From assembly GCF_036898825.1 (NCBI RefSeq), contig NZ_JARUND010000001.1:4712001-4776000 (forward strand): a stretch of DNA of 64,000 bases. The letters run 5' to 3'. Under the pieces are notes generated by a model, which was given only the letters and a program-made list of their open reading frames with translations, was not told the origin of the DNA and did not search any database. Position 1 is the first letter of the stretch; every line of letters starts with the position of its first letter. The stretch is from Streptomyces sp. B21-083 (GTDB lineage Bacteria; Actinomycetota; Actinomycetes; Streptomycetales; Streptomycetaceae). Of this stretch, positions 1 through 64,000 are shown in pieces. The translations under genes and the position numbers were made by a program.

Positions 1-42
1 GACAAGCGGATCGTGAAGGCGATCGACGCACAGGCTCCGTAG
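1..42 (+). CDS. C-terminal tail of a protein cut by the window edge
   Basis: The first 42 bases read in frame as DKRIVKAIDAQAP followed by TAG, and a hairpin terminator follows at once. Only 13 residues are visible, so the family cannot be recognised. The tail plus the terminator indicate a plus-strand gene ending here. Confidence 0.55.
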   Translation, partial: DKRIVKAIDAQAP

Positions 43-45
43 AAA

Positions 46-80
46 ACCCCGCAAAACGGCCACCGAAGCCGTAACGGGGT
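46..80 (+). terminator. Terminator after the truncated first gene
   Basis: A two-part stem is visible: ACCCCG pairs with CGGGGT, enclosing ACGGC pairing with GCCGT. It starts four bases after the TAG stop of the preceding gene. Confidence 0.5.
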
Positions 81-168
81 CGGTACGGTGGGTGAGTTCG
101 CTCCGGGGCTCACCCTCCTGTACAGTCTCTTTTCGCAGCACAGCGCAACATCAAGTGCCGCGAAACCT

Positions 169-243
169 GGTCCTGTGGAGCAGTTTGGAGTGCTCGCCAC
201 CCTGTCAAGGTGGAGGCCGCGGGTTCAAATCCCGTCAGGACCG
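169..243 (+). tRNA. tRNA-Asp (GTC)
   Basis: Acceptor arms GGTCCTG and CAGGACC pair perfectly and G is the discriminator base. The anticodon stem CCACC/GGTGG holds a loop with GTC, and the T arm has the usual GGTTCAAATCC. CCA is not encoded. A strong hairpin terminator follows within 10 bases. A weak promoter candidate (TTCGCT, 18 bases, TACAGT) ends at about 126. Confidence 0.96.
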
Positions 244-250
244 CAGCAAA

Positions 251-290
251 GAAGAAGGCCCGCATCCGGCAACGGACGCGGGCCTTCTTC
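251..290 (+). terminator. tRNA-Asp terminator
   Basis: GAAGAAGGCCCGC pairs with GCGGGCCTTCTTC around a short loop. It lies directly downstream of tRNA-Asp, the usual arrangement for Streptomyces tRNA units. Confidence 0.8.
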
Positions 291-319
291 GTGCCCCCGT
301 CAGGACCGCGAGTGATGTA

Positions 320-355
320 CGAGAGGGCCCGAGTCTCATGACTCGGGCCCTCTCG
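320..355. terminator. Perfect 15-bp inverted repeat, probable second terminator
   Basis: CGAGAGGGCCCGAGT is followed after six bases by its exact complement. It lies between tRNA-Asp and the next small gene, has no T tract, and could act in either direction. Confidence 0.6.
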
Positions 356-442
356 CGTTGCCGCCGTATTGACGGCGCCGCCCTCCCCCGGTACCCAGAA
401 AGCAGGGCCTTCGATGCCCTGTCCCCCTTCCGGAGGTGGCGT

Positions 443-631
443 ATGGCGGCGACCGCGCGACGGCACGAGACGCGTGCTCTGCTTCGGGCACATCTGGCGG
501 CCGCGAGCGGGTACCGGCATCTCACGGGGCACTGTCCGATCTGCCACCGGCTGGAGCGGCTCGCCATGGAGCGCTGCGACGCGGACACCGAGGCCGACGA
601 GACACCGGGTGCCAACAGCGGTTCCCTCTAA
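443..631 (+). CDS. Small conserved Streptomyces protein (DUF6274-like)
   Basis: This 62-residue product starts at an ATG preceded by GGAGG with good spacing. It is basic and Arg-rich at the N-terminus, carries HCPICH (a CxxCH pair that could bind a metal or haem), and ends in an acidic tail. The position next to bldC and the overall look match a small family annotated DUF6274 in Streptomyces, but the assignment is from memory. Function is unknown. A longer reading frame runs through the tRNA upstream and is not credible as coding. Confidence 0.7.
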   Translation: MAATARRHETRALLRAHLAAASGYRHLTGHCPICHRLERLAMERCDADTEADETPGANSGSL

Positions 632-722
632 CACCTGTGCCGCAGCGTCAACAAGGCGCGCGGCATGTGACGGGTGTCACTGCATGAGTTTTCGAAATGT
701 GGGTTCTTACCGGTCTCCTACA

Positions 723-755
723 ACTGGTCAATTTAATATGTGCAATTGCACCAGT
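723..755. repeat. AT-rich inverted repeat in the gap before bldC
   Basis: The 632-844 gap holds no gene. It contains ACTGGT and ACCAGT arms flanking an AT-rich centre that includes the perfect 12-bp palindrome GTGCAATTGCAC at 740-751. It could be an operator or a weak hairpin. The AT-rich patch stands out from its GC-rich surroundings. Confidence 0.4.
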
Positions 756-844
756 CCCCGGACAGGCCCCACAGCAGATCCGACACCCCTCCCCAGAGTC
801 CAACAAGCCCGCTCACAGCACCCCGTGCCACCCCACCCAGGGGC

Positions 845-888
845 ACAAAAAAAGATCGCGCTGGACCCGGCGGAGTCCAGCGCGATCT
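845..888 (-). terminator. bldC rho-independent terminator
   Basis: On the minus strand AGATCGCGCTGGAC pairs with GTCCAGCGCGATCT around eight bases, and seven T residues follow. It lies about 220 bases past the bldC stop. Confidence 0.8.
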
Positions 889-1111
889 CTACGACGCGCC
901 CTTGAAGCTGTGGAACCGGTGGAACTGCGTTGGGCGTGGGGCCTGTTGGGGCAGGACCCGCGTCGCTTCGAGCGGTCAACGATCAAGCTGATGGAGCAGG
1001 TGACTCTGGTGACTCTGATGGTGCGGGTGTTGCTGGTGCTTCCGGTGTTGCCAGTCGAACGGCTCGGCCGATAGTTGGGGGACCTGCCGACACGTCCGAC
1101 TATTCAGTTGG

Positions 1112-1318
1112 TCAGGCCTCGCTGCGCTGCTGCGGAATGCCCGCAAGCAGGGCGCGGACCTCGGCCTCGCGGTAACGGCGATGTCCGCCGAGCGTGCGAA
1201 TGGACGTGAGCTTGCCGGCCTTCGCCCACCGCGTCACCGTCTTGGGGTCAACACGGAACATGGTGGCGACCTCAGCCGGGGTCAGCAGCGGCTCGGCATC
1301 AGGGGTGCGAGCGGTCAT
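1112..1318 (-). CDS. bldC: BldC, developmental DNA-binding regulator
   Basis: This 68-residue MerR-like winged-helix protein matches the length and composition of Streptomyces BldC. It has the helix-turn-helix segment LTPAEVATMFRVDPKTVTRW near residues 12-31 and the wing motif TLGGHRRY. BldC lacks the MerR dimerisation helix, binds tandem direct repeats cooperatively, and delays entry into development. The ATG at 1318 is chosen over an upstream in-frame ATG at 1357 because GAGGAGG sits at the right distance and 68 aa is the family length. It is transcribed alone, with its own terminator. Confidence 0.97.
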   Translation of the reverse strand: MTARTPDAEPLLTPAEVATMFRVDPKTVTRWAKAGKLTSIRTLGGHRRYREAEVRALLAGIPQQRSEA

Positions 1319-1830
1319 GAGCGGCCTCCTCGGGAGAACCGAACCTTCTCGGTTCATTCCTCTAAATTCTGCACCTTGACCCGCGTTGCCCGAAATGGCG
1401 GATGCGGGTCGAGTCGGTTATAGGACGAACGGCTTGTCCTCGGCACTACAACTACACCATCTGTCCAACCGCGTAGGCCAAACCGACGGAATTGCCCTCC
1501 CAGGCGGCCATCAGCGACGGAAGCCGATGGACCATGCCATAGCGGACAGTCACGCCACTGTGACGATCAGTCACAGTGGCGATCGGGAGTCACGAGACCC
1601 CCCATAGCGTGCAATGCTGAGATTCCACCCAAAGCTGGGCAGATAGAGCCTCCCCCGGACTCCTTGTCCTATTTTGGCACGAGGAGGGGCAAGGAAGGCA
1701 AGCCACCTGTACGTGCGGTCCGTCACGCTTGACACAAACGCCCGGATCGGGACCTACGTCCCACGGCAGCCCCAAGAGCGTCCCACAGAAATGGAACTCA
1801 CGTTCCAGGGAGTCTTTTTTTGACGAACTG
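1319..1830 (-). promoter_or_regulatory. bldC upstream region with a dyad
   Basis: This 512-bp stretch has no convincing gene and should hold the bldC promoter. The clearest structure is a perfect inverted repeat at 1554-1580, where GCCACTGTGAC and GTCACAGTGGC flank five bases. A second short dyad (CGAACTG/CAGTTCG, about 1824-1837) overlaps the stop of the next gene. No promoter hexamers can be assigned with confidence. Confidence 0.4.
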
Positions 1831-2682
1831 TCAGTTCGCCGACCTCCGGTCCCGCACCGACTGCCACCGCTCCACGAGCCGCCCGTACGCCTCCCCGGCC
1901 GCCTCGCCGTCCCCGTCGCGCAGCGCCTCGATCCCGGCGGCCACGTCCGCCGCCGAGTGGTCGCCGGCCAGATCACCGGCCGGCAGCACATGCACCAGCC
2001 CGCCGTAGTCCAGCTCGACCAGCGACCTCGGGTGGAACTCCTCCAGCCACCGCCCCACGTCCAGCAGCCCGTCGATCAGCGGCCCCTCGTCGAGGGCGTC
2101 ACGCAGGGTGCGCAGCCCGCGCGCCACACGCCGCCGCGCCTGCACCATGGGCGTCCGGTAACGCAGCACGGGCGCCGCGCCCCCGGCGGCCCCCGAGCCC
2201 TTGTCGTACTCGCGCTCCTCGTCGGTCACGAGCACGAACCAGTTGAGCGGCACCTGCCAGGTCGCCGTACGGATCCACGGGCGGGCGTCCGGGTTGCGGC
2301 TCAGCCAGCGCTCGTAGTCCTGGGTGGCCTGATGGCGTACGAGGGGCGGCAGAGCGGCGTCCAGGAGCGGCAGCGGCAGTTCCTCCCCCAGCCCACCCAG
2401 CGCCTGCCAGCCGCGCAGCCTGGTGCGCCAGGGGCAGACGCACAGCACCCCCTCGACCTCGGTCACGAACGCGTCGGCGCTCTCGTGCACCGGCACCGCG
2501 ACCGGCGGGACGGGCAGCAAGTCGGCCAGGGAGCGCCGTAGTTCGTCCTGGTACGAGGGCCGGTCGGGCCGCCGGGCGTAGCGCGCCCAGTGGCTGCGCT
2601 CCGGCTCCGGGAAGGCCGCCAGCGGCTCGTAGACGCGCAAGTAGGACGCGTACGGGACGATCACCGAGGACACCTTGGGCAC
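1831..2682 (-). CDS. Conserved Streptomyces protein of unknown function
   Basis: The product is 283 residues, soluble, with no signal or membrane segment, and has the position of SCO4090 between bldC and vdh. It is rich in Trp and Arg (for example [15 protein letters not shown] and [25 protein letters not shown]) and is probably a single globular fold. No catalytic motif was recognised. The GTG at 2682 is supported by GGGAGGGAG upstream. It diverges from vdh, so the 232-bp gap probably holds both promoters. Confidence 0.85.
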
Positions 2683-2914
2683 GCCTGCTCCCTCCCCTCT
2701 GGACGACCAGGGAAAACCGCGTAACCAGCACAGTGCAGCACGGGAAAATTATGCAAACCGTCGTACCGGCCCACGTCACCGGTGGGTGATCCTCGGCACT
2801 GCGGGGGCGGTTGGCATACGCGGACCAGGGAGGAGCTCTACCCTCATGCCCACGGAGGCCGCCACCCGTACGGGCTCCAGCCCCAACCGCCGCTACTTCC
2901 CTGGAGTCACCACA

Positions 2915-4009
2915 GTGACCGACGTAACCGGCGCGCCTGCTGATGTACTGCACACCCTGTTCCACTCGGAGCAGGGGGGTCATGAGCAAGTCGTGCTCTG
3001 CCAGGATCGGGCCACCGGCCTCAAAGCCGTGATCGCCATCCACTCCACCGCCCTGGGCCCCGCGCTCGGCGGTACGCGCTTCTACCCGTACGCGAGCGAG
3101 GCGGAGGCCGTCGCCGACGCGCTGAACCTCGCGCGCGGGATGTCGTACAAGAACGCCATGGCCGGTCTCGACCACGGTGGCGGCAAGGCCGTGATCATCG
3201 GCGATCCGGACATCGTCAAGAGCGAGGAACTCCTCCTCGCGTACGGCCGGTTCGTGGCCTCGCTCGGCGGGCGGTACGTCACCGCGTGTGACGTCGGTAC
3301 GTATGTGGCCGACATGGACGTGGTCGCGCGCGAGTGCCGCTGGACGACCGGGCGGTCCCCGGAGAACGGCGGCGCGGGCGACTCGTCCGTGCTGACCGCC
3401 TTCGGCGTCTACCAGGGCATGCGGGCCTCCGCCCAGCACCTGTGGGGCGACCCGTCGCTGCGCGGGCGCCTGGTCGGTATCGCGGGCGTCGGCAAGGTCG
3501 GCCACCACCTGGTGCGCCATCTGCGCGATGACGGCGCCACAGTCGTGATCACGGACGTACGGCAGGACGCTGTGTGGCGCATCGCCGACCAGGACCCGTC
3601 CGTGGGTGTGGTCGCGGACACGGAACGCCTGATCGAGATCGAGGGCCTCGACATCTACGCCCCCTGCGCGCTCGGCGGAGCCCTGAACGACGTCACTGTG
3701 CCCAAGCTGACCGCCAAGGTGGTGTGCGGGGCGGCCAACAACCAGCTCTCGCACTCGGGCGTCGAGAAGGACCTCGCGGACCGCGGGATCCTCTACGCGC
3801 CCGACTACGTCGTGAACGCCGGTGGCGTGATCCAGGTGGCCGACGAACTGCGCGGGTTCGACTTCGAACGGTGCAAGGCCAAGGCTGCGAAGATCTACGA
3901 CACCACGCTGGCCATATTCGCACGTGCGAAGGCAGACGGGATTCCGCCGGCCGCCGCGGCCGACCGGATCGCCGAGCAGCGGATGGCGGAGGCCCGCCGG
4001 AGGCCGTAG
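2915..4009 (+). CDS. vdh: Valine (branched-chain amino acid) dehydrogenase
   Basis: The product is 364 residues, the length of S. coelicolor Vdh. It oxidatively deaminates valine, leucine and isoleucine with NAD, feeding branched acyl-CoA precursors. Conserved lysines are K79 (GMSYKN) and K91 (GGGK), and the Rossmann motif GVGKVG is near 191-196. The GTG start at 2915 gives the family N-terminus; 80 more in-frame codons upstream have no counterpart in the family. It is transcribed away from its neighbour and is probably monocistronic. Confidence 0.96.
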
Positions 4010-4297
4010 CCGGACCGGGTGCGGAGGTACCGGCCGACGGGGTGTTGGAGAGAACTCTCACCCCCGTCGGCGGGTCGGCCACCAAGAAGTGGTTAAAATC
4101 GCGGTTGACCAGCGGGGACAGGGCACCTCGCGGGTCCTGAGCGCCGCCACGTCCTGCGGGCGACGTACCGTATAGGCGTGGGCTCAGGTACCGTGGAAGC
4201 CCTACGGACCGGTCTCTCTACGGAGAGCCCGTTCCAGAACATGAACGGGTGTCAAGACTCTGGGGCCATCGAGCCCCGTATCCGAGGGGGTCGAGCC

Positions 4298-4561
4298 ATG
4301 GGGCGCGGCCGGGCAAAGGCCAAGCAGACGAAGGTCGCCCGCCAGCTGAAGTACAGCAGCGGCGGGACTGACCTCTCGCGCCTGGCCAATGAGCTGGGCG
4401 CTTCGACTTCGAGCCAGCCGCCGAATGGCGAGCCGTTCGAGGACGACGACGAGGAAGAAGACGACCCGTACGCTCAGTACGCGGATCGATACAACGACGA
4501 TGATGAGGACGAGGACGGACAAGCCTCCGGTCCCTCGTCCCAACAACGCCGTGGAGCTTGA
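4298..4561 (+). CDS. DUF3073 family protein
   Basis: This 87-residue protein has a basic N-terminus (MGRGRAKAKQTKVARQLKY) and a very acidic Asp/Glu C-terminal half, the DUF3073 pattern common in actinobacteria. The ATG at 4298 follows GAGGGGG; an upstream in-frame GTG at 4178 would add about 40 unrelated residues. It lies between vdh and purM as in S. coelicolor (SCO4088). Function is unknown; the charge split suggests nucleic-acid or protein binding. Confidence 0.9.
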   Translation: MGRGRAKAKQTKVARQLKYSSGGTDLSRLANELGASTSSQPPNGEPFEDDDEEEDDPYAQYADRYNDDDEDEDGQASGPSSQQRRGA

Positions 4562-4634
4562 CGTCTTACGTCTGCTGCGGCGCGCCTGACAGGTAACGGG
4601 TTTCACGGTTCCTGTACGGCAGCAGCTGCACCTC

Positions 4635-4667
4635 ACCCGGTCCGGGCCATCTGGCGCCGGACCGGGT
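4635..4667. terminator. Terminator between DUF3073 gene and purM
   Basis: ACCCGGTCCGG and CCGGACCGGGT pair around 11 bases. It lies between convergent genes and can serve both. Confidence 0.75.
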
Positions 4668-4807
4668 TTCGTGCGTTGCCGCTCCGCTGGGTTGGGCAGG
4701 GCGCCTAGTGGCTCGGGGGGTGCTGTGGTTTTGCGGGTGTCGGCGCGTTGTGGTTTCTCGCGCCGTTCCTCGCGCCCCTTCGAGGCGGCTGCGCCGCCTT
4801 CTCGGGG

Positions 4808-5893
4808 CTAGTTGGTTGCGTAGTTGCCGGTCAGTTCTGCGCCTGTGGTGTGGTTGTCTCGGTCGGTGATCTCGCCTGCTACCCAGGCTTCTACGCCTCG
4901 GTCCGCCAGGGTGGCCAGGGCTGCGTCCGCCGAGTCCTCCGGGACGATCGCGATCATGCCGACGCCCATGTTCAGCGTCTTCTCCAGCTCCAGGCGCTCG
5001 ACGGAACCCGTCTTCCCGACGAGGTCGAAGACCGGGGCCGGGGTCCAGGTGGAGCGGTCGACGATCGCGTGCAGGCCGTCCGGGATCACCCGGGCCAGGT
5101 TGGCGGCCAGACCGCCGCCGGTGATGTGCGAGTAGGCGTGCACGTCGGTGGTCCGCATGAGGGCCAGGCAGTCCAGCGAGTAGATCTTGGTGGGGACGAG
5201 CAGTTCCTCGCCGAGGGTGCGCCCGAACTCCTCGATGTGCGCGTCCAGGGCCAGCCCGCCCTGCTTCAGCAGCACATGCCGGACGAGCGAGTACCCGTTC
5301 GAGTGAAGCCCGGAGGCCGCCATGGCGATCACCGCGTCACCCGTACGGATACGATCCGCGCCGAGCAACCGGTCGGCCTCCACGACGCCCGTACCGGCGC
5401 CGGCGACGTCGAAGTCGTCCGGGCCCAGCAGACCGGGGTGTTCGGCCGTCTCGCCGCCGACCAGGGCGCAGCCGGCCAGTACGCAGCCCTCCGCGATGCC
5501 CTTGACGATCGCCGCGACACGCTCGGGGTGAACCTTGCCGACGCAGATGTAGTCGGTCATGAACAGCGGCTCGGCGCCGCACACCACGATGTCGTCCATG
5601 ACCATGGCGACCAGGTCGTGGCCGATGGTGTCGTACACGCCGAGCTGCCGGGCGATGTCGACCTTCGTGCCGACGCCGTCCGTCGCGGAGGCGAGCAGCG
5701 GGCGCTCGAAGCGCTTGAGGGCGGAGGCGTCGAAGAGGCCGGCGAAGCCGCCGAGGCCGCCGAGGCCCGCGACTTCCGGGCGCTGGGTCTTCTTCACCCA
5801 CTCCTTCATCAGCTCGACGGCGCGGTCGCCCGCTTCGATGTCGACGCCGGCGGCCGCGTAGGAAGCGCCGGAGGCAGAGTTGGTCGCAGACAT
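4808..5893 (-). CDS. purM: Phosphoribosylformylglycinamidine cyclo-ligase (AIR synthetase)
   Basis: The product is 361 residues and closes FGAM to aminoimidazole ribotide with ATP (purine step 5). Family blocks are present: DGVGTKVDIA, VMDDIVVCGAEPLFMTDY, GGETAEHPG, GLHSNGYSLVR, HITGGGLAANL. The ATG at 5893 gives MSATNSASGASYAAAGVDIEAGD, the usual N-terminus. purF lies 55 bases upstream on the same strand, so the two probably form one unit. Confidence 0.97.
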   Translation of the reverse strand: MSATNSASGASYAAAGVDIEAGDRAVELMKEWVKKTQRPEVAGLGGLGGFAGLFDASALKRFERPLLASATDGVGTKVDIARQLGVYDTIGHDLVAMVMDDIVVCGAEPLFMTDYICVGKVHPERVAAIVKGIAEGCVLAGCALVGGETAEHPGLLGPDDFDVAGAGTGVVEADRLLGADRIRTGDAVIAMAASGLHSNGYSLVRHVLLKQGGLALDAHIEEFGRTLGEELLVPTKIYSLDCLALMRTTDVHAYSHITGGGLAANLARVIPDGLHAIVDRSTWTPAPVFDLVGKTGSVERLELEKTLNMGVGMIAIVPEDSADAALATLADRGVEAWVAGEITDRDNHTTGAELTGNYATN

Positions 5894-5948
5894 TGCCTGG
5901 GATCTTTCAGGTTGGTGTGAAGCAGGAGCAGGACTGCCGGAGCAGCGC

Positions 5949-7478
5949 TTACGGGCGGCGGATCGCGTCGGCCGCGGCCGTGGCGGCGGGCCCTGCGGCC
6001 AGCTCGGTCTCCAGGAGCTGCTTGCCGAGCAGTTCGGGATCCGGAAGGTCCATCGGGTACTCGCCGTCGAAGCAGGCACGGCACAGGTTCGGCTTGGCGA
6101 TGGTGGTCGCCTCGATCATGCCGTCCAGGGAGATGTACGAGAGGGAGTCGGCGCCGAGCGAGGTGCCGATCTCGTCGATGGTCATGCCGTTGGCGATGAG
6201 CTCGGCGCGGGTGGCGAAGTCGATGCCGAAGAAGCAGGGCCACTTCACCGGGGGCGAGGAGATCCGGATGTGGACCTCCGCCGCGCCGGCCTCCCGGAGC
6301 ATGCGCACGAGGGCGCGCTGGGTGTTGCCGCGCACGATCGAGTCGTCGACGACGACCAGACGCTTGCCCTTGATGACTTCCTTCAGCGGGTTCAGCTTCA
6401 GCCGGATACCGAGCTGCCGGATCGTCTGGGAGGGCTGGATGAACGTACGTCCGACATAGGCGTTCTTGACCAGTCCGGCCCCGAACGGGATTCCGGAGGC
6501 TTCGGCGTAACCGATGGCGGCCGGGGTGCCGGATTCCGGGGTCGCTATCACCAGGTCGGCCTCGACAGGGGCTTCCTTGGCGAGTTTCCGGCCCATCTCG
6601 ACGCGGGAGAGGTACACGTTCCGGCCGGCGATGTCGGTGTCCGGGCGGGCGAGGTACACGTACTCGAAGACGCAGCCCTTGGGCTTCGCTTCCGCGAATC
6701 GTGAGGTACGCAGACCGTTCTCGTCGATGGCGACGAACTCGCCCGGCTCGATCTCGCGCACATAGGCGGCGCCGCAGATGTCGAGGGCGGCGGACTCGGA
6801 GGCGACGACCCAGCCGCGCTCCAGCCGGCCCAGGACCAGCGGGCGGATGCCCTGCGGGTCGCGGGCGGCGTACAGCGTGTGCTCGTCCATGAAGACGAGG
6901 GAGAAGGCGCCCTGGACCTGCGGGAGGATGCGCGCGGAGGCGTCCTCGATGGTCAGCGGCTCGCCCTCGTCGTCGGTCTGCGCGGCCAGCAGGGCCGTCA
7001 GCAGATCGGTGTCGTTGGTCGCCGCGACGCGCGGAGTGCGGCCGTCGTGCTGCTTGGGCAGGTCGGCGACCATCTCGGCGAGCTGCGCCGTGTTGACGAG
7101 GTTGCCGTTGTGGCCGAGGGCGATGGAGCCGTGGCCGGTCGCGCGGAACGTCGGCTGGGCGTTCTCCCAGGTGGAGGCGCCGGTGGTCGAGTAGCGGGCG
7201 TGACCGACCGCTATATGACCCTTGAGCGCGCCGAGCGACGTCTCGTCGAAGACCTGGGAGACAAGACCCATGTCCTTGAAGACAAGGATCTTCGAGCCGT
7301 TGCTCACCGCGATACCGGCGGATTCCTGGCCTCGATGCTGCAGGGCGTAGAGCCCGAAGTAAGTGAGCTTGGCGACCTCTTCGCCGGGGGCCCAGACCCC
7401 GAAGACGCCGCAAGCGTCCTGGGGGCCTTTCTCGCCGGGGAGCAGATCATGACTGAGTCGACCGTCACCACGTGGCAC
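5949..7478 (-). CDS. purF: Amidophosphoribosyltransferase
   Basis: The 509-residue product catalyses the first committed purine step, PRPP plus glutamine to phosphoribosylamine. It has a propeptide ending before Cys23 (QDACGVFGVW), so the nucleophile should be exposed by self-cleavage as in the Bacillus-type enzyme. The glutaminase domain shows LQHRGQESAG and GHNGNLVN, the PRPP loop is VVVDDSIVRGNT, and C-terminal cysteines (WPCFFGID, NLCRACFDGEYP) suit an Fe-S ligand set. Start is GTG. It lies upstream of purM in the same orientation. Confidence 0.97.
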   Translation of the reverse strand: MPRGDGRLSHDLLPGEKGPQDACGVFGVWAPGEEVAKLTYFGLYALQHRGQESAGIAVSNGSKILVFKDMGLVSQVFDETSLGALKGHIAVGHARYSTTGASTWENAQPTFRATGHGSIALGHNGNLVNTAQLAEMVADLPKQHDGRTPRVAATNDTDLLTALLAAQTDDEGEPLTIEDASARILPQVQGAFSLVFMDEHTLYAARDPQGIRPLVLGRLERGWVVASESAALDICGAAYVREIEPGEFVAIDENGLRTSRFAEAKPKGCVFEYVYLARPDTDIAGRNVYLSRVEMGRKLAKEAPVEADLVIATPESGTPAAIGYAEASGIPFGAGLVKNAYVGRTFIQPSQTIRQLGIRLKLNPLKEVIKGKRLVVVDDSIVRGNTQRALVRMLREAGAAEVHIRISSPPVKWPCFFGIDFATRAELIANGMTIDEIGTSLGADSLSYISLDGMIEATTIAKPNLCRACFDGEYPMDLPDPELLGKQLLETELAAGPAATAAADAIRRP

Positions 7479-7572
7479 GCCACCGAGTGTAGGCGAGATC
7501 GACCACTGGTCCGAATTAGGGAATGCGACTGTGACACGCGGGCGCCGGAGGGTCCTGGACTGCGGTAGGAGC

Positions 7573-8415
7573 TCAATCGGCGACTGTCGCGCTGGCGGTG
7601 GTCCCGTTTGCGCTGGTCAGAGAGAGGGACCGCTGATCGATCTTGTACGTCGTCCTGCCGTCGAACAGTTTCAGGAAGCTCTTCTCGGCCTTCATGAGTG
7701 AGGCGTCGCACATCCTTCGGGTGGTCGCCGGACTGCCGAAAGTGATAGAGCCGTCGCTCACCGTCGCCTCAGCAGAAACGTTGTTGCAGCCAGCCTTGCC
7801 GCTGACGGTCCCCTTCTTCTGGTCGAAGACGAGGTAGGTGTCGGCGCCGGAGGGCAGCGGGCTGACGGTGTCGGCGCCGGTCTCGCTGACCGTCGTGACC
7901 GTCCACTTGGTGCCGTAGAGGGGGGCGGCCTTCTCCTCGGTGAGGTGGATGGTGGCGCCGGCCTTGGTGGTGAGGGTGAGCTGCTCCTCACCGTCAACCT
8001 TGACCTGGGCGGTGAGGGTGCCGCCGGTGAGCGCCTTGGAGAAGGAATTCTCGAAGGTCATCCGATCACCGATACAGGCCATGTCCGTAGAGCGAGCCTG
8101 TCCGAGGTTGATGGCGTCACCGTCGACCTTGGCGGTGGCCCCGAAGCTGTTGCAGCCGTAATTGCCGCTGACCTCGCCGTTCTTCTCGATCTGGAGGTAG
8201 GCGCCGGCGGGCGCGGCACTCTTCTTCCCGTCGACGGTGAGATCGTCGACGCTCCAGTGGACGCCGGTGACCTCGGATGTTCCCGCGGCCGTCCCCTTTC
8301 CTGACCCGACCGTCTGGCTGCCGCCGTCCTTCTCGCTGCCACAGGCCGCGGCGAGGGGGAGGACGGCCAGGGTCAGGAGGCTGAGGCTCACGCTCGTCAG
8401 TCGCTGCTTTTTCAT
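7573..8415 (-). CDS. META-domain lipoprotein
   Basis: The 280-residue product has a lipoprotein signal with lipobox LAAAC, Cys at residue 25, followed by a Gly/Ser linker. Two HslJ/META-type repeats follow, each with a G-C-N element (NYGCNSF; KAGCNNV) and a later Met-Cys segment (STDMACIG; TTRRMCDAS). These pairs suggest one disulfide per domain outside the membrane. META proteins are linked to envelope stress in other bacteria; the substrate here is unknown. It ends 94 bases from the purF start, so read-through is possible. Confidence 0.88.
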   Translation of the reverse strand: MKKQRLTSVSLSLLTLAVLPLAAACGSEKDGGSQTVGSGKGTAAGTSEVTGVHWSVDDLTVDGKKSAAPAGAYLQIEKNGEVSGNYGCNSFGATAKVDGDAINLGQARSTDMACIGDRMTFENSFSKALTGGTLTAQVKVDGEEQLTLTTKAGATIHLTEEKAAPLYGTKWTVTTVSETGADTVSPLPSGADTYLVFDQKKGTVSGKAGCNNVSAEATVSDGSITFGSPATTRRMCDASLMKAEKSFLKLFDGRTTYKIDQRSLSLTSANGTTASATVAD

Positions 8416-8500
8416 GCCGGTGGGACGGAAGGGGTGGGTGGGCGGTTCCCGTCCGGCTGCTTTTCGGAGGAGGCTGCGGATTCCGCGTACGGGGCTGCCG

Positions 8501-9313
8501 TCAGGCCATCAGGGGCAGCAGCGCTCCGAGGTCGGCGCGTTCGCCGCTCGCGCTGACCTGGGCGTTGTCGAGGGCGTCGGCCCACTGGACCCGGCCGGTG
8601 GCCAGGCGGATCCAGGTCAGCGGGTCGGTCTCGACGACGTTGGGCGGGGTGCCACGGGTGTGCCTCGGGCCTTCGACGCACTGCACCACGGCGTACGGCG
8701 GGATGCGGACCTCCGTCGAGCCGCCGGGGGCCTTGGAGGCGAGGGCGTCGGCGAGGAGGCGTGTGCAGGTGCCGAGCGCCTGACGGTCGTACGGGATGTC
8801 GAGGCCGGGGACGGCGGCGTTCAGGTCGTCGGTGTGGACGACCAGTTCGACGGTACGGGTGACCAGGTAGTCGGCGAGGGTCATGGCGCCGGTACGGGTG
8901 GCGAGCCGGCGATCACCGGAGGCCGTGGCCAGTCGTTGGGTGAGGCGCTCTTCGGTGCGGGCGTAGAGGGCGTTCAGGGCATCCGGGTCGGGGTGGGCGG
9001 CGGCCAGGTCGCGGGTGCCGTGGGCGATGTCGGCGGCACGGGCGGCGGTGGCGAACGGCCAGTCGAGAAGGCCGAGTTCGGCTTTCGGCGGCTCGTCCCG
9101 GTCGAGATTGCGACTGACGGTCTCCAGGGCCATGGTCACGTGCGCGGCCAGGTCGTGGACCGTCCAGTCGCCGAGGCGGGTGGGAAGGGCGAGTCGGTCG
9201 GGGGTGAAGGTGGAGACGGCGGTGCGGATGTTGGCGTACTGCGTGAGGATCGCGGTGCGGGTTTTGACGGGGTCGTAGGTGCGGGGCTTCGGCTTTCTGG
9301 GGGGCGGGGGCAT
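8501..9313 (-). CDS. Maleylpyruvate isomerase-like (mycothiol-dependent, DinB-fold) protein
   Basis: The 270-residue product has the N-terminal helical DinB/MDMPI fold. TRLGDWTVHDLAAHVT carries the His of the metal site, and TRTVELVVHTDDLNAAV carries another His-Asp pair. A C-terminal SCP2-like half follows. Such actinobacterial enzymes often use mycothiol. The ATG at 9313 removes 77 upstream codons that look unrelated. The exact substrate cannot be told. It follows the lipoprotein gene on the same strand. Confidence 0.8.
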   Translation of the reverse strand: MPPPPRKPKPRTYDPVKTRTAILTQYANIRTAVSTFTPDRLALPTRLGDWTVHDLAAHVTMALETVSRNLDRDEPPKAELGLLDWPFATAARAADIAHGTRDLAAAHPDPDALNALYARTEERLTQRLATASGDRRLATRTGAMTLADYLVTRTVELVVHTDDLNAAVPGLDIPYDRQALGTCTRLLADALASKAPGGSTEVRIPPYAVVQCVEGPRHTRGTPPNVVETDPLTWIRLATGRVQWADALDNAQVSASGERADLGALLPLMA

Positions 9314-9344
9314 GGCGGGGAGGGTAGTCGGCGGGGTCGGGGTC

Positions 9345-9601
9345 CGGGAATTCAGGTTCGTATCGCTCAGGAAGTGGTCGTCATCGACATCCAGGAACAA
9401 CAGCGGCTGCGGTTGCGTCAGATCACCGCGAACGCCGAAGATTCGTGGCTCAACCGGCTGGCTGACGAAGCGGAGTTCGAGGGCGCGGAAGGCTCGGTCT
9501 CTCGAAGGGATGGCTGCCCTGATCCGCGGCCAGGGCTGACCCATGGGGGTAATGGCCAGCGGGGCTTGCTGCTGGTCAGGGCGACCATGAGGACACCCTG
9601 A
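9345..9601 (+). pseudogene. Possible coding remnant (unrecognised)
   Basis: The 304-bp gap between the isomerase-like gene and the DUF397 gene is otherwise empty. One plus frame reads VVVIDIQEQQRLRLRQITANAEDSW and similar Gln/Arg-rich text, which resembles the C-terminal coil of some Streptomyces recombinase-type proteins. There is no start or RBS, so at best it is a decayed fragment. Confidence 0.2.
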
Positions 9602-9617
9602 CGCGCCTCCTCGCCTA

Positions 9618-9848
9618 CTACGTGCGGGGCCCGTGCTGACGGACGTGGGATACGAACGCCGTGAAAGCTGACGGGGGGAGGGTGAGGGCGGGGCCCTGGG
9701 GGTGCTTGGAGTCCCGGACGCCTACGAGGGCATGGGTGGGGATGAGATTGGCGACCTCTACGCAGGTGCCGCCCGTTTGGTCGCTGTACGAGGACTTGAA
9801 CCAGGATTCCTTGGCCGCCAGTTCGAGGGCCTTGCGATGTGTGCTCAT
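9618..9848 (-). CDS. DUF397 protein, partner of the XRE regulator
   Basis: This 76-residue protein carries the DUF397 signature WFKSSYSDQTGGTCVEVA and the later GVRDSKHPQGPALTL. In Streptomyces such small proteins are paired with an adjacent XRE regulator (WhiJ/AbaA-type pairs) and modulate it. Its ATG overlaps the regulator stop as ATGA, indicating translational coupling. No transmembrane or enzyme motif is present. Confidence 0.9.
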   Translation of the reverse strand: MSTHRKALELAAKESWFKSSYSDQTGGTCVEVANLIPTHALVGVRDSKHPQGPALTLPPSAFTAFVSHVRQHGPRT

Positions 9849-10741
9849 GACTGTTCCAACTCTCGTGCCGTTCGCTTCAAGAATTCGTGTGTCGCCCTGG
9901 GCCCGCTCGCGTCGGCCCGCATGGCGTCGAACCGGCGCCTGTACGCCCAGATCTCCGTGTCCTTGTCCGTGACGTTCACCGAGCTGAAGCCGTCGACACT
10001 CACGACGACTGGCAGCGGCGGCTCGAAGTCCATGAGGGTGAAGTTCTGGTTGCACCGGTAGACGGGCTGACCCATTGGCAGGATCTGAACCGTGACATGT
10101 TCCAACGCGGCCAGTTCCGCCAAGTGTTCGTACTGCTCGCGCATCACCTCCGGTCCGCCGTAGACACGTTGAAGGACAGCCTCGTCGAGGATCGCGTGGA
10201 CCTCGACTGGGCGTTCGCTACGCGTGATGGCCTCCTTGCGCCTCATCCGGATCTCGATGTTCCGCTCGACGAACTCGGTGTTGCGCTCATCGACCGGCTT
10301 GGCACTCTCGAACATGGCTCGCGCGTACGCCGCAGTCTGGAACAGCCCGAACATGACGTCCGGCTGATAGACCCTGAGGATCTTGGCGTCTCCCTCAAGT
10401 CCCACGCTGACGTTGAAGCCGGAGGGCATGAAGGTGCGATACGGGGACCACCATCCCCGGTTCAGCGAGTTCTTGTGAACGTCCAGGAGGAACTCCACGT
10501 CGTCCAGGTCGGTGACCCCGTACCGATCCAGCAGTTCCTTGAGGTCCTGCACCTTGGGAAGGCCGGTCAGTCCCTTCTCCACGCGGTGCAGGGTCGATTC
10601 GGAAACGCTGGTCCCCCTGACCGCCTGGGCCCTCGTCAAGCCGCGGACCACGCCGTCCCCTCCCTCGGCCTGCTCGCGCAACCGCCGCAACTCCTGGCCG
10701 AGTTGCATCCGCCGAATCGTCGGCCCCGTCTTCGCTGCCAC
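9845..10741 (-). CDS. XRE-family regulator with DUF5753 domain
   Basis: The 298-residue product has an N-terminal XRE helix-turn-helix (about residues 10-70: LRRLREQAEGG, SESTLHRVEKG) and a DUF5753 C-terminal domain (YQPDVMFGLFQTAAYARAMF, RPVEVHAILDEAVLQRVYGG, VTVQILPMG). This is the WhiJ-like class of sporulation and antibiotic regulators. The GTG at 10741 with AAAGGA upstream is chosen; earlier in-frame starts add unrelated sequence. It overlaps the DUF397 gene by four bases and diverges from the small gene at 10954. Confidence 0.9.
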   Translation of the reverse strand: MAAKTGPTIRRMQLGQELRRLREQAEGGDGVVRGLTRAQAVRGTSVSESTLHRVEKGLTGLPKVQDLKELLDRYGVTDLDDVEFLLDVHKNSLNRGWWSPYRTFMPSGFNVSVGLEGDAKILRVYQPDVMFGLFQTAAYARAMFESAKPVDERNTEFVERNIEIRMRRKEAITRSERPVEVHAILDEAVLQRVYGGPEVMREQYEHLAELAALEHVTVQILPMGQPVYRCNQNFTLMDFEPPLPVVVSVDGFSSVNVTDKDTEIWAYRRRFDAMRADASGPRATHEFLKRTARELEQS

Positions 10742-10953
10742 CGTGTCCGTTCCTTTCGCGGCCAAGCAGGTCAACCGTACGTCGATGCCTGCCTGTTGGC
10801 TCCCTGTGCCGGGCAGATCACTGTCCGTGCCCGGAGTGTGACAGTACGAGCCCTCACTGCGCAGGTACTTCCCGACTTTCAGGCATATACCACTTCGCAT
10901 GGGATTCCCTCGTTCGATTGTCTGGCCGCAGGAACGAGGGAACCGTTGTCCCC

Positions 10954-11211
10954 ATGACCGCTCCTCCACCCCGCCCCCAGCGAACTCCCCTCACCGACGG
11001 CCCCTTCCTCGTAGGGGACCGAGTCCGCGGCGTCGCCTACGTCCCGCCCGCTCTCCGTAAGCGCGAAGCACCCGAGCCCTTCGAGGGGGTCGTCGTCCAG
11101 GTCGGGTCCGGTTACCCCAAGGGCGACGACGAGGGCGACTTCCTCTGGGTGCGGCTCGCCGACTGCACCGAGCGTCAGTCCCTCGTGGCCGACACGGAGC
11201 CGAACCCGTGA
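10954..11211 (+). CDS. Small hypothetical protein
   Basis: The product is 85 residues with a Pro-rich start and then GDRVRGVAYVPPALRKREAPEPFEGVVVQVG, which looks like a small beta-barrel. The ATG at 10954 has only a weak RBS. Its stop overlaps the GTG of the next small gene by four bases, so the two are cotranslated. Function is unknown. Together with the XRE/DUF397 pair it forms an accessory cluster. Confidence 0.65.
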   Translation: MTAPPPRPQRTPLTDGPFLVGDRVRGVAYVPPALRKREAPEPFEGVVVQVGSGYPKGDDEGDFLWVRLADCTERQSLVADTEPNP

Positions 11212-11477
11212 CCGGCGTCGAGACCGAGCCCCTCTGCGACATCTGCAAGGTCGGCCGCGCCCCGTTCCTGCGCTACGGCACCCTGGAGAACACCGGCCGC
11301 ATGTGCTCGGAGTGCCTGCACCGGACCCGCCTGTGCGCCCTCTGCCAACAGCCCACGAGCACACCGCTGGTCGCGCTACCCACGGTTGACCAGGGGACGG
11401 GGCCGGGGCGAACCTCGTACGCGTGCGCGGCCTGCGCGGGCCAGGAGGCCGGGGAACCAGAGGCTGGTCACTCGTGA
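11208..11477 (+). CDS. Small Cys-rich zinc-ribbon-like protein
   Basis: The 89-residue product has three or four CxxC-type pairs (CDIC, CSEC, CALC, CAAC), the pattern of a double zinc ribbon. The GTG start overlaps the preceding stop. No enzyme domain is seen. The likely role is nucleic-acid or protein binding, but this is inferred from the cysteines only. Confidence 0.7.
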   Translation: MTGVETEPLCDICKVGRAPFLRYGTLENTGRMCSECLHRTRLCALCQQPTSTPLVALPTVDQGTGPGRTSYACAACAGQEAGEPEAGHS

Positions 11478-11554
11478 GTGTGATCGACAGCGAGATCCGA
11501 CCCGCCCCTCCGGACGTCGGACAACACTGGCCTTCGCCTGGAAGGAGGTGCAAC

Positions 11555-12139
11555 ATGACGGTTATGGCCGAGCGCACGTCTCAGATGTCGGTGGAGGAGT
11601 TCGAAACAATCGCCTCCGCCGCTCCCGAGACCGTCACGTTGGAGTTCATCAACGGACGGATCGGAGTCAAGAAGGTGACAGACGGAGACCACAACACCAT
11701 CGTGACCTGGCTGACCAAGCGCTGTATGCAGTCCAGGCCCGAACTGGACCTGTACACGGGCCAGGGACTCCGAGTGGAGACATACCGGGAAGGCAGGGCG
11801 AAACCTGATGCCGTAATCACGACAGAGGCCCACTTCGCGGGGTACGGCGAATGGGCCGAACCGGACGGAGCGCTCATGGTGGTCGAGGTCACCTCCTACG
11901 ACTCCGACACCGACCGGCGGGACCGCCACGAGAAGCCAGCCGCGTACGGCCAGTCCGGGATCCCCCTGTACCTCCTGATCGACCGGGACTCCTGCACCAT
12001 CACCGTGCACAGTTCCCCGGACCGGAAGGTCGGCGGCTACCGCGACATCCACACCGCCAAGTTCGGCGAGAAGGTGCTCCTTCCGGACCCGATCGGCATC
12101 GAGCTCGACACCGAGATCCTCAAGAACTACGTGCGGTAA
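11555..12139 (+). CDS. Uma2-family (DUF820) nuclease-fold protein
   Basis: The 194-residue product starts at an ATG behind GGAAGGAGG. It shows the Uma2/DUF820 PD-(D/E)XK layout: LEFINGRIGVK near the N-terminus, KPDAVI, then MVVEVTSYDSDTDRRDRHEKPAAYGQSGIPLYLLID. The Asp of KPDAVI and the Glu of VVEV suit the active site. The family is abundant in Streptomyces and its physiological target is unknown. It ends just before a terminator shared with purL. Confidence 0.9.
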   Translation: MTVMAERTSQMSVEEFETIASAAPETVTLEFINGRIGVKKVTDGDHNTIVTWLTKRCMQSRPELDLYTGQGLRVETYREGRAKPDAVITTEAHFAGYGEWAEPDGALMVVEVTSYDSDTDRRDRHEKPAAYGQSGIPLYLLIDRDSCTITVHSSPDRKVGGYRDIHTAKFGEKVLLPDPIGIELDTEILKNYVR

Positions 12140-12156
12140 GCGGCCGGTGAGCCGAA

Positions 12157-12186
12157 GAGGTCCCGCCCGAATCCGGACGGGACCTC
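12157..12186. terminator. Bidirectional terminator, Uma2 gene / purL
   Basis: GAGGTCCCG and CGGGACCTC form a perfect stem around 12 bases between the convergent Uma2 gene and purL. Confidence 0.8.
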
Positions 12187-12208
12187 AACCTCGTACAGCC
12201 GAAGGCGA

Positions 12209-14467
12209 CTACGCCAGCAGCGCCGGAATCGTCCGCTCGTGCGCTTCGCGCAGCTCAGCCAGTGTCAGCGTGAACTCGCCCTGGAGGTCGATGGAGTCGC
12301 CGTCGACGACGCCGATCCGTGTCGCCGGCAGGCCCCGCGCCCCGCACATGTCGTTGAAGCGCAGCTCCTCCGAGCGCGGAACGGCGACCACCGCGCGGCC
12401 CGCCGACTCCGAGAACAGGAGGGTGAAGGCGTCGAGTCCGTCCGGTACGACCAGACGCGCGCCCTTCTCGCCCTGCAGCGCCGACTCGACGACCGCCTGG
12501 ATGAGGCCGCCGTCCGACAGGTCGTGCGCGGAGTCGATCATGCCGTCTCGGGAGGCGGAGATCAGGATCTCGGCCAGGAGGCGCTCACGCTCCAGGTCGA
12601 CCTTGGGCGGCAGGCCACCCAGGTGGTCGTGCACGACCTGCGACCACGCCGAGCCGCTGAACTCCTCGCGCGTGTCCCCGAGGAGGTACAGCAGCTGGCC
12701 CTCCTCCTGGAACGCGACCGGCGTCCGCCGTGCCACGTCGTCGATGACGCCCAGGACCGCGACGACCGGCGTCGGGTGGATGGCGACGTCGCCGGTCTGG
12801 TTGTAGAGGGAGACGTTGCCGCCGGTCACCGGGGTGCCCAACTGCTGGCAGGCGTCGGCGAGTCCACGTACGGCCTCCGCGAACTGCCACATCACCGCCG
12901 GGTCTTCGGGCGAACCGAAGTTCAGGCAGTCGGAGACGGCGAGGGGCTTCGCACCTGTCGTCGCCACGTTGCGGTAGGCCTCCGACAGCGCCAACTGTGC
13001 GCCCGCGTACGGGTCGAGCTTGGCGAAGCGGCCGTTGCCGTCCGTCGCGATGGCGACGCCCAGACCGGTCGTCTCGTCGATGCGGATCATCCCGGAGTCC
13101 TCGGGCTGGGCCAACACCGTGTTGCCCTGCACGAAGTGGTCGTACTGGGAGGTGATCCAGGACTTGGAAGCCTGATTGGGGGAGGCCACCAGCTGCATCA
13201 CCTGTGCCTTCAGGTCCTCCGAAGTCACCGGCCGCGCAAGCTTGTTGGCGTCGTCCGCCTGGAGGGCGTCCTGCCAGTCCGGGCGGGCGTACGGGCGCTC
13301 GTAGACCGGGCCGTCGTGCGCGACGGTGCGCGGGTCGACGTCGACGATCTTGCCGCCGTGCCAGAAGATCTCCAGACGGTCGCCGTCGGTGACCTCACCG
13401 ATCACGGTGGCGATGACGTCCCACTTGTCGCAGATCTCCAGGAAGCGGTCGACCTTCTCCGGCTCGACCACCGCGCACATGCGTTCCTGCGACTCGCTCA
13501 TGAGGATTTCCTCGGGAGAGAGCGTCGAGTCCCGGAGGGGGACGTCGTCCAGGGTTACGCGCATGCCGCCCGAGCCGTTCGAGGCGAGCTCGGACGTGGC
13601 GCAGGACAGGCCCGCCGCGCCCAGGTCCTGGATGCCGACGACCAGCTTCTCGGCGAACGCCTCCAGGGTGCACTCGATGAGCAGCTTCTCCTGGAAGGGG
13701 TCACCGACCTGGACGGCGGGGCGCTTGGAGGGCTTGGCGTCGTCGAAGGTCTCGGACGCCAGGATCGACGCGCCGCCGATGCCGTCGCCGCCTGTGCGGG
13801 CCCCGTACAGGATGACCTTGTTGCCCGTGCCCGACGCCTTCGCCAGGTGAATGTCCTCGTGCCGCATCACACCGATCGCACCGGCGTTGACCAGCGGGTT
13901 CCCCTGGTAGCAGGCGTCGAAGACGACCTCGCCGCCGATGTTGGGGAGCCCGAGGCAGTTGCCGTAGCCCCCGATGCCCGCCACCACACCAGGCAGCACA
14001 CGCTTGGTGTCCGGGTGATCGGCCGCGCCGAAGCGCAGGGGGTCGACCACGGCGACCGGCCTGGCACCCATCGCGATGATGTCGCGCACGATGCCGCCGA
14101 CGCCCGTGGCCGCGCCCTGGTAGGGCTCGACGTAGGACGGGTGGTTGTGCGACTCGACCTTGAAGGTGACCGCGTAGCCCTGGCCGACGTCGACGACGCC
14201 CGCGTTCTCGCCGATGCCGACGAGCAGCGCGTCGGACTGCGGGGCCTTCTCGCCGAACTGGCGCAGGTGCACCTTCGACGACTTGTAGCTGCAGTGCTCG
14301 GACCACATGACCGAGTACATGGCCAGCTCGGCGCCGGTCGGGCGGCGGCCGAGGATCTCGACGACCCGCTCGTACTCGTCCTTCTTCATGCCGAGTTCGG
14401 CCCAGGGCAGCTCGACGTCGGGGGTCTCGGCCGCGTGCTCGACCGTGTCCAGAGGCGTCCGGCTCAT
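12209..14467 (-). CDS. purL: FGAM synthase large subunit (PurL)
   Basis: The 752-residue product has the length of the small-type PurL that works with separate PurQ and PurS. Blocks include [56 protein letters not shown] and [11 protein letters not shown]. It converts FGAR to FGAM with ATP and ammonia from PurQ. Its ATG overlaps the purQ stop by four bases, so purS-purQ-purL form a coupled operon. Confidence 0.98.
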
Positions 14468-15144
14468 GCGTTGACCAGCTTCTTGAGGATCGAGGTGAAG
14501 AACGGGAGGCCGTCCGTACGGCCGCTGCCGATCAGCGGCTCGACCGCGTGCTCCGGGTGCGGCATGAGGCCCACGACGTTCCCGGCGGCGTTGGTGATGC
14601 CGGCGATGTCCCGGAGAGAGCCGTTGGGGTTGAAGTCCATGTAACGGAACACGACCCGGCCCTCCGCCTCCAGCTCGTCGAGCGTGCGCTCGTCGGCGAC
14701 GTACCGGCCGTCCATGTTCTTCAGCGGGATGTGGATCTCCTGACCGGCGTCGTAGTCGACGGTCCAGGCGGTGTCCGCGTTCTCCACCCGCAGTTTCTGG
14801 TCGCGGCAGATGAAGTGCAGGTGGTCGTTGCCGAGCATCCCGCCCGGTAGGAGGTGCGCCTCGGTGAGGATCTGGAAGCCGTTGCAGATGCCGAGAACCG
14901 GCATGCCCGACTTCGCCTGCTCGATGACCGACTCCATCACCGGCGAGAAACGCGAGATGGCACCGGCGCGCAGATAGTCGCCGTACGAGAATCCGCCCGG
15001 CAGAACCACCGCGTCGACCTGCTTCAGGTCCTTGTCCTTGTGCCAGAGAGCAACCGGCTCGGCACCCGCGAGGCGGATCGCGCGCTGGGTGTCCCGGTCG
15101 TCCAGGGAACCCGGAAAGGTGACGACTCCAATACGAGCAGTCAC
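14464..15144 (-). CDS. purQ: FGAM synthase glutaminase subunit (PurQ)
   Basis: The 226-residue class I glutamine amidotransferase has nucleophile Cys87 in VLGICNGFQ, the early [14 protein letters not shown] block, and the C-terminal His-x-Glu in [10 protein letters not shown]. It supplies ammonia to PurL. It overlaps purS upstream and purL downstream by four bases each. Confidence 0.97.
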
Positions 15145-15404
15145 TTCTCTTCCCCCACCATCTCCTCCACCTTCACGGTGAAGTCCTCGATCACGGTGTT
15201 GGCGAGGAAGGATTCCGCAAGATCATGGATGCGGGCGAGCGCGGCGTCGTCCACCGGTCCGTCAACTTCCAGTTCGAATCGCTTTCCCTGACGTACGTCG
15301 GAGACGCCCTCGAAACCGAGACGCGGCAGTGCACGCTGCACCGCCTGGCCCTGGGGGTCGAGGATCTCCGGCTTGAGCATGACGTCGACTACGACGCGTG
15401 CCAC
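15141..15404 (-). CDS. purS: FGAM synthase bridging subunit (PurS)
   Basis: This 87-residue PurS starts [25 protein letters not shown] and contains the family segment [11 protein letters not shown]. It bridges PurQ and PurL. Two GTG starts lie two codons apart. The one at 15404 is preferred because CGGGAG sits five bases upstream; 15410 would place the RBS against the start codon. First gene of the purSQL operon. Confidence 0.93.
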
Positions 15405-15438
15405 TGGCACTCCCGGTGTTGTGGTGCTGAGCAGGTTC

Positions 15439-15500
15439 CTACACGTAGCTTCAGACTACCCGTACAAAATTTCTACGCGGGTAGATTCGTAGGAATCTAC
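15439..15500. promoter_or_regulatory. Cluster of CTAC/GTAG inverted repeats between purS and lsrL
   Basis: The divergent gap 15405-15775 has no gene. It holds CTACACGTAG, then CTACCCG (15456-15462) complementary to CGGGTAG (15478-15484), then GTAGATTC-GTAG-GAATCTAC (15481-15500), whose 8-bp arms are perfect. The last two overlap, so they are alternative hairpins or adjacent operators. They sit 35-95 bases upstream of purS. Confidence 0.5.
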
Positions 15501-15775
15501 GGAACCACGGGACCGACGGCATCACGATCCGGTATCGGAGCGGTGCCATCACGAAAAATTCTGGGAAAGATCCTGGTTCGCATCCAGGATGTCTATTGCG
15601 GGGAGACACGCGGACAGATTTAGTCGGTCTTCCCATTGCAATGCCGGGCACTGTACAAAGGAAAAGGCATTAGCCGATACTTTGCCCAATAACAGTCGGA
15701 CAACCGAGATCTCCCGACACCTCCCGACGTCTTCGCACGTCGCGGCAGAGGTGTCGCACGAAGGGACCGATATTC

Positions 15776-16093
15776 GTGGCTCAGCGCGTCGTGGTCACAC
15801 TCTCCGACGACATCGACGGCTCGGAAGCGGCGGAAACGATCGCCTTCGGACTTGACGGCAAGTCGTACGAGATCGACCTGAATCAAACCAATGCCAAGAA
15901 ACTGCGTAAGGCCCTGGAGCCGTACATGGAGGCCGGCCGCAAGCGGTCGCGCTCCGGCAAGGCGTACAAGCAGACGGAGGTCGCCCCCGACCCGTCGGCG
16001 GTCCGGGCCTGGGCCCTCGCCAACAAGTTCGACGTGCCGACCCGTGGGCGCATCCCCAAGAAGGTGTACGAGGCCTTCACCGCCGCCCAGTAG
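15776..16093 (+). CDS. lsrL: LsrL, Lsr2-type nucleoid protein
   Basis: The 105-residue product has an N-terminal Lsr2 oligomerisation domain (VVVTLSDDIDGSEAAETIAFGLDGKSYEIDL) and a C-terminal DNA-binding domain with the minor-groove motif RGR at 90-92 (VPTRGRIPKKV). Position next to purS matches SCO4076, the second Lsr2 paralogue of Streptomyces. Lsr2 proteins silence AT-rich, often horizontally acquired DNA. GTG start with GAAGGGA upstream. Confidence 0.95.
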   Translation: MAQRVVVTLSDDIDGSEAAETIAFGLDGKSYEIDLNQTNAKKLRKALEPYMEAGRKRSRSGKAYKQTEVAPDPSAVRAWALANKFDVPTRGRIPKKVYEAFTAAQ

Positions 16094-16182
16094 TACCCCG
16101 GCAAGGCCTCCGCAAGGCCTCCGCCAGACCCTGGCCGGACCCCTGTCGTGCCTCAGGAGCCCCTCGGCACAACCGACTTGCG

Positions 16183-16208
16183 TTGACCCCCCGCTGATCA
16201 GCTAGAGT
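16183..16208 (+). promoter_or_regulatory. Candidate promoter for tRNA-Gly genes
   Basis: TTGACC and TAGAGT lie 14 bases apart, 50 bases before tRNA-Gly(TCC). The spacing is shorter than ideal, so this is only a candidate. Confidence 0.3.
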
Positions 16209-16257
16209 CTGGAACACGCCGAGGGGCAAGGCCGAAAGGCCGGACCCACGGAGGCTT

Positions 16258-16329
16258 GCGGGTGTAGTTCAGTAGTAGAACATCCCCCTTCCAGGGGGAA
16301 GGCGCAGTGTGCAATTCCTGTCACCCGCT
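16258..16329 (+). tRNA. tRNA-Gly (TCC)
   Basis: Acceptor GCGGGTG pairs with CACCCGC, with T as discriminator. Anticodon stem TCCCC/GGGGA encloses loop CTTCCAG, giving TCC. The T loop is unusual for bacteria, with GTGCAATTCCTGT rather than GTTCGA. No encoded CCA. Confidence 0.9.
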
Positions 16330-16409
16330 CTGCACTGCCGGTCTGACCACTCTTGTGGATCAGGTAGGCTGGTGCCCGCGCCAGTCGGTGAAAGCCGACT
16401 GGAGGCAAT

Positions 16410-16485
16410 GCGGACGTAGCTCAGTTGGTAGAGCGCAACCTTGCCAAGGTTGAGGTCGCCAGTTCGAACCTGGTCGTCCGCTCCA
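16410..16485 (+). tRNA. tRNA-Gly (GCC), first copy
   Basis: Acceptor GCGGACG/CGTCCGC, anticodon stem CAACC/GGTTG with loop TTGCCAA (anticodon GCC), T arm CCAGTTCGAACCTGG, encoded CCA. It is 80 bases after tRNA-Gly(TCC), probably one transcript. An identical second copy lies at 21097. Confidence 0.97.
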
Positions 16486-16495
16486 GATCGAGATC

Positions 16496-16527
16496 AAGAC
16501 CCCGGTCCAATGGACCGGGGTCTTCTT
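16496..16527 (+). terminator. tRNA-Gly terminator
   Basis: AAGACCCCGGTCCA meets its complement almost without a loop and ends in TCTTCTTC. The same stem core follows the second tRNA-Gly(GCC). Confidence 0.75.
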
Positions 16528-16625
16528 CGTGTGCGCCTTGCGGTTCCCGGTCGTCTGACATTTGTCATGTGCGGTGATGACACCACGCACTGCCCTGCCC
16601 TCCTTCCGGCCGAGATGCTGAAGGC

Positions 16626-17606
16626 ATGGAAACCAACGAACACGGACACGTGATTGAGGTCACTGACCTGCGGCGTGTGTACGGGGGCGGGTTCGAGGCG
16701 GTGCGCGGGGTGTCGTTCTCCGTGGGCCGCGGGGAGATCTTCGCTCTGCTGGGCACGAACGGCGCCGGCAAGACGTCGACCGTCGAGGTGCTGGAGGGGC
16801 TGGCGCCGCCGGCCGGGGGACGCGTACGGGTGCTGGGCCATGATCCGTACACCGAGCGGGCCGTCGTACGGCCGCGTACGGGTGTGATGCTCCAGGAGGG
16901 CGGCTTCCCTTCCGAGCTGACAGTCGGCGAGACCGCGCGGATGTGGGCCGGATGCACGAGCGGAGCGCGGCCCGAGGCCGAGGCCCTCGCGCTCGTCGGG
17001 CTGGAGCGGCGGACCGACGTACGCGTGAAGCAGCTGTCCGGCGGTGAACGGCGGCGCCTCGACCTCGCGCTCGCGCTTCTCGGCAACCCCGAGGTGCTGT
17101 TCCTCGACGAACCGACGACCGGCCTCGACGCCGAAGGGCGCCGCGCCACCTGGGAGTTGGTACGGGAACTGCGCGCCGGCGGTACGACCGTGCTGCTCAC
17201 CACGCACTACCTGGAGGAGGCGGAGGATCTCGCCGACCGGCTCGCCATCCTCCACGAGGGGCGCATCGCCGTCGCCGGTACTCCTGCCGAGGTGACCGCC
17301 TCGCAGCCGTCCCGGATCTCCTTCGAACTGCCCTCGGGGTACTTCGTGGGCGACCTTCCGCCGCTCGGCTCGCTCGGCGTGAGCGGATACGAGGAGGAGG
17401 GTCGCGTCGTACGGCTGCGTACCCATGAACTCCAGCGCGCGGCAACGCGGTTGCTGGTGTGGGCGGAGCAGGCCGGGGTCACCCTGCGGGGGCTGGACGT
17501 ACGGTCGGCCTCGCTGGAGGAGGCGTTTCTGCGGATCGCCCGGGAGGCGTCGGCAGGCATGGAGAGTTCCGTTGCCACTGATGTCACTGAGGAGCGTGTC
17601 GCGTGA
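16626..17606 (+). CDS. ABC transporter ATP-binding protein (DrrA/CcmA-like)
   Basis: The 326-residue ATPase has Walker A GTNGAGKT at 43-50, signature LSGGE at 137-141, Walker B LFLDEP at 158-163 and a His switch in TTHYLEEAE. The C-terminal 80 residues form the extension typical of DrrA-type exporters. It overlaps the permease gene by four bases (GTGA) and is followed by a kinase and response regulator in one operon. Such sets usually export an antimicrobial or lipid; the substrate is unknown. Confidence 0.93.
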   Translation: METNEHGHVIEVTDLRRVYGGGFEAVRGVSFSVGRGEIFALLGTNGAGKTSTVEVLEGLAPPAGGRVRVLGHDPYTERAVVRPRTGVMLQEGGFPSELTVGETARMWAGCTSGARPEAEALALVGLERRTDVRVKQLSGGERRRLDLALALLGNPEVLFLDEPTTGLDAEGRRATWELVRELRAGGTTVLLTTHYLEEAEDLADRLAILHEGRIAVAGTPAEVTASQPSRISFELPSGYFVGDLPPLGSLGVSGYEEEGRVVRLRTHELQRAATRLLVWAEQAGVTLRGLDVRSASLEEAFLRIAREASAGMESSVATDVTEERVA

Positions 17607-18400
17607 GTACGGTTGCCGGTACCGGTCGTACGACTCCGACGAGTCCCGCCGGGCGGATGCGGGCCCTGGCTCGGGCCGAGGGGACGTTGTTCCTGCGGAA
17701 CAAGGGGACGCTGGTCGCTGCCCTGTTCGTGCCGCTGGTGCTGCCGTTCAGCGTGCGGTCCGCCATGACCGAGACGGACCTGAAAGAGGTCGGGCTCAAC
17801 ATCGGGACGCTCGTCCTGCCCGCCTCCGTCGGCTTCTCACTGCTGTTCGCCGTGTACGCGGCCCTGGTGGGCGTCTTCGTCGCCCGCCGCGAGGAACTCG
17901 TCCTCAAGCGGCTGCGCACCGGTGAGCTGCGCGACGTCGAGATACTCACCGGGTCGGCGCTCCCGGCGGTCGCGACCGGCCTCGTACAGTGCCTGCTGCT
18001 CGCCGTCGGCTGTACCGTCGTGCTCGACCTCGACGCCCCGCCGGCGCCCCAACTCGCCGTCATCGGACTGCTGTTGGGCCTGGTGACAGCTGCGGCGCTG
18101 GCCGCTCTCACCGCCAGCTTCAGCCGGACCACGGAGAGCGCGCAGGTCACCTCGCTGCCGCTGATGCTTCTCTCGTTCATCGGCTCCGGGATCACCGTCC
18201 CGCTGGAGATGCTGCCCGACCGGCTCGCCTCGTTCTGCGAGCTGCTCCCGCTGACGCCGGCGATCACCCTCGTACGCGGCGCCTGGACCGGAGACCTGTC
18301 GACGCACGACGTCGTGGGCGCCCTGCTGACGGGCCTGGCCTGGACCGTGCTGTCGGTGTTTGCTGTACGCCGGTGGTTCCGCTGGGAACCGCGGCGCTAG
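17603..18400 (+). CDS. ABC-2 type permease
   Basis: The 265-residue membrane protein has about six hydrophobic segments (for example VAALFVPLVLPFSV, VLPASVGFSLLFAVYAALVGVFVA, QLAVIGLLLGLVTAAALAAL, VGALLTGLAWTVLSVFAV) and the ABC-2 family feature ARREELVLKRLRTGEL. Its GTG overlaps the ATPase stop. It pairs with the preceding ATPase as an exporter controlled by the adjacent two-component system. Confidence 0.92.
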   Translation: MSTVAGTGRTTPTSPAGRMRALARAEGTLFLRNKGTLVAALFVPLVLPFSVRSAMTETDLKEVGLNIGTLVLPASVGFSLLFAVYAALVGVFVARREELVLKRLRTGELRDVEILTGSALPAVATGLVQCLLLAVGCTVVLDLDAPPAPQLAVIGLLLGLVTAAALAALTASFSRTTESAQVTSLPLMLLSFIGSGITVPLEMLPDRLASFCELLPLTPAITLVRGAWTGDLSTHDVVGALLTGLAWTVLSVFAVRRWFRWEPRR

Positions 18401-18423
18401 TGGACAGCGGGGAGCAGGGGGAC

Positions 18424-20445
18424 ATGGACAGGCCGAGGCCGCTGAACTGGTGGGGGCGCAAGAGCACGCCGGCGAAGGTGGAGACGTACACGCGCTGGTC
18501 GTTCCATCTGTTCCCCTTCGTCGAGATCACGGCGATCGGGCTGCCCGTCCTCGGGCAGGTGGGAGCGGGGCTCGCGCCCTGGCTGTTCGCCCTGGTGTGC
18601 GTGCATGCCGCGCTCTGCGCGGTCACCGCGTCCCGGGCACTGGACTGGGTTCGCAGGACGCGGGAGCAGCCTCTGAGCCTGTCGGTCGCACTCGGCGTGG
18701 TCACCGCGGCGATCGGGATCGCGGCTCTCGTCCTGGCCACCCACGGGCCGGGCGGCGACGACACGAAGACCGTCGCCGGCAGCCTGTTCGCCGGGGTGGT
18801 CTCCTTCGGGGCCGGCACCCTCACCCTCGGCCTGCGCAGCAGACTGCGCATGCTGTCGGTGGTCGCCGGGCTGGCTGTGGGCTCGGTCGCCGTGGCCCTC
18901 CCACTGGGCCTCTCGGTGCCCGCCGCACTCGGCGCAGGGCTGGCCGTACTGCTCGGCGCCGGGTTCATAGCGCTCACCTGCGCCTTCTCCGTCTGGCTGC
19001 TCACCGCCGTCTACGAACTCGACGAGGCCCGCGAGACCCGGTCCCGGCTCGCCGTCGCCGAGGAACGGCTGCGGTTCGGGCGCGACCTGCACGACGTGAT
19101 GGGACGCAACCTGGCGGTGATCGCCCTCAAGAGCGAGCTGGCCGTACAGCTCGCCCGGCGTGAACGGCCCGAGGCCGTGGACCAGATGATCGAGGTGCAA
19201 CGGATCGCACGCGAGTCGCAGCGGGAGGTACGGGATGTCGTACGGGGATACCGGGAGGCCGACCTCGGTGCGGAACTCCTGGGCGCGCAGAGCGTGTTGA
19301 CCGCCGCAGGGATCTCGTGCGAGGTGACCGGGGAAGCGGTCGGGCTGCCGGGTGAGGTGCAGTCGGCGCTCGGGTGGGTGGTCCGGGAGGCGACGACCAA
19401 CGTGCTGCGGCACGGGGATGCCGGGTGGTGCGGGGTGGAGGTTCGGATCGGTGACGGGCTCGTGGTGCTGACTGTGGAGAACGACGGGGTTCGCCGGGAC
19501 CCCGGCGAGGGGCTGGGCGCGGGGTCCGGGCTTGCCGGCCTGCGGGAGCGGCTGTCGGCCGTTGACGGACGCCTGGAGGCGGGGGTCATGGGCCCGGCTG
19601 AGGAACGGTTTCGGCTGATCGCTACGGTGCAGTTGCCGGCGGGTCCGGGTGCGGGTGCGGGTCCGCGATCGGGTGCGGGGTCCTACTCGGCTTCGAAGGT
19701 GGATGCGGGGTCGGGGGCAGGGTCGGGGTCGGGGGCCGGGTCGAGAGCTGACGGCGATGCGGGGTCGAGGACCGGGGCGGGGTCGGGGTCAGGGACCGGG
19801 GCATGGTCGGGGTCGGGGTCAGGGACCGGGGCATGGTCGGGGACGGGGTCGGAGGTCCCGGCAGATGCGGGTTCGGCGGCCGGGGCGGGGGCGGGTTCGG
19901 CGGCCGGGGCAGGGGCGGGTTCGCGGGCCGGGTCGAAAGCTGACGGCGATGCGCGGTCGGGGACCGGGGCAGGGTCGGGGGCCCCGGTCGGCGCCAGTTC
20001 GGGGGCCGGGACAGGGTCGGATTCAGAGGCCGGGGCAGGGTCGGGTTCAGAGGCCCGGGCAGGGTCGGGTTCAGAGGCCGGGGCAAGGCCGGATTCAGAG
20101 GCCCGGGCAGGGTCGGATTCAGGGGCCGGGGCAGGGACAGGTCCAGGGGCCGGGGCAGGGTCGGATTCAGAGGCCCGGGCAGGGTCGGGTTCAGGGGCCG
20201 GGGCAGCGTCGGATTCAGAGGCCCGGGCAGGGACAGGTCCAGGGGCCGGGGCAGCGTCGGATTCAGAGGCCGGGGCAGCGTCGGATTCAGAGGCCCGGGC
20301 AGGGACGGGTCCAGGGGTCGAGTCGAGAGCCGATGTCGATGCGGAGTCGAGGACCGGGACGGGGTCGGAGGCCGGGGCAAGGTCGGGGTCAGGGGCCGGG
20401 GTCCGGGTCGGTGCAGAGGTCGTGGTGGGGGAGGTGGGCTTGTGA
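18424..20445 (+). CDS. NarL-family sensor histidine kinase with a long repetitive tail
   Basis: The 673-residue product has N-terminal membrane segments (about residues 30-200), then a HisKA_3 domain with phospho-acceptor His223 (RDLHDVMGRNLAVIALKSEL) and an ATPase domain with N box REATTNVLRHG (Asn326) and GSGLAGLRERL. The kinase ends near residue 405. The remaining 268 residues are Gly/Ala/Ser/Arg/Glu low complexity, including 12-13 octapeptide repeats. The ATG at 18424 follows GAGCAGGGGG; a GTG at 18400 overlapping the permease stop is an alternative. It overlaps the regulator gene by four bases. Confidence 0.9.
   Translation: MDRPRPLNWWGRKSTPAKVETYTRWSFHLFPFVEITAIGLPVLGQVGAGLAPWLFALVCVHAALCAVTASRALDWVRRTREQPLSLSVALGVVTAAIGIAALVLATHGPGGDDTKTVAGSLFAGVVSFGAGTLTLGLRSRLRMLSVVAGLAVGSVAVALPLGLSVPAALGAGLAVLLGAGFIALTCAFSVWLLTAVYELDEARETRSRLAVAEERLRFGRDLHDVMGRNLAVIALKSELAVQLARRERPEAVDQMIEVQRIARESQREVRDVVRGYREADLGAELLGAQSVLTAAGISCEVTGEAVGLPGEVQSALGWVVREATTNVLRHGDAGWCGVEVRIGDGLVVLTVENDGVRRDPGEGLGAGSGLAGLRERLSAVDGRLEAGVMGPAEERFRLIATVQLPAGPGAGAGPRSGAGSYSASKVDAGSGAGSGSGAGSRADGDAGSRTGAGSGSGTGAWSGSGSGTGAWSGTGSEVPADAGSAAGAGAGSAAGAGAGSRAGSKADGDARSGTGAGSGAPVGASSGAGTGSDSEAGAGSGSEARAGSGSEAGARPDSEARAGSDSGAGAGTGPGAGAGSDSEARAGSGSGAGAASDSEARAGTGPGAGAASDSEAGAASDSEARAGTGPGVESRADVDAESRTGTGSEAGARSGSGAGVRVGAEVVVGEVGL
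20015..20315 (+). repeat. 24-bp tandem repeat coding an octapeptide array in the kinase tail
   Basis: The sequence repeats with a 24-bp period (core GGTCGGATTCAGAGGC). It encodes 12-13 copies of A-[GR]-A-[GAR]-[ST]-[DG]-[SP]-[EG]. Looser versions of the repeat start near 19640. It lies wholly inside the kinase reading frame and keeps it open. Confidence 0.85.
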
Positions 20446-21053
20446 GTGGGGTGCGGCTGCTGCTCGCCGACGACGAGCACCTCATCCGGGGGGCGCTGGC
20501 CGCGCTGCTCGGGCTGGAGGACGATCTTGTGGTCGTCGCCGAGGCCGCCACCGGGCCCGAGGCGCTGGCCATGGCCCGGGCGCACCGGCCCGACGTCGCG
20601 GTTCTCGATCTTGAGATGCCGGGCGCGGACGGTGTGAAGGTCGCCACATCGCTGCGCGCCGAACTGCCGGAGTGCCGCGTGCTGATCGTGACCAGTCACG
20701 GCCGCCCCGGGCATCTGAAGCGGGCGCTTGCTGCGGGTGTGCGCGGGTTCGTCCCCAAGACGGTCAGCGCCCAGCGGCTCGCCGAGATCATCCGTACCGT
20801 GCACGCCGGAAACCGTTACGTCGACCCCGAGTTGGCCGCCGACGCGATCTCCGCCGGGGACTCGCCGCTGACCGCGCGCGAGGCCGAGGTGCTCGAACTC
20901 GCCGCCGACGGCGCACCGGTCGCGGAGATCGCGGAACGGGCCGCCCTGTCACAGGGGACCGTACGGAACTATCTGTCGTCGGCCGTCTCGAAACTCGGGG
21001 CGGAGAACCGGCACGCGGCAGTGCGGCTCGCCCGGCTTCGGGGTTGGGTATAG
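20442..21053 (+). CDS. NarL/FixJ-family response regulator
   Basis: The 203-residue product has a receiver domain with acidic pocket D10-D11, phospho-acceptor D56 (VAVLDLEMPGADG), T84 and K106. A LuxR-type helix-turn-helix follows (SPLTAREAEVLELAADGAPVAEIAERAALSQGTVRNYLSSAVSKLG). GTG start overlaps the kinase stop (GTGA). It is the cognate regulator of the kinase and probably controls the ABC exporter genes in this operon. Confidence 0.96.
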   Translation: MSGVRLLLADDEHLIRGALAALLGLEDDLVVVAEAATGPEALAMARAHRPDVAVLDLEMPGADGVKVATSLRAELPECRVLIVTSHGRPGHLKRALAAGVRGFVPKTVSAQRLAEIIRTVHAGNRYVDPELAADAISAGDSPLTAREAEVLELAADGAPVAEIAERAALSQGTVRNYLSSAVSKLGAENRHAAVRLARLRGWV

Positions 21054-21096
21054 TTGGCGTCGCGCCACGGCACGGAGCATTCGTGCGGGGCGCTGT

Positions 21097-21172
21097 GCGG
21101 ACGTAGCTCAGTTGGTAGAGCGCAACCTTGCCAAGGTTGAGGTCGCCAGTTCGAACCTGGTCGTCCGCTCCA
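21097..21172 (+). tRNA. tRNA-Gly (GCC), second copy
   Basis: Identical over its length, including the encoded CCA, to the copy at 16410. Anticodon GCC. It follows the response regulator stop by 43 bases. Confidence 0.97.
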
Positions 21173-21176
21173 GATG

Positions 21177-21213
21177 AAGACCCCGGTCCAGTTCGCTGGA
21201 CCGGGGTCTTTTT
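21177..21213 (+). terminator. tRNA-Gly terminator (second copy)
   Basis: AAGACCCCGGTCCAG and CTGGACCGGGGTCTT pair around TTCG, followed by a T run. It closes the unit ahead of the convergent purC. Confidence 0.88.
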
Positions 21214-21241
21214 CATGCCCGGTGGCCGTGCCGGGCGCCCG

Positions 21242-22153
21242 CTACGTCCAGCTCAGGCCCGTCAGGCGCTCGTACGCCTCGATGTACTTCGCGCGGGTCG
21301 CGTCGGTGACGTGCTGCGGAAGCGGCGGCGGGGGCTGCTCGCTGGCGCGGACCCAGCCGGACTCCGAGGACGTGAGCCAGTCCCGTACGAACTGCTTGTC
21401 GAACGAGGGCTGCGCGTGACCCGGCTCCCACTGGTCGGCCGGCCAGAAGCGGGACGAGTCCGGGGTGAGGACCTCGTCGGCGAGGATCAGTGTCTCGCCG
21501 GCTGCCGTGCTCTCGTATCCGAACTCGAACTTCGTGTCCGCGAGGATGATGCCCCGGTCGCGGGCGATGTCCCGGGCGCGGGAGTAGACCGCGAGGGTCG
21601 CCTGGCGGAGCTGGGCGGCGGTCTCCGCGCCGACCTGGCGGGCGACCTCCTCGTACGACACGTTCTCGTCGTGCTCGCCGACCGCCGCCTTCGTGGCCGG
21701 GGTGAAGATCGGTGCGGGCAGCTCGGAGCCGTCGGTGAGACCCTCGGGAAGGGCCAGGCCGCAGACCGTACGGGACTCGTTGTACTCGGTGAGGCCGGAG
21801 CCCGTGAGGTAGCCGCGGGCCACGCACTCCACCGGCATCATGCGCAGGGACTTGCAGATCAGGGTGCGGCCCGCCCAGTCGGCGGGGGCGCCCGGCGGAA
21901 GTTCGGTGCTCAGGACGTGGTTGGGGACCAGGTCGGCGAGCTTGTCGAACCACCAGAGCGAGAGCTGGGTGAGGACGCGGCCCTTGTCGGGGATCTCCGT
22001 CTGCAGCACCCAGTCGAAAGCGGACATGCGGTCGCTGGCGACCATCACGAGGTCGCCCGCCTCGTTCTGGTACAGGTCGCGCACCTTGCCGGTGTGCAGA
22101 TGCACCAGACCCGGAACCTGGAGGGGCTCGGGCTTTTCTACGAATCCGGACAC
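21242..22153 (-). CDS. purC: SAICAR synthetase
   Basis: The 303-residue enzyme joins CAIR and aspartate with ATP (purine step 8). Motifs include GKVRDLYQ, ASDRMSAFDWVLQTEIPDKG, PVECVARGYLTGSG, IILADTKFEFGY and LADEVLTPDSSRFW. GTG start at 22153 with GGGGAGGAAC upstream. It is 85 bases downstream of the next minus-strand gene. Confidence 0.97.
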   Translation of the reverse strand: MSGFVEKPEPLQVPGLVHLHTGKVRDLYQNEAGDLVMVASDRMSAFDWVLQTEIPDKGRVLTQLSLWWFDKLADLVPNHVLSTELPPGAPADWAGRTLICKSLRMMPVECVARGYLTGSGLTEYNESRTVCGLALPEGLTDGSELPAPIFTPATKAAVGEHDENVSYEEVARQVGAETAAQLRQATLAVYSRARDIARDRGIILADTKFEFGYESTAAGETLILADEVLTPDSSRFWPADQWEPGHAQPSFDKQFVRDWLTSSESGWVRASEQPPPPLPQHVTDATRAKYIEAYERLTGLSWT

Positions 22154-22238
22154 GGTTCCTCCCCGTGGTGATGTCCAAGTGGCTCGATTCTCCCGTATGC
22201 GGAGACCTCGTTTTCGCCGGGGGCCATAAGGCGGGGGG

Positions 22239-23780
22239 TCAGTCCCGTTTGCAGATGCGGTCCAGGAGGTTCGCGGTGGCCCGCTGGACCCGGGCGTCCA
22301 CGTGCCCGGGACGGTCCAGGGACGGGGACCACGCGAACGTTCCGGACGCGAAGACCAGGGCGCCCGAGGGGGCCCGGTAGAGGGAGGTCTCCTGGTGGCG
22401 GAGGGTGCCTTCGCTGTCGGCGTACGGGGAGTGGGCGAGGAGGACGCGGTCGTCGTGCTCGGGGAGCTGGGTGCGCGGGAAGTAGCGGTCGGCCTCGCCG
22501 GCCACCATGCCGTCGATCTCGTCGCCGTCGTGGGCGCCGGTCGCCTCCCACATCCAGTGGTCGGCGTTGCGGACGACCATGGGGGTGGGCTCCGGGACCC
22601 GGCCCGCGTACTGGATGCCGATCAACTGCTGCTCGGGGCGGTCGACTTCGCGCCACAGAGCCGGTTTTCCGGGGCCGCGGCGCTTTCGGCAGGTGAGGAG
22701 GCGGTCCGGAACGCCGGACGGGGAGGGGCCCAGCTCCACCTGCCAGTACATGGTGTTGGCGGAGAGGAAGACGAGGGACGTGCCGCTCTCGCGGGCGAGT
22801 TCCGTGGTGCGGCGCATCGGCGTGGACCAGTACTCGTCGTGGCCCGGGAAGACCAGGCCCCGGTAGCGGGTGGGGTCGATGCGGCCGGCGTGCAGATCGC
22901 GGGCGTCGGCGTACGCGACGTCGTAGCCGTAGCGCTCGGCGAAGCGGATGAAGTCGTAGGCATGGCCCACGTGGAGGGGCAGGCCGGCACCTGCGTACGG
23001 CCGGTCGAAGGAGACGGTCGTCGCGGCGTCGGACTCGCCGAGGAGCCGGCCGCGCTCGTCCCAGGCGTGGTAGAGGCTCGCGCCGGTGCGGCCGTCCTCC
23101 GGGTAGAGGTTGTACGCCTGCCAGGTGATGTCCGGCAGGAGCAGCAGCAGGTCCGCGGGATGGTTGTCCCGGACCGTGAACGGGATGTGGGAGCGGTAGC
23201 CGTCGGCGGTGGTGAGTACGGCGACGTACGCCCCGATGTTCCAGTACGACGGGATCTGCAGGCGCCAGGAGAGCCACCAGTGGTGGCAGGAGACGGTGCG
23301 GTCGGCGGTGAGGGGCGGGGGCTGCACGATGCCGGAGAGACGCGGGCTGGTGGTGATCTTCGCGGCGCCGTCACCGCCGTAGTGGCCGATGCGGTAGATG
23401 TCCACGGCGAACTCCTGCGGCGGGTCGACCGTGATGTGGAAGTCGATGGCCTCGCCGGGGGCGGCTGGGCCGGTGGAGGCGAACCCCTTGATCTGACGGC
23501 GCACGTCGTCGGAGGCGCGAGGGCCGCCGGTGGTGGGGGGTGTGCTGCGGGAGCTACGGGGGGTGCGCGGGCCGGGGATTCTGGTGTCCCCCGGCCGTGC
23601 GGTGGGGATGGCGGTCGGCGTGGGGTCTAAGGGGTCGACGTACCAGGGGACCACGTGGCCGGTGTCGTCGAAGTAGGTCTCGCTGCCTCGGAGCCAGGGG
23701 ACCGGACCCAGGCCGAAGGGGTCCGTGACGGCGTGCGCGAGGGCACCTGACTCCCAGCGGCGGATCGGCTGCGACTCCAT
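22239..23780 (-). CDS. N,N-dimethylformamidase beta-subunit-like protein
   Basis: The 513-residue product resembles the large subunit of dimethylformamidase. An N-terminal beta-sandwich is followed by a glutamine-amidotransferase-like alpha/beta domain with HVGHAYDFIRFAERYGYDVAYADARDLH and LVFPGHDEYWSTPMR. The C-terminal region has HWMWEATGAHDGDEIDGMVAGEADR. No small (alpha) subunit is adjacent, so activity on formamides is unproven. ATG at 23780 follows GGGAGGGGAG. Confidence 0.8.
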   Translation of the reverse strand: MESQPIRRWESGALAHAVTDPFGLGPVPWLRGSETYFDDTGHVVPWYVDPLDPTPTAIPTARPGDTRIPGPRTPRSSRSTPPTTGGPRASDDVRRQIKGFASTGPAAPGEAIDFHITVDPPQEFAVDIYRIGHYGGDGAAKITTSPRLSGIVQPPPLTADRTVSCHHWWLSWRLQIPSYWNIGAYVAVLTTADGYRSHIPFTVRDNHPADLLLLLPDITWQAYNLYPEDGRTGASLYHAWDERGRLLGESDAATTVSFDRPYAGAGLPLHVGHAYDFIRFAERYGYDVAYADARDLHAGRIDPTRYRGLVFPGHDEYWSTPMRRTTELARESGTSLVFLSANTMYWQVELGPSPSGVPDRLLTCRKRRGPGKPALWREVDRPEQQLIGIQYAGRVPEPTPMVVRNADHWMWEATGAHDGDEIDGMVAGEADRYFPRTQLPEHDDRVLLAHSPYADSEGTLRHQETSLYRAPSGALVFASGTFAWSPSLDRPGHVDARVQRATANLLDRICKRD

Positions 23781-23984
23781 GACTGCTCCCCTCCCTGGCT
23801 CCCCCGTCAGCTGTTTATGTCCCGTGCGATTGCCATGAGCGTGTTCGGTCCCCAGCACATCACATTACGCACGCACTCCGTCACCGTTCGTCGTGAATTG
23901 ACTGGAAACGGAAGGGAGGGGTCCGACCGGTTTCTCACTCCGCCGACGGGCGGCCTCGGGGGCGGGGCACGGGCTTCCCTCGCG

Positions 23985-25886
<1,902 letters not shown>

Positions 25887-26248
25887 GACCGGATGTCACC
25901 CCCTACCTTTTCCGCACACCCTGACGTAGCTCGCCCTGACGTTGTTCACTCCCCCACTGTGGCACCCGCCACTGACATCGCAATGCCGGTGGGCCAAGTG
26001 CCCGAACGCTTGCGCCGCACCATAGTTGGGGCCCCGCCCCTCGTCAGCCGGATGGAGGATCGGTCACTCGATGGAATGGCTTTGGGGAGAGGTGGATGAC
26101 ACACGGCGACGACGAAGTAGCAGTTGGGAGAGGTTCCCGAGGCCCGTGGAGGCGCCGCGAACGCACTTGAGCCCCGCATCGTTAGACGGCTGCGGGGCCC
26201 AGGAGGTTCATCGATGGGTTCATCGACGGCTCATCGATGTGAGGCGTT
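25887..26248 (-). promoter_or_regulatory. Gap between the membrane-protein gene and purD
   Basis: The 362-bp gap holds the upstream region of the membrane-protein gene and, near purD, its terminator. Three TCATCGA(T/C)-type repeats lie at 26206-26240. No credible gene was found; the minus-strand frame at 25946-26179 lacks an RBS and family features. Confidence 0.4.
26170..26199 (-). terminator. purD terminator
   Basis: On the minus strand GCCCCGCA and TGCGGGGC pair around 12 bases, about 50 bases past the purD stop. There is no T tract. Confidence 0.6.
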
Positions 26249-27502
26249 CTACTCCCCTGCCGCCGCCTTCGCGGCGATGTCCGTGCGGTGCTGGGAGCCG
26301 TCCAGGCGGATGCGGCCGAGGGCGGTGTACGCACGGTCGCGGGCCTGGCTCAGGTTCTTGCCGGTCGCCGTCACGGAGAGCACCCGGCCGCCCGCGCTCA
26401 CCACCGCGTCGCCGTCGTGCTTCGTCCCGGCGTGCAGGACGTACGCGTGCGGGGCGTCCTCGGCGGCCACGTCGGCGAGGCCGGTGATCGGGTCGCCGGT
26501 GCGCGGGGTGCCGGGGTAGTTGTGCGAGGCGATGACCACGGTGACCGCCGCGTCGTCGCTCCAGCGCAGCGGCTCCAGGTCGGCAAGGGTGCCGTTCGCC
26601 GACGCGAGCAGGATGCCGGCCAGCGGGGTCTTCAGGCGGGCCAGGACCACCTGGGTCTCCGGGTCGCCGAAACGGGCGTTGAACTCGATCACGCGGACGC
26701 CGCGCGAGGTGATCGCGAGGCCGGCATAGAGGAGGCCGGAGAAGGGGGTGTCGCGGCGGCGCAGTTCGTCGACCGTCGGCTGCAGGACCGTCTGCATGAC
26801 CTCTTCGACCAGTTTCGGGTCGGCCCAGGGGAGCGGCGAGTACGCGCCCATGCCGCCTGTGTTCGGGCCCTTGTCGTCGTCCAGCGCGCGCTTGAAGTCC
26901 TGGGCGGGCTGGAGCGGGATGACCGTCACGCCGTCGGTGATCGCGAAGAGGGAGACCTCGGGGCCGTCGAGGAACTCCTCGATGACGACACGGTCGCAGG
27001 AGTTCGCGTGCGCGGCGGCCTCCGCGAGGTCGGCGGTGACCACCACACCCTTGCCTGCCGCGAGTCCGTCGTCCTTCACGACGTAGGGGGCTCCGAAGGC
27101 GTCGAGGGCCTCGTCGACCTCCTCCGGCGTCGTGCAGACGTACGAGCGGGCCGTGGGGACGCCGGCTCCCGCCATGACGTCCTTCGCGAAGGCCTTGGAG
27201 CCCTCCAGCTGCGCGGCCTCACCCGAGGGGCCGAAGACCGGGACACCCGCCTCGCGCACGGCGTCGGCGACCCCGGCGACGAGCGGCGCCTCCGGCCCTA
27301 CGACGACCAGGTCGGCGCCGAGCTCCAGGGCCAGCGCCGCTACGGCCTTGCCGTCGAGGGGGTCGACCTGGTGCAGCTCGGCGACCTCGGCGATGCCGGC
27401 GTTGCCGGGGGCGCAGTACAGCGCGGTGACGTCGGGGTCGAGGGACAGGGAGCGGCACAGGGCGTGTTCGCGGGCGCCATTACCGATGAGGAGGACCTTC
27501 AC
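26249..27502 (-). CDS. purD: Phosphoribosylamine-glycine ligase (GAR synthetase)
   Basis: The 417-residue ATP-grasp enzyme joins phosphoribosylamine and glycine (purine step 2). It has KVLLIGNGAREHAL at the N-terminus, GPEAPLVAGVAD, YVVKDDGLAAGKGVVV, the ligase block GPNTGGMGAYSPLPW and EFNARFGDPETQ. GTG at 27502 gives the standard N-terminus; there is no clear Shine-Dalgarno. Confidence 0.97.
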   Translation of the reverse strand: MKVLLIGNGAREHALCRSLSLDPDVTALYCAPGNAGIAEVAELHQVDPLDGKAVAALALELGADLVVVGPEAPLVAGVADAVREAGVPVFGPSGEAAQLEGSKAFAKDVMAGAGVPTARSYVCTTPEEVDEALDAFGAPYVVKDDGLAAGKGVVVTADLAEAAAHANSCDRVVIEEFLDGPEVSLFAITDGVTVIPLQPAQDFKRALDDDKGPNTGGMGAYSPLPWADPKLVEEVMQTVLQPTVDELRRRDTPFSGLLYAGLAITSRGVRVIEFNARFGDPETQVVLARLKTPLAGILLASANGTLADLEPLRWSDDAAVTVVIASHNYPGTPRTGDPITGLADVAAEDAPHAYVLHAGTKHDGDAVVSAGGRVLSVTATGKNLSQARDRAYTALGRIRLDGSQHRTDIAAKAAAGE

Positions 27503-27665
27503 GGGGGTCAGCTTAGTGGTCGGGGTGGAATGCTCGCCGGGGGTCGGTGCGCGCCTCCCTGGGAGCTGCGCCCCCAGACCCCTGCTCCGGCCCTGAACGG
27601 GCCTTGTCCTCAAACGCCGGACAGGCTGGAAACGCGGGGCGGGGCTACACCTGCTCGTCGTACCC

Positions 27666-30020
27666 CTACTCGTTCGAGAACTCCTCCATCACCGTCGCCC
27701 CCAGCTCGCGCACGATCATTTCGTGACCGGAGAGGGCGGACTCGTCGAGGTCGGGGTCGTCGTCCTCGGCGGTGTCGTCCTCGGGGGCGATGGGCGGGGG
27801 TTCCGGGGCAGAGGGCTGCGGGACCGGGGCGGAGGCCTGGGGGCGGGGGGCACCGGATGCCTGCGGGGCGGCCGGTGCGGGCGGCGGAGGCGCCGACTGC
27901 TGGTGGGGGGCAGGGGCCGTAGCCGCGCCGCCGTAACCGCTACCGCCGGCTCCGCCGCCTCCGCCGCCTCCTCCGCCTCTTCCGCCTCCGTAACCACCGG
28001 AGGAACCGCCTCCGCCGTAGCCTCCGGTCGCCGGGGGCGCGGCCGGGCCGCCGCCCGTCGGGTCGACGATCGACTCGATCCTCCACTGGACGTTGAACTG
28101 TTCCGCCAGCGCCTGCTTCAGCACGTCCTCGCTGCCGCTGCTGGAGAAGTTGTCCCGCGCGCCCGCGTTCATGAAGCCCAGCTGGAGTGTGGTGCCGTCG
28201 AAGCCGGTGACCTGGGCGTTCTGGCTCAGCAGGATCCAGGTGAACCGGCGGCGGTTCTTCACCGACTCCAGGATGTTCGGCCAGAGCATGCGGGGGTCGA
28301 GGCCACCGGGCACGGGAGCACCCGCCTGCGCGGCGGGGGCCTGAGCCGGGGCCTGGGGCGAGGAGTGAGCCGCTGCTGGAGCAGGTGCGGTGGGCGCCGG
28401 GCCGGCATTGGCCGCCGGGGGCTGTCCGCCGCCCGCTGGTGTCGCCATGGGCCAGCCGCCGGGGCGTCGGCCACTGCCCGCGGTCGTCGCGGTGGGCCAG
28501 GCACCGGGGGCGGCCGGGGCGGCTGAAGCCGGGGGTGGCGTCGGCGAGGAGGGCTGTGCCGCCGGTGCAGCCTGGGCTGCTGGTGCCGCCTGTGCTGGGG
28601 GTGCTGCCTGACGCTGGGGGTGCGAGGCAGGCACGCCGGCCGTGTTCGCCGTACCGGGCAGGTCAGGCGTGCCCGGCGCGTCGCCGCGCACTGCTGCCCG
28701 GGCCGCCGTGACTCCGCCGCCCGCCGGAACCGGTGCGCCCGCGGGACCGCCGGGTGCCGTGCCCTCGTATGCGGCGGGACCACCATGAGTACCCGGTCCC
28801 GGCATGTACCCCATGGGGATGCCGGCGCCGCCCATGCCCATCGCGGGGCCGCCGGAGAAGTTGACTCCGCGCTCCAGTTTGTCGAGCCGGGCCATGACCG
28901 AGCGCTCGTCTCCGTACGCGGCGGGAAGCAGCACGCGCGCGCAGATCAGTTCCAGCTGGAGTCGGGGCGAGGTCGCGCCACGCATCTCCGTGAGTCCGTC
29001 GTTCACGAGGTCGGCGGCGCGGCTGAGTTCGGCGGCGCCGAAGACGCCTGCCTGGGCCTGCATACGCTCGATCACGTCCACAGGGGCGTCGATGAGCCCC
29101 TTCTCCGCCGCGTCGGGAACGGCGGCGAGGATCACCAGGTCGCGCAGCCGTTCGAGCAGGTCGGCGACGAAACGGCGCGGGTCGTTGCCGCCCTCGATGA
29201 TCCGGTCCACGACCTCGAAGGCCGCCGCTCCGTCCCCGGAGGCGAACGCCTCGACCACGGAGTCGAGCAGCGAGGCGTCCGTGTACCCGAGGAGGGAGGT
29301 GGCCATGGCGTACGTCACACCGTCGGCACCGGCGCCGGCCAGCAGTTGGTCCATGACGGACATCGAGTCTCGTACGGACCCCGCGCCGGACCGGACGACC
29401 AGCGGGAGCACACCGTCGGCGACCGGGATGTTCTCGTGCCCGCAGACCTCGGCGAGGTACTCGCGGAGGGTGCCCGGCGGGACCAGCCGGAAGGGGTAGT
29501 GGTGGGTCCGGGAGCGGATCGTCCCGATGACCTTCTCGGGTTCCGTGGTCGCGAAGATGAACTTGAGGTGCTCCGGCGGCTCCTCGACGACCTTGAGCAG
29601 GGCGTTGAAGCCGGCCGGCGTGACCATGTGGGCCTCGTCGATGATGTAGATCTTGTAGCGGCTGCTCGCCGGCCCGAAGAAGGCCTTTTCGCGCAGGTCA
29701 CGGGCGTCGTCTACACCACCGTGCGACGCCGCGTCGATCTCGATGACGTCGATCGACCCCGGCCCGTTGCGCGCCAGGTCCTGGCAGGACTGGCACTCGC
29801 CGCAGGGCGTCGGCGTCGGCCCCTTCTCGCAGTTCAGGCAGCGCGCCAGGATGCGCGCACTGGTCGTCTTGCCACAACCGCGCGGCCCGCTGAACAGGTA
29901 CGCGTGATTGACCCGGTTGTTCCGCAGCGCCTGCTGCAGCGGGTCGGTTACATGCTCCTGCCCGATGACCTCGGCGAACGACTCCGGGCGATAGCGGCGG
30001 TACAACGCAAGGGACGACAC
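27666..30020 (-). CDS. dnaX: DNA polymerase III gamma/tau subunit
   Basis: The 784-residue clamp-loader ATPase has Walker A GPRGCGKT at 45-52, zinc cysteines C61, C64, C73, C76 and C79, Walker B IIDEAH at 126-131 and the sensor TTEPEKVIGTIRSR. From about residue 400 a long Pro/Ala/Gly linker follows, then a folded tau-like segment (LDPRMLWPNILESVKNRRRFTWILLSQNAQV), then a Gly-rich run and an acidic C-terminus. The GTG at 30020 gives MSSLALYRRYRPE, the family start. No RBS is obvious. Confidence 0.96.
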   Translation of the reverse strand: MSSLALYRRYRPESFAEVIGQEHVTDPLQQALRNNRVNHAYLFSGPRGCGKTTSARILARCLNCEKGPTPTPCGECQSCQDLARNGPGSIDVIEIDAASHGGVDDARDLREKAFFGPASSRYKIYIIDEAHMVTPAGFNALLKVVEEPPEHLKFIFATTEPEKVIGTIRSRTHHYPFRLVPPGTLREYLAEVCGHENIPVADGVLPLVVRSGAGSVRDSMSVMDQLLAGAGADGVTYAMATSLLGYTDASLLDSVVEAFASGDGAAAFEVVDRIIEGGNDPRRFVADLLERLRDLVILAAVPDAAEKGLIDAPVDVIERMQAQAGVFGAAELSRAADLVNDGLTEMRGATSPRLQLELICARVLLPAAYGDERSVMARLDKLERGVNFSGGPAMGMGGAGIPMGYMPGPGTHGGPAAYEGTAPGGPAGAPVPAGGGVTAARAAVRGDAPGTPDLPGTANTAGVPASHPQRQAAPPAQAAPAAQAAPAAQPSSPTPPPASAAPAAPGAWPTATTAGSGRRPGGWPMATPAGGGQPPAANAGPAPTAPAPAAAHSSPQAPAQAPAAQAGAPVPGGLDPRMLWPNILESVKNRRRFTWILLSQNAQVTGFDGTTLQLGFMNAGARDNFSSSGSEDVLKQALAEQFNVQWRIESIVDPTGGGPAAPPATGGYGGGGSSGGYGGGRGGGGGGGGGAGGSGYGGAATAPAPHQQSAPPPPAPAAPQASGAPRPQASAPVPQPSAPEPPPIAPEDDTAEDDDPDLDESALSGHEMIVRELGATVMEEFSNE

Positions 30021-30120
30021 GCATACGACGATATCGGGCCCCACTGACAGTCGACCCCGATCGGCCCCGCTCGCCCGCCCCACCCCGTATGCCACCGTCG
30101 CGACCCGGACATACAGAAGA

Positions 30121-30204
30121 CCCCCCACGCACCCGCCAGAGCCAACCTACCCTTGCTGCCTTCCGGCCCTGGGGGAGTTCAGTCAGATAGCGCCGCGTGA
30201 GGGG
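30121..30204 (-). ncRNA. ffs: Signal recognition particle 4.5S (small cytoplasmic) RNA
   Basis: On the minus strand the conserved SRP domain IV loop GGGCCGGAAGGCAGCAAGGG is present, flanked by arms that fold back. CCCCTCACGC at the 5' end pairs with GCGTGGGGGG at the 3' end. It matches the roughly 82-nt Streptomyces scRNA and lies just upstream of dnaX. It binds Ffh for cotranslational targeting. Ends are estimated from the terminal stem. Confidence 0.92.
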
Positions 30205-30282
30205 CTGAGGCCCAGCGTACCTGATCGCAGGGGGTCCGAACGAGTTCGCAAGCACCACCCACGGTCATGTAATGTTCGCGTC

Positions 30283-30370
30283 GGAGGATTCGCCTAGTGG
30301 CCTAGGGCGCACGCTTGGAAAGCGTGTTGGGGGCAACCCCTCACGAGTTCGAATCTCGTATCCTCCGCCA
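30283..30370 (+). tRNA. tRNA-Ser (GGA), integration target
   Basis: Acceptor GGAGGAT/ATCCTCC, G discriminator, encoded CCA. The anticodon stem CACGC/GCGTG holds loop TTGGAAA (GGA), and the long variable arm GTTGGGGGCAACCCC is typical of Ser tRNAs. Its 3' part from the anticodon loop onward is repeated at 44905 and 63755, so it is the attachment site of the islands described below. Confidence 0.97.
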
Positions 30371-30400
30371 GTGCCTCACCGGGCACGATGTCGAAGGGCC
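30315..30400 (+). repeat. att copy 1 (left end of E1, inside tRNA-Ser)
   Basis: This 86-bp sequence starts at the anticodon loop (TTGGAAAG), runs through the tRNA 3' end and continues 30 bases downstream to GAAGGGCC. It is identical to copies at 44905-44990 and 63755-63840. It is the only copy attached to a full tRNA 5' half. Confidence 0.95.
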
Positions 30401-30428
30401 CCGCTGCTTGCAGCGGGGCCCTTCTTCG
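30393..30428 (+). terminator. tRNA-Ser terminator within att copy 1
   Basis: GAAGGGCCCCGCTG pairs with CAGCGGGGCCCTTC around CTTG, followed by TTCG. Copies 2 and 3 carry the same outer stem with a different, still paired, inner stem. Confidence 0.8.
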
Positions 30429-30434
30429 TTGTCC

Positions 30435-30455
30435 GTCTCAGTTTCCGTCTCAGTT
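30435..30455. repeat. Arm-type direct repeats, left end of E1
   Basis: GTCTCAGTT occurs twice separated by TCC (12-bp period), overlapping the integrase stop codon. The same pair layout recurs at 44770, 45025 and 63641, always just inside an att copy. This is typical of integrase arm-binding sites. Confidence 0.65.
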
Positions 30456-31826
30456 CGTTTTCGGGATCTCCCAGAGAGCGTCGCCGACTTGCTGCGCGAC
30501 CTTGCGGAGCATGGTCCCCGTCACGTGCATGTACCGGGCGCGCATCCGAGCCGCTCCCCCGGGCTCCCAACCCATGATCGAGTCGATCACGACGTCAGGG
30601 ACGCCGAGGATCAGGAGGACGGTCGCGGCGGTGTGGCGAGCGTCATGGAGACGGCCGTTCCGGACCCCGGCATCCCGAAGCAGCCGCTTCCAGATGTGGA
30701 AGTCGGTGTTCGGGCTCAGCGCTCCACCGATCGGCGAGGCGAAGACGTACCCCTTGCCCTCCCAGTCGGCACCGGCCGCGATCCGCTCCCGCTCCTGGGC
30801 TTCCTTATGCAGCCGGAGAATCTTGATCAGCGGATCGGGGAGGCCGATGGTTCGCCGTCCGGCCCGAGACTTGGTCGACTTGTGCTCGCGACGCGTCTGC
30901 TCCCGCTTGGGGCAGTAGCCCGCCTTACGGCCGCACGGATTGGTGCCGCAGCCGTGCGCGTACTTGGGGCGGAGCCGGTTCTTGCGGATGCGTGCGTATC
31001 CCGCGTCCAGGTCGACGTCTTCCCAGTGGAGTCCGAGCGCTTCCCCTTGGCGGAGTCCGAGGGCCAGGGCGACGACCCAACGCGCGCTGTTGCGGAGCTT
31101 GGCCGCCTCGACGAGCAGTCGCTGTACCTCCTCGATCGTGTAAGGCTCGATGTCCTCTTCTTCGAGGCGGGGAGCCTTGGCGATCTCTGCCGCGTTCGTG
31201 GTGACGTGCCCGCGTCGGACGGCCTCACCGAGGGCGACCCGGATCGTCCGGTGCGCGTGGTGGGCGGTGCCGGCGGAGCTCCCGGATGCCTGCATTTTCC
31301 CGTAGAAGCGTTCGAGGTGCTCCGGCTCCAGGCGGTCGAGCTTGTGGGCGCCCAGGCCTGGGACGAGGTGAACGCGCACATCGACCTCGTAGCCGTCGTA
31401 CGTGTTCTCGGAGACGTACGGCTTGGCGATGTTCTCGACCCAGTGCTCAAGCCAGGCCTGGAACGTCCAGCTCTGCCCCGGCTTCCTTAGCTTCTTGTCG
31501 TCCCGCGCCCGCTCCATCTCGCGGACGGCCTTGGTCACCTCCGCCTTGGTCTTGCGCTCGATGTGGCGGCGGTCGGGTTTGCCGTCATCACGGACTCCGA
31601 CGGTCACTCGGCCGTGCCACTTGCCGTCCTTGCCGAGGTAGATCGACGAGGCACCGTTGGGCTGACGGGTGCGGTTCTTCTCTGCCGTGTCGTTCCCCCT
31701 CAGGCCGCTTGGGCGGGTCGGTGGCGCAGCTTGGCCACGAAGGTGGGCACGGCATCGGCCGGGACTCGGCGCAGCCGACCGACCATGACCGACTCGATCT
31801 CTCCCGCGAGGACGAGCCGGAAGCAC
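30450..31826 (-). CDS. int: Tyrosine recombinase (AICE integrase)
   Basis: The product is up to 458 residues. It has an SAM-like core-binding domain (FQAWLEHWVENIAKPYVSENTYDGYEVDV) and a catalytic domain with Arg in ALGLRQGEALGL, HDARH, and nucleophile Tyr432 in RYMHVT. A Cys/His-rich insert (CGTNPCGRKAGYCPKREQ) is typical of Streptomyces element integrases. ATG 31826 is the only normal start that keeps the core, but it overlaps xis by 108 bases and adds about 45 odd residues. A non-canonical start near 31700 is possible. The gene ends 80 bases from tRNA-Ser. Confidence 0.94.
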   Translation of the reverse strand: MLPARPRGRDRVGHGRSAAPSPGRCRAHLRGQAAPPTRPSGLRGNDTAEKNRTRQPNGASSIYLGKDGKWHGRVTVGVRDDGKPDRRHIERKTKAEVTKAVREMERARDDKKLRKPGQSWTFQAWLEHWVENIAKPYVSENTYDGYEVDVRVHLVPGLGAHKLDRLEPEHLERFYGKMQASGSSAGTAHHAHRTIRVALGEAVRRGHVTTNAAEIAKAPRLEEEDIEPYTIEEVQRLLVEAAKLRNSARWVVALALGLRQGEALGLHWEDVDLDAGYARIRKNRLRPKYAHGCGTNPCGRKAGYCPKREQTRREHKSTKSRAGRRTIGLPDPLIKILRLHKEAQERERIAAGADWEGKGYVFASPIGGALSPNTDFHIWKRLLRDAGVRNGRLHDARHTAATVLLILGVPDVVIDSIMGWEPGGAARMRARYMHVTGTMLRKVAQQVGDALWEIPKTN

Positions 31827-31933
31827 GTCGTACGGCCGATACGGAGACGTCTGGCCGCCTCCTCGACGGTCAGGAGGGCCAAGGACGGGTCGGAGGATTC
31901 AGGCCGGAGGGTGGTGACTTGGGGCTCAGCCAC
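31700..31933 (-). CDS. xis: Excisionase (helix-turn-helix, Xis)
   Basis: The 77-residue MerR/excisionase-type DNA-binding protein reads LTVEEAARRLRIGRTTCFRLVLAGEIESVMVGRLRRVPADAV. GTG at 31933 follows GGAAGGAG and overlaps the rep stop by eight bases. It bends att arms for excision together with Int, whose frame begins inside this gene. Confidence 0.9.
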   Translation of the reverse strand: MAEPQVTTLRPESSDPSLALLTVEEAARRLRIGRTTCFRLVLAGEIESVMVGRLRRVPADAVPTFVAKLRHRPAQAA

Positions 31934-33383
31934 GGGTGGGCTCTCCTTCCGTTCCGGGGGCGGGTTCGAGGGATTCGGCAAGCCAGGCTTCGGTGTCGGA
32001 CAGGCCGGTTCCGGCGAAGACCCAGTGGGCGAGGACGTACGTCGTGCCCGTCTCGTGTTGCGTTGGCGGGGCGTTGTGTTGGGCGCGGCGCCAGTCGGCA
32101 CGGGCGGTGCGTAGAGCGCCGAGGGTGGTGGAGTAGCGGCGGGACTTGGTGGAGAAGTGGCCGCGGAAGCCGAGCATGTGGGCCCAGGCGCGCAGGCGGA
32201 GGTGTTCGAGGTCCTTGCGTGCGCCGAGGGTCCAGGCGGTGCGGATGAGTCGGCGGGCGTGGTCGCTGATGTCGAGTTGGGCGAGTTCGGCGGCGAACTT
32301 GAGCGGGCGGTCGAGGGCGCCTGTCGCGGCTTCGGCGCCCTTGGTGGCGTACTTGGCGATGTACGCGGCTACTGCGCGTTCGGTGAGTTCCTGGCCGTCG
32401 TTGAAGTCGGCGGAGCGGATGGTGCGTACGTCCAGTTGGCGGCCGAAGGTGAAGGTGTGGGTGCGGCCGTCGATGGTCGGGCCGTCGACGCGGACTTTGG
32501 TTGCAGCCGCTTCGATGGCGTCGGTGAGGAGTTCGGCGGTTGCCCAGGCCGGGGGCGGGGTGTCGCCGCCGGTCGGGCCGTCGATGCGTATGACGGCGTG
32601 GAAGTGGACCGCGCCGCGCTTCTGGTACTCGGCGACCTTGGCGAAGGACACGCGCGCGTGGTCGCGGAAGCATCGCTGTGATAGGCCCGCCCGCTTGGCG
32701 ACCTCGCGGCGCAGGTAGGTGGAGAAGCGGCGCCAGAGCGGTCCGGCGTGAGCGTTCCAGAGGACGGCGGTTTCGTAGTCGTACGTGTCCGGGTTGAGCG
32801 GGGTGCCAAGTGCGTCGTCGTCCTGGTCGTGGCGGGTGCCGCAACGGCAGGGGCGGACGGTTCCGGCCGGGCTGGTGGGGCGGTTGTGGACGGGGCCGAA
32901 GCCGGGTGCGGTGAAAGTGGCGAAGACGCGGGGATGGGCTCCGACCTGTTCCGGGGTGCCCTTGCCGCCGCGCAGGCCGGAGGTGATCAGGTGGAAGGTG
33001 TCGCGGCGGTAGACCTCGGAGCAGGCCGGGCAGCGGGTAGTGCGGCGGTTGTTGCAGCGGACGAGCAGGTTGCCGGCCGGGAGGGCGGCGGAGTCGAGGT
33101 GGTGGAGGACGGGGCCTATCTCGCCGGTTCGGGTGTTCACGTCGTACTCGGTGCGGTGGCCGTCGAGGCGGATCGGGTGCGTGCAGCCGCCGAGGCCGGA
33201 GAGCTGCTGGACGATACCGGGCAGGGTGCCGTGCTGGGCCAGCTTGGCGAGTTCCGGCAGTGGAGGCGTGGTGGTGCGGGTGAAGATGGCGTACTCCTTC
33301 TGGCTGGCTGGCTTGGTCAGGAGAGATGGCCCCGGGATGGCCGGATGCTTGGCCGTGTCATGGCCGCCCCGGGAGTCGGGCAT
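31926..33383 (-). CDS. Replication initiator (RepSA-like, HUH type)
   Basis: The 485-residue product resembles the rolling-circle initiator of pSAM2-type elements. It has the metal-binding His pair in VHFHAVIRIDG, a downstream Tyr in AAYIAKYATKG, and a zinc-like cysteine set (CNNRRTTRCPACSEVYRR and CRCGTRH). AICEs replicate by rolling circle before transfer. It overlaps xis at its 3' end and forms an operon with the spread genes upstream. Confidence 0.93.
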   Translation of the reverse strand: MPDSRGGHDTAKHPAIPGPSLLTKPASQKEYAIFTRTTTPPLPELAKLAQHGTLPGIVQQLSGLGGCTHPIRLDGHRTEYDVNTRTGEIGPVLHHLDSAALPAGNLLVRCNNRRTTRCPACSEVYRRDTFHLITSGLRGGKGTPEQVGAHPRVFATFTAPGFGPVHNRPTSPAGTVRPCRCGTRHDQDDDALGTPLNPDTYDYETAVLWNAHAGPLWRRFSTYLRREVAKRAGLSQRCFRDHARVSFAKVAEYQKRGAVHFHAVIRIDGPTGGDTPPPAWATAELLTDAIEAAATKVRVDGPTIDGRTHTFTFGRQLDVRTIRSADFNDGQELTERAVAAYIAKYATKGAEAATGALDRPLKFAAELAQLDISDHARRLIRTAWTLGARKDLEHLRLRAWAHMLGFRGHFSTKSRRYSTTLGALRTARADWRRAQHNAPPTQHETGTTYVLAHWVFAGTGLSDTEAWLAESLEPAPGTEGEPTRG

Positions 33384-33386
33384 CGT

Positions 33387-33635
33387 TCAGCGCCGGTGCT
33401 GCTCGCGTATGAGGGAGCGCAGGACCACGGCGGCGATGGCCACGGAGATGGCCGAGACGGCGACGGCGGCCAGGAGTGCGGTGAGGACCACGCCGCCCAC
33501 GACTACGGCCGCCACGGCTCCGGTGCTGATGGATACCGGCGGGAGCGAGCGCCGTACGGGCGCGGCCGGTTCGGCCGGGGTATGCGTGTGTGCGGGCGGC
33601 GGGGTGGGGCTGTCGGGGTACTTGGGCAGGAACAC
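33387..33635 (-). CDS. SpdD-like plasmid spread protein
   Basis: The 82-residue product begins FLPKYPDSPTPPPAHTHTP and has one long hydrophobic region (VAAVVVGGVVLTALLAAVAVSAISVAIAAVVL), the SpdD pattern of Streptomyces plasmids. Such proteins help intramycelial spread after conjugation. GTG start; it ends four bases before rep. Confidence 0.88.
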   Translation of the reverse strand: MFLPKYPDSPTPPPAHTHTPAEPAAPVRRSLPPVSISTGAVAAVVVGGVVLTALLAAVAVSAISVAIAAVVLRSLIREQHRR

Positions 33636-33654
33636 GGCGACCCTCTTCTTATCT

Positions 33655-33663
33655 ACTCGTCTA
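33655..33663. promoter_or_regulatory. KorSA-type operator half-site upstream of spdD
   Basis: ACTCGTCTA is identical to the sites at 36869 and 37756 (the last on the other strand). It lies 20 bases upstream of the spdD start and overlaps the stop of the next gene. Confidence 0.5.
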
Positions 33664-33855
33664 GTTATGTGTGCCGTTTATGACGTCCACGCCGTCGCGC
33701 GTACCGGAGTCGATGGCCGGGGCCATGAAGGTGCGCGAGAGCAGGAATCCGAACAGGGCGATCACGACGACGATCCAGGTGCGGACGCCGAGGAACTTGA
33801 CCGCTCCCCAGGCGATGAGTCCGAGGACGAGGACGAGCGGCAGGCTGACGGTCAC
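33661..33855 (-). CDS. Small membrane protein of the AICE spread operon
   Basis: The 64-residue product has two hydrophobic helices (LPLVLVLGLIAWGAVKFL and TWIVVVIALFGFLLS). GTG at 33855 is preceded by AAAGGA. Small membrane proteins at this place in AICEs act in spread, but this one has no assigned name. Confidence 0.75.
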   Translation of the reverse strand: MTVSLPLVLVLGLIAWGAVKFLGVRTWIVVVIALFGFLLSRTFMAPAIDSGTRDGVDVINGTHN

Positions 33856-33871
33856 GGTGTGCGGGGTCCTT

Positions 33872-34063
33872 TCAGCGGACGGGGCAGGTGTGGGTGCGGG
33901 CGGCGAGTTCGGCGGCGGCACGGCTGTCGTAGTCGGCGGAGAACCCGCAGCGGGGAGCGGTGCAGGCGGCGGTGTGCTTCTCGCGACCCCGGCCGTCGTA
34001 GGACGTGGCGACCTGAACGGGGCCGATGCGGGTGACGTTGCGGAAGCGGCGGTTGGCTGGCAC
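33872..34063 (-). CDS. AICE mobile element transfer protein (small, Cys pair)
   Basis: The 63-residue product reads RRFRNVTRIGPVQVATSYDG, then HTAACTAPRCGFSADYDSRAAAELAARTHTCPVR. This is the conserved small transfer protein next to SpdB in Streptomyces elements, with three cysteines and a His that may bind zinc. GTG at 34063 follows GGAAAGGAAA. Confidence 0.85.
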   Translation of the reverse strand: MPANRRFRNVTRIGPVQVATSYDGRGREKHTAACTAPRCGFSADYDSRAAAELAARTHTCPVR

Positions 34064-34115
34064 AGCCGGTTTCCTTTCCTTTGTTCGCTTGCCTGGGGCG
34101 CGCGGACGTGTGTAA

Positions 34116-34307
34116 ATGACCGGCATGTCACAAGGGGCGCGGCAGCTGGCCGCAGTCGGTACGGCCGCGTTGATACTCGGGCTCGCGTGTGCCGGGGGAA
34201 GGTGGTGGTTGGGCGAGTCCTGGACCACCGTGATCACCACGTGCTGCCTTGAAGTACTGATCATTTCGGCCGTCATCGGAACGCGGCGACTGATCCGGAA
34301 GCGGTAA
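34116..34307 (+). CDS. Small membrane protein encoded against the AICE operon
   Basis: The 63-residue plus-strand frame has high third-position GC, two hydrophobic segments (LAAVGTAALILGLACAG and TTVITTCCLEVLIISAVIG) and a basic end (RRLIRKR). There is no good RBS; a second ATG four codons in is an alternative. It lies in the 266-bp gap between two minus-strand spread genes. Unrecognised; real coding is likely but not certain. Confidence 0.45.
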   Translation: MTGMSQGARQLAAVGTAALILGLACAGGRWWLGESWTTVITTCCLEVLIISAVIGTRRLIRKR

Positions 34308-34329
34308 AGCCTCCCGGCAGGGCCCGCCT

Positions 34330-34962
34330 TCAGAGTTGGGCGGCGATGGCGTCGGCCATGTGGGCGGGGACGCCGAGGCGGGCGCGGAGAGTGGGGGTGT
34401 CGATGGGTACTCCGGTGCGGGTGTGGTGTTCGGCGGCGACCTTGCGGGCGTGCTGGACCAGGGCGGCCGGGACGGGCGGGACAGATACGGCGGGTTGTTC
34501 GGAAGCCGGGGCCGGTTGGGCAAGTTCGGGCGTGTCCTCCTGGTCCTCGATGTTCTCGATGACCTCGGCGGCGTTGTCGGCGTTGTCGGCTGTCGCCATT
34601 GGTGCGGAGTGTGCGAGGAGTGTTCCGCCGAGGAAGGCGACCGCGGGCCAGCCCGCGACGAGGATGCGCAGCCAGGCCGGCACGTCGGTCATGTCGAGGA
34701 GTCCGGCGGTGGCCACGTTGGCGCCGAGGGACGCGGCGAGTGCGATGACGAACCAGCACCACGCGGCTGCTTTCGTGTGGCCGGACCGTAGTCGACGCCA
34801 GGCGACGACGAGCAGCAGGTCGACCGAGACGGGATATGCCCACGCCTTCCACCCGTCTTGACCGGCCGCCGAGGCGACGTCGTGTAGGTGGGCGAAGGAC
34901 AGTGCGGCGGCGATGAGCGCCTGTACAAGTACCGCGTCGATGCGGGCCAGTTGGGCGCGCAT
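34330..34962 (-). CDS. SpdB-like DUF2637 membrane protein
   Basis: The 210-residue product has four predicted helices in the first 125 residues (VLVQALIAAALSFAHLHDVA, AYPVSVDLLLVVAW, AAAWCWFVIALAASLGANVA, LRILVAGWPAVAFLGGTLLA), the DUF2637 pattern of SpdB spread proteins. A soluble acidic linker and a C-terminal helical segment (GVPIDTPTLRARLGVPAHMADAIAAQL) follow. ATG at 34962 follows GGAAGGAG. Confidence 0.88.
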   Translation of the reverse strand: MRAQLARIDAVLVQALIAAALSFAHLHDVASAAGQDGWKAWAYPVSVDLLLVVAWRRLRSGHTKAAAWCWFVIALAASLGANVATAGLLDMTDVPAWLRILVAGWPAVAFLGGTLLAHSAPMATADNADNAAEVIENIEDQEDTPELAQPAPASEQPAVSVPPVPAALVQHARKVAAEHHTRTGVPIDTPTLRARLGVPAHMADAIAAQL

Positions 34963-35038
34963 GATGTCGCTCCTTCCAGGTTCGGGCATGGGAGGGGTAG
35001 GGAGTCGGCGACGGGGGTTGGGCGGGCGGGGTGGAGAC

Positions 35039-36421
35039 TCAGTCGGTCACCGGGCGCGGCTGGAAAGCCGGGGCCGGTGCTTCCACGACAGCTACGGGCA
35101 CGTAGGGCCGGAAGGGCTTGAGTGTGGGCAGGTCGGGCACCAGGTGGGCCGACTCGCGGCAGATCTCTGCGGCGTCGCTCAGGGAGAGGTACGGGGTGCG
35201 GATGCGGGACCAGCCGCCGGAGGTGTCACCGGCCACGGCGAGGCCGGGGCGTTCGGGAGCGATGGCGCAGGCGGCTCCGACGGCTTCGGGGGCGATGTCG
35301 CCGAGGGCCATTTTGGCGGAGGCTTCGTCGTTGACGCGGTGGCAGACCCGGCCGGTCAACTGGGCCCGGAGCATGGTGGCGCCCTTGCCGAGTTCCGCGC
35401 CGAAGCGCTGCCCGCAGACCTCCAGGTAGATGCCGGCGGCGCGGCCGAGTTGGGCGAGGCGGATGAGCTGGGTGACCATCTCGTCGCGCCGGTCTTCATC
35501 CTTCCGCGTGGCGACGAGGAAGAGTTCGGCCACCTCGTCGACGAACAGCACGATGGGTACGGGGCGTTGTTTCTCGGGCAGGCCCCAGATGTCCGAGGTG
35601 ATCTCCTCGTCCGGGGTGCCGGGTGCGATGCCCTGCCGGGCCTTGATCAGGTCGTATCGGTCTTCCATTTCCTTGATGAGCGCGGGCAGCAGCTCGGCCG
35701 CCTGGTCGGGGTCGGTGGCGAGCGCGGAGAGCCGGGCGGCGAACGGCGCCAGTTCGACACCGCGCTTGCAGTCGATGCCGACCAGGGCGACGGGTTGCCG
35801 GGCGAGTCCGGTGACGAGGTGGCGCAGGTACATGGACTTGCCCGACAGGGTTGCGCCGAGGGTGAGTTGGTGCGGAACGGTCCGGTAGTCGCGTACGAAC
35901 GCGGTCGCGTCCTCCCGTAGCGCCACAGGAACTTTCAGGAGCCCGGTATTGGCGGACGAGGTGCGGGGCATCCGTACCTGCCGCAGTACGTCGAAGCCGA
36001 CGAGCCGCAGTTCGACGACGCCCGGCTTGACGGTCGTGACGTACACGGCGTGAACGCCCCAGGCGTGCCGCAGCCGTTCGGCCGAGGCGGCGACGTCGGC
36101 GGGTTCCTGCCCCGGGGCGAGCCGCAGACGAATCCGCAGCCCGGTCGAGGTGGGCCGGATGATGCCCCGGCGCGGCGGTACGGGCCGGACCTCACGTCGG
36201 GTGGTGGCCTTCACAGCCAGCACCCGCAGCCGGGACGGTGCCACAGTCAGGCCGCATGCCTCCATGACCGAGGTGTACGAGCCGAGCAGCCGGGCCGTGG
36301 CTATCGGCAGGCCGACCGTGGACCAGTACGCCGCCGGGTGCTTGGCCCGGGTGTAGGCGGCCCCGCCGCCGAGCGCGGCGAGAGGACCACCCACTTCCAG
36401 AAGCGTCGTCAGGTCGCTCAT
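35039..36421 (-). CDS. TraSA/FtsK-type DNA translocase
   Basis: The 460-residue FtsK/SpoIIIE ATPase has Walker A GATLSGKS at 189-196, Walker B IVLFVDEVAEL at 290-300 and the RAAGIYLEVCGQRFGAELGKGATMLRAQL region of plasmid translocases. It moves double-stranded DNA between hyphae in Streptomyces conjugation. Start ATG overlaps the preceding stop by four bases. Confidence 0.94.
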   Translation of the reverse strand: MSDLTTLLEVGGPLAALGGGAAYTRAKHPAAYWSTVGLPIATARLLGSYTSVMEACGLTVAPSRLRVLAVKATTRREVRPVPPRRGIIRPTSTGLRIRLRLAPGQEPADVAASAERLRHAWGVHAVYVTTVKPGVVELRLVGFDVLRQVRMPRTSSANTGLLKVPVALREDATAFVRDYRTVPHQLTLGATLSGKSMYLRHLVTGLARQPVALVGIDCKRGVELAPFAARLSALATDPDQAAELLPALIKEMEDRYDLIKARQGIAPGTPDEEITSDIWGLPEKQRPVPIVLFVDEVAELFLVATRKDEDRRDEMVTQLIRLAQLGRAAGIYLEVCGQRFGAELGKGATMLRAQLTGRVCHRVNDEASAKMALGDIAPEAVGAACAIAPERPGLAVAGDTSGGWSRIRTPYLSLSDAAEICRESAHLVPDLPTLKPFRPYVPVAVVEAPAPAFQPRPVTD

Positions 36422-36654
36422 CAGGCGGTGGCCCCTATCGCGACGGGGAACGCGGCCGGGGTGACAGCGGCGGCACGGAACGCGATGCCGTGACGCTGCT
36501 GCCCGTTGAACACGCTCTCCCACGGCCGGGCGACGAGCCCCGGCAGCGAGACGGGCGCCCCGAGGGCGAGCCCCTCGGAAACACCGCCCTCGGGAACGGT
36601 GACCTTGATCAGCGAAGACTCGCCGTCCTGGATGTGGACGACGCCGATCGTCAT
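36421..36654 (-). CDS. Small conserved AICE protein, probable start-codon loss
   Basis: From the first normal start (ATG 36654) the product is 77 residues (VVHIQDGESSLIKVTVPEGG, LPGLVARPWES, RHGIAFRAAAVTP). The frame stays open upstream to 36774 and reads RTIRVETSAATILLTEAPEPK, VRDRQTGEIAKDAV, which looks coding. Upstream of that is a perfectly placed AGGAG, seven bases before a TAG codon at 36775-36777. So the native start appears replaced by TAG, and the visible ATG gives a truncated protein. Its stop overlaps the translocase start. Confidence 0.7.
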   Translation of the reverse strand: MTIGVVHIQDGESSLIKVTVPEGGVSEGLALGAPVSLPGLVARPWESVFNGQQRHGIAFRAAAVTPAAFPVAIGATA

Positions 36655-36790
36655 CAGCGCCTCACCGCTGACGGCGTCCTTGGCGATCTCGCCCGTCTGC
36701 CGGTCGCGGACCTTGGGCTCAGGGGCTTCGGTCAGCAGGATCGTCGCGGCTGAGGTCTCAACACGGATGGTACGCTAGACAGTTCTCCTA

Positions 36791-36884
36791 CCTAGTCATC
36801 TATACAAGATGCGTCTGCGAACCCGATCTTCCGGGCTCACGTGGATCACTCTGACACACAACTTGGCCACTCGTCTATACGAGT
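36791..36884. promoter_or_regulatory. KorSA-type operators upstream of the transfer operon
   Basis: The 36778-36947 gap holds ACTCGTCTATACGAGT (36869-36884), a dyad with perfect 6-bp arms. A degenerate copy, GTCATCTATACAAG, lies at 36795-36808. They sit between the korSA-like gene and the transfer operon, as expected for repressor sites. Confidence 0.6.
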
Positions 36885-36947
36885 ATGCCTGTTGGGGTGT
36901 ACGAGTTCGAAGAAAAGGAGCCCCGCGCACCACCGCCCGTCATGCGC

Positions 36948-37736
36948 TCACGTCGCCGGGAGCTGGTACGACAGCACGTACGCGTCCGCCGCCATCACGG
37001 TGTCGCAGACCTCCACAGCACGCCCGTCGGTGTCGAACGCGGTACGGATGAGGTGGATCACGGGCACACCGGAGGCCAGCCGCAGTGTCTTGACCTCGGC
37101 GGGCGCGGGCATGCGGGCCCGGATCTCCTCCTCGAAGTGGTCGAGCCGGTGGCCGAGTTCCTCAAGGCGGGCGTAGATGCCGCCGGGACCGGGGTTGGGC
37201 TCGGCGATGGCCGTACCGCGCGCGATGTCGAGCGGAAGGTAGGAGGCCGCGAACTCAACTGGCTTCCCATCCAGGAGATACCGGCGCCGCCGGGCAAGCA
37301 CCCGCCGCACCGAGCCGAGCCGGGCGGAGATGTCCTGACTGGCCTTCTCCTCCTTGACCTCAAGACTGTCGACCTGCGGATGACTGCCGGCCGCGTCGGC
37401 CTCGACGATGAACGCGGACTTCCCCTGCTCCCTGTGCCGCCGGGCGAACCGGTCCGATGCAAGCCGCCGCACGGGCGGCCGGGGCCGCACGAATACGCCC
37501 TTCCCGTGCTCGGCATGCACGAGCCCCTCCCCCTGGAGGACGGAGAAGGAGTTCCGGACAGTCATCCGGGAGACTCCGTAGTGCTCGACAAGCTCAGCTT
37601 CGGAGGGCAGCTTGGCGCCCTCGGTGAACCGCCCACGGTCGATGGCCTCGCGCAGCTGGTCGGCAATCTGTCGGAAGACCGCACGATCGCTCGTGGGGTC
37701 GAGATCACCGAGCAAGCCGGATGGGAGTGAGGACAC
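36948..37736 (-). CDS. KorSA-like GntR/HutC repressor
   Basis: The 262-residue product has an N-terminal GntR winged helix (FRQIADQLREAIDRGRFTEGAKLPSEAELVEHYGVSRMTVRNSFSVLQGEGLV) and a C-terminal UTRA effector domain ending SYQLPAT. In pSAM2 KorSA represses pra and itself, keeping the element integrated. ACTCGTCTA-type sites lie on both sides of the gene. GTG start at 37736. Confidence 0.92.
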   Translation of the reverse strand: MSSLPSGLLGDLDPTSDRAVFRQIADQLREAIDRGRFTEGAKLPSEAELVEHYGVSRMTVRNSFSVLQGEGLVHAEHGKGVFVRPRPPVRRLASDRFARRHREQGKSAFIVEADAAGSHPQVDSLEVKEEKASQDISARLGSVRRVLARRRRYLLDGKPVEFAASYLPLDIARGTAIAEPNPGPGGIYARLEELGHRLDHFEEEIRARMPAPAEVKTLRLASGVPVIHLIRTAFDTDGRAVEVCDTVMAADAYVLSYQLPAT

Positions 37737-37755
37737 GAGTACTCCTTTAGGTATC

Positions 37756-37764
37756 TAGACGAGT
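37756..37764. promoter_or_regulatory. KorSA-type operator between the repressor and NUDIX genes
   Basis: TAGACGAGT is the reverse complement of ACTCGTCTA. It lies 20 bases upstream of the repressor start and 56 bases upstream of the divergent NUDIX gene, so it can control both. Confidence 0.6.
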
Positions 37765-37819
37765 GGGCGAGTGTTGTTGCTACGGTGGAGAGCCTAGCCA
37801 CCTGAGAGGGTCGAGGAAC

Positions 37820-38251
37820 GTGAGCACTGACCGTCCGCACTCCGTGAGCGTTGCCGGAGTCATCGTCGACGACCAGGGCCGCGCTCTCCTGATCCAGCGC
37901 CGCGACAACGGCCGGTGGGAACCCCCCGGCGGCATCCTCGAACGCGAGGAAACCATCCCCGAGGCCCTGCAACGCGAGGTCCTCGAAGAGACCGGCATCA
38001 AGATCACAGTTCCGGCGACCCTCACCGGCGTCTACAAGAACATGACGGGCCTGATCGTCTCGCTGGTCTTCCGCTGCGAGGCCGACAAAGGCACCCCCAC
38101 CACCGGAACCGAGACCCGCGCACTGCGTTGGGCAACCCGTGAAGAAGTCTCCGAGCTTGCCGACGAGGCATACGCGATCCGCGTCCTGGACGCACTCGAC
38201 GCCACCTCCCCGCCGGCCGTCCGCGCCCATGACGGCGTGAAACTCGTCTAG
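37820..38251 (+). CDS. NUDIX hydrolase, Pif-like immunity factor
   Basis: The 143-residue product has a full NUDIX box (GGILEREETIPEALQREVLEETGI). In pSAM2 the NUDIX-motif protein Pif blocks entry of a second copy of the element, and the location next to korSA agrees. The substrate is unknown. GTG at 37820 follows GAGGAAC. Confidence 0.87.
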   Translation: MSTDRPHSVSVAGVIVDDQGRALLIQRRDNGRWEPPGGILEREETIPEALQREVLEETGIKITVPATLTGVYKNMTGLIVSLVFRCEADKGTPTTGTETRALRWATREEVSELADEAYAIRVLDALDATSPPAVRAHDGVKLV

Positions 38252-38297
38252 CCCGAACCCGCTGCACATGGCGGCCTACCAGCACGAAGGAACTTGT

Positions 38298-38726
38298 ATG
38301 CACGAGTATACGAGCACAGCGCGGGTCTGGGGACTCACTTGCCCAGGTTTCCCAGAAGAGATCAGCCGAGCCCGCCGCTGGACCCGCGACATCCTGCGCG
38401 ACTCCCCCATGGCCGACGACGCCGAACTGATCGTGAGCGAGCTGAGCACGAACGCGGTCCTCCACACGGCCAGCGGCCAGGAGACGGGAAGCTTCCATCT
38501 GGCACTCGCAGTCTCGGCGCAGGTGATCGCCCTGTCAGTCACGGACGACGGAGGCACCGGCGCAGCCCCGAAGGTCGAGCACCCGCACGTGAACGCCGAG
38601 CACGGCAGAGGCCTGGGCATGGTCAGCGCACTCGCCCACCGGGTCGTGGTCCACGACAGCCAGGGCGGCTACACGGTCACCGCGGAACTCTTCACGGACG
38701 CGCGCGGGGGAGGCCACCCGTGCTGA
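38298..38726 (+). CDS. SpoIIAB/RsbW-like ATP-binding protein
   Basis: The 142-residue GHKL-fold protein has N box VSELSTNAVLHTA and G1 box VTDDGGTGAAP, then GRGLGMVSALAHRV. Anti-sigma-factor kinases of this type are common in Streptomyces and in AICEs; the partner is unknown. ATG follows GAAGGAAC. A variant operator, CACGAGTATACGAG, overlaps its first codons. It overlaps the next gene by seven bases. Confidence 0.85.
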   Translation: MHEYTSTARVWGLTCPGFPEEISRARRWTRDILRDSPMADDAELIVSELSTNAVLHTASGQETGSFHLALAVSAQVIALSVTDDGGTGAAPKVEHPHVNAEHGRGLGMVSALAHRVVVHDSQGGYTVTAELFTDARGGGHPC

Positions 38727-39127
38727 CAAACGGGCCCCGCCGGGGCTTCTGGTGCGAGTGCTGGACCGAGCACCTAAACGAGGCGCAACAGCCCGTACTC
38801 CGAGCATCCTTCGACGCCTACTCCCCGCCCCAGGCCGACAGATGGATCGCCATCGCGCTGCGGACCATCTCACCGGCACTCGACTCGGACGCCTCCGACG
38901 AGGCATGGGCGTGGCTGTACGAGGGACGCATCGAGACACGGAGAGCCCTCTTGCACGCGAACCCCTGCACGGTGTCAGTCACCCACGCCGACACACGCAT
39001 CACCTGGACGGTCCGACCGGCACTCTTCCTGCCCCTTGCACACCGCCAGGCGACCGAACTCCCAGCCTGCGCAAACGACTTCAAGGCCCCCACCAGCTAC
39101 AGAACCGAGCCCCAGGAGACCGACTGA
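38720..39127 (+). CDS. Hypothetical protein downstream of the anti-sigma-like gene
   Basis: The 135-residue soluble protein is rich in Trp and Ala (RGFWCECWTEHLNEAQQPVLRASFDAYSPPQADRWIAIAL). GTG at 38720 overlaps the preceding stop. Similar unnamed genes follow SpoIIAB-like genes in other Streptomyces elements, but no function can be given. Confidence 0.7.
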   Translation: MLTNGPRRGFWCECWTEHLNEAQQPVLRASFDAYSPPQADRWIAIALRTISPALDSDASDEAWAWLYEGRIETRRALLHANPCTVSVTHADTRITWTVRPALFLPLAHRQATELPACANDFKAPTSYRTEPQETD

Positions 39128-39346
39128 GTTACAACTTTCTCTACTGGTTCAAGGCGGCTCGCTCCGCTCCCCGCGCGCGGCCCGGCCCCCGGCCGGGCCT
39201 GCGCTCCTGTCTCCGCCCCGCTCCAGCCCGGCCGGCACCCGTGCCGCGCGCATAGCAGTCAGCCGCCTGATGCCAGAGAGGAGGTACACCGTAGCCGGGG
39301 CAGTCGGTTCAGCGATCCTGTCGCCGCGCTCCCCGTGGCGCAGGAA
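39128..39346. other. Non-coding GC-rich stretch in E1
   Basis: No gene was seen. It contains a very GC-rich hairpin, GGCCCGGCC and GGCCGGGCC around three C residues (about 39179-39199), preceded by CTCGCTCCGCTCC. It marks the border between the AICE core and the AT-richer cargo and could be an origin or transfer locus, which is speculation. Confidence 0.3.
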
Positions 39347-39988
39347 TCAAATTTTCAGATACGCACTCGCCGAAGCCGCATTTTTCAACTGGTCCGCATA
39401 GGTATCTATAAGAAGCCGAACACCATCGATGCGATCCCTTACGTCTGCCGCATCGAAGCTGACCAGTTCCCCATGAGCAACCTGATTCCGCGCCAAAACA
39501 ATTCGTTGATCAATGAATACGCTGCGGGTTTCATAGAGAGGAAGGATATCCAACCCGACAGCCTGAACAATCTCTTTGAAGACGCTAGAGGAGAGGTTAC
39601 TCTCAGTGTCTATACACTTATCCGGCGAGACCGCAAAAACTTCGGTGCGACGAGCATCAATCTCCTGGAGAAGCTCACCAAGGTACCTTACTTTTACACT
39701 ACCTGAGGCCCTCTTGAAAGTTGACAGTACGTAAGCGGCCTGGAAAGGAAACTTGAGGTCAGCGACTTTGATAGTTGCCTTGTTAATGAAGTTCACGTAG
39801 GCACTACTGCCACCTTTCACGAAACCTTCCCAGTGGGCGTAGGCGAGGACTACAGAAGATCTCGCAATACAGCTTAGCCGGTGAGGGTCGGGGTTCTGCT
39901 CCGAAACCATCATACTCAAATTTGAGAGTTCGACTTTTCTTCGAGCCAACTGACGGTCGATACTCTCAATGAATCGCGTCGGATCCAC
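39347..39988 (-). CDS. HEPN nuclease-like protein (MAE_28990/MAE_18760 type)
   Basis: The 213-residue helical protein has the HEPN R-x4-H motif at R167-H172 (LARNQVAHGE) and the early segment YAHWEGFVKGGSSAYVNFI seen in this subfamily. HEPN domains are usually metal-independent RNases in toxin-antitoxin and phage-defence systems. It lies 11 bases downstream of a DUF262 gene, and the pair is visibly AT-richer than the AICE core. GTG start. Confidence 0.82.
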   Translation of the reverse strand: MDPTRFIESIDRQLARRKVELSNLSMMVSEQNPDPHRLSCIARSSVVLAYAHWEGFVKGGSSAYVNFINKATIKVADLKFPFQAAYVLSTFKRASGSVKVRYLGELLQEIDARRTEVFAVSPDKCIDTESNLSSSVFKEIVQAVGLDILPLYETRSVFIDQRIVLARNQVAHGELVSFDAADVRDRIDGVRLLIDTYADQLKNAASASAYLKI

Positions 39989-39999
39989 GAGCCCCCCAG

Positions 40000-41103
40000 T
40001 CAGACAGAAAAAAGCTGGCGTCCGTAAGGAATTGTCCTCTTCATTCGCTGGTCTGCTCGTTGCCCAGTTGCGTGTCCAGGGGCGAATGCCGGGTCATTCC
40101 AGAGTTCCTCGCGAGCCCGCTTTACCTCGCTCTCCCCAGGTACACGCTCAGGAGCATAGTGGCCCAAGCCGAGGGAAAGCACTTCGAATGCCGTAGAGGA
40201 AAAAGCGCCTTCGGTACGACCAGTGACGGGGTTCAGCTTGCGCATCGCGTCGCCCCCCAGGGAATCGTTCAACGCTCTGAAACAAAGATCGAAAGCTTCT
40301 TTTTCCGACCGCAGCTCAGGATACCCCTTTTCAACGAGGGACAGGGTTTCCGCTGAAAGAAATTCTCCGATGTTTCCGATACTGGAGATTTTATCCTCAG
40401 GCAACAATCGCAACGAAATAAATCGGAGAGCGAGCTCAAGGTGATACTGCTCTTTAATGAGTCGCTCCGGGAGATTCAAGACGGCCTGGAAGTCCTTCGA
40501 TGATGCTACATCCTGGAGCCACTCGAAGTGGGTTTTACTGAGACTCACGAGCAGGCAGTTTCGGAGTTCTTGTGGAGTCGCGATACTGCCGTAAGAATTT
40601 AGACGCTGGAAAAGGTCATACTTGGCTCGATTATCGCTCTCGCGCTTAATGATTTTCACATCAACGCGCGACCTCTTAAAATCGAGCTGTTGAGCGCGCG
40701 TTAGCGCCTTCTCCGCCCCCTCGAAGAGTTCATACGCCACTCCTTCAAGGCTGGTCAAGAATGGCGCAGTTTCGCACATAAATGGTTCGATGAGTTCGCC
40801 TTGGTCATCGCGAAGAATCCCCATGAACTGGAAAATCGTGGACAGCCTCTGCACGCCGTCCACTACATCCCAAACTCCGTCCTCGTTTTGGGCCACAAAT
40901 ATACTTGGCAAAGGGATTCCGAGTAGGATGCTTTCAATCAGCTTGGTCCTCTGAGCACCGGACCACCGGAAGATACGCTGAAATTCCGGATGAATATCCA
41001 TTTCCCCGTCGCGATAAAGATTTGCGATCTCACTAATTGACATGGGGTACGAATCGGTAGTGATTCGCTGCCGATAAAGTTCGAGTTCGGATTCCAGCGT
41101 CAT
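40000..41103 (-). CDS. DUF262 (GmrS/ParB-like) protein paired with HEPN
   Basis: The 367-residue product has the DUF262 core: PEFQRIFRWSGAQRTKLIESILLGIPLPSIFV and the active-site-like D82-G-V-Q-R86 (VVDGVQRLSTI). DUF262 is the N-terminal NTP-hydrolysing or nickase fold of GmrSD-type restriction and other defence proteins. Here the C-terminal HNH half is absent and a HEPN partner follows. ATG start. Codon use differs from the AICE core, suggesting recent acquisition. Confidence 0.87.
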   Translation of the reverse strand: MTLESELELYRQRITTDSYPMSISEIANLYRDGEMDIHPEFQRIFRWSGAQRTKLIESILLGIPLPSIFVAQNEDGVWDVVDGVQRLSTIFQFMGILRDDQGELIEPFMCETAPFLTSLEGVAYELFEGAEKALTRAQQLDFKRSRVDVKIIKRESDNRAKYDLFQRLNSYGSIATPQELRNCLLVSLSKTHFEWLQDVASSKDFQAVLNLPERLIKEQYHLELALRFISLRLLPEDKISSIGNIGEFLSAETLSLVEKGYPELRSEKEAFDLCFRALNDSLGGDAMRKLNPVTGRTEGAFSSTAFEVLSLGLGHYAPERVPGESEVKRAREELWNDPAFAPGHATGQRADQRMKRTIPYGRQLFSV

Positions 41104-41896
41104 TCTGCGATGCTAGCATTCAGAGGTTCCAGAGTCTGCGGTTCTTCTCGAACATCACCCAGGAGTCTTGACACGTTGCAGGGCGGCGCGTGTCGGCTCC
41201 CCTCGTACCTCACCGACGAACACGGGCCTACTGATAGCAGGTCGCACCACGAGCTCGGCAGATCGAGCGGGGAACAACGTGGAGTCATGGGGAGAGCAGG
41301 CGCCACGCACGAGGCCGACGCCCAACCGTTCGTCCAAGTCCGCGCCCGAACCAGCCCCGAATGATCGCAGCTTCCCAAGCTGAGGGCACGGAAGCTGTCG
41401 TCACGGACCAGCCGTCGTGACCTGGTCCGGTCGACGACACACACCAGTAGCGTGGCTGAGGCTGGTGGGGGTGCAGCGAGGCACACGCGCGCCTGATCGG
41501 TCGACGCACCCGTCATCGTGGCTGACTGTCTTCGTTTAAGGTTCGTACATAACCGTGCCAGCAGACGCAGGGGTCAGCCCACGGTCAACGGGGGTGTCCC
41601 CCAGTAGAGTTTCTGGCCGCCTCACCAGGTATCGAAGCCATAGGTCAGCAGAACGTCTCCTCTAAAGCTGTGGTAGCGGGCCCTCGCTTGCCGTCCAAGG
41701 AGGCGTCGCTTCGCTGTCCCGCATCATCCGAACCTTGGAAGTGGAGAAGAGCCCAGAGAGTTGCGCGAAGATTTTGACCCAAACCGTCCATGTGGCTTGG
41801 GTAATCGACACTGGGCTACAAGTCATAGGCCGGCGGCGGGCCAGGCCGTGCTGCAGCCTGCTCCTGTGCCGTCCGGCCCGGCGAGAAGCAGAGTAC
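41104..41896. other. 793-bp stretch without a recognised gene
   Basis: Open frames here are short and lack RBS or family features. The sequence is of intermediate GC content and may be debris between two cargo insertions. No IS ends were identified. Confidence 0.4.
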
Positions 41897-42844
41897 TCAG
41901 TCCGACTCAGAAAAGATCTTGGAGACGGGTAGGAAGCAGTGTCCTGTCTCGCTCGCGTGCCGCTTCTTGCGGCGCATCAGCTCGTCCAAGCGGATGCGTT
42001 GGTCGAGCACAGCCATGAAGTCGCCCCCATCCATCGTGATGAACGGCGTGCTGAGGCTGTAGACCGCCAGGGCGTCCGAGGTGAAGTTGCTCATGCTGAT
42101 GTAGAGGCCGAGAGTGTTCTTGCCCTTGCGCTCGATGTTGCTCTTGAAGACGTCCAGCTCCCGGCGGCCGATGGCCTCTTTCCACCACTTGGCTTCGAGG
42201 ACGTAGTGGTCGGTGTCGAAAGAGAACGCACCATCGATCTGCTCATGGCCCAAGCTGTATGCCGCCCGCGGCTCCAGGTCGTACAGGGCGAACAGCTCGT
42301 TGATGAATCCCTCGAAGTCCCTCCCCCGCTGCTGCGGGTTGGTAGCCGAGTGCATCACGATGAACCGTTGCTTCAGCTCCTCGTGCGCCTGGGCAAACGC
42401 CCGGCCGTCCTGGGCCTGCTTGGCGCTCTCCGCGATGGCGACCGCGTGTGCCTCATGCTCCGCGATGACCTCACGCTGCTTCGCAGTCCAACGCCTCAAC
42501 TCCGCTACGGCCGCCGTCGCCTTGGCTACCTTCTCTTCGCCATCCTGCTGGGAAGTCAGGTTAGGGAAGGTCTCCATGTCGGCGATGTCGAGCATGAGTG
42601 CGACCGTCAGGTCTAGGTAACGGGCTTCATTGGCTTGCAGCAGGTGTACCAACTGGCCGGATACTTCCCGTTTTGTGGACGACTGGAAGCTCATCTGTGC
42701 CAGAAGCTCGCTGTGGTCCTTCAACATTGCTCGGACGTACAGCTCAAAAGGGTCTTTGTTCCAGTAGATCGTGGTCAGCGCCTCGACTAGCGCTGTGTAT
42801 GCGGCCGGGCGGATGGCCTTACTACGGTTTTGAGGCTGCGGCAC
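41897..42844 (-). CDS. Mrr-like restriction endonuclease
   Basis: The 315-residue product has an N-terminal coiled region and a C-terminal PD-(D/E)XK domain: GRDFEGFINELFALYDLEPRAAYSLGHEQIDGAF followed by HYVLEAKWWKEAIGRRELDVFKSNIERK. Glu of RDFEGFI, Asp of QIDGAF and the E-x-K of LEAKWW form the expected metal site. GTG at 42844 follows AAGGAGGAGGGGG. It probably cuts foreign, perhaps modified, DNA. No methylase is nearby, which suits type IV-like restriction. Confidence 0.85.
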   Translation of the reverse strand: MPQPQNRSKAIRPAAYTALVEALTTIYWNKDPFELYVRAMLKDHSELLAQMSFQSSTKREVSGQLVHLLQANEARYLDLTVALMLDIADMETFPNLTSQQDGEEKVAKATAAVAELRRWTAKQREVIAEHEAHAVAIAESAKQAQDGRAFAQAHEELKQRFIVMHSATNPQQRGRDFEGFINELFALYDLEPRAAYSLGHEQIDGAFSFDTDHYVLEAKWWKEAIGRRELDVFKSNIERKGKNTLGLYISMSNFTSDALAVYSLSTPFITMDGGDFMAVLDQRIRLDELMRRKKRHASETGHCFLPVSKIFSESD

Positions 42845-43260
42845 CGTCCCCCTCCTCCTTACGCACGATGACCGACCTATCACGGTACCGTGCGATCAGC
42901 CGATGACCAGCCGGTATGACAGGACTTGATCCCAGAGGGATCGATGGACCACCCCATCCATCCCCCACCGACGCACCGATGATCTAGGCCGATGTTGGGC
43001 AGCAGAAGTGTTCGATCCCTGGACACCACACCACAAGCGCACCAGAACGAGAGGGAACCAGCGGGGAATCATGGTAGATGCAGCCAAGCTCGACGAGGTC
43101 GCACCGCGACTCTTCGCGCAGGTCAGCGCTCGACTCTCGTCATCCGCTCAATACGAACCCCCAGGCCATGGCCCCGGGGGTTGTTTGTCGCAAGATCACG
43201 AACGGACGGAACCGCCTCGACCCTGTACGCCTCAAGGCAGCCAGCGCTCGCGTTGCCGTG
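42845..43260 (+). other. 416-bp gap with a terminator-like hairpin
   Basis: A plus-strand frame from 43072 (MVDAAKLDEVAPRLFAQVSARLSSSAQY) looks coding for about 30 residues and then runs into a hairpin at 43156-43182, AACCCCC pairing with GGGGGTT, followed by a T-rich tail. It may be a truncated gene start. Nothing else was recognised. Confidence 0.3.
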
Positions 43261-43530
43261 TCAGCCTGTCTGGACCCACCAGATCAGCCAGGTAACGGCC
43301 GCGCCGCCGAGTGTGTACCCAGCACCTTTCAAGGCGTTCATGAAAATGATGCGCAAGTAGCGGCGACTACGGCGGCGCCACAGGGTCGTAGAGTGTGGGG
43401 TAGGGCTCTCCGTGGAGGGGAGTCCGATGGAGTGCTTCAAGAGGTGCTCCGGAATCCAGTGATATGTGCTGGTGAAGTCGCACCGCTCCGCCACGGCGCC
43501 AACCACATGCGGAGTGGTGCGACCCCTCAA
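43261..43530 (-). CDS. Small protein with C-terminal membrane helix
   Basis: The 89-residue frame starts with TTG and ends NALKGAGYTLGGAAVTWLIWWVQTG, a plausible single membrane anchor after a basic stretch (WRRRSRRYLRIIF). It overlaps the 3' end of the next minus-strand gene by four bases. RBS is poor; no family recognised. Confidence 0.4.
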   Translation of the reverse strand: MRGRTTPHVVGAVAERCDFTSTYHWIPEHLLKHSIGLPSTESPTPHSTTLWRRRSRRYLRIIFMNALKGAGYTLGGAAVTWLIWWVQTG

Positions 43531-44375
43531 TTCTTCGAAACGTTGCCCGCCAAAAGCACAGGGGTAGTCCCTTGGTCAGGCGTCGCCCCTCCGAGGGCGC
43601 GAGGGGTGAAGGGCGGCAACAAGCTGTAAACGGGGCGCAATCCCCGGCCTGATCGAGTCTTGAGGGTGTCGAACCACTCCTCATCGACCTGGACGAGGAT
43701 GCCGTGCTTCGACAACTCACGGATGCCCTTGCCCGCGCTGTCGGCAGAAATGCCGTACCAGTCTGGTATCCGCTCCTGAGGCAGAGTGAACTCAAGCTTC
43801 CGCTGGTTCGAGGCGATCAGGAGCATTGCCTTGCCGGGAAGGGAAAGGGCATTGTGCCAGCCCTTGTCCCAGTACTCATACGTCAGCTGGAAGTAGGGGT
43901 CCCCCAAACCTTCCCCCGGGGGCGTGTACCGCCGACCGGAGCCGTCCTCGTGTAGCTTCGTGATGGTTGACTTGCCCCCCTCGCCACGAGCTCGGGTGAT
44001 GAGTCTTAACTCCTTAAGGACTCTCCAGGCACGAGACACCGCGGCCGTTCCTGCCGTCTCATCGAAGATGCCCACCGACCTGGACCACGTCGTGGACCAC
44101 TCGGTGACAGAGAAGTCCCCGCCGCTGGTCACGGCGCTGAGCAGCAGATAGAGGTCTAAGGGGCGTTTAGCGGAGCGGCGCACCAGATCAGCCAGAGCTC
44201 CTGGTGCCTTCGTCCTTCCTTTACCCACGTCCCTCTGGAGGAAGGCGCGGCGGATCGGCACCGTACGTGTTGGGCGCTGAGAACGATCAAGGATGAGCTT
44301 TATGGTCTCGGGTTGCCCGAGGGGCGTCGCCCCTTGCACCGGAGGCGAGTTGATGCCGTGGTGAGTGGTCGTCAT
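43527..44375 (-). CDS. Winged-helix-like DNA-binding protein of E1
   Basis: The 282-residue product has two helix-turn-helix-like regions. The first is near residues 75-130 (RPLDLYLLLSAVTSGGDFSVTEWSTTWSRSVGI). The second is PDWYGISADSAGKGIRELSKHGILV, followed by a basic end. The layout recalls plasmid initiator or partition regulators, but no firm family was recognised. ATG at 44375 is chosen; upstream codons look non-coding. It is the last gene before the right att. Confidence 0.65.
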   Translation of the reverse strand: MTTTHHGINSPPVQGATPLGQPETIKLILDRSQRPTRTVPIRRAFLQRDVGKGRTKAPGALADLVRRSAKRPLDLYLLLSAVTSGGDFSVTEWSTTWSRSVGIFDETAGTAAVSRAWRVLKELRLITRARGEGGKSTITKLHEDGSGRRYTPPGEGLGDPYFQLTYEYWDKGWHNALSLPGKAMLLIASNQRKLEFTLPQERIPDWYGISADSAGKGIRELSKHGILVQVDEEWFDTLKTRSGRGLRPVYSLLPPFTPRALGGATPDQGTTPVLLAGNVSKN

Positions 44376-44904
44376 GCAGCCAGCATGGCACGGACTTAAT
44401 GTCCACGGCCGGTTTGAATCGACACCACTGGTGGCCTCGACTTGTCGCTTCAGCGGGTGCCATACGATGCCTAAATTATGTCTCATAGGATGCCTACGTA
44501 ACGATGACAAGTTACGACGACACCGTTACCTGGGCCGACTTGCGGGGCGTTCGGGAACTGACCATCGCCCAGGAGCGAGCTCGACTAGCGGGCGGCATGC
44601 TGCGGACTTGTCTTTGTTCCCTGAGTTCCGCGGGTGAGGCGAAGAGGTCGTTACCCAGGTGCTCTCCACCACGCCTCCGCCGTCGGACTTACTCTGAACG
44701 ACGTCATGGAGCAGCGTGATCGAGGCCCGGTGGTGGGTGCCAGCGCTCCAGGTCAGCACAGCTAGGGCCGTCTCAGTTTCCGTCTCATTCAGCGCCGTTC
44801 ACGGCCGTTCAGACGAGACCCACGGCAGTAGCCGCTCCGGCGACCGGCCGCCTATGAACGCAGGTGAACGGCCCTGTTCGATGCTGCCCGGACCACCACC
44901 ACAG
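44376..44904. other. Right terminal region of E1
   Basis: No gene was seen in this 529-bp stretch. It contains an AT-rich patch with two GATGCCTA repeats near 44468-44495, likely promoter or operator for the gene to its left, and the arm-type repeats at 44770 before att copy 2. Confidence 0.4.
44770..44790. repeat. Arm-type direct repeats, right end of E1
   Basis: GTCTCAGTT, three bases (TCC), then GTCTCATTC: the same 12-bp-period pair as at the left end of E1, 115 bases inside att copy 2. Confidence 0.65.
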
Positions 44905-44990
44905 TTGGAAAGCGTGTTGGGGGCAACCCCTCACGAGTTCGAATCTCGTATCCTCCGCCAGTGCCTCACCGGGCACGATGTCGAAGGGCC
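44905..44990 (+). repeat. att copy 2 (right end of E1, left end of E2)
   Basis: Identical to bases 30315-30400. The tRNA 5' half is missing, so this is not a working tRNA. The hairpin that follows has inner stem TCACCG/CGGTGG (with one G-T pair) in place of CCGCTG/CAGCGG, while the outer GAAGGGCC/GGCCCTTC is kept. Confidence 0.95.
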
Positions 44991-45024
44991 TCACCGCTTG
45001 CGGTGGGGCCCTTCGTCGTGTGTG

Positions 45025-45045
45025 GTCTCAGTTTTGGTCTCAGTT
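45025..45045. repeat. Arm-type direct repeats, left end of E2
   Basis: GTCTCAGTT, three bases (TTG), then GTCTCAGTT: the same sequence and spacing as the left end of E1, and at a similar distance from att (35 bases after the 86-bp repeat in both). Confidence 0.65.
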
Positions 45046-45481
45046 GCAGTGATCGGACTGGGCTGGACCTCGGCGGACAGTGATCTGGTTCACCCCCCCG
45101 GTCACTCCTCCTCGGCGGCTTCGGTGGTGCGCGGTGGCACGACCCGCGCCCAGACGCCCGCCACGCGCGTCAGTCAGTCCGAGGCGGCCTACCAGCAGAC
45201 CGGTGAGTGCGGCGGCGTCGAGTACCCCGGTGGGCACGGCGTGGCTGTGCTGATTGCCGATGCACGGGTTGGCCTCGTCCAGGGCCGCCTTGCCTGCGGC
45301 GCCGCGGTCGGAGCAGTTGGTCCGGGCCCAGCCTCGCCCGAACGCGGAGATGCGCGACTGAACCCGATGATCACTCTCGACGCCGATGGCTGTGCCGATG
45401 CTTCCCAAGGCCGGGGTAGGCCCGCGCACGGCTGGCCGGACACACCGCCGGGCATGGGCCGGGCATCGTGGATCGCGCGGG
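45046..45481. other. 436-bp stretch without a recognised gene
   Basis: Several frames stay open because of high GC content, but none shows an RBS or a known motif. One minus frame (HRVQSRISAFGRGWARTNC, then GNQHSHAVPTGVLDAAALTG) looks faintly coding and could be a decayed gene, perhaps where the E2 integrase once lay. That is speculation. Confidence 0.3.
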
Positions 45482-45895
45482 TCAGGAAGGGGCGGCAGAG
45501 GTGTTCTGGTCCAGGCGCGTGCGGAGGGTGGCGGCGAAGTCCTCGGCGCGGGACAGCTGGACGCGGAGCTTGTCCACCTGCTCGGTCGCGGCCTGTTCGT
45601 AGACGCGGACACGGCCCAGCAGGACGTCCCGCTCGGCGGCGTCCAGGGGGTCGTCGCTGTCAAGGCGGTCGGTGGCGTCCAGGAGGTCGCGCATCTGGTC
45701 GAGGGTGAAGCCGAGCGGCTTCATACGGCGGATCACCATGAGCCGGACGACGTCCGCCTCGGTGTAGAGGCGGAAGCCGCCCTGGGAGCGGGCGGAGGGG
45801 ATGACCAGGCCGGTTTCCTCGTAGTGCCGGATGGTGCGCAGGGACAGCTCCGTCCGCGCGGCGACTTCGCCGATCTGCATGTGATTGTCGTCCAC
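45482..45895 (-). CDS. MerR-family regulator
   Basis: The 137-residue product has a MerR winged helix (IGEVAARTELSLRTIRHYEETGLVIPSARSQGGFRLYTEADVVRLMVIRRMKPLGFTLDQMRDLL) and a dimerisation helix. It has no cysteine metal-binding set, so the signal is not obviously a metal. GTG start at 45895; ATG at 45880 is an alternative. It diverges from a SulP transporter, with a strong dyad between them. Confidence 0.93.
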   Translation of the reverse strand: MDDNHMQIGEVAARTELSLRTIRHYEETGLVIPSARSQGGFRLYTEADVVRLMVIRRMKPLGFTLDQMRDLLDATDRLDSDDPLDAAERDVLLGRVRVYEQAATEQVDKLRVQLSRAEDFAATLRTRLDQNTSAAPS

Positions 45896-45953
45896 GCCCG
45901 TGTCCTGGCCCTTCTCGTCCTGCCGGGACCGCGTCCCGTGCGATGCCGCCGCC

Positions 45954-45977
45954 CTCTACTCTAACGTTAGGGTAGAG
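45954..45977. promoter_or_regulatory. MerR operator/promoter dyad
   Basis: CTCTAC and GTAGAG flank the perfect palindrome CTAACGTTAG, one base apart on each side, giving a 24-bp symmetrical site. MerR regulators bind such dyads inside the spacer of the promoter they control. It lies between the merR gene and the SulP gene. Confidence 0.7.
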
Positions 45978-46215
45978 TTGCTTTTGCGAGGCGGCCCGGC
46001 TGCCCCGCGACTGCCGTTCCGGGGCCGATGGCGCCCCCGGCGAAGATCCGATTCTTGCAGGAGAGAGCGTGCGCGAGCCCACGACGCCCATCGCCGCCGC
46101 CTGCCCACCGTGACTCTTCGCTCCCCGATGTGAGCCACCCGGCCGCGCCTACGCGCAGGCCCCGGCTCCGTCGCTTCTTCGACTTCCGGTCCGCTCCTCG
46201 CGGGCCGTCCGCGGG

Positions 46216-47799
46216 GTGCCGGCCCGGTTCCTCCGCGTTCTCCCGCACGCCCCGGCCCGCCAGTGGGGTGCCCGAGCACGACAGGTACGCATCTCCTTGT
46301 CTTCTTCCGTACTGACTCCCGACGCGCGGCTGCGCGGTCTGCGCCCCGACTGGCTGAACGACCCGAAGGTCTGGCGTACCGAGGTGCTGGCCGGCCTGGT
46401 CGTCGCCCTGGCGCTGATCCCGGAGGCGATCTCGTTCTCGATCATCGCCGGTGTCGACCCCGCGGTCGGTCTGTTCGCCTCGTTCACCATGGCCGTGACC
46501 ATCTCGATCGTCGGCGGCCGGCGCGCGATGATCTCGGCGGCGACCGGCGCCGTCGCGCTCGTGATCGCACCGCTCAACCGTGAGCACGGCTTCGGCTACC
46601 TGGTCGCCGCCGTCATCCTCGCCGGTGTCATCCAGGTCGCGCTCGGCGCGCTGGGGGTCGCCAAGCTGATGAGGTTCGTTCCGCGCTCGGTGATGGTCGG
46701 CTTCGTCAACGCCCTCGCCATCCTGATCTTCATGGCCCAGGTCCCCGAGATGCACGACGTGCCCTGGGCCGTGTATCCGCTGATCGCGGCCGGTCTGGCC
46801 CTCATGGTGTTCTTCCCGAAGGTCACTACCGTGATCCCGGCGCCACTGGTGTCCATCGTCATCCTCACCGTCATCACCGTCGCCGCCGGGATCGCCGTGC
46901 CGACCGTGGGCGACAAGGGCGCCCTGCCGTCCTCGCTGCCGGTGCCGGGCCTGCCGGACGTGCCGTTCACCATGGACACCCTGACCACCATCGCCCCGTA
47001 CGCGTTCGCGATGGCCCTGGTCGGACTCATGGAGTCGCTGATGACCGCGAAGCTCGTCGACGAGATCACCGACACCCACTCCTCCAAGACCCGCGAGTCC
47101 ATCGGCCAGGGCATCGCCAACATCGTCACCGGCTTCTTCGGCGGCATGGGCGGCTGCGCCATGATCGGCCAGACGATGATCAACGTGAAGGTGTCCGGCG
47201 CCCGCACCCGCCTCTCCACCTTCCTCGCCGGCTCGTTCCTGATGGTGCTGTGCATCGCCTTCGGATCGGTCGTGTCCGACATCCCCATGGCCGCCCTGGT
47301 CGCCGTCATGGTGATGGTGTCGTTCGCGACGTTCGACTGGCACTCCATCGCACCCAAGACACTTCGGCGGATGCCCACCGGGGAGATCGCCGTCATGGTC
47401 ATCACCGTGATCTGTGTGGTCGCCACCTCCAACCTCGCCATCGGCGTCGTCGTCGGCTCCATCACCGCGATGGTCATCTTCGCCAAGCGTGTCGCCCACC
47501 TCGCCAACGTCACCGCCGTCACCGACCCCGACGGCAGCACGGTGGTGTACTCCGTAACCGGTGAGCTGTTCTTCGCCTCCTCCAACGACCTCGTCGGCCA
47601 GTTCAACTACGCCACCGACCCGGACAGGGTCGTCATCGACCTGTCCGCCGCCCACATCTGGGACGCCTCCTCGGTCGCCGCCCTCGACGCGATCGAGACC
47701 AAATACGCCCAGCGTGGCAAGACCGTGGAGATCATCGGGCTGAACAGCCCCAGCGCCGACCTCCACGGCAAGCTCACCGGCGAACTCACCAGCCACTGA
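46216..47799 (+). CDS. SulP-family anion transporter with STAS domain
   Basis: The product is up to 527 residues with about ten to eleven helices (WRTEVLAGLVVALALIPEAISFSIIAGVDPAVGLFAS, GVIQVALGALGVAKLMRFVP, FFGGMGGCAMIGQTMINVK). A C-terminal STAS domain follows (VVYSVTGELFFASSNDLVGQFNY, VVIDLSAAHIWDASSVAALDAIE). SulP proteins carry sulfate, bicarbonate or dicarboxylates. GTG 46216 is the longest start; a TTG about 25 codons later would give the common MSSSVLTPDARLRGLRPDW start. It is presumably controlled by the divergent MerR. Confidence 0.93.
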   Translation: MPARFLRVLPHAPARQWGARARQVRISLSSSVLTPDARLRGLRPDWLNDPKVWRTEVLAGLVVALALIPEAISFSIIAGVDPAVGLFASFTMAVTISIVGGRRAMISAATGAVALVIAPLNREHGFGYLVAAVILAGVIQVALGALGVAKLMRFVPRSVMVGFVNALAILIFMAQVPEMHDVPWAVYPLIAAGLALMVFFPKVTTVIPAPLVSIVILTVITVAAGIAVPTVGDKGALPSSLPVPGLPDVPFTMDTLTTIAPYAFAMALVGLMESLMTAKLVDEITDTHSSKTRESIGQGIANIVTGFFGGMGGCAMIGQTMINVKVSGARTRLSTFLAGSFLMVLCIAFGSVVSDIPMAALVAVMVMVSFATFDWHSIAPKTLRRMPTGEIAVMVITVICVVATSNLAIGVVVGSITAMVIFAKRVAHLANVTAVTDPDGSTVVYSVTGELFFASSNDLVGQFNYATDPDRVVIDLSAAHIWDASSVAALDAIETKYAQRGKTVEIIGLNSPSADLHGKLTGELTSH

Positions 47800-47828
47800 C
47801 CCGGCCCAGCCCCAGCCCCGTAAAACAC

Positions 47829-47857
47829 GTAGGACGCCGGCTTCGTCGGGGTCCTAC
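47829..47857 (+). terminator. SulP terminator
   Basis: GTAGGACGCCG pairs with CGGGGTCCTAC around GCTTCGT, about 30 bases past the stop. Confidence 0.7.
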
Positions 47858-48006
47858 GCTGTTCGGGGACAGGCGTGGCGTATCCCGAAGCCATCGCAGC
47901 AGCCCCCGCCGACTTCGGCGCCCTCCAGCAGCACAAGAACCACCCCGAGCAGTCCCTCAGCGCACGCCACCTCCCCGTAGACGCGAGCGGGGCCGTGGAC
48001 ACAAGC

Positions 48007-48567
48007 TCAACCCTCACCCCCGTCCGGCCCGGGGCCCCGCCGCCCACCGCCGCGGTGTGAGGCCCAGCGGCGCCGCAGCCAGTCTCCGGTCTCTCCGATC
48101 GCGACCAGAACGGCGGCCGATGCGGCACACCCGGCAAGGCGCACCGGCTGCCCGAGTGCCATGCCCAACAGCCACAGCAGGAGAGTGACCGTGATCCACC
48201 ACGCGGTGACGGATCTGATCTCCGCCCACCACTGCGGAACCTGCTTCACCGGCCGGCGCCGGAGCTCGGGAGAGTGGAGACTGCCGGGGCGAGCGACTGC
48301 CAGGGCATCGCCGTCATCCCTTTCCGGTTGTTGGCGGAACCGGAGTTCCGATACGCGGGTGGGGCGTCGCAGGTTGCCGGCGGCGACCATGACCAGGCCG
48401 GTGATCAGCAGGGCCAGGCCGATGACCAGGACGGGGAATCCGGGGCCGGGCAGGACGTACATCAACGCCCCGGCCAGGGTGAGCGGCGCTCCGACGGCCG
48501 CCAGCGCGCTCCCGATGCGACGTTCAGATATGCGTTGCTCCTGGGTGCTGCTGCGGTGAGGGGTCAT
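48007..48567 (-). CDS. Membrane protein downstream of nhaA (PGPGW-like plus second helix pair)
   Basis: The 186-residue product has four hydrophobic segments. The first pair includes AGALMYVLPGPGFPVLVIGLALLITGLVMVA, with the LPGPG motif of small Actinobacteria membrane proteins. The second pair is TAWWITVTLLLWLLGMALG and LAGCAASAAVLVAIGETGDWL. It overlaps the preceding small gene by four bases (ATGA). Function unknown; probably accessory to the antiporter operon. Confidence 0.75.
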   Translation of the reverse strand: MTPHRSSTQEQRISERRIGSALAAVGAPLTLAGALMYVLPGPGFPVLVIGLALLITGLVMVAAGNLRRPTRVSELRFRQQPERDDGDALAVARPGSLHSPELRRRPVKQVPQWWAEIRSVTAWWITVTLLLWLLGMALGQPVRLAGCAASAAVLVAIGETGDWLRRRWASHRGGGRRGPGPDGGEG

Positions 48568-48833
48568 CAGATGTCCTTGCCGATCAGGGATGCGGTCAGG
48601 GCGCCAGCGAGGAGGGCCCAGGCGACGGCGGCCCATCCGGCCTGGCTCCAGCCGATGGCCGTCATGCTCACCGCGACCACGCCTGCGGCTGCCATCGCCC
48701 GCCGGCTGGTCGTGAAGGCCCTTTGGCGGCGGGCGCTGCCTGGGTGCCGGATCTCGGTGAACGCGGTGCGGATGCCAAGAACCGCGACGATGATCACGGG
48801 CGCCAGCAGCGATGCCTCGCCACCGCCGTCCAT
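48567..48833 (-). CDS. Small membrane protein in the nhaA operon
   Basis: The 88-residue product has helices LLAPVIIVAVLGI, AMAAAGVVAVSMTAIGW and AVAWALLAGALTASLIG. It overlaps nhaA upstream and the next gene downstream by ATGA junctions, so the three genes are coupled. No known family. Confidence 0.75.
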   Translation of the reverse strand: MDGGGEASLLAPVIIVAVLGIRTAFTEIRHPGSARRQRAFTTSRRAMAAAGVVAVSMTAIGWSQAGWAAVAWALLAGALTASLIGKDI

Positions 48834-50149
48834 CAGGTGTCCTGCCTGTCCGGCCCGGCGTCGGCCGACTGGGCCCGCTGGTAGATGTCGGGGATGCCGT
48901 CCGCGTCGGCGTCGAGGTTCTCCGCCTCGTACAGACGCCGGTAGATCGTGTTCCGGCGGCGTAGCAGGGCGGCAGCGAGCATCGCGGCGAGCACGGAGGC
49001 GATCAGGACCGCCGCCTTGATGTGCTCCCCGACCGCCGTGCCGGTGAAGGCGAGTTCGCCGATCAGCAGCGCCACGGTGAACCCGATTCCCGCCAGCACC
49101 GACAGGCCCAGCACGTCGGCCCAGGCCAGGTCCGGGTTGAGGCGGGCGCGGGTGAAGCGGGCGGCCAGGTACGTCCCGGCGAAGATGCCCACGGTCTTGC
49201 CGGCGATCAGACCGATGACGACGCCGAGGGGCTCGGGGCTGGTGAAGACCTCGCCCAGAGCTGCGCCGGTGATGCTCACTCCGGCGGCGAACAGCGCGAA
49301 CAGCGGCACCGCGACCCCGGCCGAGACCGGGTGCACCAGGTACGCGACCCGGGCGGCCGGGGACTTCGTCTCGCCTGCGTCGGGGGTGGTGCGCAGGATC
49401 AGCCCCATCGCGACCCCGGCGACCGTCGCGTGGATGCCGCCGTTGTACATCAGCGCCCAGACCGTGACGCCGAGGGGGACGTACCACCACCAGCCACGTA
49501 CCCGCGCCCGTTGGAGCAGGTAGAAGACGACGAGTCCGGCGAACGCCCCGGCCAGCGCCCACAGGTTCAGGTCGGAGGTGAAGAACACCGCGATGATCAG
49601 GATGGCGCCGAGGTCGTCGACGACCGCGAGGGTCAGCAGGAACGCGCGCAGCGCGGCCGGCAGGTGGGTGGACAGGACCGCGAGCACGGCGAGGGCGAAC
49701 GCGATGTCGGTGGCCATCGGCACCGCCCACCCGTCCAGGTTCCCGCCGCCCGCCGAGGCGGTCACGGCATACAGAGCGGCCGGCACGGCCATTCCGCACA
49801 TCGCGGCAATCACCGGCAGCGCCGCCGTCGCGGGGGTACGCAGCTCGCCGACGACCAGTTCACGCTTGAGCTCGATCCCGGCGACCAGGAAGAACACCGC
49901 GAGCAGCCCGTCCGCCGTCCAGTGCCCCACCGACAGGTCCAAGCCGAGAGCCGACACTCCGAAGTGGAAATCCCGTATGCCCTCGTAGGCCCCGCTCCAC
50001 GGGCTGTTCGCCCACGCCAGCGCCACCACCGCGGCAGCGAGGAGAACCAGGCCACCGACGGTCTCGGTACGCAGTGCACGGGCGATGGCCTGACGCTCCG
50101 GAAGCGGAAGCAGGCCCAGGAAGTAGGAACGCGAGCGAACATCAGACAC
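48833..50149 (-). CDS. nhaA: Na+/H+ antiporter NhaA
   Basis: The 438-residue product carries NhaA signatures: RTETVGGLVLLAAAVVALAWANSPW, VGHWTADGLLAVFFLVAGIELKRE, the paired aspartates in LAVVDDLGAILIIA, and MYNGGIHATVAGVAMGLI. The C-terminus is hydrophilic. It exports sodium against protons at the membrane. The GTG at 50149 removes 94 upstream codons that do not look membrane-like. First gene of a three-gene operon. Confidence 0.94.
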   Translation of the reverse strand: MSDVRSRSYFLGLLPLPERQAIARALRTETVGGLVLLAAAVVALAWANSPWSGAYEGIRDFHFGVSALGLDLSVGHWTADGLLAVFFLVAGIELKRELVVGELRTPATAALPVIAAMCGMAVPAALYAVTASAGGGNLDGWAVPMATDIAFALAVLAVLSTHLPAALRAFLLTLAVVDDLGAILIIAVFFTSDLNLWALAGAFAGLVVFYLLQRARVRGWWWYVPLGVTVWALMYNGGIHATVAGVAMGLILRTTPDAGETKSPAARVAYLVHPVSAGVAVPLFALFAAGVSITGAALGEVFTSPEPLGVVIGLIAGKTVGIFAGTYLAARFTRARLNPDLAWADVLGLSVLAGIGFTVALLIGELAFTGTAVGEHIKAAVLIASVLAAMLAAALLRRRNTIYRRLYEAENLDADADGIPDIYQRAQSADAGPDRQDT

Positions 50150-50606
50150 GGCGGGGTGTCCTCCGGGGCGTCGGCGGAAAAGGGCACACGGCCCCACGGA
50201 CGCCGACCAGACTTCCCGGCACACCCCGCGCCAGTTTTTGACGCGTTCTTTGCACTCTATCCAGCCCGAACCCCGCTGTCTCCCCCACCCTGCGGACGCC
50301 CAAGCCCGACAGCCTGCGGCGCTGTGACCACCCGGCCCTGTCAGGTTCGGGCCACACGCCTCCGCCGGCTCGAACTCCACGAACACCTTCCCGGCTGCCA
50401 CGCGCGGCGGTCTCAGCATCCGCGTGGGCATCGTCCTGCTCGCCGCCGCCGTCCACCACTACCTCGTCATCAACCACCTCGCGGCCGACAGCACAGTGGC
50501 GCCAACCCGCCCCCGCGCAGCGGACCGGCGACTGCAATGCGCCAACCGCCGCAAGGAAGAACACACACCACAGAGCCCCTGTGGAGATCCACCTCGTGCA
50601 CGACCT
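50150..50606. other. 457-bp gap between nhaA and the PucR-type gene
   Basis: No gene was recognised. The part nearest nhaA should hold its promoter. Several long GC-rich frames lack RBS and family features. Confidence 0.4.
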
Positions 50607-51677
50607 TCAGAAGGGTTTCGTAGGCCAGTCCAGCAGCCGGGCCCCGATCACCGCGGTCTGCAACGTGTAGCGGTGCACCGGGTCGGACGGGTCCGCACCG
50701 GTGAGCTGATGAATGCGTTCCAGACGGTAGGTGAAGGCCCGCACACTCAGCGACAGCCGCCGCGCCGCCTCCGCGGACACGCAGCCGGAGTCGAAGTACA
50801 CGGTGAGGGTATCCAGGAGCGGCTGCGCGCCACCGCGGGCTCCGCGCAGCGAGCCGAGGGCGCTTTCGACCAGATCGGCCATGGCCTGCCGGTCGCGGGT
50901 GAGGACGGGGTAGACGAGAAGGTCCGCCGAGCGCAGCACGGGTTCGTCGAGCTCCAGCCGGTCGGCGAGGTCGAGGGCGTTGAGGGCCTCCTCGTAGGAC
51001 TGGACGACCCCGGCCGCGCCGGGCTGCGGGCGGCCGATCCCCACCTGTCCGCCGCCAGTGGCAACGACCGCGTGTTTGGCGAAGTACGTGAGAACCTCGC
51101 TCTGGTCCCCCGGAGCGACGCAGACCAGCCGTCCGTCCTTGGTGGTGAGCAGGATGCTGCGGTCGCCGAACCGGCCGATCAGCGCATGCTCGACCTCCCG
51201 GAGAACCGTGTCTCCCTCTTCGTACGCGACCGTGCCGCGTGCCACGGCGACGGCGTGTTCGTACGACAGGCGTAGTCCGTAGCGTTCCGCGCGCTGGGCG
51301 AGTCGGCCCAGGTCGCTGCGGCCGTACAGCAGGTCGTCGATGAACTCCCGGCGGCCTGCCTCCTCCTGGCGTACGGCGATTCTCTGCGCCTGCTCGTAGC
51401 CCTCGGCGAACGCGTCGACAGCCTGGGCCACGGCGGCCAGCACGTTGTCCACGGACGCGCCGTTCTGGGTCGGCCAGTACGCCCGGGTGGCTGCCATGTG
51501 GGTGCCCACCAGGACACGCAGCCCGAGGCCCGCCTCCGCGGCCTGCTTGCCCAGTGCACGGCGGGAATCGAGTTCGTCCCGGGACAGTCGGCGGCCGGTC
51601 GCCGAGGCGTCCGCGAGGATGCGGGCATAACCCCGCAGGTACTCCCCGTGCTCATCGGACATGTCCCGCCCCGCCAT
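50607..51677 (-). CDS. PucR/CdaR-type transcriptional regulator
   Basis: The 356-residue product has a sensory N-terminal half, a GGDEF-like middle segment (AVAVARGTVAYEEGDTVLREVEHALIGRFGDRSILLTTKDGRLVCVAPG) and the PucR C-terminal helix-turn-helix (LLDTLTVYFDSGCVSAEAARRLSLSVRAFTYRLERIHQLTG). ATG at 51677 follows AGGGGGAA. It diverges from a Na+/H+ antiporter, with two TGCC-N7-GGCA-type dyads in the shared promoter region. It is the best local candidate to bind them. Confidence 0.9.
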   Translation of the reverse strand: MAGRDMSDEHGEYLRGYARILADASATGRRLSRDELDSRRALGKQAAEAGLGLRVLVGTHMAATRAYWPTQNGASVDNVLAAVAQAVDAFAEGYEQAQRIAVRQEEAGRREFIDDLLYGRSDLGRLAQRAERYGLRLSYEHAVAVARGTVAYEEGDTVLREVEHALIGRFGDRSILLTTKDGRLVCVAPGDQSEVLTYFAKHAVVATGGGQVGIGRPQPGAAGVVQSYEEALNALDLADRLELDEPVLRSADLLVYPVLTRDRQAMADLVESALGSLRGARGGAQPLLDTLTVYFDSGCVSAEAARRLSLSVRAFTYRLERIHQLTGADPSDPVHRYTLQTAVIGARLLDWPTKPF

Positions 51678-51757
51678 GTTGTTCCCCCTGAATTGGACGC
51701 GCCTTGACGTCTTTTTAGCGCATGCCCGGAAGAACTGGCCCTGCATCACCGAGATCG

Positions 51758-51836
51758 TTGCCTGCCTTCGGCAGTTTCAGACGACGAAATGCGGTGAAGC
51801 ACGCCGCGGGGCTGCACACCATGTCGGAATCCGGCA
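51758..51836. promoter_or_regulatory. Two TGCC-N7-GGCA operators between PucR and antiporter genes
   Basis: TGCC-TGCCTTC-GGCA lies at 51759-51773 and TGTC-GGAATCC-GGCA at 51822-51836. The same dyad occurs twice more at 62551 and 62627. The shared form is CATTGCCGR-centre-YCGGCA. The sites are spaced 63 bases apart, six turns of the helix. Confidence 0.6.
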
Positions 51837-51972
51837 ATGTACGGAGTTCCAGAATGCGCGCCAAGAACCTGTCAATGCCGCGTGAAGGACGCGTAAGGTT
51901 CCCTGCGGTGTGCCGGGAAGCCTGGTCGGCGGTTTGGGGACAACTCTCTTCGCCGATCGAAGATTCAAGGTC

Positions 51973-53220
51973 ATGATGCTTGTCGTGGTGTTCGGGGTGG
52001 CGCTGCTGATCGCGGTGCTGCTGTCAGGGCTTGCCGCCCGGACCGTTCTGTCGACGTCGTTGCTCTTCCTCCTCGGTGGCGCGCTCGTCAGTGACGGGTT
52101 CCTCGGGCTGATCCACATCACGCCGGACAGTGAGATCGTGTCCGTGACGGCCGATCTGGCGCTGTTCGCGGTGCTGTTCACCGACGGCATGCACGTCTCC
52201 TTCCCCAAGCTGCGCACCAACTGGCGCAACCCGGCCCGCGCCCTCGGACTCGGCATGCCGCTCGCGTTCGTCGGCATGACGCTGATCACGCACTACCTGG
52301 TGGGCCTGGACTGGACGACGTCCTTCCTCGTCGGCGCCGTGCTGGCGCCCACCGACCCCGTGTTCGCCTCCGCGATCGTCGGGCGCAAGGAAGTCCCGTC
52401 GAAGCTGCGGCAGTTGCTGAACGTGGAGAGCGGCATCAACGACGGGCTCGCCCTGCCGGTCGTGCTCATCCTGATCGCCGCCGCCGGACCGACCTCCGGG
52501 CACGCCGAGGCGTCCTTGGGGACGATCGCACTGGAGCTGGTCCTGGGTTTGGTCTTCGGTGTCGTCCTGCCGTTCGTAGTGGTCGAACTCGTACGGTTCC
52601 GGCTGCTGGGCGCCGAGCCGAAGCTGCAGCCGCTGCTGCCGCTGGCCATCGGTGTGATCCTGTACGCCCTCTGCCACCTCACGCACGCCAATCCCTACCT
52701 CGCCGCGTTCTCAGCCGGAGCGGTGCTCACCGCCCGCTCCCTGGAGGCGAAGGAGGCGTTCGAACCGCTCGGCGAGGCGCTGGCGGAGCTGGCCAAGTTC
52801 GCGGCCCTGCTGGTCTTCGGCGCACTGCTCACCCCGCAACTGTTCGGAGACCTGTCCTTCGGCGGCTACGTCGCGGTCGTCCTCGCGATCGTGCTGATCC
52901 GGCCGGCCTCGCTACTGCTGTCCCTGCTCGGCACCCGGTTCACCCGGCAGGAGAAGCTGGTCGCGGCCTGGTTCGGTCCCAAGGGCTTCGCGTCCGTGGT
53001 GTACGGGCTGCTGGTACTGCAGGCCGGGATCCCGCAGGGCGAGGAGGCATTCGCGCTCATCGCCGTGTGCATCGCCTTCTCGATCATCGCCCACAGCTCC
53101 ACCGACGTACCCATCGCCCGCCTCTTCCGCGTCGACGACATCGCCGGAATCCCGGCCGGACGCCAGGACACCGACGCACAGTCACCGTCCGAGGAGACCC
53201 CGGCAGACGCACGCGGATGA
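51973..53220 (+). CDS. CPA1-type Na+/H+ (cation/proton) antiporter
   Basis: The product is 415 residues from ATG 51973, with about 12 helices. Family marks are LFAVLFTDGMHVSFPKL, GAVLAPTDPVFASAIVGR, NVESGINDGLALPVVLILIA (the aspartate motif) and AWFGPKGFASVVYGLLV. A short acidic tail follows. A GTG at 51910 would add 21 residues without membrane character. It follows the PucR operators and is convergent with the beta-propeller gene. Confidence 0.92.
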   Translation: MMLVVVFGVALLIAVLLSGLAARTVLSTSLLFLLGGALVSDGFLGLIHITPDSEIVSVTADLALFAVLFTDGMHVSFPKLRTNWRNPARALGLGMPLAFVGMTLITHYLVGLDWTTSFLVGAVLAPTDPVFASAIVGRKEVPSKLRQLLNVESGINDGLALPVVLILIAAAGPTSGHAEASLGTIALELVLGLVFGVVLPFVVVELVRFRLLGAEPKLQPLLPLAIGVILYALCHLTHANPYLAAFSAGAVLTARSLEAKEAFEPLGEALAELAKFAALLVFGALLTPQLFGDLSFGGYVAVVLAIVLIRPASLLLSLLGTRFTRQEKLVAAWFGPKGFASVVYGLLVLQAGIPQGEEAFALIAVCIAFSIIAHSSTDVPIARLFRVDDIAGIPAGRQDTDAQSPSEETPADARG

Positions 53221-53357
53221 CCTGGCCGAGCCGTGCGCCCGGCCGTCCTTGTCGGCGCCGCCGCTGACCGGTCCCAACAGGGGCGGGTACGGCCCGACCT
53301 CGCAGACGACACTTCGGCCTGCCTCGGATGCCGGTCAGCACGGACGCTCACACGCGT

Positions 53358-53387
53358 GACGCCCCGGACAAGGACGTCCGGGGCGTC
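53358..53387. terminator. Bidirectional terminator, antiporter / beta-propeller gene
   Basis: GACGCCCCGGAC and GTCCGGGGCGTC are perfect complements around six bases, midway between two convergent genes. Confidence 0.85.
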
Positions 53388-53409
53388 GGGCCGCGGTGGC
53401 CGCATTCCC

Positions 53410-54615
53410 TTACACCGCGACGATGCCCTCCATGCCGGACTCGGCGAAGGCGGGCAGCCCTGTGACGGTGGCGATCTTGGTGAGCGAGCCGTTCCTGCCG
53501 ACGCGGAAGCCGTCGACCGTGCCGGAGACGGCGTTCTGCACGTACAGGAATTTCCCGTCCCGGGTCACCGCCAGGTCGATGACGCCCTGGGACATGGCCG
53601 AGGGCGGGGTGGCGATGCCTACATCGTTGGTGAGCGCGAGCTTTCCGTGCCGGTCCGTGCGGTAGCCGGTGACCGTGGAGTTGCCGGTGTTGCCCCCGTA
53701 GAAGAAGTCGCCGGCCCGCTCCAGCCAGCACAGTGTGTTCTGACCGTTGGCCAGCGGCTGCTGGACGACCTTGAGGGTTCCGTCGGCGCGCACCTTGTAC
53801 GTGGTGACCGTCGATTTCTCGGCCTCGGCCACCAGCATCCGGCCGCCCTTGTCGAAGGTGATCGCGAACGGCACGCCACCGGCCGAGTCGTTGACCACCG
53901 GCTGATGGGCGGGACGTCCGTCGTGCCGCATCGGGAAGACCTCGACGGTGTTCGCCGACTTGGTGGTGACGACCAGAGCACGGCCGTCCGGCGTGAACGC
54001 GACCTGACCGGGCGAACTGCTGAACAACGGCACCTTCTTGTTGTCCAGCCCCAGCGAGCGATGTGAACCGCTCAGCGGCACCAGGCCCTTCGCGGTGATC
54101 CGGAATCCCTGGATGCTGCCTTTCCCGCCCGCGTTCATGACGTACGCCAGGCTGCCGGAGACCGCGACCGACGCGGGGAAGTCCCCGCCGGAGGAAATGA
54201 CTTGGCGACTCGTCAGCTTTCGCCCCTGGACCCGGAACGAGGTCACGGTGCCGCTGCCCGCGTTGACCGCCAGCAGTGAGCCCGACCGGTCGTCGTAGAC
54301 GAGGGAGCCCTGGGACGCGAGCGAATCGGTGGGCGCGTCGACCTGGTCCCCTCCTTTGCCGCCGGTCGCGTAGCGGCCCGCGGCACTCAGCGCACCGTCG
54401 TCACCGCGCTCGAATACGTGGATCGTGCTGCCGACGAGTTCATTGCCCTGCACGAAGACCGCGTGGCCGGCCTTGGCCGTGGACCCGGACCGATGCGTTT
54501 CCCCGGCGGAGGCGAAGTTCACCGTGGTGGCGGCCGCCACCACGGCAAGGATCCCGGCTCCGGCAACGGACAGCCGGACCTGTAGCGACGACCTGCGCCT
54601 GGTGTGCCTGCTCAT
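53410..54615 (-). CDS. Secreted beta-propeller (lactonase-like) protein
   Basis: The 401-residue product has a signal peptide (basic start, then VRLSVAGAGILAVVAAATTVNFASAGE) and six or seven blade repeats such as NAGSGTVTSFRVQG, FTPDGRALVVTTKSANTVEVFP and VTRDGKFLYVQNAVSGTVDGFRVG. This is the 6-phosphogluconolactonase/YncE-like class. Secretion argues against a metabolic lactonase; a binding role at the cell surface is likely. ATG at 54615 follows GAGGAG. Confidence 0.85.
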   Translation of the reverse strand: MSRHTRRRSSLQVRLSVAGAGILAVVAAATTVNFASAGETHRSGSTAKAGHAVFVQGNELVGSTIHVFERGDDGALSAAGRYATGGKGGDQVDAPTDSLASQGSLVYDDRSGSLLAVNAGSGTVTSFRVQGRKLTSRQVISSGGDFPASVAVSGSLAYVMNAGGKGSIQGFRITAKGLVPLSGSHRSLGLDNKKVPLFSSSPGQVAFTPDGRALVVTTKSANTVEVFPMRHDGRPAHQPVVNDSAGGVPFAITFDKGGRMLVAEAEKSTVTTYKVRADGTLKVVQQPLANGQNTLCWLERAGDFFYGGNTGNSTVTGYRTDRHGKLALTNDVGIATPPSAMSQGVIDLAVTRDGKFLYVQNAVSGTVDGFRVGRNGSLTKIATVTGLPAFAESGMEGIVAV

Positions 54616-54713
54616 GCGTTGCTCCTCGGACCTCGGCCGCCACCACGGGACGGCGGCGCGCAGCACCAGAGTTGCCTGTGGGATGGGCGGGCCGCGGGGG
54701 ATTCACCACCGTG

Positions 54714-57700
54714 TCAGAGTCTCGTAAGGTCTGCCCCTGCCGCGTGGCGGGCCACGGGGTTGGTCACGGGGTGGCGTGGGTCGGTAGCGCGGTTGATCGC
54801 CGTCTCCACGGCGGCGATCCGGTCGGCGAGTAGCCCGAGGGTGGCCACGGCGCGGGTGAGGGGGTCGTCGTCCGGTCCGCCCAGCGTCCGGGAGCGCACG
54901 TACGCCGCCTTCAACCCGGCCCAGCGAGTCGCCTGTTCGTCTGTCAGTGTGCCGCACAGCTCGGCCAGCTTCAGCAGGTTGGCCTCGGCCCCGGTCGTGA
55001 GGGTCTGGGCCTCGGCCGTGTAGTGGTCGTCGATCAGCGCGGCCAGTTCGGTGTCGTTCATGACCGGCTGGATGCGCTGGGCCATCTTGTTCATGTTGCG
55101 GTAGGAGCCCTGGAGCTGGAAGGGCGGCTCGGTGCGGGTGGCGTCGGACTGGGCGGCCGAGGCGATGTACGCGGCGTTCACCGCCAGAACTGTTGCGCGA
55201 GCCGTCAGCAAGTGCCGCAGTAGGGCCAGGACGCGCTCCAGCTCGGCGGGCGCGTACGGGTGGGTCAGCCGGTCGGCTCGGGCCGCCGTGTCGCCCTCGG
55301 CAAGGCGGATCAGCAGGTCGAGGTCCGTGCGGTCGCGGCCGGCGAGCGGGGCGAGGACCGGGTTGGCCGTCAGCGCGTTCTCGATGAAGCTGAGTCCGAA
55401 GGCGCGCTCCTTGCCGGTGAGGACGTCGCCGAGGTTCCAGACGTCGGCGCGATTGGCGAGCATGTCGGGGACGCGGAAGCGGCTGCCGGACTCGGTGTAG
55501 GGGTTGCCGGCCATGCAGACGGCGAAGCGCTTGCCGCGCAGGTCGTACGAGCGTGGTTCGCCGTCCCGTACTCCCTCGATACGGCGGGTGGCGTCGCACA
55601 GCGGGATGAACTTCTGCAGCAGCTCGGGCGAGGTGTGCTGGATGTCGTCGAGGTAGAGCAGGGTGTTGTTGCCCGCCTCCAGCGCGAAGTTGATCTTCTC
55701 GACCTCCTGGCGGGCGGTCACGTTCGGGGCCTCGGCAGGGTCCAGGGACGTCACCGCGTGCCCGAGCGCCGGGCCGTTGATCTTCACCAGGATCAGGCCG
55801 AGGCGGTCTGCCACGTACTCCATGAGGGTCGTCTTGCCGTAGCCGGGCGGGGAGATGAGCAGGAGCAGGCCGCCGGTGTCGGTGCGCTTGGACTCGCCCG
55901 TGGTGCCGAGTTGCTTGGCGAGGCTGTCGCCGACCAGGGGGAGGTACACCTCGTCGATGAGCTTGCCGCGCACGAACGCCGACATCACGCGCGGCCGGTA
56001 CTCGTCCAGGCGCAGACGGGTGCGCTCGGCGGCCACCAGTGCCGTACGGCGACGCTGGTACGCGCGGTGGGCGGGGACCTCGTGGGAGCAAAACGCCCTT
56101 GTGCGGGCCAGGAATTCGTCGACGCGGACAACGAGGGTACGGCCGCTGATGCGCGGGTGGGTGCCGAGCAGCCCTTCGACGGTCTCGGTGAGCGGCGCGT
56201 CGGACTCGTAGCGGGGCAGGTCGGGGCAGAGCTCGGCGGTCACCGCTTCGGCCAGGTCGCCGGGGGTGGCGTCCGTGCCGGTGGCGGCGGTGTACGACGT
56301 CAGCCATGCCTCGACGAGTTGCCTGCGGGCGGCGAGGTCGTCGAGCGCGGCGAGGTCGTCGTCGTATGCGGAACTGCCCACCGTACGGCGGAACTTGTCG
56401 AGGAGCGTGCGGGTGGCGGCGCTGATGACGAGGCCGTCGGGGCCGGTGGTGAGTTCCTCGAAGAGGTAGGCGGCGACAACGTCCCGGTCGGCTCGCGCGG
56501 TGTGTGCGTCACGCGCGGCGCCCGAGCGGCCCTCGCCGGGGAGCGCGCGGCCCGCGCGTCCGACCGGCGTGCCGTCGGCCGTGGCTGGGCCGGCGGCCAC
56601 GCCGATTCCGCTGCCCCGCTCCTTCTGTCGCACCCCCTCGGCAGCGGCGACGAAGCCCGGCGTCGCGGTGCGCGTCCCGGCCCGGGCGTCGATCGCTTCC
56701 GACAGTTCCCGCTCGAAGTCCGCGATCGCCGGGGTGAGCCCGAAGGTGTCCCGGGCGCGTGCCAGGGATACGGCCCGGCGTGTCCACGCCGCGCGCTCGT
56801 CGGCTGTCGTGCCGTGTGCCCAGAACAGCTGGGCGGCGGCGCGGGCGGCGGGTTCGTGCCGCAGCGGGCCCGCGGTGTCGTGCAGGCGCAGGAGCACCGT
56901 GAGGATCAGGATCGCGTCGTGGTCGTGGATTCCGCGCTCGTGGCTCTCGTCGTACGCCGCCTCCGCCGCCTGCCGCACGAGTGCGGGCAGGTCGGCCTCG
57001 GCCAGGGCCGCCGGGCCGTGTTCGGCCAGCAGGCGGGCGGCGAGGTACTCGGCGCGGTAGACCTCAGGGGACTCCGAGGGCAGCGGACGGTCCCAGTACG
57101 GGCGGGTGGCGGCGAAGTCGGGGTCCGTGACCGGCGAGCGGTAGTCCGTGCCGGTCAGGGCGAAGGCGAGGGTGTCGCCGTGCGGGACCAGGGTCAGGTC
57201 GAGGGGCTGGGTGTTGACCGCGAAGCGATGGGTGCCCAGGCGCAGGGTGCGTCCGTCGTCGGTGTACAGGTCGGTGCGGTCACGCAGAGCGCGCAGGGCC
57301 TCCTGGCGGGCGGACCTGAGGCGGCCGTCCAGTTCCTCCGCCCTGACCTGGTCACCGAGTTCACGCAGGTCGCCGATGATACGGCGGACCTTGGCGGGCA
57401 TCGGGTCGCCAATGAAGTACGTGGCGACGGCGTCCGCGTCGGCCAGTGTGGCGGCCCGGCGGGTGACCGTGGCCAGGACGCGGGTCGCCGAGTCTGCGAG
57501 GCGTTCCGCGCGGCGGGCGCGGGCGTCGGCGAGGGTCTGCTTGCGGGCGGAGAACGCCTCCTGTACCTCGTCACGCTTGTCGGCGAGCTCGCGGAGGAAG
57601 TCGTCGAACTCCGCGAACCGGGACTCCAGGTTCTCCAATTGGACCAGCACACGGGCGAGTTGGTCATCGCACGCCTCGGGGCTGTTCGCGGCCGCGAGCG

Positions 57701-59792
57701 CACCGGTGACCGTCTGCCCGAGCAGCGCGAACTCGGCGGCGAAACCGGCGCGTCCCTCGCGGTCGAGGAGTGTGCGGCGGCGGCCGTCCAGGGTGGCGCG
57801 GGCGCGGTTGACGCCGCCGAGGACTTCGGCGACGCGCGCCAGGATGGACGTACGGACGGTGGCGTCGCCGATGTCGAGTCCGGCGACGACCTCGGTGACC
57901 GTGCGCAGACCGTCGGCGAGTTCGTCGAGTCGGGCGGTGACGGACGCGGCTTCGGCGACGGTGGCGATCGCCTCGGCGTCCGTGACGAGTTGCTCGATGT
58001 CGGCCTGGTGGCCGGCGAAGGCGTCCTCACGGGCGAGGTGGGCGACCGCGCGCCGGCCGAAGGCGACGAGGTCGGCCTCGACATCGGCGGCGAGGTCGTC
58101 GAGGCGGGCGTCGTCGCCGTACCGCATGTCCTTGAGGGTGAGCAAGTGGCCCTGGGCGCGGTGGAGTTCGGTCAGGCCGGTGACCCAGGCGGCGGCGCTG
58201 CGCGGGGCCGCGCCGCGCAGCCGTCGTACGACCGTGGCGACGCGCGCCGCAGCGTCGGCGAGCGCGTCGGCAGCCCGGCGGGTAAGGGCCTGGACGGTTT
58301 CGAACTCGGCCAGCACCTGCTCGGCCGTCGTGCGCACCTGCTCCAACGGGCCCAGCAGATCGCCGAGTTCGGGCTCGCCCAGCCAATGGTGGGAGTCGGC
58401 GGCCCTAACGCACGCGGCGGCCAGCGCCTCGTAGACCTCGTTCGTCGGGGTCGTCTCGACCACAGCACGCGTGATGGACAGGCAGTCGGAGATGCCGCGC
58501 ACGAGGTCGGCGTTGCCGATACGGGTCAGCGGGCCGGTGCCGACCGGCTGGGAGGCGGCGTGGACGTCGGAGAAGTACGGGGAGTTCCACCGCTGGACGG
58601 GGTGCACACGCTGCGCTTCGTGACTGTCGGCACGCAGCACGACAAAGGAGCCGTCGTCGAGCAGCGCCCAGCCGTGGCAGGAGAGCGGGGTGACGACCTC
58701 CTTGCGGATCATGTTGTAGGGCAGCAGGAGGCTGCGGCCTTCCACGCGCGCGTGGAAGGCGAACAGGACGTCCTCACCGTTCGGGGAGCGCACCTCCCGC
58801 TCGAACTCCAGGTCCGCCGTGTCGATGCCGTCGAACGTCTTGTGGGTGCCCGTGGTCAGGCAGTAACCGCCGGGAAAGACGATGCCCTGGTCCTCGGGCA
58901 GACGGCGGCAGGCCCGGCCGATGCCGTCGAGACGGACGACCGTCCTGGTGAGGGTGTTGAACACCAGGTAGCGGCGGACGTCCTCGTTGTACGGAAGGAC
59001 GTCCAGAAGGATCAGAGCGCCCACGCGCGCGTACGCGATGTCCGCGTCCGCGAGGGACTGCAGCGGCTCGTCGACGGGCTCGGCGTAAATGCCCTCACCC
59101 GTCTCGGTGTTGTCCTCCACCTTGACCGTGAGCGTCCCTCCGAGCGTGTCGACGAAGACCTCGCCCTCGATGGAGACGTGCGGGTGGCGGCCCAGGACGT
59201 GGTTCTCGCGGGTCGCCCCGGTCCACTCGAAGTCGTGGGAGGGAGGGAATGCGTTGAGATGCCCGCCGCGGTCTGCCCCCGCCTCCAGGAAGGCGGCCTG
59301 CCCGTCGTCGGTCAGTGCCCAGTGCAGGACGCGGAGATCGCCAGCCTTCTCGCCGGTCTGGAAGACGGCCAGCAACTTGCCGTCCGTACGGCGCAGTTGA
59401 AGGAGATGTGCCTGCCGGTAGTAGCGGTAGAGGGCTGCGAACTCACGGACGAAGGCAGGATCATCGAGCAGGCCGGGCACGGCGTCGTCGGGCAGCCTGT
59501 TCAGGTCGCGGTCGTGCAGCGCGAAGACGTCGCCGACGGTCGTCTCGGGCCCCCGCCCGAGGAAGACGTTGTGGCCGAAGAGCAGGACGTCGCCGACGGC
59601 GACGATGTCGCGGGGCACGCAGGTGTGCTCGGTGCGCAGCCGCTCGGTGCCGACGAGTTCGAGCCGTGTGGAACCGAACTCCTCGGTGCGGCGGGTGTTC
59701 AACGCCTCCGCGCGGCGGGCGAGTTCGGCGGCCTGCGCGGTCAGGCGGTCGCGCAGTACTTCGTACGTGCCGGTGTCCAGGCCGGTGGTCAT
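54714..59792 (-). CDS. Giant AAA ATPase of the DUF3686 ('DNA repair ATPase') type
   Basis: The 1692-residue product has a DUF3686-like N-terminal domain of mixed beta structure (about 1-450). Long helical and coiled-coil regions follow (about 470-900), then a middle domain, then one AAA module. Walker A SPPGYGKTTLM is near 1315 and Walker B LLYLDDIQH near 1380. Comparative genomics has linked this family with flotillin/YqiJ and with Ter/Psp membrane-stress systems. It is downstream of the flotillin gene with a hairpin in the 77-bp gap. Called a DNA repair ATPase in databases without direct proof. Confidence 0.9.
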   Translation of the reverse strand: MTTGLDTGTYEVLRDRLTAQAAELARRAEALNTRRTEEFGSTRLELVGTERLRTEHTCVPRDIVAVGDVLLFGHNVFLGRGPETTVGDVFALHDRDLNRLPDDAVPGLLDDPAFVREFAALYRYYRQAHLLQLRRTDGKLLAVFQTGEKAGDLRVLHWALTDDGQAAFLEAGADRGGHLNAFPPSHDFEWTGATRENHVLGRHPHVSIEGEVFVDTLGGTLTVKVEDNTETGEGIYAEPVDEPLQSLADADIAYARVGALILLDVLPYNEDVRRYLVFNTLTRTVVRLDGIGRACRRLPEDQGIVFPGGYCLTTGTHKTFDGIDTADLEFEREVRSPNGEDVLFAFHARVEGRSLLLPYNMIRKEVVTPLSCHGWALLDDGSFVVLRADSHEAQRVHPVQRWNSPYFSDVHAASQPVGTGPLTRIGNADLVRGISDCLSITRAVVETTPTNEVYEALAAACVRAADSHHWLGEPELGDLLGPLEQVRTTAEQVLAEFETVQALTRRAADALADAAARVATVVRRLRGAAPRSAAAWVTGLTELHRAQGHLLTLKDMRYGDDARLDDLAADVEADLVAFGRRAVAHLAREDAFAGHQADIEQLVTDAEAIATVAEAASVTARLDELADGLRTVTEVVAGLDIGDATVRTSILARVAEVLGGVNRARATLDGRRRTLLDREGRAGFAAEFALLGQTVTGALAAANSPEACDDQLARVLVQLENLESRFAEFDDFLRELADKRDEVQEAFSARKQTLADARARRAERLADSATRVLATVTRRAATLADADAVATYFIGDPMPAKVRRIIGDLRELGDQVRAEELDGRLRSARQEALRALRDRTDLYTDDGRTLRLGTHRFAVNTQPLDLTLVPHGDTLAFALTGTDYRSPVTDPDFAATRPYWDRPLPSESPEVYRAEYLAARLLAEHGPAALAEADLPALVRQAAEAAYDESHERGIHDHDAILILTVLLRLHDTAGPLRHEPAARAAAQLFWAHGTTADERAAWTRRAVSLARARDTFGLTPAIADFERELSEAIDARAGTRTATPGFVAAAEGVRQKERGSGIGVAAGPATADGTPVGRAGRALPGEGRSGAARDAHTARADRDVVAAYLFEELTTGPDGLVISAATRTLLDKFRRTVGSSAYDDDLAALDDLAARRQLVEAWLTSYTAATGTDATPGDLAEAVTAELCPDLPRYESDAPLTETVEGLLGTHPRISGRTLVVRVDEFLARTRAFCSHEVPAHRAYQRRRTALVAAERTRLRLDEYRPRVMSAFVRGKLIDEVYLPLVGDSLAKQLGTTGESKRTDTGGLLLLISPPGYGKTTLMEYVADRLGLILVKINGPALGHAVTSLDPAEAPNVTARQEVEKINFALEAGNNTLLYLDDIQHTSPELLQKFIPLCDATRRIEGVRDGEPRSYDLRGKRFAVCMAGNPYTESGSRFRVPDMLANRADVWNLGDVLTGKERAFGLSFIENALTANPVLAPLAGRDRTDLDLLIRLAEGDTAARADRLTHPYAPAELERVLALLRHLLTARATVLAVNAAYIASAAQSDATRTEPPFQLQGSYRNMNKMAQRIQPVMNDTELAALIDDHYTAEAQTLTTGAEANLLKLAELCGTLTDEQATRWAGLKAAYVRSRTLGGPDDDPLTRAVATLGLLADRIAAVETAINRATDPRHPVTNPVARHAAGADLTRL

Positions 59793-59820
59793 GGGGTCCC
59801 TCTCGGAGAGTCGGAAAAAG

Positions 59821-59862
59821 CGGTCCGGAGCTGCCGTCCCCTGTGCGGCAGCTCCGGGACCG
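59821..59862 (-). terminator. Large hairpin between flotillin and AAA genes
   Basis: CGGTCCGGAGCTGCCG pairs with CGGCAGCTCCGGGACCG (one bulge) around nine bases, inside the 77-bp gap. No T tract follows. It may attenuate transcription into the AAA gene or stabilise the flotillin mRNA end. Confidence 0.6.
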
Positions 59863-59869
59863 CGGCCTG

Positions 59870-61903
59870 TCAGACCTTGGCGCTGCCGTTCAGGGCCGCG
59901 AGCGAGGTGTCGGCGACACCCAGTTCGCCGGCCTTGCCGAGCAGCTGTTCCAGAGCGCCGGAATCGGCTCCGCCCGTCTTCATCAGCTTCATCAACAGCG
60001 CGGAGACGGTCAGGTTCTGCACATCGGCCGTGGAGACCGAGCCGAGGACGCGGCTGAGGTCGTCGGTGAAGCTCGACGAGCCGTTCAGCCAGGGCCCCGC
60101 GAGGGCCTGTGCCGTCTCGGAGTGCTGGACGAACCCGTCGACGCTCTTGCCGAGCGCGATCGAGTTGACGAGCCGGTCGAAGAAGACGGACTCCCCGCCG
60201 ACGATGTTGATGTCGGCGTTCTCCAGTCCCGTGGCGAGGACCGTGGCCTGCGCCTCGGCGACGTGCTTCTGCATGTCGAGCCCGGCGAGCCGGATCTCCT
60301 TCTCCGCCTCCAACCGCAGCCGGTACTCCTCGTGGCCTCGGGACGCCTCGTCCAGGACGGCCATCGCCGCCGCCTTCTCGGTCAGACCGGCCGCCTCCGC
60401 CTTGAGCTTCCCGCCGATGCCCTCGGCCTCCGCGAGCGCCCTCGCCCTGGTGCCTTCCGCCTCGGCCCGCATCCGCGCCTCGGTGGCCGCGGCCTCCGCG
60501 CGGCCGGCCTTCTCGGTCACCTCGGCCTCCTTGTCACGGACCTGTACAGCGGCCAGCCCCTGGGCGGCGGCCTCCGCCTGCACACCCTCGGCGAGCCGCA
60601 GCTTGGCCTGCGCGTCGAGGTCCGCCGACTTCAACCGGGCTTCGGCGAAGGTGATTTCCTCGGCGGCGCGGTGCACGGCGGCCTGCTCGGCGGCCTCCGC
60701 GGCCTTGATGTCCTTGACGAGCTGCTCCTGTGCCTCGGCCTCGGCGAGGATGACGACGGTCTGCCGCTGCCGCTCCGCCTCCTCCACCGCGCGCAGCTTC
60801 TTGATGGACTCCTCCTGCTCGGCGACCGTGCGGTCCACCGCCACCCGCTCCCGGACGACCTCGGCGATCTCCCGCTTCTCCGCCTCTATCTCCTTCGAGG
60901 CGGAGATCCGGGTCAGCTCGGTCTCCCGCTCGCGTGCGATGACTTCGAGGAGGCGGTCCTTCTCGATGCGCTCGTTCTCGATGGCGATCACCCGCTCGCG
61001 GTTCTTCTGCGCGACGGCGACCTCCCGGGCCTGGTTCTCCCGCTGAATGCCGAGCTGTTCCTCGGTCTTCAGGAAAGCGCCCTGCGAGCGAAGCCGCTCC
61101 TCCTCCACCACCCGCGCCGTCTCGGCCTCCTCACGGGCCCGCACCGTGTCGATCTCCCGCCGCTGCTTGATCTCGGCGTCGGCCTGCCGGCGCTCCAGCT
61201 CCAGGATGGCCTCACGGGCGTCGACGTTCTGCCGGGTGATCTCCTTCTCCTCGGTGCGCTGCGCCTCGTTGGTGCGCACGTGCTCGATCGCCGTCAGCTC
61301 GGTGATCTTGCGGATGCCCTGGGCGTCCAGGACGTTCGCCGGGTCGAGCTGGGTCAGCGGCGTCTGCTCCAGGTAGTCGATCGCCGCGTCCTCCAGGTGG
61401 TAACCGTTCAGGTCGACGCCGATGACCTCGATGATCCGGTACCGCAACTCCTCACGCTTGGTGTACAGGTCGGTGAAGTCCAACTGCTTGCCGACGGTCT
61501 TCAGCGCCTCGGAGAACTTCGCGTGGAACAGCTCCTGCAGCGTGTTCCGGTCGCTGGCCCGTGCGGTGCCGACGGCCTGGGCGACCTTGATGACGTCCTC
61601 GGCGTTCTTGCTGACCTTCACGAAGAACGAGATCCGGATGTCGGCGCGGATGTTGTCCTGGCAGATCAGCCCGTCCTTGCCGGCCCGGGTGATCTCGATG
61701 GTCTTCACCGAGATGTCCATCACCTCGGCCTTGTGCAGCACCGGCAGCACGACCTGCCCGGTGAAGGTCACATCGACCTTCCGCAGCTTGGAGACGATCA
61801 GCGCCTTGCCCTGTTCCACCTTGCGGAACAGCAGGGAGACGACGAGTACGGCGAGCAGGCAGACGGCTACGAGCGCGCCGATGCCCACGATCATGGCAGT
61901 CAT
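59870..61903 (-). CDS. Flotillin / SPFH-domain protein (YqiK type)
   Basis: The 677-residue product has one N-terminal membrane helix (IVGIGALVAVCLLAVLVVSLLF) and an SPFH domain to about residue 200 (GQVVLPVLHKAEVMDISVKTIEI, CQDNIRADIRISFFVKV). A very long Glu/Ala/Arg coiled coil follows, then a C-terminal domain (ENADINIVGGESVFFDRLVNSIALGKSVDGF). Flotillins build membrane scaffolds. YqiK-type members are encoded with YqiJ, as here. ATG start. Confidence 0.94.
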   Translation of the reverse strand: MTAMIVGIGALVAVCLLAVLVVSLLFRKVEQGKALIVSKLRKVDVTFTGQVVLPVLHKAEVMDISVKTIEITRAGKDGLICQDNIRADIRISFFVKVSKNAEDVIKVAQAVGTARASDRNTLQELFHAKFSEALKTVGKQLDFTDLYTKREELRYRIIEVIGVDLNGYHLEDAAIDYLEQTPLTQLDPANVLDAQGIRKITELTAIEHVRTNEAQRTEEKEITRQNVDAREAILELERRQADAEIKQRREIDTVRAREEAETARVVEEERLRSQGAFLKTEEQLGIQRENQAREVAVAQKNRERVIAIENERIEKDRLLEVIARERETELTRISASKEIEAEKREIAEVVRERVAVDRTVAEQEESIKKLRAVEEAERQRQTVVILAEAEAQEQLVKDIKAAEAAEQAAVHRAAEEITFAEARLKSADLDAQAKLRLAEGVQAEAAAQGLAAVQVRDKEAEVTEKAGRAEAAATEARMRAEAEGTRARALAEAEGIGGKLKAEAAGLTEKAAAMAVLDEASRGHEEYRLRLEAEKEIRLAGLDMQKHVAEAQATVLATGLENADINIVGGESVFFDRLVNSIALGKSVDGFVQHSETAQALAGPWLNGSSSFTDDLSRVLGSVSTADVQNLTVSALLMKLMKTGGADSGALEQLLGKAGELGVADTSLAALNGSAKV

Positions 61904-61979
61904 GGCATACGTCCTTCAGGCGTAAGGGAGTTGAGCGTGAAGAGGAGAGGCCGGAGGTGAGATCCCCCGGCAGCGCGGC

Positions 61980-62471
61980 TCAGGCGGCGTGGTCCCGGGA
62001 AGGGAGCGCGACGTCGCGCGGCACGCCTCCGTAGGGATCACGGCTGCGGGCATGCGGCAGCGCGGCGGTGACGCCCATGCGAGCCTCGCTCAGCACGGGC
62101 GGTCCGGGTTCGTCCGGGAAGAGGCGGTGCAACGGCCGTACGATTCTGCAGGTCACAGCCCGGGCGACGAACAACGCCCCCACGGGCACGACCAGACGCA
62201 GCACCCCGGCGACCAGTGCCGGGGGCGCGAACGCGGCCAGTACAACGGCTGCTCCGACGCTCAGGGACCAGGCAAGCACCGTCATCAGCGAGAAGGCGAC
62301 CGTCACAGGCACCCCGCTCATACGCCACGCCCGCAGGTCCACGTCCGTGTCGAAACTGCCGACGCCGACGACGCCCACGGCGGCCAGGAGCCAGAAGCAG
62401 ACGACCACGACGAGGGCCGCGGTCAGCAGAATCGTGGGCAGGCCCGTGGCCGCTGCCAAAAATGTCCGCAT
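61980..62471 (-). CDS. YqiJ-like membrane protein
   Basis: The 163-residue product begins with a helix and a short acidic segment (LTAALVVVVCFWLLAAVGVVGVGSFDTDVDLRAW). Two more hydrophobic segments follow (VTVAFSLMTVLAWSLSVGAAVVLAAF, VAGVLRLVVPVGALFVARAVT). This matches the N-terminal membrane part of YqiJ/DUF1449; the usual OB-fold is short or lost (about 45 residues remain). It is first in the minus-strand YqiJ-flotillin-AAA unit. Confidence 0.7.
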   Translation of the reverse strand: MRTFLAAATGLPTILLTAALVVVVCFWLLAAVGVVGVGSFDTDVDLRAWRMSGVPVTVAFSLMTVLAWSLSVGAAVVLAAFAPPALVAGVLRLVVPVGALFVARAVTCRIVRPLHRLFPDEPGPPVLSEARMGVTAALPHARSRDPYGGVPRDVALPSRDHAA

Positions 62472-62914
62472 CTCCCGGTCCCCCCTTCCGCCCACGGCGC
62501 GCATCAGCCGGTCCGGCGGCACACGACCCCTGCTGCCCCTTGCGGACACATGCCGATGCTCGGCAATGAAACCAACGGCCGTGGCCCCCTCGGTCAATGC
62601 TGCCAGGCCGAGTCCCGCCTACGCATTGCCGGTTCCCGGCAGTCTTTCCTACGGCCTGCATGCCGGTGACCCTCAACATCCGCTCACCACACACTCCGGT
62701 GCCAACGGCAGCCGGGTGGCCACTTACCGCACTCGCCCCGGCGGCGTCTTCCTGGCGAACCCACGCCGGGACACATGAGGATCACGGAAGTACATGTCCC
62801 CCACCGGCCGACGGGGCGAGCCGGCGTCTTTGCTCCAACAGCGGCACCAACAGCCATACTTGGCCATGCGGGGACCATCCCCCGACGACTCGATACGGGG
62901 GAGGCGGTAATCCG
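62472..62914. promoter_or_regulatory. Divergent regulatory gap with two TGCC-N7-GGCA dyads
   Basis: This 443-bp gap separates the YqiJ-flotillin-AAA unit (minus) from terD (plus) and has no gene. It contains TGCC-GATGCTC-GGCA at 62551-62565 and TGCC-GGTTCCC-GGCA at 62627-62641, both in the CATTGCCG context shared with the PucR-gene sites. Confidence 0.6.
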
Positions 62915-63448
62915 GTGAGCAGCGACAGCCTGGCAGTGGGGAAGGCCGAGGTACGGCTCAAGTGGGACCCGAGTCCCTGGGATCAGCCACCTCGTCATCT
63001 CGACATCATCGCCACCACTTACTCGGCGGACGCCCCCTACGGGCGACCGGTGTACGTCGTCCACTTCGACAGCCGCTCACCGGACGGCACCATCAACATG
63101 AGTCGGCACAGCCAGACCGGTCAGGGGTTCGGCTATGTCGAAGTGATGACGCTGGAACTTGATCGCCTCGCGTCCTCCTTCGCGCGGGTGGTTGTGGGCG
63201 TGGCCATCCACCAGAACAGCGGCCCCATGACCTTCGGTGACATGTCGAATGCCGGAGTGCTGGTCGTCGAGGGATACCAGGATCTGCTGAAGGACGACTT
63301 CGCGCAGGTCGCCGGATCCACGGCCACAACCGTCGCGGAGTTCACTCGCGGCACCTCCGGAGCGTGGGAGTTTCACGAGATGGTCCGAGGGTTCGACAGC
63401 GATCCCGTGGTCTTCACCGCGGAGATGGGCAGCGCCCAACCGCGCTGA
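62915..63448 (+). CDS. TerD-family protein
   Basis: The 177-residue TerD-like protein has VRLKWDPSPWDQPPRHLDIIATTYSADAPYGRPVYVVHFDSRSPDGTI at the start and GTSGAWEFHEMVRGFDSDPVVF near the end, including the acidic calcium-binding positions of the family. TerD proteins act in tellurite and envelope stress responses. GTG at 62915 follows GGGGGAGG. It is divergent from, and probably coregulated with, the flotillin module. Confidence 0.9.
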   Translation: MSSDSLAVGKAEVRLKWDPSPWDQPPRHLDIIATTYSADAPYGRPVYVVHFDSRSPDGTINMSRHSQTGQGFGYVEVMTLELDRLASSFARVVVGVAIHQNSGPMTFGDMSNAGVLVVEGYQDLLKDDFAQVAGSTATTVAEFTRGTSGAWEFHEMVRGFDSDPVVFTAEMGSAQPR

Positions 63449-63753
63449 CCGCCGGCAGCACGGAAAACGTACGGCCGATCACGGTGCCGGCTTCCCGAGT
63501 TCTTGGATCCGGAGGAGCAGGCACTCCGTAAGCGTCAGAGTCTCGGCCCTGGCGTTACTCGTCCGACTCGGGCGGTGGTCGTCGGAGCCATTCGGATGCC
63601 CCGAAACCAGCCCGAGCAAGGCAGAATTCTGGGCTCCTTGGTCTCACTTATGGTCTCATTCGCCCCCGTCCGGCGCCGTCCGGAAGCGTCACCACCATCG
63701 CCTCCACCCCAGGTCAGAACACCCCCGTCCCCCACCGAACCCCCAGACGAAGA
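63449..63753. other. Right terminal region of E2
   Basis: No gene was seen. It contains the arm-type repeats at 63641 and a Pro/C-rich stretch up to att copy 3. Confidence 0.5.
63641..63661. repeat. Arm-type direct repeats, right end of E2
   Basis: GTCTCACTT, three bases (ATG), then GTCTCATTC. The 12-bp period and the GTCTCAttc second half match the right end of E1 (44770-44790), at about the same distance (93 bases) from att. Confidence 0.6.
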
Positions 63754-63842
63754 CTTGGAAAGCGTGTTGGGGGCAACCCCTCACGAGTTCGAATCTCGTA
63801 TCCTCCGCCAGTGCCTCACCGGGCACGATGTCGAAGGGCCCC
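63754..63842 (+). repeat. att copy 3 (right end of E2, left end of E3)
   Basis: Identical to att copy 1 over 89 bases (30314-30402). The tRNA 5' half is absent. The hairpin that follows has inner stem CCACC/GGTGG with the outer GAAGGGCC/GGCCCTTC kept. Confidence 0.95.
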
Positions 63843-63864
63843 ACCTCACGGTGGGGCCCTTCTT
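63833..63864 (+). terminator. Hairpin terminator after att copy 3
   Basis: GAAGGGCCCCACC and GGTGGGGCCCTTC pair around four bases, followed by TTCG. It differs from the copy 1 and copy 2 hairpins by paired changes. Confidence 0.75.
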
Positions 63865-63900
63865 CGTTGAGGGGTGCACTCTGGGTTGCAGTTGCCGAGA

Positions 63901-64000
63901 TCAGGCGGCGGGAGGCTGCTGGTCCGGGCGGGGCCAGAGCAGTTCGCCGACCCTGTCGGCCGTGTCCCTGAGGACGCGGTTGGTGAGGTGCTGGTAGCGG
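63901..64000 (-). CDS. C-terminal end of a third-element tyrosine integrase
   Basis: The minus strand reads RYQHLTNRVLRDTADRVGELLW, then PRPDQQPPAA and stop. This is the tyrosine-recombinase C-terminus, with the nucleophile in RYQHLT, and aligns by eye with RYMHVT and VGDALW at the end of the E1 integrase. It ends 58 bases after att copy 3, mirroring int at att copy 1. The gene continues beyond the window, so element E3 starts here. Confidence 0.85.
   Translation of the reverse strand, partial: RYQHLTNRVLRDTADRVGELLWPRPDQQPPAA

Follow-up and report, generated by a model that had tools for sequence, protein, structure and literature searches.

At a tRNA-Arg gene in a Streptomyces rhizosphere population, accretion of AICEs and DAICEs has been described (PMC9513070). 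As at the locus reported here, the available part of that report gives one to three elements per tRNA with identical direct repeats, an older remnant without traB, and remnants suggested to be mobilisable in cis; it concerns another tRNA, and the same part, which lists toxin/antitoxin as a cargo category, describes neither a toxin-antitoxin core nor a decay gradient (PMC9513070). Tandem AICEs, two per tRNA, are represented by Fean5518/Fean5534 (tRNA-Lys) and Sav3708/Sav3728 (tRNA-Arg), and the Frankia pair was reported, in the accessible portion of that paper, to excise singly and jointly (PMC3218068). The present array differs from these pairs in comprising one AICE and three integrase-less or decayed layers. 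The ssrA islands of Dehalococcoides, as far as the available text of their description goes, are likewise tandem and bounded by tDNA repeats, and 15 islands that lack an integration module were read as possible cis-mobilizable elements; they involve a serine recombinase, a tmRNA gene and other cargo, whereas a tyrosine integrase and tRNA-Ser are involved here (PMC3146451). In a tRNA-integrated composite island of Shewanella, the HipAB toxin-antitoxin pair helps to keep the island and, according to the part of the report at hand, was functionally tested (PMC8978831), whereas for the vapBC-like pairs in the eroded layers described here the evidence is one of pattern. The Islander rule for tandem arrays assigns each member its own integrase (PMC4383910). 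In the current study a full integrase was detected only in the first layer (E1), so that the array is not tandem in Islander's strict sense, yet fits accretion.

The window, i.e. the whole stretch of 64,000 nucleotides that was analysed, contains a single complete tRNA-Ser(GGA), at the first of three exact 86-bp att copies (table 1), as the preliminary description had claimed. The shared sequence is maximal at both sides and begins in the tRNA anticodon loop (TTGGAAA), and ARAGORN detected no tRNA at any other att copy. Such an exact 86-bp triplicate presumably lies far above chance expectation. Extension of the sequence to the right, a check proposed in that description, revealed a fourth and a partial fifth copy, giving a longer array than had been claimed, with five att copies in one orientation and four segments (E1 to E4). 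The partial fifth copy could be the relic of another element. An ars-like region follows it. The host is a soil Streptomyces.

Table 1. Features of the tRNA-Ser(GGA) array, numbered from the first letter of the window and continued beyond its end.
Feature	Position	Strand	Evidence or remark
tRNA-Ser(GGA), complete, integration target	30283..30370	+	ARAGORN; Rfam tRNA
att copy 1 (tRNA anticodon loop to 3' end, plus trailer)	30315..30400	+	86-bp exact repeat
E1 right-of-core arm-like repeat GTCTCAGTTTCCGTCTCAGTT	30435..30455	+	
E1 tyrosine integrase	30450..31826	-	Pfam PF00589 7.8e-16, PF14659; start 31607 or upstream
E1 Xis-like small HTH protein	31700..31933	-	Pfam HTH_17 4e-08; start uncertain
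E1 RepSA replication initiator	31926..33383	-	Pfam RepSA 1.4e-152
E1 DUF2637 protein	34330..34989	-	Pfam 6.9e-26
E1 TraB-like FtsK/SpoIIIE DNA translocase	35039..36523	-	Pfam PF01580 7.3e-33
E1 GntR/UTRA regulator	36948..37736	-	Pfam; presumably KorSA-like
E1 NUDIX hydrolase	37763..38251	+	Pfam NUDIX 2.1e-19; presumably Pif-like
E1 defence-like cargo	39347..42883	-	HEPN protein, GmrSD_N/NsnA-like protein, Mrr-type endonuclease
E1 left-of-core arm-like repeat GTCTCAGTTTCCGTCTCA	44770..44787	+	
att copy 2	44905..44990	+	86-bp exact repeat
E2 right-of-core arm-like repeat GTCTCAGTTTTGGTCTCAGTT	45025..45045	+	
E2 cargo	45482..63448		MerR, SulP transporter, NhaA, PucR-type regulator, Na/H exchanger, lactonase-like, DUF3686 ATPase (1692 aa), protein 59870-61903 (no Pfam match; taken to be flotillin-like), TerD
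E2 left-of-core arm-like repeat GTCTCACTTATGGTCTCA	63641..63658	+	
att copy 3	63755..63840	+	86-bp exact repeat
E3 integrase C-terminal scrap	63901..64000 in window	-	open to 64086
E3 vapBC-like pair	64099-64778		beyond window
att copy 4	starts 64923		beyond window; decayed, about 91% identity
att copy 5	69301-69400		beyond window; decayed, partial, about 85%

Judged by its predicted gene content, E1 is a complete pSAM2-like AICE, and it is the youngest layer of the array. Its integrase adjoins the att copy in the tRNA, the frame starting 138 bp past the att start, and the 5' extension of int is overlapped by the Xis-like ORF, a small HTH_17 protein predicted to be the excisionase expected of an AICE. 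The Rep is of the pSAM2 kind (526 bits in NCBIfam, under the equivalog cut-off of 700), and the single TraB/FtsK-type translocase scored 36 bits against NCBIfam TraB, far under the equivalog cut-off of 800. The preliminary description had taken the islands to be AICEs and their relatives. By gene content the AICE identity applies to E1, but no integrase, rep or tra gene was found in E2 (Pfam on the listed ORFs, and an E1-type integrase profile), and E3 is a remnant.

A third island had also been proposed to continue past the window, starting with the end of a different integrase 58 bases after att copy 3. This integrase end is real, but its stop codon (63901-63903) lies 60 bases past the copy and it is only a scrap of 61 open codons (63904-64086), of which 31 residues align with the E1 integrase C-terminus at 48%. 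A full island beyond the window edge was refuted by the extended sequence: E3 is a remnant of 1.17 kb that holds the scrap and a vapBC-like pair, and is closed by att copy 4. E4 (4.4 kb) carries a separate vapBC-like pair and membrane genes. The E4 toxin is a PIN domain protein (PF01850, 1.5e-05, 26 bits against a cut-off of 23.6), and its small antitoxin ORF (65521-65769), which overlaps the toxin gene, gave a CcdA-like match just below cut-off. The E3 toxin alone had no significant Pfam match; it shares 49% identity with the E4 PIN protein, and D15, E52, D100 and D122 are invariant. NCBIfam gave nothing for either toxin or their antitoxins, the E3 toxin sequence had no match in the PDB, and a plasmid collection yielded only two partial matches to E3 (67-77%). 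E3 and E4 are older layers, worn down by deletion, in which the vapBC-like pair was kept. The open ORFs, the deletions ending short of vapC and the spread between species suggest that the pairs may be retained by addiction.

Both vapBC lineages were linked to att in many species, were more alike between species than dnaX, and were nearly always intact where sampled, with the surrounding islands eroded; one carrier search covered the best 80 of at least 534 loci, the two carrier samples are not independent because carriers overlap (G029, G130, G245, G391), and the off-array control comprised three genomes. Among 11 carriers, E3-type pairs showed 92-96% identity, uncorrelated with dnaX (Mantel r 0.16, p 0.21). 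This pattern would suit a role of att-bounded vapBC units as mobile cassettes that resident AICE integrases shift in trans, in the manner of integron cassettes, and so would the E3-type pairs of G029, G274 and strain G-G2, which have att on both sides within about 1.1-1.4 kb, and the arm-like repeats at both ends of the units of G029 and G274. Such cassettes are nevertheless doubtful: the left junctions differ among six aligned E3-type units, whereas in 14 of 23 carriers the distance between the vapC start and the right att is 411-496 nt, a combination that suggests independent deletions within larger elements and not a shared cassette. Rather unlikely, too, is an open-ended cassette stack at the tRNA-Ser site. 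There, AICE integrases would insert and exchange units bounded by att, many of which would lack an integrase and have an arm type of their own, while small vapBC units would spread from one species to another as att-bounded cassettes and at the same time protect the stack from being lost. A comparable anchoring role has been proposed for toxin-antitoxin cassettes in large integrons.

The region is very probably an accretion array formed by serial insertions at tRNA-Ser(GGA), and the serial insertion put forward in the preliminary description is well supported. The attP of each element would comprise the 3' half of the tRNA, starting in the anticodon loop, together with a trailer, so that integration would rebuild the tRNA and push the older att copy and islands outward. 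Relatives without insertions exist. The census covered 56 near-finished genomes, i.e. those with at most 10 contigs (58 of 121) minus G053, which was overlooked, and G100, whose site was unreadable. Beside the tRNA-Ser, at least one extra att copy was present in 29 of these genomes and at least two in 11, and none in 27, which supplied the comparison with empty strains that had been suggested at the outset. In the raw census of 57 genomes (G100 in the zero class), 0, 1, 2 and 3 extra copies were found in 28, 18, 10 and 1 genomes; a shorter query gave 26, 18, 11 and 1 in 56 genomes, the two copies it added (G079, G092) matching only the trailer part. No inverted copy was detected within the fetched stretches, which spanned about 8 kb at the tRNA in copy-free genomes. 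The att sequence was also searched genome-wide, with G029, G063, G042 and G024 as chosen additions outside the census; a few sites resembling att were located at a great distance from the tRNA (e.g. in G104, G110, G080 and G044), indicating that not every copy belongs to an array. The two outcomes named beforehand as fatal to the array model did not occur, i.e. no island-free relative carried three copies, and sequence past 64000 did contain an element.

Serial tRNA-proximal accretion predicts the best-preserved copies and most intact integrases nearest the tRNA. In a mixed set of 19 arrays (census genomes, this genome, and genomes picked for many copies or E3), 14 followed the predicted order, the first att copy being nearer to its own tRNA sequence than the last; four were tied and one was reversed. 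If G092 is left out, in which the last copy consists of trailer only, 13 of 18 followed it, again with four ties and one reversal. Full-length integrases were found in 16/30 proximal and 1/13 distal segments (16/30 and 1/12 without the G092 copy, p 0.013; 7/11 and 1/12 in arrays only, p 0.009), although other recombinase classes could be missed because the profile was built from E1's own relatives. Because att1, att2 and att3 share the same 86 bp, a joint arrival of E1 and E2 is conceivable, and the layering of G262 (a first layer of another kind, an E1-family AICE as the second and an E3-type pair after it) would also fit a single-event composite island carrying internal att copies. This alternative is unlikely, since att4 and att5 have diverged, E1-family elements occur without E2-E4 in the relatives G091 and G068, and distal copies are more decayed in most of the arrays.

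Within the serial accretion reading, E2 (18.9 kb) is bounded by att sites of the resident element at both ends and has paired arm-like repeats; together with the lack of detected integrase, rep and tra genes, this makes it CIME-like. The CIME concept is attributed to work on S. thermophilus and its ICESt1-related elements (Pavlovic 2004, cited in PMC3146451 and PMC3218068). Like a CIME, E2 lies between att sites beside an intact element, with no recombination or transfer genes detected in it, and it may be mobilisable. Its ends look as if they could be recombination-competent. The E1 integrase may be able to excise E1 (att1 x att2) or E1+E2 (att1 x att3), and the identical cores and the arm-like repeats at the outer ends make it plausible that E1 and E2 are inherited and mobilised jointly. 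The arm-like repeats of E2 deviate from those of E1 at two positions at one end and at four at the other, and the E1 integrase may therefore fail to act on the E2 ends. That E2 is ordinary chromosome and no island would agree with its GC content (69.8%, equal to that of the right flank) and with the wide distribution of its DUF3686 block, matched at E <= 1e-50 in at least 130 of the 183 genomes scored (out of 392, this genome included). It is very unlikely and was rejected in view of the att and arm-like ends and the absence from relatives' tRNA-Ser regions: among 64 other such regions (copy-free ones compared over 8-kb stretches) no E2 gene passed the cut except a weak MerR match in G356, att occurred in 0 of 14 blocks homologous to E2 (within the fetched flanks), and in G091 E2 is absent between tRNA and ars.

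Tandem duplication of a tRNA fragment by ordinary recombination would account for the nearness of the copies to the tRNA and their shared orientation, but its probability is negligible, as the gene sets between the copies are foreign and unrelated, E1 is by prediction a complete AICE with its integrase beside att, relatives without extra copies also lack the intervals, the same AICE family occupies the same tRNA in other species (G091, G068, G007), and simple duplication is contradicted by G040, where the ars-like region begins about 1.8 kb beyond tRNA-Ser, and by G091 (dnaX 96.5%, one of the two closest genomes compared), where an E1-family AICE, an att copy and 6 kb span tRNA to ars.

Accretion at tRNA genes has already been published, and stacks are known and common at this gene; the array is thus another instance. 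Less expected is that the oldest layers keep vapBC-like pairs that have spread between species. Layers of the E2-E4 type are likely undercounted, since pipelines that require an integrase per island (PMC4383910) would not score them. A single tRNA gene provides a readable record of island arrivals, i.e. of their order, their decay and the survivors. Open vapBC pairs that recur and spread in eroded layers offer a testable case of whether chromosomal toxin-antitoxin pairs may be selfish relics that outlive mobile elements.

In the stretch of Streptomyces sp. B21-083 under study (G000:C1:4712001-4776000, within the 10.5-Mb genome), three exact att copies had been claimed in the preliminary description, and their identity was confirmed over 86 bp and no further. 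The tRNA-Ser(GGA) gene is complete at copy 1 alone, as was also stated there. Extension to the right of the window, proposed at the same time, revealed copy 4 (~91%) and a partial copy 5 (~85%); the segments between successive copies, from the tRNA outward, are termed E1 to E4. Copies 1 to 4 each lead into a strong hairpin whose stem sequence varies by copy with the pairing kept, as expected if a tRNA end and a terminator came in with each element. The att region of the tRNA-Ser also has a 42-bp match at 90% ~0.67 Mb away, and an extra tRNA (Rfam 53.5 bits, absent from the ARAGORN list) lies directly before a tRNA-Gly.

Coordinates of the features (window numbering, except the last line; att copies 4 and 5 lie beyond the window)
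Feature	Start	End	Strand
Extra tRNA	16258	16329	
att copy 1	30315		
E1 cargo	39347	42883	
att copy 2	44905		
DUF3686 ATPase and 677-aa protein block	54714	61903	
att copy 3	63755		
att copy 4	64923		
att copy 5 (partial)	69301	69400	
42-bp att-like match	G000:C1:5413637	G000:C1:5413678	minus

E1 (14.6 kb; GC 65.0%, the left flank having 72.1%) encodes an Int, an Xis-like HTH protein, RepSA, a DUF2637 protein, a TraB-like translocase, a GntR/UTRA regulator and a NUDIX protein, which by their predicted functions are the full gene set of an AICE (actinomycete integrative element of the pSAM2 kind). Its cargo of HEPN, GmrSD/NsnA-like (GmrSD_N) and Mrr-type proteins is likely a defence cluster. E2 (18.9 kb) carries genes for MerR, SulP, NhaA, PucR-type, Na/H exchanger, lactonase-like, DUF3686 ATPase, unassigned 677-aa and TerD proteins, and no integrase, rep or tra gene was found among the E2 ORFs scanned. 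The block of DUF3686 ATPase and 677-aa protein is widespread in the genus, with one match in G000, within E2 (E <= 1e-50). A third element had been predicted past copy 3; the C-terminal scrap of an integrase is indeed present, but E3 measures just 1.17 kb and ends at copy 4. Besides this scrap it holds a vapBC-like (toxin-antitoxin) pair. E4 (4.4 kb) holds a second such pair, whose toxin passes Pfam PIN, together with genes for a Band_7 protein, an NfeD protein and a membrane-protein-like product without Pfam match.

In the same-genus genome G040, no extra att copy lies beside the tRNA, and the ars-like region located after att copy 5 in G000, with its LMWPc, ArsR and SBF-family genes, begins ~1.8 kb beyond the tRNA. 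In G091, among the two closest genomes compared, the tRNA and the ars-like region are separated only by one AICE of the E1 family, one att copy and 6 kb. Comparison with relatives, another check proposed earlier, favoured the array: among 56 near-finished genomes (a census leaving out G100), 27 had no extra att copy, 18 had one, ten had two and one had three. The four extra copies of G000 are unmatched in the census; G029, picked for its many copies, has four, and G245, picked for its E3 pair, has five (loose cut). Identity begins at exactly the same base as in G000 in 25 of the 41 extra copies, and no inverted extra copy occurred within the fetched stretches of the census genomes. Some genomes had a few att-like matches far from the tRNA.

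In 19 arrays, likeness to the tRNA was greater for the nearest than for the farthest copy in 14, equal in four and smaller in one (sign test p 0.001; 13/18, p 0.002, after removing one doubtful copy). Full-length integrases were found in 16/30 proximal versus 1/13 distal segments (p 0.006), or 8/12 versus 1/13 when only arrays were counted (p 0.004). Both gradients fit newcomers entering at the tRNA and older elements decaying, and together with G040 and G091 they agree with the serial insertion originally proposed.

Many att cores are flanked by a paired repeat, CTCA-TT-spacer-CTCA. The spacer is TCCG at both ends of eight elements, E1 included, all of which carry an E1-type integrase or fragments of it (full length in six, broken in G063, truncated in G101). 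Seven elements, E2 included, have the TTGG/CTGG/ATGG/TCGG type at both ends; five are without detected integrase, and two have one that is 4.8 and 8.8 kb away from the core. By this pattern, neither repeat was recognised at one end, or at either end, of other elements, some with an intact integrase, and the repeats are therefore not general to all elements. They may represent arm-type integrase sites; read in this way, and with no integrase detected in E2, the ends of E2 resemble a substrate for recombination whose enzyme is missing.

The E3-type pair was found at 91-94% DNA identity in 10 genomes besides G000 (392 searched). An att copy lay within the 1.5-kb flanks in 9/10, compared with 0/19 more distant copies fetched (p 1e-6), and in the tenth carrier, G166, the pair is situated between two att copies. 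E4-type pairs were att-linked in 9/12 near copies (87-91%) versus 0/17 distant ones fetched; the exceptions are G110, with the pair 2.4 kb beyond its last att copy, and G323 and G090, with no att in the flanks. In a second collection (best 80 of 534 loci, 4-kb flanks, four records being the same assemblies as in the first E3 set), att was present at 10/12 loci of at least 90% protein identity, one of the ten (L227) matching through trailer sequence only, and at 2/5 loci of 85-90%, 2/39 of 80-85% and 0/24 below. Further PIN-type genes occur in small integrase-less segments of at least G049, G052, G058, G082 and G029 (confirmed for three of the proteins); among the segments listed, some carry non-PIN genes. 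A near-identical 473-aa ATPase in small att-bounded segments of L036 (G101) and L037 (G107) is a candidate for another recurrent island remnant. An integrase-less segment of array L054 (G069), bounded by the att copies at positions 15169 and 17695 of the array, encodes a 343-aa protein resembling a second RNA polymerase alpha subunit. The second att-bounded segment of the five-copy array L040 (G029) is also integrase-less and encodes an undecaprenyl-diphosphate-synthase-like protein and an IS30-like transposase.

Among 11 E3 carriers, vapBC identity exceeded that of dnaX in 54/55 pairs (means 94.0% versus 87.3%), and the two were uncorrelated (Mantel r 0.16, p 0.21). For the 13 E4 carriers the count was 77/78, the two identities being to some extent correlated (Mantel r 0.40, p 0.05), and for the 10 att-linked ones it was 45/45 (Mantel r 0.10, p 0.31). 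As controls, three off-array copies shared 82.8-84.0% with one another against 89.1-90.1% for dnaX, and just 4/33 on/off-array pairs exceeded dnaX. No E3 pair of the 91-94% class was found in the 392-genome search in G091 and G323, nearest by dnaX (96.5%); their best matches were 71% over 277 bp and 90% over 442 bp (flanks without att), respectively. These pair counts, controls and absences suggest that the vapBC-like pairs spread horizontally, arriving at the same tRNA.

Both vapBC genes had an open frame across 85% or more of their length at 11/11, 15/16 and 13/13 loci in three sets, all found by similarity to an intact query, which would itself favour intact copies; the set of 16 comprises second-collection loci at >=88%, att-linked or not, four repeating genomes of the set of 11. 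In 14/23 E3 carriers, 411-496 nt separated the right att from the vapC start; in nine, no right att was found by that pattern. On the other side, the distance between the vapC stop and the end of the shared sequence ranged from 5 nt to at least 900 nt (with no value for one carrier; in L225 and L228 the shared stretch extends into the neighbouring att), and in six aligned units the left junctions differed. Together, these patterns are suggestive of repeated deletion of the island that reached the toxin gene without entering it.

Published work already describes AICEs in tandem and accretion at tRNA genes (PMC9513070, PMC3218068), as well as tandem islands without integrase at ssrA in Dehalococcoides (PMC3146451), and tRNA-Ser-adjacent islands are cited as a hotspot example in Streptomyces (PMC11195616). 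Islander requires one integrase per island; among 3919 islands it counts 125 tandems with at least two members and four with at least three (PMC4383910). Toxin-antitoxin remnants at such sites were undescribed in titles and abstract openings among the matches listed. The array is real, serial insertion at one tRNA-Ser is the correct main reading, and it is an instance of known accretion. Its elements may be mobile, and the vapBC-like pairs may act by addiction. What the array adds is layered decay, together with the spread and survival of the vapBC-like pairs.
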